IMG/VR virus record: IMGVR_UViG_3300033550_000032
Location: 1-25,603 of that record
Length of the DNA stretch: 25,603 nucleotides
From: a virus
Strand: one strand, 5' to 3'
Part shown: positions 1 to 25,603 of the stretch, in pieces
Layout: each line of letters opens with the position of its first letter
Position numbering within the stretch: the first letter of the stretch is position 1
Notes under the pieces: generated by a model
The model's database searches: none
Seen by the model: only the letters and a program-made list of their open reading frames with translations
Told to the model about the DNA's origin: nothing
Position numbers and translations under genes: made by a program

Positions 1-34
1 TTTGCTGCAAATTCGCGCCAAGGGATAACCACGA

Positions 35-51
35 CCCGCCCTCACGGCGGG
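35..51 (+). terminator. Short GC hairpin, weak terminator candidate
   Basis: CCCGCC (35-40) pairs perfectly with GGCGGG (46-51) around a 5-base loop. No T-run follows, so it is not a convincing terminator alone. Its stem core is the same as that of the next hairpin at 68-90, so the two look like a tandem pair closing whatever lies left of the window. Confidence 0.3.
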
Positions 52-67
52 CACCGCAGTGTGACAC

Positions 68-98
68 AAACCCGCCTCCATGGCGGGTTTTACATTTT
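68..98 (+). terminator. Rho-independent terminator
   Basis: AAACCCGCC (68-76) pairs perfectly with GGCGGGTTT (82-90) around the loop TCCAT, followed by TACATTTT. A 9-bp GC-rich stem with a T-rich tail is a standard intrinsic terminator on the + strand. It would insulate the replication gene from transcription entering from the left. The A-rich left arm also makes it partly usable on the - strand. Confidence 0.65.
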
Positions 99-117
99 GC
101 TGAAAAGGGTTTAGCAT
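89..117 (+). promoter_or_regulatory. Possible sigma70 promoter for the replication gene
   Basis: TTTACA (89-94, five of six to TTGACA) is followed after 17 bases by TAGCAT (112-117, four of six to TATAAT). Transcription would begin near 124, at the 5' strand of the long structured element at 121-218. The -35 overlaps the T-tail of the preceding terminator. The -10 carries the heptamer GTTTAGC (109-115), which recurs in other intergenic regions of the window. Identified only by reading. Confidence 0.35.
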
Positions 118-120
118 CCG

Positions 121-218
121 GGGTGCCAACCTTTAGAAACAAGTGAGCCCCGGAGGGGGTACTGCACCGGTTTACTTGGCCGGAAGGGTTGGCGCCCGCA
201 GTGCCTCCTCCGGGGCTC
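121..218 (+). other. Interlocked inverted repeats (pseudoknot or RNA switch) in the primase 5' leader
   Basis: Two long pairings are interleaved in the order A-B-A'-B'. Helix A pairs 121-134 with 184-197: 14 continuous base pairs, two of them G-U. Helix B pairs 145-165 with 198-218: 21 continuous base pairs, two of them G-U. A small CCGG/CCGG hairpin (167-170 with 180-183) lies between. A' and B' are directly adjacent and the A-to-B linker is only 10 bases, so both full helices may not fit at once. They may be partial pseudoknot partners or mutually exclusive states. The element lies between a possible promoter and the primase start. I do not recognise it as a known RNA family. Confidence 0.6.
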
Positions 219-246
219 TCGTCATTTTGAGACGGAGTAATCACAC

Positions 247-279
247 ATGGTTACGTTTTACGCATGGGGCGCTGCATGA
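247..279 (+). CDS. Possible 10-aa leader peptide overlapping the primase start
   Basis: An ATG at 247 follows a GGAG (234-237) and opens a 10-codon frame (MVTFYAWGAA) whose TGA stop overlaps the ATG at 276 as ATGA. This is the only well-spaced ribosome binding site before the primase, so terminating ribosomes may restart at 276. The sequence TTTTACGCATGGGGCG inside it is a near match to the GTACGCATAG motif found before other genes, so the frame may be incidental. No codon-level evidence is possible at this length. Confidence 0.3.
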   Translation: MVTFYAWGAA

Positions 280-2486
280 AGCACCCCGATCTCGTCAAGG
301 CCCTGGAGCCGATCACCAGCCGGGTGCGCACCGACATCTGCTGGAAGAAGACCGACGACGGCCCCCGGCGCATCGATGCGCCGCTCACGGCCGCGAAGCT
401 GGACAAGCACGTGAATGGCGGACCTGCCTATGGCGCGGCGCCGATCCGCCCGGGCCAGACCACCACCATGGTGGCCGTGCTCGACCTGGATAGCCACAAG
501 GGCGAGACATCCTGGCCCGACATGCTGGTGGCGGCGCAGGCGCTGATCGACGAGCTGGAGGCGTATGGCATGGCGCCGCTGGCCTTCCGCTCCACGGGTG
601 GCAGGGGCCTGCACCTGTACCTGCTGTGGGAGCAGCCGCAGGACGCCTACAGTGTGCGCGTGTTGCTTCGCATGGTGCTGGAGGCCCGGGGGTTCAAGCC
701 GGGTGACGGCGGGGTCGCCAAGAAAGAGGTGGAGATTTTCCCCAAACAGAACAGTGTGGCCGAGGGCAAGTTCGGCAACATGTTCATCCTGCCACTGGCC
801 GGCGCCAGCGTGCCGCTGTGCCCCCTGACCCTGGCTGACCTAGCCAAGGACGACGCCGCTGCGATGGAGTGGCCGCTCTCGCCGGCCGTGCCCGTGGTGG
901 CGCGCGAGATCGTCGAGCGCCCGGTGGTGACGGGGGCCGATGCCGGGATCGAACGCATGCGCGCGGCACTGGCGGCCATCCCCAACGAAGGCGACGGTCT
1001 GCCCTATGACCAGTGGCGCGATCTCGCCTTCGCCGTGCACAACGGCGCTGGGGAGGCGGGCCTGGCCCTGCTGCACGAATTCAGCGCCCGATCGGACAAG
1101 TACACCCCCGAGTTCCTGGACGAACGCGTGTGGCCCTACATCAGCGACGACAACGGGGCCGAGAACGGGGCGATCACCGTCGGCACGTTGTGGCGCGTGG
1201 CGCGCGAGCACGGCTGGCAGGAGGACGTGGCGGCCGAGTTCGAGGCGCTGCCGGCGCTGGTGGATGCCAAGGGCCGGCCCGAGGCGCCCATGCCGCGATT
1301 TCGCCGTACCGAGAAAGGGATCATAATAGCGTGTGTCGAAAACCTCACCCTGGCCATGCGCGATCCGCGCTGCGCCGGTGTGCGCATCCGCTTCGACGAG
1401 TTCCGGGCCGAGATCATGCTGGCCAGCCCCGAGAAGGACGCGGATGACTGGCGCAGCTTCACCGACGCCGACTACACCCGCCTGCAGATCCACCTCGAAC
1501 AGAACGGATTCTCCAAGATCAGCCGCGAGGCGCTGCGCGACGTGGTGTGGCTGGTGGCTGACGAGAACCGGTTCGACTCGGCCAAGGAGTGGATCGGCAC
1601 ACTCGCCCACGACGGCCGGCGGCGCATCGATACCTTCCTGTCTATCTATATGGGCGTGGCCGACACGCCGTACACCCGCGCGGTGTCCCGCTACATCTGG
1701 ACGGCGCTGGCCGGGCGCGTGCTCGACCCGGGCTGCGAGGCGCCCATGGTGCCCGTGTTCGTGGGCGAGCAGGGCGCGGGCAAGACGCGCGCCGTCAAGG
1801 CGCTGTCACCGGCCCCTGACTTCTTCACCGAGCTGAACCTGGCCGAGCGCGACGCGGAGGCCAGCCGGCGCATGCGCGGGCGGCTGGTGGTGGAGTTGGG
1901 CGAGTTGCGGGGGCTGCACACGCGCGATGCGGAGTCCATCAAGGCGTTCATCAGCCGCACCCATGAGGAGTGGCGCGTGCTCTACAAGGAGTTCAACACC
2001 ACGTTCGCCCGGCGCTTCCTGTTCTTTGGGACCACCAACCAGGAGGAGTTCCTGGCCGACGAGACAGGCGAGCGGCGCTGGCTGCCGGTCAAGGTGGGGC
2101 GCTGCGATGTGGTGGCCGTGCAGCGCGACGTGCTCCAGCTGTGGGCCGAGGGGCGCGACGCCTTCACCACGGCCGGGATCGACTGGGCCGACGCCGAGCG
2201 CTTGGCGCGCGGTGTGCACGCCGATCACAAGATCAGCGACCCGTGGACGCCGCTGATCGAGGCGTGGCTGAAGGACGCGGATGTGATGGATGAGGGGGGT
2301 GCGCCTGAAACGCGCGAATTTTTGCAGGTTGTGGACGTGCTGCAAGGCGCGATCCGACTGACGGCCGAGCGCATCGGAAAGCGCGAAGAAATGCGCGTTA
2401 GCAAAATTTTGCAGAGTTTGGGGTATGTGCGGGTGACGAAATGGGTGGAAAAGAAAGCGCGCAAGGTTTGGGCGAAGGGAACCTAA
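276..2486 (+). CDS. Replicative primase-helicase fusion (TOTE-type primase, PriCT-2, VirE-like ATPase)
   Basis: Predicted DNA replication protein of 736 aa that would synthesise primers and unwind DNA in the infected cell. The N-terminal part is an archaeo-eukaryotic-type primase as seen in TOTE conflict-system primases: the metal-binding LDLD pair (D70, D72), the STGGRGLHLYLLW strand about residues 106-118, then EIFPKQ and GNMFILPL. Residues about 221-311 look like a primase C-terminal PriCT-2 domain. The C-terminal half is a virulence-associated-E type P-loop ATPase with Walker A GEQGAGKT (497-504), an acidic VVELGEL strand about 538-544, and FFGTTNQEEFL then GERRWLPVKVG. An in-frame ATG at 264 has no ribosome binding site; 276 has GGGG upstream and an ATGA overlap with a leader frame, so I chose it. 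The gene stands alone, followed by repeats that may be its origin. Confidence 0.9.
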   Translation: MKHPDLVKALEPITSRVRTDICWKKTDDGPRRIDAPLTAAKLDKHVNGGPAYGAAPIRPGQTTTMVAVLDLDSHKGETSWPDMLVAAQALIDELEAYGMAPLAFRSTGGRGLHLYLLWEQPQDAYSVRVLLRMVLEARGFKPGDGGVAKKEVEIFPKQNSVAEGKFGNMFILPLAGASVPLCPLTLADLAKDDAAAMEWPLSPAVPVVAREIVERPVVTGADAGIERMRAALAAIPNEGDGLPYDQWRDLAFAVHNGAGEAGLALLHEFSARSDKYTPEFLDERVWPYISDDNGAENGAITVGTLWRVAREHGWQEDVAAEFEALPALVDAKGRPEAPMPRFRRTEKGIIIACVENLTLAMRDPRCAGVRIRFDEFRAEIMLASPEKDADDWRSFTDADYTRLQIHLEQNGFSKISREALRDVVWLVADENRFDSAKEWIGTLAHDGRRRIDTFLSIYMGVADTPYTRAVSRYIWTALAGRVLDPGCEAPMVPVFVGEQGAGKTRAVKALSPAPDFFTELNLAERDAEASRRMRGRLVVELGELRGLHTRDAESIKAFISRTHEEWRVLYKEFNTTFARRFLFFGTTNQEEFLADETGERRWLPVKVGRCDVVAVQRDVLQLWAEGRDAFTTAGIDWADAERLARGVHADHKISDPWTPLIEAWLKDADVMDEGGAPETREFLQVVDVLQGAIRLTAERIGKREEMRVSKILQSLGYVRVTKWVEKKARKVWAKGT

Positions 2487-2654
2487 CCACCTGATACCAC
2501 CTCGAAAATGAGGTGGTAATGTTCCAAGTCCTTGATTTTAAAGGCTTCTTACCACCCTTACCACCCTTACCACCTTTATAGTTGTTACATGTGTGTAAAT
2601 AGGGAGAAATAGGAGGTTTTAGGAAGTAGGTGGTGTGGTGGTAAGGGTGGTAAG
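2484..2654. repeat. CTTACCACC iteron-like block, candidate replication origin
   Basis: Three tandem copies of CTTACCACC lie at 2548-2574. Two tandem copies of its reverse complement GGTGGTAAG lie at 2637-2654, giving a perfect 18-bp inverted repeat around a 62-base core that is AT-rich for this genome. To the left, TACCACCTC (2495-2503) and GAGGTGGTA (2510-2518) form a perfect 9-bp hairpin with the same ACCACC core. Further cores occur at 2487 and 2629. No gene is seen in the 209 bases between the primase-helicase and the HTH gene. Iterons around an AT-rich core beside a replication initiator gene are the usual layout of a phage or plasmid origin; that role is inferred. Confidence 0.65.
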
Positions 2655-2680
2655 GCGCCCGGCCTTGGGCGCCGTCTTTT
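2654..2680 (+). terminator. Rho-independent terminator after the primase and repeat block
   Basis: GGCGCCC (2654-2660) pairs perfectly with GGGCGCC (2667-2673) around GGCCTT, followed by GTCTTTT. It overlaps the last base of the second GGTGGTAAG repeat. It would end primase transcription before the HTH gene at 2696. Confidence 0.6.
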
Positions 2681-2695
2681 GGACGGGAGGGCAAC

Positions 2696-2932
2696 ATGGA
2701 AAAGCGTGTTGTGGCAGTGGGCGACAAGGGCGCCCGGGTCGGGGAGGACCATGGCCGGGCACGGCTCACCAACCACGAGGTGGAGCTGATCCGCCGGCTG
2801 TACGCGGAGGGTGTGAGGTGCGTGGACCTGGCCGAGAAGTTCGAGACGACGAAGTCAACGATCAATGACATCGTGAAGGGCCGGCGGCGGGTGGGCGTGG
2901 CAGTGGGGTGGCGGACAGTGGTTTTGGGGTAG
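2696..2932 (+). CDS. Small helix-turn-helix DNA-binding protein
   Basis: Hypothetical 78-aa protein with one visible domain, a helix-turn-helix at about residues 24-65: LTNHEVELIRRLYAEG, then VDLAEKF, TTKSTINDIVKG and RRR. This is the pattern seen in recombinase-type and HNH-associated HTH domains of phage proteins. No catalytic domain is attached. A strong GGGAGGG ribosome binding site lies 5 bases before the ATG. It sits alone between a terminator and the terminase genes, and its TAG stop (2930-2932) overlaps the first GTACGCATAG motif. It could bind the adjacent repeats (replication) or the recurrent motif (late gene control). The sequence does not tell which. The tail after residue 66 is Gly/Val-rich and may be unstructured. 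Confidence 0.75.
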   Translation: MEKRVVAVGDKGARVGEDHGRARLTNHEVELIRRLYAEGVRCVDLAEKFETTKSTINDIVKGRRRVGVAVGWRTVVLG

Positions 2933-2941
2933 TACGCATAG
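2932..2941 (+). promoter_or_regulatory. GTACGCATAG motif copy 1, before the terminase genes
   Basis: The first of four exact copies of the 10-mer, 29 bases upstream of the TerS start used here (20 from the alternative ATG at 2962). It is followed by CGGCG, as in copy 4. No host-like -35/-10 pair is evident. Likely a promoter or activator site for the packaging genes. Unlike the other copies it is not followed by a strong hairpin. Confidence 0.55.
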
Positions 2942-2970
2942 CGGCGGCTGTGTTTAGCAAAATGCGGGGC

Positions 2971-3465
2971 ATGACTGGACGCCCTAGCACCTTCAAACCC
3001 GAAACAGCCTCGCTGATCTGCGAGCGCATTGCGCGCGGGGAATCCCTTCGGAGTATCTGCAAGGACGATGGAATGCCCGATCAGTCCACGGTGTTCCGTT
3101 GGCTGCGAGATGTGGACGGCTTCCACAAGCAGTACGCGCGAGCGAGAGAAGACCAGGCCGAGCTGTACCTGGACCAGATCATCGAAATCAGCGACGACGG
3201 ATCGAACGACACCTACACGGACGACGACGGCAACAAGAAAACCGACTGGGATGTGATCGCGCGGTCCAAGCTGCGCGTGGACGCCCGCAAATGGGCCATG
3301 TCCAAGCTGGCGCCGAAGAAGTACGGCGAGCGCGTGGCTCAGGAGATCAGCGGCCCTGACGGCGGCCCTATCCCCACCGATGACGCCTCGGCCGCCGCGC
3401 GCCTGGCCAAACTGCTGGCGATCGGCCAGCAGCGCAAGGACGAGGACGACGAGCCGCTGGTATGA
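2971..3465 (+). CDS. terS: Terminase small subunit (Sf6-like)
   Basis: Small subunit of the DNA packaging motor, 164 aa, which binds the phage packaging site and loads the large subunit. Residues 4-46 (RPSTFKPETASLICERIARG then SLRSICKDDGMPDQSTVFRWL) form the N-terminal helix-turn-helix typical of Sf6-type small terminases. A helical oligomerisation part follows (about 52-75) and an acidic linker (75-90). The conserved RVDARKWAMSKLAPKKYG stretch is at about 102-119. The frame is open from 2908, but MTGRPS at 2971 matches family starts; ATG 2962 is the alternative and 2908 would include a non-homologous leader. The stop overlaps the TerL start as ATGA, so the two are translationally coupled. 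Confidence 0.88.
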   Translation: MTGRPSTFKPETASLICERIARGESLRSICKDDGMPDQSTVFRWLRDVDGFHKQYARAREDQAELYLDQIIEISDDGSNDTYTDDDGNKKTDWDVIARSKLRVDARKWAMSKLAPKKYGERVAQEISGPDGGPIPTDDASAAARLAKLLAIGQQRKDEDDEPLV

Positions 3466-5066
3466 GCCCGCAGGAGATCGCCGCCCTGCTGCCCTACCTC
3501 ACCGCTGCAGAGCGCGCCGAGGTGGACGCCATCCTGGCAGCCGACAAAGCCATCTGGCGGCCGCTGCCGGGGCCGCAGATCATGGCCTACCAGTCCGAGG
3601 CCACCATCATCGGCTACGGTGGCGCGGCGGGCGGAGGCAAGACCGATCTAGCCTGCGGCAAGACCCTCACGCAGCACCGTAAGGCGATGATCCTGCGCCG
3701 GGTAGGTACAGAGCTCACCGGCATCAACGATCGCCTGGAGGAGCTTCTGGGCACCAAGGATGGCTACAACGGTAAGGACAACATCTGGCGCATCAAGCGG
3801 CGCGACGGCGTGCCGCTGCAGATCGAGCTCGGCGCCGTGCCCAATGCCGGCGACGAGAAGAAATTCCAGGGCCGCCCGCATGACCTGCTGGTGTTCGACG
3901 AGGCCACGAACTTCCTGATCTCGCAGATCCGCTTCCTGCTCGGCTGGCTGCGCTCCACGGTGGCCGGCCAGCGCTGTCAGGCCCTGTTCACGTTCAACCC
4001 GCCCACCAGCGCGGAAGGCCGTTGGGTGATCGAGTTCTTCGCGCCCTGGCTCGATGACAAGTTCCCCAACCGGGCCAAGCCGGGCGAGATCCGCTACGCC
4101 GCCAGCCTGCCGGCCAGCGCAAACCACCCCAATGGGCGCGATGTGTGGGTCGATGGGCCGGCGCCCTTCGTGCTGGTCGATGGCGAGCCCAGCTACGCCT
4201 TCGACCCGAAGCAGCACGCGCCCGACGACATCATCACGCCGCAGTCGCGCACGTTCATTCCGTCGCGCATCAGTGATAACCCTTACCTGCTGGGGACTGG
4301 CTACATGGCACAGCTGCAATCGCTCCCGGAACCCCTGCGTAGCCAGATGCTCAAGGGCGACTTCGCCGCCGGCATGGAGGACGACCCGTGGCAGGTCATC
4401 CCCACGGCCTGGGTGGAGGCCGCCATGGGCCGATGGAAGGCGCGCACGCCCAAACCCCGCATGGATTCCATGGGCGTGGACGTGGCGCGCGGCGGCAAGG
4501 ACCAGACCGTCATCGCCTGCCGCCACGGCAACTGGTACGACGAGCTGCTGGTCTACCCCGGCACCGAGACACCCGACGGCCCGCGCGTGGCTGGGCTCGT
4601 GATCGCCGCCATGCGCGACCGTGCGCCGGTGCACATCGACGTGATCGGCGTGGGCGCCAGCCCCTACGATTTCCTGCGCCAGGCCGGTCAGCAGGTCACG
4701 GGCGTCAACGTGGCCGAGAAGGCCACCGAGAGCGACAAGTCCGGGCGCCTCGGCTTCTCGAACCAGCGCGCCCAGCTGTGGTGGAAGCTGCGCGAAGACC
4801 TCGATCCGGCCAACGACACGGGCATCGCCCTGCCGTCGGACCAGCGCCTGTTGGCCGATCTGTGCGCCCCGCGTTGGCACCTGCAGGGCCGCACGATCTA
4901 CGTGGAGAGCCGCGAGGAGATCATCGATCGTATTGGGCGCAGCCCGGACTACGCCAGCGCGCTGATGCTGGCCCGGCTGGACACGCCGCGCCGCTCGGAC
5001 CTGCCGGGTACGCATAGGGGCGCGCGCGGTGCGTACGATCCGTACGCAAATCTCACCAAACGCTAA
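3462..5066 (+). CDS. terL: Terminase large subunit
   Basis: Packaging ATPase and nuclease of 534 aa, which docks on the portal, pumps DNA into the procapsid and cuts the concatemer. Walker A is GGAAGGGKT (53-61) and Walker B is LLVFDEA (142-148, D146/E147). A coupling-type motif follows in FTFNPPT. The C-terminal RNase H-fold nuclease shows its first metal-binding Asp in MGVDVARGG (D340) and further acidic residues in IDVIGVG (D393). All key residues seem present, so it should be functional. It overlaps TerS by four bases. The last 20 codons contain a copy of GTACGCATAG (5008-5017) and a hairpin (5030-5048), so the next unit's control region is embedded in its 3' end. Confidence 0.95.
   Translation: MSPQEIAALLPYLTAAERAEVDAILAADKAIWRPLPGPQIMAYQSEATIIGYGGAAGGGKTDLACGKTLTQHRKAMILRRVGTELTGINDRLEELLGTKDGYNGKDNIWRIKRRDGVPLQIELGAVPNAGDEKKFQGRPHDLLVFDEATNFLISQIRFLLGWLRSTVAGQRCQALFTFNPPTSAEGRWVIEFFAPWLDDKFPNRAKPGEIRYAASLPASANHPNGRDVWVDGPAPFVLVDGEPSYAFDPKQHAPDDIITPQSRTFIPSRISDNPYLLGTGYMAQLQSLPEPLRSQMLKGDFAAGMEDDPWQVIPTAWVEAAMGRWKARTPKPRMDSMGVDVARGGKDQTVIACRHGNWYDELLVYPGTETPDGPRVAGLVIAAMRDRAPVHIDVIGVGASPYDFLRQAGQQVTGVNVAEKATESDKSGRLGFSNQRAQLWWKLREDLDPANDTGIALPSDQRLLADLCAPRWHLQGRTIYVESREEIIDRIGRSPDYASALMLARLDTPRRSDLPGTHRGARGAYDPYANLTKR
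5008..5017 (+). promoter_or_regulatory. GTACGCATAG motif copy 2, inside the terL 3' end
   Basis: Exact copy with extended context GGGTACGCATAGGGGCG, 61 bases before the 120-aa gene at 5078. It falls in the final terL codons, so it is kept despite coding constraint. A perfect hairpin begins 13 bases downstream. Confidence 0.55.
5030..5048 (+). promoter_or_regulatory. Perfect hairpin after motif copy 2
   Basis: TGCGTACG (5030-5037) pairs with CGTACGCA (5041-5048) around ATC. The stem contains GTACGC-like sequence, so it also partly resembles the motif itself in both orientations. With no T-run it is not a terminator. It would be near the 5' end of an RNA starting just after the motif. Confidence 0.5.
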
Positions 5067-5077
5067 AGGAGCGGCCT

Positions 5078-5440
5078 ATGTGCGGCCCGGCCGTCGTCCC
5101 CCTCGTTACCGCTGGCATCGCCCTGGCTGGCCAGGTCTATTCGACCAACCAGCAGGAAAAGGCCCAGAACGCCGCCATCGACCGCGACCGCAAGGCGTTC
5201 GATGCGAGCCAGAAGACGCTTGCCGATGCCAACAAGGCACTGGCCAACGTCAACGAGGCCAAGGGCCGCACGCAGCAGGATCTGTCGGCTGCGGCTGGCA
5301 CGGGCACCAACAACCTCGGGTTCCAGAACCAGGGCAGCACGCTCCTGACTGGCTACCAGGGCGTGACCGATCCGCTCTCGCTGTCCGCGCGCCGGCTGTA
5401 CGGCGGCAACAAACCTACGACCCAACTGCTCGGAGCCTGA
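5078..5440 (+). CDS. Small virion-associated-like protein (MC...LLGA type)
   Basis: Hypothetical protein of 120 aa. It starts MCGPAVVPLVTAG with a short hydrophobic stretch (residues 5-20), then a charged, Ala/Gln-rich probable coiled coil (about 25-70), then a Gly/Asn-rich region with STLLTG and a C-terminal LLGA. The N-terminal layout resembles T7 gp14-type ejection proteins, including the gene at 14702 here, but it is shorter. The STLLTG and LLGA elements are shared with the next gene. It has a strong AAAGGAG ribosome binding site and is the first gene after motif copy 2, just before the portal. A minor head or portal-associated role is plausible; no function is assigned. Confidence 0.75.
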   Translation: MCGPAVVPLVTAGIALAGQVYSTNQQEKAQNAAIDRDRKAFDASQKTLADANKALANVNEAKGRTQQDLSAAAGTGTNNLGFQNQGSTLLTGYQGVTDPLSLSARRLYGGNKPTTQLLGA

Positions 5441-5443
5441 GGC

Positions 5444-5491
5444 ATGGACAACCAGCACAAACAAATCGTTCTGAGCCATGTGCGTCGCTAA
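5444..5491 (+). CDS. Possible 15-aa mini-ORF overlapping the next start
   Basis: ATG 5444 opens a 15-codon frame (MDNQHKQIVLSHVRR) ending at TAA 5489-5491, past the ATG at 5478 of the next gene. A GGAG (5431-5434) lies 9 bases upstream, while 5478 itself has only a weak GAG. It may serve to couple translation between the 120-aa and 105-aa genes. Too short to prove as a gene. Confidence 0.25.
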   Translation: MDNQHKQIVLSHVRR

Positions 5492-5795
5492 GATCGCCGA
5501 CCCGGTAGGGGTGTTCAACAACAAGACCACCGCCCGCCTGGCCGACCCGCTGGGGCTGACCGACACGTGGATCGGTGATCCGGCCGACGTGCTGGGCAAG
5601 CGCGCCGCGAAGACGCAGGCCAAGGCCGATGCGCTCGCCGCCGATCAGGCTGCCGCCACGGCGCAGGCCAACCGGCCGCGCCAAGCCAGCAAGGCCCCCG
5701 TGTACGGCCTCGACACCGGCTACGGCGGCGGCGCCTCGGGGTATTCCACCCTGCTCACCGGTTCGGGCGGGGGCGGCACCCTGCTAGGGGCCTGA
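5478..5795 (+). CDS. Small Ala/Gly-rich protein (MC...LLGA type)
   Basis: Hypothetical protein of 105 aa. It starts MCVAKIADPVGVFNNKTT, has a DPLGLTDTWIGDPADVLG segment (about 24-41), an Ala/Gln/Lys-rich probable helix (42-66), and a Gly-rich tail with YSTLLTG and the C-terminal TLLGA. The second-position Cys, the STLLTG element and the LLGA end are shared with the protein at 5078, suggesting two related structural peptides next to the portal. The start has a poor ribosome binding site and may be reached by coupling. It ends just before the portal start. No function is recognised; a minor virion component is the simplest guess from position. Confidence 0.72.
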   Translation: MCVAKIADPVGVFNNKTTARLADPLGLTDTWIGDPADVLGKRAAKTQAKADALAADQAAATAQANRPRQASKAPVYGLDTGYGGGASGYSTLLTGSGGGGTLLGA

Positions 5796-5798
5796 CGC

Positions 5799-7487
5799 AT
5801 GACCGATAACCGGACCAGGATGGACCGCAACGAGATCTACCGTCGCTGGACGGGGCTGGATCTCGACTGGCAGTCGTGGCGTGGCGTCTACCAGGACGTC
5901 ACCGATTTCATGCTGCCGTTCTCGGGCCGCTACTACGACACCGACCGCAACGACGGGCGCAAGCGCTACGGCAACATCTACGACGAGGAAGCCACGTTCG
6001 CACTGAACGTGCTGGCCGCCGGCCTGCAGGCAGGCATGTCGAGCCCGGCCCGGCCGTGGTTTCGGCTGCAGACGGCCGACCCCGAGCTGAACCAGTACCA
6101 CAGCGTGAAGCTGTGGCTGAACGAGTGCACGCGCCGCATGCTGGACCTGTTCCAGCGCTCGAACACGTACAACACGCTGCACACGATCTACCAGGAGCTG
6201 GGCGTCTACGGCACGGCCGCCTCGTTCATGATGGACGACTTCAATACCGTCATCCATCACTACCCGCTCACCACGGGCGAATACCGCATCTCGGCCAACT
6301 ACCGCGGCGAGGTGGACACCCTCGCGCGCCGCTACCAGAAGACGGTCGGCCAGATGGTCAAGGAATTTGGCTACGACAAGGTGTGTCCGTCCACGCAGAG
6401 CCTGTACGACAACCACGAGCTGGACGCCTGGGTGACGATCGTGCAACTGGTCGAACCCAACGCCGACCGCGACCCGTCCAAGCGCGACGCGCAGAACATG
6501 GCGTGGAAATCCTGGTACATGGAGGAAGGCGCCAAGGACGGCCAGTGGCTGCGCAAGAGCGGGTTTGACCGCTTCCCGGCCATCGTGCCGCGCTGGTCCG
6601 TGTATGGCGGCGACATCTACGGCAACAGTCCGGGCATGCTCGTGCTAGGCAGCACGAAGCAGCTCCAGCACGAGCAACTGCGCAAGGCCGAGGGCATCGA
6701 CTACCAGACCAAGCCGCCCCTGCAGGTGCCGACCAGCCTGCAAAACCGCGACGTGCAGATGCTGCCAGGTGGCGTCACGTTCTACGACGCGGCCACCCCC
6801 GGCGCCGGCATCCGCAGCATGTGGGATGTCAGCCTGAACCTGCAGTATCTGCTCAACGACATTGTGGACGTGCGCCAGCGCATTAAGCGCGGCTTCTTCG
6901 TAGACATGTTCCTGAGCCTGTCGGACCCGGCCACCACGCGCATGACCGCCACCGAGGTGGCCGAGCGGCACGAGGAGAAGCTGGTCATGATCGGGCCGAC
7001 GATCGAGCGGCTGCACGATGAGGCGCTCAACCCGCTGGTGGAGTATGCGTTCGACCGCATGATGAGTCTCGGCCTGTTCCCGCCGGCACCCGAGGAGATG
7101 CAGGGGCAGGAGCTCAACATCGAGTTCGTTTCGATGCTGGCGCAGGCCCAGCGCGCCGTCGGCGTGAACAGCACCGACCGCTTCGTGCTCGGCCTAGGCC
7201 AGGTCGCGCAGATTAAACCCGACGTGCTCGACAAGTTCAACGGCGACGAGTGGGTGGACCAGTACGCCGACCAGCTCGGCGTGGACCCCCGCATGATCGT
7301 GGGCAACGAGCAGGTGGTGATGATCCGCCAGCAGCGCGCCCAGCAGCAACAGGCCGCAGCGATGGCGCAGGCCGCCGAGGTGGCCGGCGGCGTGGCCAAG
7401 GACTTGGGCAGCATCAATACCAGCCAGCCCAATGGCCTGTCCGACCTGATCAACCAGTTCAGCGGCTACACCCTTCCTGGAGCCTGA
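5799..7487 (+). CDS. Portal protein (podovirus head-tail connector)
   Basis: The dodecameric portal through which DNA enters and leaves the capsid, 562 aa, close to the usual 530-560 aa of T7 and epsilon15-type portals. The N-terminus has the family pattern IYRRWTGLDLDWQSWRGVYQD followed by TDFMLP, with NVLAAGLQAGMSSPARPWF about residues 69-87 and the central PIVPRWSVYGGDIYGNSPG-like region about 260-275 (here AIVPRWSVYGGDIYGNSPG). MTATEVAERHEEK (about 384-396) is another hallmark. The C-terminus is a Gln/Ala-rich barrel-like helix (about 500-530) ending in a flexible tail. AGGGG precedes the ATG by about 7 bases. A second in-frame ATG at 5820 is possible. Confidence 0.93.
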   Translation: MTDNRTRMDRNEIYRRWTGLDLDWQSWRGVYQDVTDFMLPFSGRYYDTDRNDGRKRYGNIYDEEATFALNVLAAGLQAGMSSPARPWFRLQTADPELNQYHSVKLWLNECTRRMLDLFQRSNTYNTLHTIYQELGVYGTAASFMMDDFNTVIHHYPLTTGEYRISANYRGEVDTLARRYQKTVGQMVKEFGYDKVCPSTQSLYDNHELDAWVTIVQLVEPNADRDPSKRDAQNMAWKSWYMEEGAKDGQWLRKSGFDRFPAIVPRWSVYGGDIYGNSPGMLVLGSTKQLQHEQLRKAEGIDYQTKPPLQVPTSLQNRDVQMLPGGVTFYDAATPGAGIRSMWDVSLNLQYLLNDIVDVRQRIKRGFFVDMFLSLSDPATTRMTATEVAERHEEKLVMIGPTIERLHDEALNPLVEYAFDRMMSLGLFPPAPEEMQGQELNIEFVSMLAQAQRAVGVNSTDRFVLGLGQVAQIKPDVLDKFNGDEWVDQYADQLGVDPRMIVGNEQVVMIRQQRAQQQQAAAMAQAAEVAGGVAKDLGSINTSQPNGLSDLINQFSGYTLPGA

Positions 7488-7488
7488 C

Positions 7489-7746
7489 TTGCCCGACATG
7501 CCGAAATATGAGCGCCCATTCACCGTCTGGGCGCTGCGAATCGCAGAGATCCTGCCGCCCGCCGGCTTTGAAGGTTCGATGCTGATCCCGGCCGACCCGG
7601 AGCGTAGCCCGTTCCCGGTCACGAACGACTTCATCGCCAAGTACAAGCCCGAGCCGGGCGGGTACTACATCCTCTACGCGAACGGCTACCAGACCTACAT
7701 GACGGCCGAGCAGTTCGAGGCCACCTATCGGCTCTCGCAACCCTAG
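7489..7746 (+). CDS. Conserved small head-module protein, TTG start
   Basis: Hypothetical protein of 85 aa, apparently a compact alpha/beta domain: TVWALRIAEILP, IPADPERSPFPVTNDFIAKY, PGGYYILYANGYQTYMTAEQFEATY. No known motif is recognised. The TTG at 7489 is preferred because GGAG (7479-7482) lies six bases upstream, one base after the portal stop; the ATG at 7498 would be 15 bases from it. Its place between portal and Bbp19-like gene suggests a head assembly role conserved in this phage type. That inference is from position only. Confidence 0.72.
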   Translation: MPDMPKYERPFTVWALRIAEILPPAGFEGSMLIPADPERSPFPVTNDFIAKYKPEPGGYYILYANGYQTYMTAEQFEATYRLSQP

Positions 7747-7751
7747 GCGCG

Positions 7752-7761
7752 GTACGCATAG
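7752..7761 (+). promoter_or_regulatory. GTACGCATAG motif copy 3
   Basis: Exact copy in a true 45-base intergenic gap, 31 bases before ATG 7792. The final G of the motif is the first base of the downstream hairpin arm. Lying outside coding sequence, it supports a regulatory rather than coding reason for conservation. Confidence 0.6.
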
Positions 7762-7797
7762 CTCATTGCGACCTATTTAAACTGCCCCGCAATGAGC
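7761..7797 (+). promoter_or_regulatory. Perfect hairpin enclosing the start codon of the Bbp19-like gene
   Basis: GCTCATTGCG (7761-7770) pairs perfectly with CGCAATGAGC (7788-7797) around a 17-base loop. The right arm contains the ATG (7792-7794) of the next gene, and no Shine-Dalgarno sequence is seen before that ATG. In RNA the start codon would be paired; in DNA it is a symmetrical operator-like site. Either would affect expression of the capsid cluster. Confidence 0.6.
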
Positions 7798-8139
7798 CAT
7801 ACCTATGACCCGACCTCGCCGCGAGCCCTCGAAAGGGAGCACCAGCGCCACGCTGAAGTAGAGCAGCGCAAGCGGTTGGCCAAGGCCGAGCGTATCAAAT
7901 GGCTCATGTCCAATCCGCGCGGTCGGCAGGTGATGTGGGATCTCCTGGCAGATGCGAGCCCCTGGGCGCAGACCTTCAGCACGAACGCCATGCAGATGGC
8001 TTTCAACGAGGGTAAGCGCTCAGTTGGGATCGACCTGCTGGCCTACCTCCAGCTGACCTGCCCGGAACGGTATTTCGAGATGCTCAAGGAGCACCAGAAG
8101 AATGAGCGACGCAGCGACGACCGGATCGACACCAACTGA
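7792..8139 (+). CDS. Bbp19-like phage head-module protein
   Basis: A 115-aa protein resembling the Bbp19 family of BPP-1-like phages, as I recall it. The core is VMWDLLADASPWAQTFSTNAMQMAFNEGKR then VGIDLLAYL and CPERYFEMLKEHQ (about residues 44-103). The N-terminal 35 residues are highly charged and helical. Its biochemical role is not known; such genes lie between portal and scaffold. The start codon has no Shine-Dalgarno sequence and is inside a perfect hairpin. Its 3' end overlaps the next gene by 38 bases, implying coupled translation. Confidence 0.8.
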   Translation: MSHTYDPTSPRALEREHQRHAEVEQRKRLAKAERIKWLMSNPRGRQVMWDLLADASPWAQTFSTNAMQMAFNEGKRSVGIDLLAYLQLTCPERYFEMLKEHQKNERRSDDRIDTN

Positions 8140-8794
8140 TCCCGGTGCAGCAGCACCAGCAGCCCCGACGGATGCCACCACGGTCCTGACCGATGGCACC
8201 CAGACGACTGCAACCGAGCAGCAGACGCAGCAGACGGATGCCACGAACGAGGCCAAGCCGGCCGACGGCGACAAACCCGCAGAGGGGGAGAAGCCGGAGG
8301 ACGACAAGCCGCAGGGCGCGCCCGAGGAATACGCCGAATTCACCCTGCCCGATGGCGTGGAGTTCGACGCGGAACTGGGCGGCGACCTGAAGACCTTTGC
8401 CAAAGAGCAGAACCTGTCGCAGGAACAGGCGCAGAAGCTGGCCGATCTCGGTGCCAAGCAACTGCAGAAGTTCCAGGCGGCGCAGGCGGATGCCGTGGCA
8501 CAGGCGCGTGAAGCGTGGCAGAGCGAGGCGCGCGCCGACAAGGAGTACGGCGGCGACAAGTTCGACGAAAGCCTGGCATCGGCTAAGAAGGCCGTGGACG
8601 CTTTCGCTACTCCCGAGCTGAAGACGTTGCTCAACCAGACCGGCCTCGGCAACCACCCGGAACTTATCCGGTTCATGGTGCGGGCTGGGAAGGCGATCAG
8701 TGAAGACCGATTCGACGGCGGGCGCGGCGTTACCACGAGTACCACGCAATCGACGGCGCAGCGGTTGTACGGCAACACCACTTCAAAGACCTAA
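8102..8794 (+). CDS. Putative capsid scaffolding protein
   Basis: A 230-aa acidic protein immediately before the major capsid gene, the usual place for scaffold. Residues 1-75 are low-complexity, rich in Thr, Ala, Asp, Pro, Glu and Lys. A helical part follows (about 95-190): KTFAKEQNLSQEQAQKLADL, then a Gln/Ala-rich coiled-coil region. The C-terminus has PELIRFMVRAGKAISED and ends near AQRLYGN. This acidic, helical, Gln-rich composition is typical of podovirus scaffolds, which direct procapsid assembly and then leave. No protease residues are seen. AAGGAG lies ten bases upstream of the ATG, inside the preceding gene. Confidence 0.75.
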   Translation: MSDAATTGSTPTDPGAAAPAAPTDATTVLTDGTQTTATEQQTQQTDATNEAKPADGDKPAEGEKPEDDKPQGAPEEYAEFTLPDGVEFDAELGGDLKTFAKEQNLSQEQAQKLADLGAKQLQKFQAAQADAVAQAREAWQSEARADKEYGGDKFDESLASAKKAVDAFATPELKTLLNQTGLGNHPELIRFMVRAGKAISEDRFDGGRGVTTSTTQSTAQRLYGNTTSKT

Positions 8795-8806
8795 GGAGCC
8801 ACAACA

Positions 8807-9856
8807 ATGGCAACGCTACCGACCAACACCGGCGCCGTCACGCTCACCGACTGGGCGAAGTCGCGCAACCCGGATGGTTCGACGGCCTCGGTGATCGAGC
8901 TGCTGAACCAATCGAACGAAGTTCTGCAGGACATGCTGTGGAAGGAAGGCAACCTGCCGACCGGCCACCGCACCACGATCCGCACGGGCCTGCCCCAGCC
9001 GACGTGGCGCAAGCTGTACCAGGGCGTGCAGCCGAGCAAGTCGGTGCGCGCGCAGGTCGATGACGCCTGCGGCATGCTGGAGGCCCGCAACGAGGTGGAC
9101 GTGGACCTGGCCGACCTGAACGGCGACGCCTCAGCGTTCCGCCTGCAGGAAGCGCAGGCCGAGATCGAGGGCATGAACCAGGCGCTGTGCGAAGCCCTGT
9201 TCTACGGTGACCAGACGGTCAACCCGGAACGCTTCACCGGCCTGGCCGCGCGCTACTCGCTGAAGTCGGCGCCCAACGGCCAGAACATCGTGGACGCGGG
9301 CGGCACCGGCAGCGACAACATGAGCGTGTGGCTCGTGGTGTGGGGCGACAACACCGCCACCGGCATCTATCCGAAGGGCTCGCAAGCCGGCCTGTACCAC
9401 CAGGATCTGGGCGAAATCGACGCGTTCGACACCCAGTCCCCGCCGGCGCGCTTCCGCGCGTATGCGGACCTGTGGAAATGGAAGTGCGGTCTGTCGCTGC
9501 GCGACTGGCGCTATGTCGTGCGCATCGCCAACATCGACGTGTCCGACCTGGTGGGCCAAACCGGCACGCAAGCGCCGACGGCCGCCACGGCACTGATGAA
9601 GGTGATGGCGATGGCAATCGCCCGCATCCCGCAGATGGGCATGGGCCGCGCCGCGTTCTACATGAACCGCACCGCGAAGGAATTCCTGTCGATCGCCGCG
9701 CTCGACAAGAGCAACACCGCCCTGGCCATCCAGCCGGCACTGCAGCAGTTCGGGCAAGTTACCCCGGGCTGGACCGGCAACGGCACCACGACCTTCCTGG
9801 GCGTGCCCTGCCGGACAGTCGATCGCCTGCTGAACACCGAGGCCCGCGTGGTCTGA
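8807..9856 (+). CDS. Major capsid protein
   Basis: A 349-aa protein forming the icosahedral shell, similar in length to BPP-1 and epsilon15 capsid proteins (about 333-335 aa). Family-like features are LTDWAKSRNPDGSTASVIELL near the N-terminus, LPTGHRTTIRTGLPQPTWR (about 49-67), EIEGMNQALCEALFYGD (about 121-137), a GLAARYSL motif (about 145-152), and the C-terminal FYMNRTAKEFLSIAALDK followed by FLGVPCRTVDRLLNTEARVV. These are typical of P22-unrelated, HK97-fold coat proteins of this phage group. A TAAGGAG ribosome binding site precedes it. With scaffold before and cement after, the assignment is firm. Confidence 0.9.
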   Translation: MATLPTNTGAVTLTDWAKSRNPDGSTASVIELLNQSNEVLQDMLWKEGNLPTGHRTTIRTGLPQPTWRKLYQGVQPSKSVRAQVDDACGMLEARNEVDVDLADLNGDASAFRLQEAQAEIEGMNQALCEALFYGDQTVNPERFTGLAARYSLKSAPNGQNIVDAGGTGSDNMSVWLVVWGDNTATGIYPKGSQAGLYHQDLGEIDAFDTQSPPARFRAYADLWKWKCGLSLRDWRYVVRIANIDVSDLVGQTGTQAPTAATALMKVMAMAIARIPQMGMGRAAFYMNRTAKEFLSIAALDKSNTALAIQPALQQFGQVTPGWTGNGTTTFLGVPCRTVDRLLNTEARVV

Positions 9857-9881
9857 CCGCACAAGGACACAGGAGAAAGCC

Positions 9882-10334
9882 ATGTACATGGACATTCAAG
9901 AGCAGTTCTCCAGCGGTCAATCGCTGGTGGCTGGCACGGGCGATCTGGTTTCGACCAACGTCTACGACTCGGCCGCCGGCACGCTGCCGGGCCAGAACCA
10001 CGACGAGGGCATCGGCGAGGAAATCTACATGAACGTGCGCATCGGCACGGCCGTGACGGCCGTCGGCGGCACCGTCCAAGTAGTGCTCCAGACCGATGAC
10101 AACGTCGGGTTTGCGACGCCCCGGGAATTCCCGCTGACGGCCGCACTGGCCCCGACCGCGCTCACGGCGAACACCTTCATCGTGCAGCAACGCCTGCCGA
10201 TCGGCATGGAGCGCTACTGGCGCGTGGTCTACCGTATCGCAGGCGCTGCGGTCACGGTGGGCACGGCCGACGCCTTCATGACGAAGGACACGCAAGCCAG
10301 CCGCGCCTACGCTGCCGGCTTCACCGTCGCTTAA
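9882..10334 (+). CDS. Capsid cement (decoration) protein, Bbp16-like
   Basis: A 150-aa protein following the major capsid gene and resembling the Bbp16 cement protein of BPP-1, which binds the outside of the mature shell to stabilise it. It begins with YMDIQEQFSSGQSLVAGTGD then STNVYD. It is beta-rich throughout (VTAVGGTVQVVLQTDDN, RYWRVVYRIAG, GTADAFMTKD) and ends in a C-terminal YAAGFTVA, consistent with a jelly-roll fold. CAGGAGA lies six bases before the ATG. High expression is expected since copy number should match the capsid protein; the terminator comes only after one more small gene. Confidence 0.85.
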   Translation: MYMDIQEQFSSGQSLVAGTGDLVSTNVYDSAAGTLPGQNHDEGIGEEIYMNVRIGTAVTAVGGTVQVVLQTDDNVGFATPREFPLTAALAPTALTANTFIVQQRLPIGMERYWRVVYRIAGAAVTVGTADAFMTKDTQASRAYAAGFTVA

Positions 10335-10345
10335 GGAGGAACGAA

Positions 10346-10543
10346 ATGCGCGTTCGAGCAATTGCCCACGGCTACGCCGGCAAGGATGGCCACGCCTTCC
10401 GCAACCCCGGCGACGAGTTCGAGATCGACGACGAGCAGGCCAAGATTTCCCTGGCCCGCCCGGGCGGCACCTGGTTTGAGCCCGTCGAGAAGCCGAAGGC
10501 ACCGGTACGAGGCAGGCAACAGGACGGCGACGCACTGGCCTGA
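10346..10543 (+). CDS. Small conserved phage protein
   Basis: A 65-aa protein with a strong AAGGAGG ribosome binding site, last gene before a terminator. It starts MRVRAIAHGYAGKDGHAFRN followed by PGDEFEID, then LARPGGTWFEPVEK. This resembles small phage proteins of unknown function that carry an HGY...PGD.F.I...S.WF pattern, possibly a small beta-barrel. The C-terminal 20 residues are basic then acidic and probably disordered. Being in the capsid cluster it may be a minor head protein. No function is assigned. Confidence 0.7.
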   Translation: MRVRAIAHGYAGKDGHAFRNPGDEFEIDDEQAKISLARPGGTWFEPVEKPKAPVRGRQQDGDALA

Positions 10544-10572
10544 TCCCGGCACCAGCCGACAAGAAGAACCAG

Positions 10573-10600
10573 AACAGGGGCCGCGCGCCCCTGTTTTGCT
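10573..10600 (+). terminator. Strong rho-independent terminator after the capsid cluster
   Basis: AACAGGGGC (10573-10581) pairs perfectly with GCCCCTGTT (10587-10595) around CGCGC, followed by TTGCT. It is placed as in many podoviruses, just after capsid genes, probably giving partial read-through to the tail genes, since no GTACGCATAG motif is found before 10616. Confidence 0.8.
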
Positions 10601-10615
10601 AAAAAGGTGAAGGTC

Positions 10616-11110
10616 ATGAGCGACGTTATCCGTGACGACGCAGTACAGGCGACCATCGCGGGGGAGATGTTCGTCTACAGCAACGTGGTCACCGCCTTGG
10701 CGGGCGGCGGCACCAACTATTCGTCATTCCGCACCGGGCCGTACCCCGTGCTGATCGAGCGGCGCAGCTACGGCACAACGGCCAACAGCATCACCATCGC
10801 GCTCTACGAGGGCGCGAGCAGCACCGGCGGCACACCGGTGATCGGCACGAACCGCGATCGCACCGCGCTCGGGCTTTCAACGCCCGAGCCGCAGACCTGC
10901 CGCGTAGGAGTGACCCCGGGCGCGCTGCCGGCCGCACTGTTCACGCTGCGCCTGGACGCTACGAACACGGTCAACGCCGCGTTCGGCGATCCGAACACCG
11001 ACAAGATCCGCCTGGCCGCGAACACCGACCACGTGCTGGGCATCACCAACAACGACGGCGCGGCCAAGGATGTGTCCTGGTCGTTCCTGGTCCGGCGGCT
11101 GCCGAGGTGA
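10616..11110 (+). CDS. Hypothetical virion-module protein, beta-rich
   Basis: A 164-aa protein, first gene after the capsid terminator. It appears to be one beta-rich domain: FRTGPYPVLIERRSYGTTAN, SITIALYEGAS, RVGVTPGALPAALFTLRLDA, DHVLGITNNDGAAKDVSWSF. No motif is recognised; position suggests a head-completion, decoration or tail-attached structural role. The frame can start at GTG 10607, but AAGGTGA lies about five bases before ATG 10616, which I prefer. It ends just before a collagen-like gene with GAGGTG at the boundary, so the two are probably coupled. Confidence 0.7.
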   Translation: MSDVIRDDAVQATIAGEMFVYSNVVTALAGGGTNYSSFRTGPYPVLIERRSYGTTANSITIALYEGASSTGGTPVIGTNRDRTALGLSTPEPQTCRVGVTPGALPAALFTLRLDATNTVNAAFGDPNTDKIRLAANTDHVLGITNNDGAAKDVSWSFLVRRLPR

Positions 11111-11114
11111 TGCC

Positions 11115-11501
11115 ATGACCGACACCTTCATGGGCGGCGGCAGCATGCGCGGACCGGCTGGCGCCACTGGCGCAACCGGCCCCGCCGGTGCACTGGTCTA
11201 CAACACGGGCGGCCTGGTAGCAGGCGCCAAGGTATGGAGCGGCACAGTTACGACGAACGGGAGCGGTGTGTGGTCGGTGAACTATGCCGCTGCTGGCTTC
11301 ACCTCCCCGCCTCGCGTCGTGGCCAACGCAACCGCCCCCGGCACCAACGCGGCGGACGTGCGCAACGTCAGCACCACGACGAAGAACACGACCGGGGCCA
11401 CGGGTATCTGCACGGCGCCCGCGCTTTCCGTTCTGGGTTTGATTACCGTGTCGCTGGTCGGCGCGGGTGTCTCGGTCGATGTGGTGGCCGTAGGAGAATA
11501 A
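11115..11501 (+). CDS. Collagen-like Gly-X-Y structural protein
   Basis: A 128-aa protein. Residues about 12-26 form a short collagen-like run, GPAGATGATGPAG, preceded by a Gly-rich segment. The rest is beta-rich, Thr/Val/Ala/Gly-rich (VWSGTVTTNGSGVWSVNYAA, TSPPRVVANATAPG, ITVSLVGAGVSVDVVAVGE). Trimeric collagen-like stalks with a beta head are common in phage fibre-like or decoration proteins, so a head fibre or tail appendage is plausible. The open frame extends upstream to 11070, but ATG 11115 has GAGGTG five bases before it and follows the preceding stop. Function inferred from composition and position only. Confidence 0.72.
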   Translation: MTDTFMGGGSMRGPAGATGATGPAGALVYNTGGLVAGAKVWSGTVTTNGSGVWSVNYAAAGFTSPPRVVANATAPGTNAADVRNVSTTTKNTTGATGICTAPALSVLGLITVSLVGAGVSVDVVAVGE

Positions 11502-11502
11502 T

Positions 11503-12174
11503 GTGGCAAGCGAAGCAGATATCTGCAACCTGGCCTTGAGCCACCTCGGCGACGAGGCCACCGTGGCGAGCATCGACCCGCCCGAGGGCAGCGCGCAGGC
11601 CGACCACTGCGCGCGGTGGTATCCGCAAGCGCTCGACGAGGTGCTGCAGGAGCACACGTGGTCGTTCGCCACGCGGCGCATTGCGCTGGCCAACCTGTCG
11701 TATGGCTATCCGATGTGGCAATACGCCTACGCGCAGCCGGACGATTGCCTGAAGTTCTTTGCGGTGCTGCCGCCGGATGCCAACGACGACTATTCGATCG
11801 GCATGCCGCTGCCGGCGCGCGTACCCTTCGGCGACACGGTGTTTCCGACCGTCACCTACGTGCCCCAGCCATTCGAAACCGAGACGGACGAGGACGGCAA
11901 CATCATCATTCTGACGAACCAGATCCAGGCCGTCGGGCGCTACGTGGTGCGCATCACCGATACCACGAAGTTTTCACCCATTTTCACGCAGGCTCTGTCG
12001 CGGCTGCTGGCCAGCTATCTGGCCGGCCCGATCATCAAGGGCGCCGAGGGGCGCGCCGAGAGCGCGGGCCAGTTCCAGGCGTATCAGGCCGCGCTGGCGC
12101 GCGCCCGTAGTGCCGATGCCGTGCAGCGGCAGGTCCGCCCACAACAGAAAGTGGCTTGGATGGCGGGGCGCTGA
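11503..12174 (+). CDS. Tail tubular protein A-like (gatekeeper/adaptor)
   Basis: A 223-aa protein resembling T7 gp11-type tail tubular A, which forms the adaptor ring under the portal. Its start pattern, ASEADICNLALSHLGDEATV then SIDPPEGSAQADHCARWYPQ and HTWSFATRR, is characteristic of podovirus adaptors (residues about 1-60). ALSRLLASYLAGPIIKG and a helical C-terminal tail are also typical. The start is GTG 11503, with AGGAG (11492-11496) six bases before. The ATG at 11501 is out of frame and stops quickly. The stop overlaps the next ATG by one base (TGATG). Confidence 0.85.
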   Translation: MASEADICNLALSHLGDEATVASIDPPEGSAQADHCARWYPQALDEVLQEHTWSFATRRIALANLSYGYPMWQYAYAQPDDCLKFFAVLPPDANDDYSIGMPLPARVPFGDTVFPTVTYVPQPFETETDEDGNIIILTNQIQAVGRYVVRITDTTKFSPIFTQALSRLLASYLAGPIIKGAEGRAESAGQFQAYQAALARARSADAVQRQVRPQQKVAWMAGR

Positions 12175-14231
12175 TGGCACAGATCCGCACGCTCGCCCGT
12201 TCCTTCGCCGGTGGGGAGATCAGCCCGGAGATGTTCGGGCGTATCGACCTGTCCAAGTTCCAGACCGGGCTCTCGCTGGCCCGCAACTTCGAGGTCCTGC
12301 CGCACGGACCGGCGCGCAACCGCGCGGGGTTCGCCTTCGTCAACACCACCAAGAACAGCGCGCAGCGCGCGCGGCTGATTCCGTTCAGTTTCAACACGCA
12401 GCAGACGTTTGCGCTGGAGTTCGGCCCCGGGTACATCCGCTTTCACACGCAGGGGGCCACGCTGGAATCGTCCCCGGGCGTGCCGTATGAAGTGGCCACG
12501 CCCTACGCCGAGGCGGATCTGTTCAACATCCACTACGTGCAATCGGCCGATGTGCTGACGCTGGTGCATCCGAACTACCCGCCCGCCGAGCTGCGCCGCC
12601 TCGGCGCGACGAACTGGCAATACACCGTCATCTCGTTCCAGCCTACCCTTCCCCCGCCGGCCGGGGTGGTGGCCGTCCCTACGGGTGTCGGCCCCACCAC
12701 CTACTATTACGCCGTCACGTCACTGGCGCCGGACTCGCTCGACGAGTCGGTGGCCAGCAGCCCGCTTGCGTCCGCAGTGAATGACCTGACCCTGGCCGGC
12801 AATTACAACGAGGTCTCCTGGGGCGCGGTGGCGGGTGCCATTCGCTATAACGTATACAAGATCCGCAACGGGGTGCTGGGCTACATCGGGCAGACCCCGA
12901 ACACGTCGTTCGTGGACGACAACATCGAGGCCGACACCTCGATCAGCCCGCCGAACGCCTCCAACCCGTTCGTGGGCGCCGGCAATTACCCGGCGGCTGT
13001 GTCGTATTTCGAGCAACGCCGCGTGTTCGCCGGCACGAACAACAAGCCCCAGACCGTGTGGGCCACGGTGTCGGGCACCGAACGGAACCTGAATCAGTCG
13101 TTGCCGGTGCAGGACGACGATGCCATCGTCTTCACGATCGCCGCGCGCGAGGTGAACAGCATCCGGCACCTGGTACCACTGACCAACCTGCTGCTGCTGA
13201 CGGCCAGCGCCGAGTGGCGCGTGCAGTCCACCGACTCCGGGGCGCTTACCCCGTCCACGATCAGCGCCCGGCCGCAGAGCTACATTGGCGCGAACCAGGT
13301 ACAGCCGCAGGTGGTGGGCAACCGCATCGTTTATCCGCGCGCGCGCGGCGGCCGGGTGAACGAACTGGCCTACAGCTTCGACGCGCAGGGCTATGTCACC
13401 AACGATCTGAGCCTGCTGGCGCAGCACCTGTTTGACGGGTTCAGCATCGTGGACATGGCGCTGCCCAAGGCACCGTACCAGTTCGCCTGGTTTGTGTCCT
13501 CGAACGGGGATCTGATTGGCCTGACCTACGTGCCCGAGCAACAGGTGGCCGGCTGGCACCACCACGACACCGGCATCGGGGATTCGTTCGAATCGGTGTG
13601 CTCGGTCGGCGAGGGCGACGAGGATGCGGTCTATGTCATCACACGGCGCACGATTGGCGGGCAGACGCGCCGTTTTGTCGAGCGCATGCACTCGCGCCGG
13701 TTCACCTCGCAAGCAGATTGTTTCTTCGTCGATTGCGGCGCCACGTACACCGGTGTTCCGACCAATACGGTGAGCGGGCTGGATTGGCTCAACGGCATGA
13801 CCGTGAATATCCTGGGCGACGGCGCGGTGTATCCGCAGCAGGTGGTCACCGGCGGCACGATCACGCTGGAGGCGCCCGCCATGTGCTCCACGATCACGGT
13901 GGGCCTGCCGATCACGGCGCAGATGCAGACGCTGCCGCTGGCATTTGAGACGCAGGCGTTCGGGCAAGGCCGGCAGAAGAACGTGAACAAGGTGTGGATG
14001 CGCGTGGTGGAGTCGGGTGCGGTGTTCGCCGGCCCGCGCTTCGACGCGCTCAAGGAAACCAAGACGCGCACCACCGAACCGTGGAATTCGCCGCCGTCCT
14101 TGCGGACGTGGCAGGCCGAACTGGTGCTGACCCCGAGCTGGCAGGCCGATGGCAGCGTGTGCATCGAGCAGACCTACCCGCTGCCGGTCACGATTGCGGC
14201 GATGACGATGGAGGTGTCGATTGGCGGGTAA
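12174..14231 (+). CDS. Tail tubular protein B-like (nozzle)
   Basis: A 685-aa protein resembling T7 gp12 and equivalent nozzle proteins, which form the hexameric end of the short tail. The conserved N-terminus is LARSFAGGEISPEMFGRIDL with RNFEVLPHGPARNRAGFAFV (about residues 5-50). An Ig-like or fibronectin-like insertion appears at about 160-255 (TYYYAVTSLAP ... NYNEVSWGAVAGAIRYNVYK). Later parts have YFEQRRVFAGTNNKPQTVW, LLTASAEWRV and YPRARGGRVNELAYSF. The start at 12174 is translationally coupled by TGATG to the adaptor gene; an upstream ATG at 12156 would add six residues not typical of the family. Confidence 0.88.
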   Translation: MAQIRTLARSFAGGEISPEMFGRIDLSKFQTGLSLARNFEVLPHGPARNRAGFAFVNTTKNSAQRARLIPFSFNTQQTFALEFGPGYIRFHTQGATLESSPGVPYEVATPYAEADLFNIHYVQSADVLTLVHPNYPPAELRRLGATNWQYTVISFQPTLPPPAGVVAVPTGVGPTTYYYAVTSLAPDSLDESVASSPLASAVNDLTLAGNYNEVSWGAVAGAIRYNVYKIRNGVLGYIGQTPNTSFVDDNIEADTSISPPNASNPFVGAGNYPAAVSYFEQRRVFAGTNNKPQTVWATVSGTERNLNQSLPVQDDDAIVFTIAAREVNSIRHLVPLTNLLLLTASAEWRVQSTDSGALTPSTISARPQSYIGANQVQPQVVGNRIVYPRARGGRVNELAYSFDAQGYVTNDLSLLAQHLFDGFSIVDMALPKAPYQFAWFVSSNGDLIGLTYVPEQQVAGWHHHDTGIGDSFESVCSVGEGDEDAVYVITRRTIGGQTRRFVERMHSRRFTSQADCFFVDCGATYTGVPTNTVSGLDWLNGMTVNILGDGAVYPQQVVTGGTITLEAPAMCSTITVGLPITAQMQTLPLAFETQAFGQGRQKNVNKVWMRVVESGAVFAGPRFDALKETKTRTTEPWNSPPSLRTWQAELVLTPSWQADGSVCIEQTYPLPVTIAAMTMEVSIGG

Positions 14232-14700
14232 CGTTGAGGTGCGCTGGCCCACCGAGCAGGATGTGCGGGATCTCGTGGCCGGCATGCGCGAAGCAGATCG
14301 CGCGGAACTGGAGGCGTCCATCGGACATGGTGTGGACGAAGCCGGGGCCATGGCCGATGTGGTAGCCCGCTCCTCCCACGCCTGGGCCATCATCGTGAAC
14401 GGGAAACTGGGCATGATCGGCGGCCTGTTCCCGATGGGCACGGTGCTCGGCGGCGATGAGGCGCAGCCCTGGATGATGGCCACGACCCACATGGAACGCG
14501 CCCCCGGTACGCTTATGAAGGTAGCTCTGCGATACCTTTCGGTCATGAAGCGGTGCTATCCTCGCTTGTCGAACCACGTGGACGCGAGAAATACCAAAAG
14601 TATCAGGTGGCTGCGCAGAATGGGCTTTACTGTGCACTCCCACACGGTTCCTTTTGGTCCGTACAGCATGCCGTTCCACCCATTTGAGATGAATAGCTAA
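14221..14700 (+). CDS. T7 gp13-like internal virion protein with GNAT-like fold
   Basis: A 159-aa protein at the position of T7 gene 13, between nozzle and gp14-like genes, with the features of gp13/acetyltransferase-like phage proteins: VRWPTEQDVRDLVAGMREAD, AWAIIVNGKLGMIGGLFPMG, and the C-terminal HVDARNTKSIRWLRRMGFTV, a GNAT-type helix-strand. Whether it binds acetyl-CoA cannot be seen; the classic Q/RxxGxG/A loop is not evident. It uses a TTG start with GGAGGTG four bases before, overlapping the nozzle gene by 11 bases. From about 14510 on, the codon use is more AT-rich than in its neighbours, suggesting recombination in the C-terminal half. Confidence 0.75.
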   Translation: MAGNVEVRWPTEQDVRDLVAGMREADRAELEASIGHGVDEAGAMADVVARSSHAWAIIVNGKLGMIGGLFPMGTVLGGDEAQPWMMATTHMERAPGTLMKVALRYLSVMKRCYPRLSNHVDARNTKSIRWLRRMGFTVHSHTVPFGPYSMPFHPFEMNS

Positions 14701-14701
14701 C

Positions 14702-15349
14702 ATGTGTTTCGCCAATATGGGCGGCGCGGGTGCCGCAACCTCGGGTTCCACGTCCCTCCTGGGAGGGGGTGGCGGGGCTACGGGCCTCATCGGCGCGGGC
14801 ATTAATGCCCTCGGACAGGCCAAATCGTCCGAGCTATCCGCCGCCGGTCAGAAAACCGAGCTGGCCAACCAAGCGTATGTGGCCAACATGAACGCCGCGC
14901 TGTCCGAACTGCAGGCGCAGGACGCGCTGCGGCAGGGCACGCTGGCCGGGCTGGACGTGCGCCAGCGCGCGAAGCAGGTCAAGGGCGCCCAGCGCGCCGC
15001 GTTCGCCGCCAACGGCGTGAAGGTGGATGAGGGCTCGCCGGCAGCCGTGCAGCGCTCGACCGAGTATCTGCGCGACGTGGACGTGGCCACGCTCGCCAAC
15101 AACGCCGCGCGCGCCGCGTTCGGTTACCGCGTGCAGAAGGCCAACCAGCAGGCCCGGGGCGGCGCCTATGCCGCTGGCGCTGACCAGATCAGCCCGGGCG
15201 GCGCGGCGGCCACGTCCCTCCTGACTTCTGCCCCATCCATCGCCGAGAAGTGGTATCGCCTGTACGGCGCACAGGGCATCCCGCCGGCAGCATCCGGTGG
15301 TGGCCGTGGCACCTACGTCAGCGATTTTGCCTACCCGGATTCGGAGTAA
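14702..15349 (+). CDS. Internal virion/ejection protein, T7 gp14-like
   Basis: A 215-aa protein like T7 gp14, an ejection protein placed in the outer membrane during infection. It starts MCFANMGGAG followed by a Gly-rich hydrophobic stretch (residues 1-40), then a long Ala/Gln-rich helical part (about 45-170; LANQAYVANMNAALSELQAQ, LAGLDVRQRAKQVKGAQRAA) and a short C-terminal region ending YVSDFAYPDSE. The Met-Cys start is shared with T7 gp14 and with the small proteins at 5078 and 5478. It follows the gp13-like gene by one base and precedes the transglycosylase gene by three, so it belongs to the ejection operon. Confidence 0.8.
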   Translation: MCFANMGGAGAATSGSTSLLGGGGGATGLIGAGINALGQAKSSELSAAGQKTELANQAYVANMNAALSELQAQDALRQGTLAGLDVRQRAKQVKGAQRAAFAANGVKVDEGSPAAVQRSTEYLRDVDVATLANNAARAAFGYRVQKANQQARGGAYAAGADQISPGGAAATSLLTSAPSIAEKWYRLYGAQGIPPAASGGGRGTYVSDFAYPDSE

Positions 15350-15352
15350 CAG

Positions 15353-17491
15353 ATGGCCCGCGTTCCTACGCAAGACGCCCCGACCGTCGCCCGGCAAGGG
15401 CTGCCCAACGCGCAGTTCGACGCCGCACCCGACATCGCCGGCCAAGTCGCCGCGCGCCAGACGGCGCAGATCGACCGCGCCACCGGCGCGCTGGTCGATA
15501 CCGGATTCAAGATCCAGGCCGACCTGCTCGACCAGGCCAACCAGTTGCGCGTGGACGATGCGCTCAACCAGGCGCGCGAACAGGCCGCCCGGCTCACATA
15601 TGACAAGTCGGCCGGCTACACCAACCTGAAGGGCAAGGACGCGCTGGAACGGCCGGACGGCAAGGCGCTGTCGGACGAATACGGCGGCACGCTCACGCAA
15701 TCCCTTTCCGGGATCGCCTCGACGCTGGGCAATGACCGGCAGCGCGCACTGTTCGCACAGCGCACCGCGCCGCTGGTGCAGGGGTTCCGCGACCGGATCA
15801 TGCAGCACGAGAATAACGAGTTTCGCACCTACGCGACCTCGGTGCGCGAGGGCACGATCCAGAACCAGCTCGACGAGATCGGGCGCAACTACAGCAACCC
15901 GCAAGCCATCGACGAGTCGGTCAATTCGATCCGCGCCGCCACTTTCGACATTGCCAAAATGCAGGGCAAGTCGGCCGAATGGGCCGAGGCGCAGGCGCGC
16001 AGGATGACCAGCAACGCGCATTTCACCGCGATCAGTGCTGCACTGCAAAACAACGATCCGCTGTATGCCGACCAGTACATGAAAAAGTACGCGGAGCAGA
16101 TGGACGCGAACGACATCCTGCGCGCGAACGGGCTGATCACCAAGGAGGTGGACGCCAAAATCGGGCAGGCCGCCGGGACGCAGGCTATGGTCAGCGTGCA
16201 GTCGAGCATGGCCCCGACTGACTTTGGCCGCCTCACCAACCTGGTGATGGGGCAGGAATCGGGCGGCCGGCGCTATGGCGCCGACGGCAAGCTGCTGGAA
16301 TCGCCCAAAGGCGCGAAGGGCGAGATGCAGGTGCTCGACAGCACCAACAAAAACCCGGGTTTCGGCGTGCGGCCAGCGGCCGACGACAGCCCCGACGAGC
16401 GCGCGCGGGTGGGCCGCGACTACCTGCAGACCATGCTGCAGAAGTACGGCGGCAACGTGAATCAGGGCCTGGCCGCCTACAACGCTGGCCCCGGCGCAGT
16501 GGACTCGGCGATCCGCGAGGCGAACAAGAATGGCACGCCCGCGCAGTGGCTCAACTACCTGCCCAAGGAAACGCAGAACTACGTGGCCAGCATCTCGCGC
16601 AGCTACAGCAGCGGGGGTGGCACGCCGTCACGGCCGACGCTGGAGGACGTGCACAACCGCGTGCGCGAGACGCTCGGCCCGAACGCGAGCCCGGACCGGC
16701 TGCGCATCGCGCTGGAAACCAGCACCCGCCAGTACACCGAGCAGACGGCCGCGATCAAGCAGCGCGAGGACCAGGCGCTGGAGAACGCGCAGCGCGCGCT
16801 GATCGAGAACGGCGGCAATTTCGCGGCGCTGCCCAACGACGTGCGCGCGGCGATCCCGCCGGGCAAGTTCGACGACGTGATGAACTTCGCCGGCAAGCTG
16901 GCCGCCGGCGTACCGATTCGCACGAACTGGGATCTGTACTACAGCCTCAAGCGTGATCCGCAGGTGCTGGCCGGCACGAACCTTGGCTCCTATCGGGATA
17001 AGTTGAGCGACACCGAATTCAAGCAGCTGGTGAACGAGCAGCAGGATCTGCGCCAGGGCAAGACTGACGACCTGACACGCCTGCGAAATGGAAAGGAAAT
17101 CCTCAACCAGTTCATGCGCGAGGCCGGCATCGACCCCACCCCGAAAGACAGCGACAAGACGGGCGCGGCCACGGTTGGCCGGATCTGGAATGCGTTCGAG
17201 CAGCGCGTGCGCGAGCGCGAGGCATCCACCGGCAAGAAGTTGTCGCCCGAGGAGATGAAGCCGATCGCGGCGCAGATTTTCACGTCCGTGGAAGTCAACC
17301 GCCCCTTCTGGTTCGACCAGAAGACTGTGGCCGGCGCGGTCGCCCCGGGCCAGCGCGTGGTGGTGCCCAAGGAAGACCGGGCGCTGATCGAGCAGGCCCT
17401 GCGCGCACGCGGCCGCAAGCCTACCGACGACCTGATCGAGCAGATGTACCGCCAACACAAGGGCATCGCCCCCCTCGCAAACAATGGCTGA
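15353..17491 (+). CDS. Ejection protein with lytic transglycosylase domain
   Basis: A 712-aa internal virion protein that should cut peptidoglycan during DNA ejection, comparable to the transglycosylase of T7 gp16. Residues 1-285 are mainly helical (EQAARLTYDKSAGYTNLKGK, SEWAEAQARRMTSNAHFTAI). Residues about 290-425 are an SLT domain: LVMGQESGG with the probable catalytic E302, GEMQVLD, AAYNAGPGAVD (about 373-383) and YLPKETQNYVASI. The C-terminal 280 residues are helical and charged. GGAG lies before the ATG. The gene's last eight bases overlap the start of the giant gene that follows, so the two are probably translated together. Confidence 0.87.
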   Translation: MARVPTQDAPTVARQGLPNAQFDAAPDIAGQVAARQTAQIDRATGALVDTGFKIQADLLDQANQLRVDDALNQAREQAARLTYDKSAGYTNLKGKDALERPDGKALSDEYGGTLTQSLSGIASTLGNDRQRALFAQRTAPLVQGFRDRIMQHENNEFRTYATSVREGTIQNQLDEIGRNYSNPQAIDESVNSIRAATFDIAKMQGKSAEWAEAQARRMTSNAHFTAISAALQNNDPLYADQYMKKYAEQMDANDILRANGLITKEVDAKIGQAAGTQAMVSVQSSMAPTDFGRLTNLVMGQESGGRRYGADGKLLESPKGAKGEMQVLDSTNKNPGFGVRPAADDSPDERARVGRDYLQTMLQKYGGNVNQGLAAYNAGPGAVDSAIREANKNGTPAQWLNYLPKETQNYVASISRSYSSGGGTPSRPTLEDVHNRVRETLGPNASPDRLRIALETSTRQYTEQTAAIKQREDQALENAQRALIENGGNFAALPNDVRAAIPPGKFDDVMNFAGKLAAGVPIRTNWDLYYSLKRDPQVLAGTNLGSYRDKLSDTEFKQLVNEQQDLRQGKTDDLTRLRNGKEILNQFMREAGIDPTPKDSDKTGAATVGRIWNAFEQRVREREASTGKKLSPEEMKPIAAQIFTSVEVNRPFWFDQKTVAGAVAPGQRVVVPKEDRALIEQALRARGRKPTDDLIEQMYRQHKGIAPLANNG

Positions 17492-20400
17492 TTCGAACCC
17501 GTACCTGTCGCTGGTCCCCTCAGACGATCCCGCCCCGCCGGCGGCCGACGCGACGCAGCAGGCGCTCACCCCCACGCAGCCGCAGGCCAATCCGTACCTT
17601 GCGGTGGTCGATAGCGGTGGCGTGGGCACGCCCGCGCGCATGGCCATGATGCAGGTGGCCGGCACGAACCCGGACGTGGAGGCGCGCATCCAGGCGCTGG
17701 GCAAGCAGTACGGCGTGCCGGCCGAGGCCGTGCGCCTGCAACAACCAGACTATGAGCGCCGATCAACGATTGACGGGATTGATTACGCCAAACTGGCGCA
17801 GGAATCGCCGGCCACGTCGGGCCTGCTGCAGCAGCCGGCCACGGCCGGCATCAGCTACGACGACACCGAGAACCTGAGCGCGATCGAGCGCGCGGTGCGC
17901 TTCCTGGCCGGTACCGGCTCGGCCGCGCTGTCGGCGGTGCCCGCGATCACGTCCGGCTTCTACGGCGTGGTGCAGGCCGGCGCCGAGGGCGCGGCGATGC
18001 TGGCCGAACCGCTGGCCGGCACGATCCTGCCCGAGAACCCGTTCGCGCGCGTCGCGCGCGGCGTGGCCGACTGGCGCCGCGAGCAGGACGCCATTGCCAA
18101 GGGCATGGTGCCCAAGGGGGAGGGGCCGCTTTCGACCGGCTTCTACTCGGGCGTGCAATCCGCTGCACAGACCGGCGCCGCGCTGCTGACCGGCAACCCG
18201 GCCGCCACACTCGGTGCGCTGTCGGCGGTGCAGGGTGGCCAGTCCTACGGTCAGGCGCGCGACAAGGGCATCGCCCCGCTGCAGGCCGCCGCGTTCGGCG
18301 CCTCGCAGGCGGCGATCGAGTACGCCACTGAGAAAATCCCGGTGTCGCGCTTCCTGTCCGACTTCAAGGCAGGCACCCCGTTTTACAGTCTGGTGGCGCG
18401 CCAGATGGCTGCCGAGATCCCGGGCGAACAGGTGGCGACCGCGCTGCAAGACCTGAACGAATGGGCGGTGCTGAACCCGGAGAAGCCGTTCACGTCGTAT
18501 CTGCAGGACCGCCCGAGCGCTGCCGCCACCACGCTGGTGGCCACGATCACCTCGGTGGGTGCGCTGACGGGCGCCGCGCGCGGCGCGCAGGCTGTCGCCA
18601 ACCGCATGCGGGACCGCGAGCAGCAGGCCGCGCAGGCGCAGGCCAATGGTGCGGCGCTGGAGCAGACCGACCAGCTCGCCGCCGCGAACCTCATGCGCCC
18701 GCGTGACGCGGCCACGTTCAACGATTTCATCCGGCAGGCCACCGCCGACGGCCCCGTGCAGGACGTGTACATCGACGTGCCGAGCCTGGCACAGTCCGGC
18801 GTGGACGTGGCGGCGCTGGCCGCCGTGTCGCCGGCGGTAGCGGCGCAACTGCCCGAGGCCACGGCCACCGGCGGCACGATCCGCATCCCGCTGGATGAGT
18901 TCACGACCAACGTGGCCGGGACCGACCTGTCTGCGCCGCTGATCCCGTACCTGAAGACCGACCCGCTGGGCATGAACCAGAAGGAGGCCGAGGAGTTCAT
19001 GCAGTCCGGCGCCGACCAGTTCCAGGCGGAAGTCGAGCGCACGCTCGCCGCGCAGGCGCCGGACGAGGCATTCAAGCAGTCGCGCGACGCGGTGCAGGCG
19101 CGCATCGCCGGCGAACTGGATACGGTCAACCGCTTCACCCCGGCCGTAAACCAGAACTACGCCACGCTGATGGCGAACTTCTACGCGGTGCAGGGTGCGC
19201 GCCTCGGTATCACGCCGGAAGAGATGGCCGCCCGCTACCCGATCCGCTTTGCGCGCGAGGATTTGATCGACGGCGAGCAGCGCCTGGACGAGCATGCACA
19301 AAAAAGCGATACCGGAAAACAGGTATCGCTTACAGCGGACCAAGCCCGACAACAGGTGCTTACCGACACGGAATGGCTCGGAAGTGGCAGCACATCCGCC
19401 GCACTCGGCGGTCGGTGGGCCGCTAATAGTAACTTCATCAAAACGATCCGAAACGGCGATCAGGAAGTCGGGGAAGTGTATGGCGAAGAAGTGCCGGATG
19501 CAGTCATCGTATCGGAATCCCACGTCAACCCCGATCAGCAGGGTAAGGGGCTGGCGCGACAGGCGTACGAGCAGTTAGCGCAATATGCTTTGGCGCAGGG
19601 CAAGGTCTTGCGTAGCGATAGCGCTGTGTCCGAGCAGGCGGCGCAGGTCTATAAGTCGCTGGGCCGGCGCGGCTACACCGTTGAGAAGAACCCGGCCGCA
19701 GTGCTGGAGAATGGCCGCTGGCAGTCCCCGGACAACGCGCCCGTGTTCACTGTATCGGGTACGCCTGCGGTACAACAGGCGCAACAAGTCGACGAGGACA
19801 CCGGCCTACCGCTGAATGCTGACGGAACGGTCACGGTCTACCACCATACCAGTGCGGCCAACGCGGAACGGATTCGGCAGACCGGACGGCTCAAGTCGGC
19901 GGCGGAGCCCGATGTCTACGTGACCACGCGGGCGGAAACCGACACCGGCTACGGCGACACCGTCGTAGCTATCAACGTCGACCCGGCGCTGCTGCAGATC
20001 GACGACGAATTCCCGGACGGGCGCACCGATTACCGCATCGACACTGGCAAGCCGGGCGGCGCAATCCCGGTCAAGTTTCCCGATCAGGTGCGACAGGGCG
20101 AACGTGGCAGCCTGACCGTCCCGGCCGACATCACGCAACAGGCGCCGATCCTGACCCTGCTGGAGAACGCGGACCTGTCCACGTTCCTGCATGAGTCCGG
20201 CCACTTCTACCTGGAGGTGATGTCCGATCTCGCCGCGCGCCCCGATGCGCCGCAGGAGATCCGCGACGACATGGACGCGGTGCTGAATTGGTTTGGCGTG
20301 CCCGATCTCGCCACGTGGCGCGGCATGACGCTGAACGAGCGCCGCGAGCAACACGAGCAGTTCGCGCGCGGCTTCGAGGCGTATCTGTTCGAGGGCAAGT

Positions 20401-23400
20401 CCCCGAGTCAGGAACTGCGACCGGTGTTCCAGCGCTTCCGCGCCTGGCTGGTCAACGTCTATCGCACGCTGGCGCGCCTGAATGTGCAGCTCACCGACGA
20501 GGTGCGCAGCGTGTTCGACCGCATGCTGGCCACGTCCGATGCCATCGCCGAACAGCGTATTCTCGAAGGCGCCATGCCGCTGTTCGAGACGAAGCCACCG
20601 AACATGACGGACGCCGAGTGGACCGGCTACCAGAACCTGAACAACGAGGCGCAGCAGGATGCCCTGCAGACGCTGGAAACGCGCAGCATGCGCGACATGA
20701 AGTGGCTGAACAATGCCCGCAGCCGCGTGCTGAAAGATCTGCAGAAACAGGCCGACAGCGCCCGCGCGCAGGTGCGCAGCGAGGTGGAGGCGGATGTCTA
20801 CGCCACGCCGCTGTACGGCGCCATGCAGTTCCTGCGCCGGGGCACGACCACGGTCAACGGCGAGGCGATCGAGGCCGACGGCAACCATAAGCTGGACATC
20901 GACGCGCTGGCCAACATGTACGGCGGGGAGGGCGACCAGTTCGCGCTGCTCGACTGGAGCAAACTGGGCTACGGCCGCTATGGCATGTTGGGCAAGGAAG
21001 GCATCCACCCGGACACGGCTGCCCAGATGTTCGGCTACACCTCGGGCGACCAGCTGGTGCGCGCGCTGCTCGACGCCGAGCCGGTGGATTCCGTCATCGA
21101 GGGCCTGACCGACGCGCGTATGCTGGAGCGCCACGGCGATCTGACCGACGCGCGCGCCATGTCGCGCGCGGCCGACGAGGCGATCCATAACGACGCCCGC
21201 GCCCGGTTCGTCGCCACGGAACTGAACGCTCTGAACCAGGCCACCGGCCAGCGCAAGATCCTGGCCAGCGCCGCGCGCCAGTTCGCCGACGCCATGATCG
21301 CGCGTCTGCGCGTGCGCGACGTACGCCCGAGCCAGTACACCTCGGCTGAGGGGCGCGCCGCGCGCGCGTCCGAGAAGGCGTTCAAGGCCGGCGACATCGA
21401 GACGGCAGCGCTGGAGAAGCGCAACCAGCTCGTGAACACCTACGCGGCCAAGGCGGCGTATGCGGCGCAGAACGAGATCGCCAGGGGCGTCGACTACCTG
21501 AAGAAGTTCGGCAAGGAATCGACGCGCAAGAGCATCGACCCGAGCTACATCGAGCAGATCGACGGCCTGCTGGAGCGCTACGACCTGCGCACCGGGCAGA
21601 GCCTGCGCGCGATCGACAAGCGCAAGAGCCTGGCCGACTGGGTGAAGGCGCAGGAGGAGCAGGGCCTGGAGCCGGTGATCGACCCGGCGCTGCTGAACGA
21701 AGCCTCGCGCCAGTCCTACAAGGACATGACGGTGGAGGAGCTGCGCGGGCTGGTGGACGCCGTGCGCAACATCGAACACCTGGGGCGCCTGAAGAAGAAG
21801 CTGCTGACCGCCAAAGATCAGCGCGATTTCGAGGAGGCCGCCGGCGCGATCACCGCCAGCATCGAGCAGCACGCCAAGCGCGTGGTGCCCGAGGAGCGCT
21901 CATCCGATCGCGGGCCGCTGGTCAATATCCGCCGCATGTTCAAGGGCTTCACGGCCGAACACCGCAAGTTCGCCAGCATCGTGCGCCAGTTCGACGGTTG
22001 GGAGGACGCCGGCCCGGCGTGGGAATACCTCGTGCGCACGATGAACGACGCGGGCGACTACGAGGCCGTCGAGAACGAGCGCGCCACGAAGAAGCTGGAC
22101 GAACTGCTGCGCCCGATCCTGAAGGACAAGGCGCTGCACCGCAAACAGTTCTTCCCGGAAATTGGCAAGTCGTTTACCAAGGAGGAGCGCCTGGGCATCG
22201 CCCTGAACATGGGCAACGCAGTGAACCGCGAGCGCGTCATGTCCGGCGAGCAACTGAGCAATGCGCAGCTGAACAGCCTGCTCGATACGCTGACCGAGCA
22301 GGACTGGAAATTCGTCCAGGGTGTGTGGGATTACCTCGACTCGTTCCGCCCGGCCATCGCCGCGAAGGAACGCCGCCTGACCGGGCTCGAACCGCAGTGG
22401 GTGGAGGCAGAGCCGGTGCAGACCAGGTTCGGCGAACTGAAGGGCGGGTATTTCCCGATTGCGTACGACCCCTACCGCAGCACGCGGTCGGAAGCGGACG
22501 TGGCGTCCGAGGTGCAGCGCCAGATGGAGCGCGGCCTGTACACCCGTGCGCAGACCCGGCGCGGCCACCTGAAGGCGCGCGCGGAGTCCACCGGCCGGCC
22601 GCTGCGCTACGATCTGGGCGTCGTCACCGGCCACGTGCAGCAGGTCATCCACGACCTGGCATGGCACGAGTACCTGGTGGACGCGAACCGGCTGCTGCGC
22701 AACGGCGGCGTGGACACTGCCGTGCGCCAGCACTACGGCGGCCAGTTCATGACGCAACTGCGCGACACGCTCAAGGATGTGGCCGTGGGCGAGGTGGCTA
22801 CCGACGGCTGGGTGGGCAAGATCCTCAACCACCTGCGTGTAGGCTCGACCATCGCGGGCCTGGGCTACCGGCTTACCACGTCGCTGATGCAGCCCCTCGG
22901 GCTCACGCAGAGCGCGGTGCGCATCGGCTCGAAATGGGTGCTCAAGGGCGCCAGCCACTGGGCCGCCGGTACGGTCGGGCTGGAGAAGGGCATGGCCGAC
23001 ATGTACGAGATGTCGGGCTTCATGCGCCTGCGCTCGCGCACCATGCAGCGCGAGATCAACGAGATCCAGAACCGGGTCAGCGGCAAATCGGAATTCCGTC
23101 AGAAGGTGGACGCCTCCTATTTCTACCTGATCCAGAAGGCGCAGCTGATCGCGGACGTGCCGACGTGGTGGGGCGCCTACGAGAAGGCCATGTCGCAAAA
23201 CGACATGACCGAGGACAAGGCGATCGCACTGGCCGACCAGGCGGTGCGGGACTCGCAGGGCGGCGGCCAGATCGGCGACCTCGCAGCGATCCAGCGCGGT
23301 GGCCCGTTTAAGAAGCTGTGGACGAATTTCTACTCGTTCTTTTCGACCACCTACAACCTGACCGTGGAGGCCGTGGACCGCACTGACTTCAAAAAGTCGC

Positions 23401-23849
23401 GCGACGTGGCGGCACTGGCCGTGGACCTGGCGCTGCTCTACACTATCCCGGCCATCCTCGGCACGATCGTGAAGTCGGCGCTGCACGGCGGCCCAGACGA
23501 TGACGACGAGTTCATCCGCTCGCTTATCGCCGACCAGCTGAACTACCTGTTCGGCACGGTGGTGGGGCTGCGCGAAGTGGCCGCCGCCGTGCAGGGCGCC
23601 ACGGGTCTGTACAGCGACTACGGCGGCCCGGGCGGCGCGCGGTTCTTCGGCGAGCTGGCCAAGCTGGGCAAGCAGGCGGCGCAGGGCGAGGCCGACGAGG
23701 CGTTCTTCAAGGCCATGAACAGCACAGCCGGCATCCTGTTTCACTACCCTGCCGGGCAGATCAACGCCACGGTGCAGGGCCTGAGCGCGCTGGCCGACGG
23801 CAAGACCGAGAACCCCGGCGCTATCCTAGTGGGCGCGCCGCCGAAGTGA
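17484..23849 (+). CDS. Giant polyvalent ejection protein (GNAT-, ART- and metallopeptidase-like segments)
   Basis: A 2121-aa protein likely packed in the virion and injected with the DNA. The N-terminus repeats NPYL (5-8, 36-39), then has a Gly/Ala-rich hydrophobic region (about 135-280). Residues about 610-750 look like a GNAT acetyltransferase, with the CoA-loop pattern QQGKGLARQAY (about 685-695) and YKSLGRRGYTV. Residues about 783-855 (VTVYHHTSAANAERI, YVTTRAETDTGYGDTV) resemble ADP-ribosyltransferase domains of polyvalent proteins. A zincin motif HESGH is at 903-907, with the downstream FARGFEAYLFEGKSPS acidic segment. The next thousand residues are helical, without recognised motifs. 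A membrane-like segment lies near 1980-2003. There is no Shine-Dalgarno sequence; the start overlaps the preceding stop. Domain calls are from motifs only. Confidence 0.82.
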   Translation: MADSNPYLSLVPSDDPAPPAADATQQALTPTQPQANPYLAVVDSGGVGTPARMAMMQVAGTNPDVEARIQALGKQYGVPAEAVRLQQPDYERRSTIDGIDYAKLAQESPATSGLLQQPATAGISYDDTENLSAIERAVRFLAGTGSAALSAVPAITSGFYGVVQAGAEGAAMLAEPLAGTILPENPFARVARGVADWRREQDAIAKGMVPKGEGPLSTGFYSGVQSAAQTGAALLTGNPAATLGALSAVQGGQSYGQARDKGIAPLQAAAFGASQAAIEYATEKIPVSRFLSDFKAGTPFYSLVARQMAAEIPGEQVATALQDLNEWAVLNPEKPFTSYLQDRPSAAATTLVATITSVGALTGAARGAQAVANRMRDREQQAAQAQANGAALEQTDQLAAANLMRPRDAATFNDFIRQATADGPVQDVYIDVPSLAQSGVDVAALAAVSPAVAAQLPEATATGGTIRIPLDEFTTNVAGTDLSAPLIPYLKTDPLGMNQKEAEEFMQSGADQFQAEVERTLAAQAPDEAFKQSRDAVQARIAGELDTVNRFTPAVNQNYATLMANFYAVQGARLGITPEEMAARYPIRFAREDLIDGEQRLDEHAQKSDTGKQVSLTADQARQQVLTDTEWLGSGSTSAALGGRWAANSNFIKTIRNGDQEVGEVYGEEVPDAVIVSESHVNPDQQGKGLARQAYEQLAQYALAQGKVLRSDSAVSEQAAQVYKSLGRRGYTVEKNPAAVLENGRWQSPDNAPVFTVSGTPAVQQAQQVDEDTGLPLNADGTVTVYHHTSAANAERIRQTGRLKSAAEPDVYVTTRAETDTGYGDTVVAINVDPALLQIDDEFPDGRTDYRIDTGKPGGAIPVKFPDQVRQGERGSLTVPADITQQAPILTLLENADLSTFLHESGHFYLEVMSDLAARPDAPQEIRDDMDAVLNWFGVPDLATWRGMTLNERREQHEQFARGFEAYLFEGKSPSQELRPVFQRFRAWLVNVYRTLARLNVQLTDEVRSVFDRMLATSDAIAEQRILEGAMPLFETKPPNMTDAEWTGYQNLNNEAQQDALQTLETRSMRDMKWLNNARSRVLKDLQKQADSARAQVRSEVEADVYATPLYGAMQFLRRGTTTVNGEAIEADGNHKLDIDALANMYGGEGDQFALLDWSKLGYGRYGMLGKEGIHPDTAAQMFGYTSGDQLVRALLDAEPVDSVIEGLTDARMLERHGDLTDARAMSRAADEAIHNDARARFVATELNALNQATGQRKILASAARQFADAMIARLRVRDVRPSQYTSAEGRAARASEKAFKAGDIETAALEKRNQLVNTYAAKAAYAAQNEIARGVDYLKKFGKESTRKSIDPSYIEQIDGLLERYDLRTGQSLRAIDKRKSLADWVKAQEEQGLEPVIDPALLNEASRQSYKDMTVEELRGLVDAVRNIEHLGRLKKKLLTAKDQRDFEEAAGAITASIEQHAKRVVPEERSSDRGPLVNIRRMFKGFTAEHRKFASIVRQFDGWEDAGPAWEYLVRTMNDAGDYEAVENERATKKLDELLRPILKDKALHRKQFFPEIGKSFTKEERLGIALNMGNAVNRERVMSGEQLSNAQLNSLLDTLTEQDWKFVQGVWDYLDSFRPAIAAKERRLTGLEPQWVEAEPVQTRFGELKGGYFPIAYDPYRSTRSEADVASEVQRQMERGLYTRAQTRRGHLKARAESTGRPLRYDLGVVTGHVQQVIHDLAWHEYLVDANRLLRNGGVDTAVRQHYGGQFMTQLRDTLKDVAVGEVATDGWVGKILNHLRVGSTIAGLGYRLTTSLMQPLGLTQSAVRIGSKWVLKGASHWAAGTVGLEKGMADMYEMSGFMRLRSRTMQREINEIQNRVSGKSEFRQKVDASYFYLIQKAQLIADVPTWWGAYEKAMSQNDMTEDKAIALADQAVRDSQGGGQIGDLAAIQRGGPFKKLWTNFYSFFSTTYNLTVEAVDRTDFKKSRDVAALAVDLALLYTIPAILGTIVKSALHGGPDDDDEFIRSLIADQLNYLFGTVVGLREVAAAVQGATGLYSDYGGPGGARFFGELAKLGKQAAQGEADEAFFKAMNSTAGILFHYPAGQINATVQGLSALADGKTENPGAILVGAPPK
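19304..19331 (+). repeat. Perfect 10-bp hairpin inside the giant gene
   Basis: AAGCGATACC (19304-19313) pairs perfectly with GGTATCGCTT (19322-19331) around GGAAAACA, preceded by an A-run. It marks the left edge of a segment with lower G+C and less biased codons, containing the GNAT-like domain. The hairpin is within codons about 607-616 and may be a relic of a terminator or an insertion junction. Confidence 0.55.
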
Positions 23850-23939
23850 TCAGCGCAGGATCAGCTTGACGATCTCGATTCCGAAACCGATAAGGGTGGC
23901 GATGATCGAGATCGGTACAGCGATTCCCATGTCTTTCAT
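23850..23939 (-). CDS. 29-aa single-pass membrane peptide on the opposite strand
   Basis: The only convincing - strand gene. ATG at 23939 reads MKDMGIAVPISIIATLIGFG and continues IEIVKLILR to a TGA ending at 23850. Residues about 5-28 form one hydrophobic segment, flanked by Lys/Asp and by a C-terminal Arg. AGGAGA (23949-23944) is four bases before the ATG. A sigma70-like promoter (TTGACT, 16 bases, TATCGT) lies just upstream. The stop abuts the stop of the giant gene (23849) in convergent orientation. The size and form recall type I toxin peptides or small phage membrane and lysis peptides. No sequence family is recognised; the function is unknown. Being too short for usual gene calling, it is easy to miss. 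Confidence 0.65.
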   Translation of the reverse strand: MKDMGIAVPISIIATLIGFGIEIVKLILR

Positions 23940-23949
23940 GATTTCTCCT

Positions 23950-23987
23950 GTTTAGCGTAACGATACAGCAACTGCTAAACAAGTCAA
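23950..23987 (-). promoter_or_regulatory. Sigma70-like promoter with operator-like palindrome for the 29-aa peptide
   Basis: On the - strand, TTGACT (23987-23982) and TATCGT (23965-23960) are separated by 16 bases. A perfect 7-bp inverted repeat, GTTTAGC (23980-23974) and GCTAAAC (23956-23950), brackets the -10 box, one arm in the spacer and one at the expected transcription start, directly before the ribosome binding site. This is a typical repressor operator geometry. Confidence 0.55.
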
Positions 23988-23993
23988 GCCCGG

Positions 23994-24003
23994 GTACGCA
24001 TAG
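23994..24003 (+). promoter_or_regulatory. GTACGCATAG motif copy 4, before the tailspike gene
   Basis: Exact copy with context GGGTACGCATAGCGGCG, 50 bases before the GTG start at 24054. It is divergent from and adjacent to the - strand promoter. The next perfect hairpin begins three bases after it. Confidence 0.6.
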
Positions 24004-24006
24004 CGG

Positions 24007-24048
24007 CGCCCTGACGGTGAACAATTCTGTAAATTCACCGTCAGGGCG
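24007..24048 (+). promoter_or_regulatory. Perfect 15-bp hairpin in the tailspike 5' leader
   Basis: CGCCCTGACGGTGAA (24007-24021) pairs perfectly with TTCACCGTCAGGGCG (24034-24048) around a 12-base AT-rich loop. There is no T-run, so a terminator is unlikely. The likely ribosome binding site AGGG (24043-24046) of the tailspike gene lies inside the right arm, so the stem could limit its translation or protect the mRNA 5' end. Confidence 0.65.
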
Positions 24049-24053
24049 TAACC

Positions 24054-25603
24054 GTGACCATTTCGAGCGAAAATCGCAAAGCCGGGCCCTACAACGGGAA
24101 CGGTGTCACTACCTCTTTCCCGTTCTCCTTCAAGGTGTTCAAGGAGGAGGACGTACTCGTCACTCGTACCGACACCAACGGCGCCGACATCGAGCTGACC
24201 CTTGATAGCCAGTATAGCGTCAGCCTGAACAGCAACCAGGACAACAACCCGGGCGGCACCGTTGTCTATCCGCGCGTGGGCAGTGGTCTGTCCAATCTCA
24301 GCGCCGGCGAGAAACTGACCCTGACGGGCGACCTCGCCTACACCCAGCCGACCGACCTGCCGAACCCGGGGCCGTTCTTCGCCGATGTGGTCGAAGCCGC
24401 GTTCGACCGGGCCGAAATCCAGATCCAGCAGGTCAAGGAGATTACCGACCGCTCGATCAAAATTAGCGTGTCGGACACCCCGCTCACGCCGCTGCCGGCG
24501 CAGAGCGCCCGCGCCAACACGGTAATCGGCTTTGATGCCACCGGCAACGTGACCGTGCTGCCGATTCCATCCTCGCTGGGTGCGGGGGATCGCATTCCAT
24601 ACACCCTGGTTTCCGGGGTCGATTTCCTCCCGGGCGACACCTTCGTAACACTGCCCCGGCCGCCGGGCGCTTCGGGCAACCTTGAAGTGCATTTCGACGG
24701 GGTTGCGCAGGAGTTCGGTGAGTGGTCGGTGGCCGGTTCCACCCTGACATTCACCAGTCCGATCCCGGCATACGTCACTGAAATCTGGGGCTACATCGGC
24801 ACTACGCTGTCCACGCAGATCCCGCCGATTGATTCAGTGGGAGACGCCCAATTGACGTGGGGGACGATCCTCTCGCGCGGGGCCGACTCGATCGCCGAGC
24901 TGAGGACACTCAGCAGCTCGCGCTACGCGCGCGCCTACGTGGCCGGCTACTACACACCCGGTGACGGCGGCGGCGGGCACTATTACTACGACGCATCTGA
25001 TACAACGAGCGCCGACAACGGTGGCACGGTGATCGTAGCGACCAATGGCGCCCGGTGGAAACTGATCCACCAGGGGTCCGTCAGCGTGCGCCAGTTCGGC
25101 GCCAAGGGCGACGGTGTGACCGACGATACGGCGGCATTTCAGCGCGCGATTGATGCATTGGTCGGCGCCCGCCTGTTCATCCCTCGCGGCACGCCCATCG
25201 GCGGGCCGACGTTCTTCGACAACCCCTACATCATCTCTGCCCCGCTTGTGCTGAACAGCACGTCCGGCGGTCACTATCTCTACGGGGAGGGCTACCGCTG
25301 GGATAACAACTGGGGCGCAGTCGGCGGCTCGCTGGTGAAGAACACGAATGCGGCCGCCGGCCATGCATTCGTGGTGTCGGCAGGCAAAAATGGGCTCAAC
25401 GTCTTCACCGATTTCGGCATCCTAGGCAATGGCCTGGACGGCGACGGCATCAACGGCACCGACCTGTACAACACCCACATCGACAAGATGCTCATCACCG
25501 GGCAGGGCGGGTATTGCGTACGTCTCATCGAGTCGTTCAATTCTCGCGTTTTCCGCTGCCTGATCGGCAACACGAAGAAGACCGGCCTCTACCTCAACGG
25601 CCT
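24054..25603 (+). CDS. Tail fibre/tailspike protein (partial, runs off the right end)
   Basis: Receptor-binding protein; 516 codons are present and open to the edge. The start is GTG 24054, as an in-frame TAA lies at 24030-24032 and no ATG falls between. Residues about 1-140 resemble the T7 gp17-type tail attachment domain (GPYNGNGVTTSFPFSFKV, DNNPGGTVVYP, PTDLPNPGPFFADVVEAAFD). A linker of beta segments follows (about 180-260). Residues from about 343 begin a pectate-lyase-3 type beta-helix (VRQFGAKGDGVTDDTAAFQR), which is common in tailspikes that cleave or bind capsule or O-antigen. Catalytic residues would lie beyond the window or cannot be named. Motif copy 4 and a 15-bp hairpin precede it, so it is probably its own transcription unit. 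Confidence 0.85.
   Translation, partial: MTISSENRKAGPYNGNGVTTSFPFSFKVFKEEDVLVTRTDTNGADIELTLDSQYSVSLNSNQDNNPGGTVVYPRVGSGLSNLSAGEKLTLTGDLAYTQPTDLPNPGPFFADVVEAAFDRAEIQIQQVKEITDRSIKISVSDTPLTPLPAQSARANTVIGFDATGNVTVLPIPSSLGAGDRIPYTLVSGVDFLPGDTFVTLPRPPGASGNLEVHFDGVAQEFGEWSVAGSTLTFTSPIPAYVTEIWGYIGTTLSTQIPPIDSVGDAQLTWGTILSRGADSIAELRTLSSSRYARAYVAGYYTPGDGGGGHYYYDASDTTSADNGGTVIVATNGARWKLIHQGSVSVRQFGAKGDGVTDDTAAFQRAIDALVGARLFIPRGTPIGGPTFFDNPYIISAPLVLNSTSGGHYLYGEGYRWDNNWGAVGGSLVKNTNAAAGHAFVVSAGKNGLNVFTDFGILGNGLDGDGINGTDLYNTHIDKMLITGQGGYCVRLIESFNSRVFRCLIGNTKKTGLYLNG

Follow-up and report, generated by a model that had tools for sequence, protein, structure and literature searches.

BPP-1 (Rauchvirus) is the model phage for diversity-generating retroelements; in the open-licence literature, no description of its late promoters, its late-gene switch or the function of its protein Bbp27 was found. 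In phages of Gram-positive bacteria, the gene of the late regulator (RinA or ArpU) lies directly before terS, and the packaging and virion genes are its targets. In the T4 middle promoters, the MotA box around −30 replaces the −35 element and the −10 element is kept (PMC6755090).

A 25,603-base stretch of phage DNA (hereafter, the window), which is a complete virus record and itself a fragment, was compared with these systems. On the grounds of sequence comparison, four copies of one word found in it are very probably activator boxes of four late promoters, at which a host RNA polymerase of the sigma70 type would act together with a helix-turn-helix (HTH) activator, the activator and its boxes changing together. 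The window resembles BPP-1 in its gene order, in the four promoter positions and in having its own exact box in four copies; the boxes themselves differ (GGTGCCCGTGC in BPP-1, GGTACGCATAG in the window). As in the MotA promoters of T4, a candidate phage protein and a box in the −35 place are combined with an ordinary −10 element. However, MotA consists of two domains, whereas the HTH protein considered here is a 78-aa trihelical protein with flanking strands; in addition, the T4 genes are middle genes and those described here are late ones, and box and protein vary here from phage to phage. No match to the MotA family was found in Pfam or PHROGs, and no AsiA-type sigma remodeller was present among the families found in the nearest relative, G001, several small proteins of which have no family.

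The putative activator gene stands immediately before terS, like those of RinA and ArpU, but here there are four or five dispersed promoters with one box and a constant −10 distance, and the hosts are different. No RinA/ArpU family was among the 25 Pfam families listed for 34 members of the HTH protein. The trihelical HTH (Pfam HTH_7) is also found in the DNA-binding domain of serine recombinases of the Hin/Tn3 type; unlike these enzymes, the HTH protein has no catalytic domain and would bind single asymmetric promoter boxes.

The Window and Its Repeated Words

By its gene content, the window is part of the genome of a BPP-1-like (Rauchvirus-type) podovirus. Its large terminase subunit (TerL) is 58% identical to that of BPP-1 across 99% of the length, and the PHROG families of its genes fit such a phage.

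A preliminary description had reported an exact 10-mer before four gene starts. The word, GTACGCATAG, was indeed found four times, always on the + strand (2932–2941, 5008–5017, 7752–7761 and 23994–24003), and the low chance count given for it agrees with dinucleotide-preserving shuffles, in which the mean was 0.02 and four copies were never reached. As reported, copy 1 shares one base with the stop codon of the HTH gene (TAG, 2930–2932), copy 2 falls within terL at its 3′ end, and the gaps upstream of the Bbp19-like gene and of the tail fibre gene contain copies 3 and 4, respectively. Between the last base of the word and the start that follows, there are 29 nt (TerS ATG 2971), 60 nt (ATG 5078), 30 nt (ATG 7792) and 50 nt (GTG 24054). 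The extended contexts also match as claimed, but the real unit is an 11-mer beginning at 2931, 5007, 7751 and 23993 plus a −10 hexamer, which begins 27 nt downstream of the box start at all four sites. The "weaker variant" proposed at the primase start is not such a site: it does not have the invariant G2 and carries CCCCGA at the −10 place. Hairpins are present 3′ of some copies, for example at 24007–24048. The features of the window are listed below.

2696–2932, + strand: HTH protein, 78 aa, homologue of Bbp27 and proposed late activator (PHROG HTH matches, Pfam, AlphaFold2, box covariation, adjacency to terS)
2931–2941, + strand: putative late promoter A, box AGTACGCATAG, positions −39 to −29 (word count and comparison)
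2958–2963, + strand: putative −10 hexamer of promoter A, CAAAAT, with the TerS ATG (2971) 7 nt further on (fixed spacing); the TerS mRNA from promoter A should be leaderless or nearly so
2971–3465, + strand: terminase small subunit (TerS), start moved to ATG 2971 from the mechanical ORF start at 2908 (PHROG 1482, promoter position)
3462–5066, + strand: terminase large subunit, with promoter B within its 3′ end
5007–5017, + strand: putative late promoter B, box GGTACGCATAG, in terL (word count and comparison)
5034–5039, + strand: putative −10 hexamer of promoter B, TACGAT, six bases that also encode Tyr-Asp in TerL (fixed spacing)
5078–5440, + strand: 120-aa protein 3′ of promoter B; a leader and ribosome-binding site precede its start
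7751–7761, + strand: putative late promoter C, box GGTACGCATAG (word count and comparison)
7778–7783, + strand: putative −10 hexamer of promoter C, TAAACT, with the Bbp19 ATG (7792) 8 nt further on (fixed spacing)
7792–8139, + strand: Bbp19-like protein, first gene of the capsid operon (PHROG 528)
23993–24003, + strand: putative late promoter D, box GGTACGCATAG (word count and comparison)
24020–24025, + strand: putative −10 hexamer of promoter D, AACAAT, with the GTG of the tail fibre/tailspike gene at 24054 (fixed spacing)

Boxes in Related Phages

Relatives were gathered via four TerL queries, a search of bacterial genomes and named phages. The nearest relative found was G001 (43,830 bases), whose TerL is 87% identical to that of the window. 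It contains no copy of GTACGCATAG, and a search for the exact 10-mer in 19 related records found none, because the boxes change in concert. G001 has its own common box, GGTGCACWTAACG, at the four homologous places and nowhere else in its 43.8 kb. Alignment of the words of the window and G001 (GGTACGCATAGCG and GGTGCACATAACG) revealed three differing positions, with an identical pattern at all four sites; the DNA identity of the late genes of the two is 77–79%. BPP-1 has exactly four copies of GGTGCCCGTGCC, and they stand where those of the window do. An exact 13-mer, GGGTGCCCGTGCC, is located there upstream of bbp26 (terS), bbp24 (after terL), bbp19 and bbp9 (tail fibre), and exact copies of the core 12-mer are confined to those four places in the 42.5-kb genome. 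The box starts in BPP-1 are on the minus strand at record positions 26294, 24132, 20747 and 6185, and the putative −10 hexamers 27 nt further downstream are AAAACT, TACTGT, TAGAGT and TAGCCT; the mRNAs of bbp26, bbp24 and bbp19 would be leaderless.

Then, 78 non-redundant loci were tested for one 11-mer common to the three reachable places, with random triples of regions from the same locus as a control. The test was passed by 27 of the 78 loci at p ≤ 0.12 (about 9 expected by chance), and in many of these the boxes at all three places were identical. The family-wide box is NGTNNNCNTNN, with G2 at 81, T3 at 77, C7 at 78 and T9 at 81 of the 81 sites, and its variants from phage to phage include CGTTCACATAC, CGTAACCATAC, GGTGCACGTAC, CGTGTCCGTGG and GGTGCGCGTGA. 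In some relatives that possess the HTH gene (e.g., L132 and L011), no box was found under the patterns used. A palindromic operator was considered and rejected (mean self-complementarity of 0.46). A widespread 16-mer, GGTACGCATAGNGGCG, has one exact match in each of 39 viral contigs; the 10-mer does not recur in the stretches examined, and so the 16-mer does not belong to this regulon.

Each large contig contains its own box three to five times, on the late-gene strand with one off-strand exception. Four copies were counted in the records of 42–47 kb (G020, G021, G026, G028 and BPP-1) and five, on the late-gene strand, in G023 and in G039; G037 contains five copies and one opposite-strand copy without a −10 element. 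The copies stand before terS, the gene after terL, bbp19 and the tail fibre gene, and some genomes have an extra copy before a protein of about 200 aa, which by its place resembles an internal virion protein. The scattering of the word inside genes, which the preliminary description had named as a refutation, is not seen: apart from that single exception, the copies in the large contigs of relatives are at late gene starts.

Predicted Promoter Structure

Boxes were located and put in register without the use of downstream sequence. A hexamer NANNNT was found exactly 27 nt from the box start, i.e., after a 16-nt spacer, at 70 of the 81 sites (TANNNT at 49 of 81), while at other offsets the mean count of NANNNT was 2.5 and the second highest count was 26, at offset −3. 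With its composition of T56 A70 n A41 A39 T76, the hexamer corresponds to a −10 element of the sigma70 type. Several of the remaining sites have a 17-nt spacer. TACGAT is a frequent −10 element at site B, where these six bases also encode Tyr-Asp in TerL. TTGACA-like −35 sequences upstream of the −10 element occur at the chance level (mean best match of 2.77 versus 2.68 at random positions); therefore, the box, which spans −39 to −29 as counted from the −10 element, takes the −35 place.

The distance between the −10 element and the start codon is 6–8 nt at all 27 terS sites (A) and 6–10 nt at all 27 bbp19 sites (C). Since initiation takes place about 7 nt after the −10 element, these start codons should lie at about +1 to +5, and the mRNAs of terS and bbp19 should be leaderless or nearly so.

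The position of the box also bears on another reading, namely that the HTH protein represses, acting as an autorepressor or late repressor whose operators, the boxes, overlie host-driven promoters. Operators are commonly placed in the −35 region, which the box covers (−39 to −29), and site A lies directly against the HTH gene's own end or overlaps it. However, with TTGACA at the chance level the promoters should be weak unaided, every site serves a late virion or packaging operon, and the genomes already have a separate CI/Cro pair. We consider repression unlikely and infer activation, because the −35 element is missing and the targets are late genes.

The HTH Protein as a Candidate Recogniser

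Among the 114 loci that extend far enough upstream of terL, 107 contain a small HTH gene within 1.8 kb upstream of terL, typically ending at site A; the same number, 107 of 114, have the gene directly before terS, as is the case for RinA/ArpU. Site A abuts or overlaps the gene end, with a median distance of −10 nt. Modeling of the window protein using AlphaFold2 (mean pLDDT of 87) predicted a trihelical HTH between two strands, with helices at residues 26–37, 42–48 and 53–60. The last of these is the predicted recognition helix, in which residue 58 is Asp. The resolvase-type HTH families of Pfam, HTH_7 and HTH_38, match 25–27 of 34 members, and some members also match sigma region 4. For HTH_7, 25 of 34 members match with a best E-value of 1.6e-07, the window protein itself being under the curated cut-off. 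Fold matches, the E-values of which were weak throughout, include the DNA-binding domain of Hin (PDB 1ijw; TM 0.79 by target length, E 0.59). No catalytic resolvase domain was found in the 78-aa protein using PHROG profiles and the AlphaFold2 model. Bbp27 of BPP-1, annotated as an "endonuclease", carries Lys at the position of Asp in the window protein.

An origin of the HTH protein from the HNH endonuclease encoded in G001 was considered: BLASTP revealed no similarity to that protein, although PHROG profiles named "HNH endonuclease" match the HTH part. Matches of solved structures to designed repeat proteins were set aside as repeat artefacts. The protein is small, and an activation domain is not obvious in it.

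The 78-aa HTH protein (Bbp27 in BPP-1) is the best candidate for the recogniser of the box. The preliminary description had sought the recogniser elsewhere or in a host factor with an activator: the former does not hold, the best candidate being the very gene that copy 1 touches, while a host RNA polymerase with an activator fits. Contiguous conserved words before late genes, concerted within each genome, also resemble promoters that are read by a phage-specific RNA polymerase or phage sigma factor. This explanation is very unlikely: the families identified in G001, which encodes a DNA polymerase, SSB, an exonuclease, a helicase and a repressor/Cro pair, include neither an RNA polymerase nor a sigma factor, and the BPP-1 annotation contains no RNA polymerase or sigma gene. 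In addition, a separate sigma70-like −10 element at 16 nt does not correspond to the promoter layout of single-subunit polymerases.

Covariation of the Recognition Helix and the Box

Covariation over all proteins was expressed as mutual information in bits, which was preferred because raw z-scores are inflated for nearly invariant columns. The set of 48 loci includes loci found by a pattern that demands the −10 element; base 6 was left free. Among 41 distinct helix/box pairs, residue 58 of the HTH protein showed the strongest link to base 6 of the box (1.23 bits), while the best-scoring columns of TerS, TerL, portal protein and Bbp19 reached at most 0.54 bits (0.40 for TerS). Residue 58 predicts base 6: Asp is paired with G in 13 of 13 cases, Lys or His with C in 24 of 26, and other residues (Arg, Tyr, Leu and Asn) with A in 11 of 12, so that the rule is broken in 3 of 51 helix/box pairs.

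Mapped on the TerL tree, base 6 has changed 14 times or more. In independent pairs on supported branches that differ in G6, Asp differs likewise in six of six (p = 0.031, which is the floor for six pairs); the window and G001 form one independent pair (Asp/G versus Tyr/A). The independent-pairs test for Lys/His with C against A alone was not significant. As a hold-out, previously unused loci were scanned with a pattern leaving base 6 free, and the predicted base was found in every one of the 16 tabulated loci that have an HTH gene, among which there are 11 different helices; the pattern matches in 1.5% of random control regions.

The usual contacts are those of Asp to cytosine and of Lys to guanine, and the chemistry of residue 58 would be usual if the protein reads the other strand. 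On less data, base 4 may be read by residue 57 of the helix, A going with Gln/Asn, G with Gly/Arg and T with Cys.

Direct reading of both box and −10 element by the host's own RNA polymerase and sigma factor, with no phage activator and with the variety of boxes reflecting different hosts, is highly improbable. The −10 element is of the host type and the hosts do differ, but on independent branches the box repeatedly changes together with a residue of the phage HTH protein, and the window and G001, with 77–79% DNA identity in the late genes, differ at three box positions. A role of the words as antitermination, packaging or recombination sites, of which the hairpins after some copies (24007–24048) and the HTH of TerS could be signs, has next to no probability given the constant 16-nt gap to the −10 element, the fixed start-codon distance at sites A and C, the four to five copies per genome and the best TerS column of only 0.40 bits versus base 6.

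Proposed Mechanism

In the activator model, the small HTH protein would be made early from its gene at 2696–2932, which lies on the same strand as the primase gene. It would bind the asymmetric 11-bp box NGTNNNCNTNN (GGTACGCATAG in the window) over −39 to −29 and recruit the host sigma70-type RNA polymerase to a −10 element that has no −35 partner. The late operons, namely terS-terL, the portal region, the bbp19-capsid-tail operon and the tail fibre, would thus be turned on, together with a fifth operon in some relatives. The recognition helix and all boxes of one genome would change together, with residue 58 reading base 6. The "phage-specific promoter or activator site" of the preliminary description is well in line with the same gene starts in relatives, the concerted change, the fixed −10 spacing and the covariation with the HTH protein.

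A wider formulation is possible but rather doubtful. Across a large phage family, a stand-alone HTH protein may be a surrogate of sigma region 4 that alone reads the −35 position of late, partly leaderless promoters. The protein and its four to five boxes may repeatedly switch specificity together, with a code from residue 58 to base 6 and probably from residue 57 to base 4.

Significance

For BPP-1, the analysis yields the positions of four promoters, with probable start sites, and points to Bbp27 as a candidate activator. If it is true that the natural protein–promoter pairs are mutually specific, they would be usable as independent switches in gene circuits. The family would represent a natural experiment on the joint shift in specificity of a regulator and its several target promoters.

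Sequence features near the proposed late promoters

Promoter D, the late promoter upstream of the tail fibre gene, is contained in a hairpin at positions 24007-24048 of the window, with 15-bp arms at 24007-24021 and 24034-24048, and its -10 element falls within the end of the 5' arm and the loop. At the equivalent place in BPP-1 (locus L127, 36309-36365), a terminator-like element was found, namely CCCCTGGGGAAG..CTTCCCCAGGGG followed by five T residues. RNA made from promoter D would start within the hairpin loop and would escape the terminator-like hairpin. Neither the window hairpin nor the BPP-1 one was listed by a simple terminator scan that allowed loops of at most 8. In the nearest relative found (G001), a reading frame of roughly 108 aa whose sequence is GIY-YIG-like (13251-13577, reverse orientation) lies between promoter A and terS and occupies the near-leaderless start position after this promoter.

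Upstream of the Bbp19 gene of Limnohabitans phage DC33 (PQ492659.1), GGTACCCGTAT is separated by 16 nt from TAGATT. The record places this phage in Inoviridae, but the phage itself is a BPP-1-like, tailed, 39-kb phage. In BPP-1, every 24-bp tandem repeat of bbp36 (VR2; NC_005357.1, 33240-33552) holds GGTGGCCGTGCC, which differs from the late box GGTGCCCGTGCC by one mismatch; this likeness is perhaps a coincidence.

Possible control of the primase and proposed activator genes

A sigma70-like promoter, TTTACA-17-TAGCAT, was predicted 5' of the primase gene (window 89-117) and was also found at the homologous place in G001. It is surrounded by GTTTAGC/GCTAAAC words, possibly repressor operators, which also occur near several late promoters of both phages.

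The annotation of Bbp27, the proposed late activator of BPP-1, reads 'endonuclease' (NC_005357.1), and that of the homologous protein of Acinetobacter phage 4316 reads 'recombinase family protein'; despite these enzyme-type annotations, both are simply small HTH proteins. Two elements of the window (2654-2673 and 2543-2659), a hairpin resembling a terminator and an inverted repeat of 23 nt (GGTGGTAAGGGTGGTAAG), lie between the primase and HTH genes, and thus the putative activator gene may be under separate control of its own.

Follow-up and report, generated by a model that had tools for sequence, protein, structure and literature searches.

A probable phage ejection protein with a variable central slot that carries a GNAT and an ART-like module

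The closest described relatives of the protein reported here are Bbp10 of Bordetella phage BPP-1 and the Rauchvirus/phrog_9880 homologues, which have the same scaffold, zincin and gene position. The cargo of Bbp10 is unrelated, and existing annotation goes no further than 'crystallin beta/gamma motif' or hypothetical protein. The large ejection protein gp16 of T7 has the corresponding operon position, a helical C part and hydrophobic regions at both ends. Sequence similarity to gp16 is undetectable, and its transglycosylase domain is here found on the upstream protein. T7 gp16 is not known to have a zincin or a cargo slot. Large ejection proteins that host a variable central enzyme also occur among the IVP-D internal virion proteins, in phiRIO-1 and as phiC725A_54. 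Hardies et al., in their 2016 work on phiRIO-1, reportedly noted cytoplasm-destined domains in proteins of the IVP-D type. The centre of phiC725A_54 is methylase-like, and a link has been drawn between its matching domain and the C-terminal domain of N4 gp50 (PMC5217972). N4 gp50 and DEV gp71, the latter assigned as the gp16 equivalent (PMC10925440), are both injected and consist, as here, of a helical N part, an enzyme, an HEXXH motif and a long C part, but their cargo is an RNA polymerase and homology of zincin and C part is undetectable (hhalign Prob 2.5).

Three further groups are comparable. LPD22, the MPTase, a GNAT with an ART neighbour and the late-gene context are shared with the polyvalent proteins described by Iyer et al. 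in 2017 (PMC5512222). There, the (pro)phage GNAT family typically has its ART neighbour in the same polypeptide, the HEXXH MPTase is the commonest polyvalent domain, and autoproteolytic release had been proposed. T4 Alt and the internal proteins of T4 include an ART that is packaged and injected, with propeptides cut by the prohead protease (PMC5694885), but they are separate small proteins instead of modules of an ejection machine, and the ART is of the R-S-E type. MuF polymorphic toxins (PMC5576092) are likewise phage proteins whose effector domains vary and in part belong to the families seen here; these toxins vary at the C-terminus and are accompanied by immunity genes, whereas the variable part here is an internal slot and there is no immunity gene. 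Earlier work has described GNAT beside ART, the MPTase, autoproteolysis and ejection proteins that bear enzymes; the GNAT-ART pairing and the MPTase, parts of the architecture that the preliminary description suggested may be new, are not novel as such. What appears to be new is the fixed, delimited cargo slot: in the passages of PMC5512222 considered, a constant ejection scaffold with a fixed slot, its delimiters and its empty form were not found.

The window, i.e., the whole stretch of 25,603 nucleotides that was analysed, contains the following features.

14702..15349, +, T7 gp14-like internal virion protein (T7_gp14 Pfam match above cut-off; context)
15353..17491, +, virion lytic transglycosylase (SLT), directly upstream of the 2121-aa gene (context)
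17484..23849, +, 2121-aa protein of the probable large ejection/polyvalent type, homologous to BPP-1 Bbp10 (phrog_9880)
17628..19265, +, N scaffold, residues 49-594, helical and conserved, 562±75 aa in relatives
19266..20102, +, cargo slot, residues 595-873, up to the residue preceding invariant R874; length across relatives 31-1689 aa
19284..19292, +, degenerate N-side delimiter L-D-E, residues 601-603, where relatives carry [F/L]-x-Q
19437..19688, +, GNAT acetyltransferase core, residues 652-735, CoA-loop motif QQGKGLA
19800..20090, +, ART-like module, residues 773-869 (TGLPLNADGTVTVYHHTS...IDDEFPDGR)
20088..20096, +, C-side delimiter V-R-Q, residues 869-871 (V-N-Q in relative L001), before R874, which is invariant in alignment A3
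20151..20708, +, zincin (MPTase) domain, residues 890-1075, HESGH at 903-907, third-ligand candidates E958 and E965
20985..23834, +, C scaffold, residues 1168-2117, helical, constant in length
23415..23471, +, conserved hydrophobic helix and possible membrane segment, residues 1978-1996
24054..25603, +, tail fibre/spike gene, directly downstream, truncated by the window end (context)

The single 2121-aa open reading frame of the preliminary description (17484-23849, +) is real; it begins with ATG and overlaps the end of the gene before it by 8 bp. The genes are ordered as gp14-like protein, SLT protein, 2121-aa gene and tail fibre, so that the 2121-aa gene follows gp14/gp15-type genes, precedes the tail fibre and occupies the T7 gp16 position of a podovirus late operon. 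Homologues in the same position were found in BPP-1 and in phages of Caulobacter, Vibrio, Pseudomonas and Xanthomonas. The match to phrog_9880 scored 1572 bits, i.e., full-length homology, and Bbp10 was 46.5% identical over 86% of the query. NCBIfam gave zero matches, and neither the whole protein, the zincin profile, the C scaffold nor the ART had a significant sequence match to solved structures. Pfam placed LPD22 at 65.8 bits against a cut-off of 28.6 (4e-18); LPD22, zincin and GNAT are combined in one polypeptide within a late/virion gene neighbourhood, and the earlier reading as a polyvalent protein is supported. The cargo comprised only GNAT and ART-like modules, with no polymerase family as in the virion RNA polymerase of N4. 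Homology to N4 gp50 is not claimed, since HMMs and hhalign with the C-terminal parts of eight schitovirus proteins returned an HExxH match that was correctly placed and insignificant.

The architecture was compared in approximately 100 relatives, with lengths of N part, slot and C part taken from 87 proteins; more than 570 loci exist. All had the same order of N scaffold (~560 aa), cargo slot, zincin and C scaffold. The last of these measured 970±24 aa and was the best conserved region of the protein. The C-terminal ~1,000 residues, earlier described as helical and devoid of recognised motifs, are indeed helical, but they are the best conserved part and not empty, and further effector domains in this half are unsupported given a conserved scaffold of near-constant length. 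Residues ~1474-1871 weakly matched gp16-type core proteins in structure comparison, those of phiM1, T7 and E1004 falling on the same residues: 8vb2_A with Z 6.2 (238 aligned, rmsd 8.9), 9jyy_I with Z 5.9 (236 aligned, rmsd 5.0) and 9vvp_W with Z 5.9 (266 aligned, rmsd 10.4), where Z ~6 is weak and below the safe level for helical proteins. In the N half outside the zincin, structural matches were helical bundles or weak. The N scaffold contains LPD22 (residues 53-140) and hydrophobic helices at ~137-365; these and the peak at 1978, the only strong one, are possible counterparts of TMH I and II of gp16 (PMC8954989).

In the zincin, HExxH was present in all 100 relatives scanned, HESGH at 903-907 is invariant, and in 53 sequences the Glu residues of the downstream helix, E958 and E965, were invariant as well. 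The predicted structure had pLDDT >90 across most of 880-1000, and its best structural matches were the zincin domains of lethal factors (1j7n_B, Z 7.0, which is below 8, 173 aligned, rmsd 4.6).

There were two main observations on the slot. Firstly, between the constant N and C parts of the 87 proteins it is variable, and its content across relatives belongs to effector-like families, i.e., ART-PolyVal, PBECR nucleases, GNAT and others. Secondly, the cargo changes independently of the scaffold. In 17 of 21 pairs with 85-99.9% identity in the C part, less than 50% of the longer cargo was common to both; the ART, by contrast, was 77% identical between scaffolds at 39%/23% identity. No match between the BPP-1 cargo (183 aa) and the cargo here (295 aa) was among the BLAST pairs found. 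When the ART module alone was the query, 70 of 80 loci lay in the same scaffold, always between N scaffold and zincin where both flanks were present.

Slot edges and module junctions of relatives carry the tripeptide [F/L]-x-Q. This was confirmed in a hold-out set, with the motif at 34/44 N flanks and 38/44 C flanks (14.5 and 8.2 when shuffled), and it was found at the two junctions of ART-PolyVal in 26/30 and 29/30 cases. Empty slots mostly retained exactly one copy. The delimiters of the 2121-aa protein itself are degenerate, LDE and VRQ. As a DNA recombination site the motif was rejected because its codons vary and the two motifs within a gene agree, in most cases, at only 5-7 of 9 bases; that it also serves as a capsid cleavage site was rejected as well, the BPP-1 major capsid protein appearing uncleaved (PMC3863775).

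On the whole, it is quite probable that we are dealing with a T7 gp16-type large ejection protein of a BPP-1-like podovirus, equipped with an effector bay whose content can be exchanged. The constant machine, packaged in the virion, would consist of N scaffold, zincin and C scaffold. Through the hydrophobic helices near both ends the protein may insert into the inner membrane in the manner of T7 gp16, with its middle on the cytoplasmic side, and the GNAT and the ART-like enzyme would thereby arrive in the host together with the first DNA and there modify proteins of the host. Cargo modules would swap between phages as [F/L]-x-Q-delimited units. These delimiters may be cut by the neighbouring zincin or by a different virion protease; release of the cargo by the zincin is putative. 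The data establish the open reading frame, its homology, domain order and conservation, the slot, the exchange and the enrichment of the motif; virion location, injection, topology, enzyme activities, targets and cleavage are inferences. Obligatory cleavage before ejection is weakened by the MPTase-bearing N4 vRNAP, which is packaged uncut (PMC5512222). For the cleavage step, and for this step only, the chances are about even that [F/L]-x-Q serves as a structural linker, or marks a conserved edge of domains, instead of being a protease site. Several ART-type modules end in an FDPxxPxILxQ strand, which accounts for part of the signal as a domain edge; on the other hand, the motif flanks unrelated modules on both sides, stands at either edge of the slot and singly where the slot is empty, is depleted within ART domains, is conserved as peptide and not as codons, and resembles prohead-protease motifs ending in x-E, e.g., AXE/SXE (PMC5694885).

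The GNAT had been placed at 610-750. A GNAT-like segment is present: scanned on its own, the cargo scored 22.9 bits with Pfam Acetyltransf_1 (PF00583), for which the cut-off is 20.7 (19.7 with the whole protein), although the bounds were too wide and the core is 652-735. The CoA-binding Q/R-x-x-G-x-G/A loop reads QQGKGLA in the window and varies among aligned GNATs. The cargo was predicted at a pLDDT of about 28-69, a low-confidence fold, and its EctA matches were weak (E 1.5-3).

The ART segment had been located correctly, and it has conserved H, Y and D/E residues; the family assignment did not follow, every family being below threshold. As a query on its own the module found 125 viral relatives, so the segments are not there by chance. 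In 34 sequences H787/H788 and D840/D841/E842 were invariant and Y812 nearly so, which would fit the residue pattern of the HYD type (H in strand 1, Y in strand 2, D/E in strand 5, all putative strands here). Residues 773-869 are probably an ADP-ribosyltransferase. It is rather unlikely that the segment has another fold, or is an RNA-directed ART relative (Tpt1/KptA-like) and not a protein ADP-ribosyltransferase. Such readings draw on PTS_2-RNA as the best weak Pfam match in three relatives (E 0.018-0.15), on an hhalign Prob of only 9.6 to ART-PolyVal (PF18760), for which the window gave no match at E<=1, and on the low confidence of the predicted fold (pLDDT about 40-71). Against these readings stand the weak matches, which were all to ART-superfamily models except NYN_YacP and the unplaced DUF7002 and covered the same YHHT stretch, and the agreement of the H..Y..D/E pattern with the HYD clade (PMC5512222).

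We regard it as improbable that the cargo acts as a toxin on bacterial or phage competitors, by the logic of polymorphic toxins such as MuF, instead of helping the phage's own infection: ART, BECR nucleases and MuF_C do occur in polymorphic toxins as well (PMC5576092, PMC5512222), but the variable part is internal with a constant C scaffold behind it, the gene sits in the ejection-protein position, the 204-bp gap before the tail fibre gene has no immunity-type ORF, and no recognisable immunity gene was seen downstream in the annotated relatives examined. It is likewise improbable that the slot is a tolerant surface loop gathering passenger domains of little function while the conserved scaffold does the essential job. 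Near-empty slots (21-36 aa) do occur in apparently intact phages and prophages, but the cargo is strongly biased to effector-type enzymes, the ART module has invariant catalytic-type residues, and modules move between distant phages at 65-77% identity.

The proposed gp16-type protein with its effector bay looks like a natural interchangeable protein-delivery device. More speculatively, it could be an interchangeable delivery polyprotein in which unrelated [F/L]-x-Q-bounded effectors occupy one slot, are ejected and are freed in the host by the zincin, such that any phage of a widespread group might gain a new counter-defence enzyme by one added cassette; we hold this only tentatively. If right, a class of unnamed phage proteins of 2000-3700 aa becomes readable, the scaffold delivering and the slot content being the weapon, and injected phage effectors could be found by a simple rule, namely by taking whatever N scaffold and HExxH enclose. 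This would yield candidate early counter-defence enzymes by the hundred, unassigned ones included, as well as a natural model of protein delivery to bacteria. The [F/L]-x-Q junctions would predict cut sites, which would make the role of the zincin in polyvalent proteins, an old question, directly testable.

Queries with the GNAT and ART of the window returned no match from named phages; close copies are therefore rare except in metagenomic phages. As a separate observation, both modules lie within a hypervariable slot with exchanged content, a point absent from the preliminary description.

The window is a 25.6-kb podovirus fragment, and its 2121-aa protein belongs to the family phrog_9880. 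Among named relatives the closest is Bbp10, from Bordetella phage BPP-1, with 46.5% identity across 86% of the length; phages infecting Caulobacter, Vibrio, Pseudomonas, Xanthomonas, Acinetobacter, Cobetia and cyanobacteria carry others. When bacterial and archaeal genomes were scanned, homologues turned up on many contigs, for the most part from Pseudomonadota, and these contigs are probably prophages. From left to right the fragment encodes primase/helicase, terminase subunits, connector (phrog_332), a Bbp19-like protein, protease (phrog_458), major head protein, tail tubes A and B, a gp14-like internal virion protein, a transglycosylase protein, the 2121-aa protein and a tail fibre. Constant blocks were defined by iterated profiles and could be delimited in 87 proteins, all with the same three: N scaffold, zincin and C scaffold.

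Features of the 2121-aa protein and its gene
Window 17484-23849, + strand: gene of the polyvalent, probable ejection protein, 2121-aa translation
Residues 49-594: N scaffold, iterated profiles, 562±75 aa in the 87 proteins
Residues 773-869: ART-like module, with conserved residues in 34 relatives
Residues 890-1075: zincin, iterated profiles
Residues 1168-2117: C scaffold, iterated profiles, 970±24 aa in the 87 proteins

LPD22 lies inside the N scaffold. HExxH was present in 100 of the 100 proteins scanned, and R874, H903, E904, H907, E958 and E965 (window numbering) were invariant across a 53-sequence alignment. In the structure model of residues 1-1160, pLDDT exceeded 90 over most of 370-590 and 880-1000, while the cargo was modelled poorly. 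In structural comparison the modelled zincin came closest to the zincin domains of lethal factor (1j7n_B: Z 7.0, rmsd 4.6 over 173 aligned residues), a likeness which Iyer et al. (PMC5512222) draw for the N4 MPTase as well. At four loci (L041, L046, L082, L107) an insertion of some 160-300 residues separates the HExxH and Glu-helix parts of the zincin profile, so the zincin of some relatives may itself hold a second cargo slot; Iyer et al. mention variable inserts at this position (PMC5512222).

The slot between N scaffold and zincin ranged from 31 to 1689 aa, with a median of 437. A Pfam scan of 84 cargos gave ART-PolyVal in 33, PBECR5 and DUF7178 in 7 each, GNAT families in 4-6 each, PBECR3 and MuF_C in 4 each and LPD3 in 3; GGDEF, RelA_SpoT, Pol-beta and others were singletons. 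Cargos of at least 1500 aa (L085, L091 and others) were mostly without a Pfam match except DUF7178 or an ART domain, and probably hold undescribed effector domains. Judged by sequence comparison, cargo and scaffold evolve separately. Among 21 pairs with 85-99.9% identity in zincin and C scaffold, certain members of which recur in more than one pair, 17 had under 50% of the longer cargo in common. Loci L064 and L065 are 98.8% identical in zincin and C scaffold; their cargos measure 414 and 913 aa, with 4% in common at ≥70% identity. Conversely, the window-type ART of IMG contig L001 is 77% identical to that of L100, whereas the scaffolds reach only 39% (C) and 23% (N), and there the module order is ART-GNAT in place of GNAT-ART. 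The ART module as sole query returned 80 loci from the viral collection, 70 of them in a scaffold of the 2121-aa type, and at every locus with both flanks available it sat between the N scaffold and the zincin. A few loci had solo 113-aa proteins or other contexts: the ART-like module (TGLPLN...DDEFPDGR) stands alone at L154, L157 and L166, and at L171, for example, in a large protein (3696 aa) without the scaffold.

The window protein is an ordinary family member with a moderately rare cargo. Its GNAT (residues 652-735) scored 22.9 bits with Acetyltransf_1 (cut-off 20.7), has the CoA-loop QQGKGLA, and is kin to GNATs in other slots by iterated profiles. In the 34 relatives of the ART-like module H787, H788, D840, D841 and E842 were kept, and Y812 in nearly all, which fits the H-Y-D pattern stated for polyvalent ARTs in PMC5512222. 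Matches of relatives to ART families were weak (PTS_2-RNA, E 0.018-0.15; Tox-ART-HYD1, 0.062), the comparison with ART-PolyVal gave an hhalign Prob of 9.6, and the window gave a weak match to DUF7002. From these comparisons we regard residues 773-869 as ART-like and not as a member of ART-PolyVal, with weak formal support at family level; no named family matched the window-type module, and it may deserve its own.

Both slot edges were enriched in the peptide [F/L/Y/M]-x-Q, with F or L as a rule. N flanks held 71 motifs against 30.6±4.6 after shuffling and C flanks 64 against 17.3±3.5, corresponding to 32-44 per 1000 positions compared with 10 in the scaffolds. In a second set, 44 N and 44 C flanks drawn from genome contigs, the motif was found in 34 N flanks (expected 14.5) and 38 C flanks (expected 8.2), and 0 of 1000 shuffles attained either count, though these are not independent trials, since the flanks share descent. 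Nine of the 14 short slots (≤67 aa) had exactly one motif, just before a conserved RG (e.g., GANALDQEARG); of the two scored zero, one carries VDQ (SVDQAARG) and one was unreadable. Of thirty full ART-PolyVal modules inside cargos, 26 had a motif in the 35 aa preceding them and 29 in the 40 aa following, whereas the motif was depleted inside the modules (4.4 per 1000). The codons of the motif vary freely, which places the constraint at the peptide level. The window protein itself has degenerate delimiters: LDE at the N-side edge and VRQ at the C-side edge, where L001 has VNQ.

The structure model of residues 960-2121 had a pLDDT of 82 and was helical nearly throughout. Three ejection-core proteins were among its top PDB matches, all covering one common stretch.

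Ejection-core proteins matched by the C-scaffold model
phiM1 8vb2_A: Z 6.2, 238 aligned, rmsd 8.9
T7 9jyy_I: Z 5.9, 236 aligned, rmsd 5.0
E1004 9vvp_W: Z 5.9, 266 aligned, rmsd 10.4

For helical proteins such Z values are low, and similar scores are reached by membrane transporters on a different stretch, so the matches support, but do not prove, that the modelled C scaffold is related to gp16-type core proteins. In a viral structure library the model of window 20361-23846 retrieved close relatives and also remote polyvalent proteins, labelled ART-PolyVal, nuclease or acetyltransferase, from predicted myo- and siphoviruses, which suggests that the carrier module extends beyond podoviruses.

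Enzyme-carrying ejection proteins were known before from N4, and are reportedly treated by Hardies et al. 2016. In T7 gp16 the membrane regions are 243-410 and 1119-1290, and the intervening part lies in the host cytoplasm (PMC8954989). The 2121-aa protein has hydrophobic peaks at 137-365 and 1978, the latter strongest and conserved, and by this analogy slot and zincin would face the cytoplasmic side of the inner membrane. DEV gp71, an N4-type vRNAP, was assigned as a gp16 equivalent whose enzyme is projected through the inner membrane (PMC10925440); by analogy the 2121-aa protein would most likely present or release its GNAT and ART-like enzymes as the DNA enters. The slot-edge zincin could cut at [F/L]-x-Q, or alternatively the phrog_458 protease could do so. 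Autoproteolysis by such MPTases was proposed on general grounds by Iyer et al., according to whom N4 vRNAP is packaged uncut and P1 DdrB is processed (PMC5512222). Their paper already describes polyvalent proteins, GNAT beside ART, and the MPTase with its proposed autoproteolysis, and phiC725A_54 is an ejection protein with a methylase-like centre (PMC5217972). The literature passages and searches covered here gave no precedent for a constant scaffold with a single fixed slot, for the statistics of its exchange, for the peptide delimiters or for the empty form.

A 120-aa ORF between the terminase and connector genes (5078-5440) matched T7_gp14 at 29.1 bits (cut-off 27), besides the gp14-like gene at 14702-15349. 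The 159-aa ORF 5' of the latter (14221-14700) showed weak similarity to T7 gp13 (E 0.003) as well as to the GNAT domain Acetyltransf_3 (E 0.006). Limnohabitans phage DC33 (L012, PQ492659.1), filed under Inoviridae, has a 39-kb genome with the same podovirus ejection-protein region, and the filing looks wrong.
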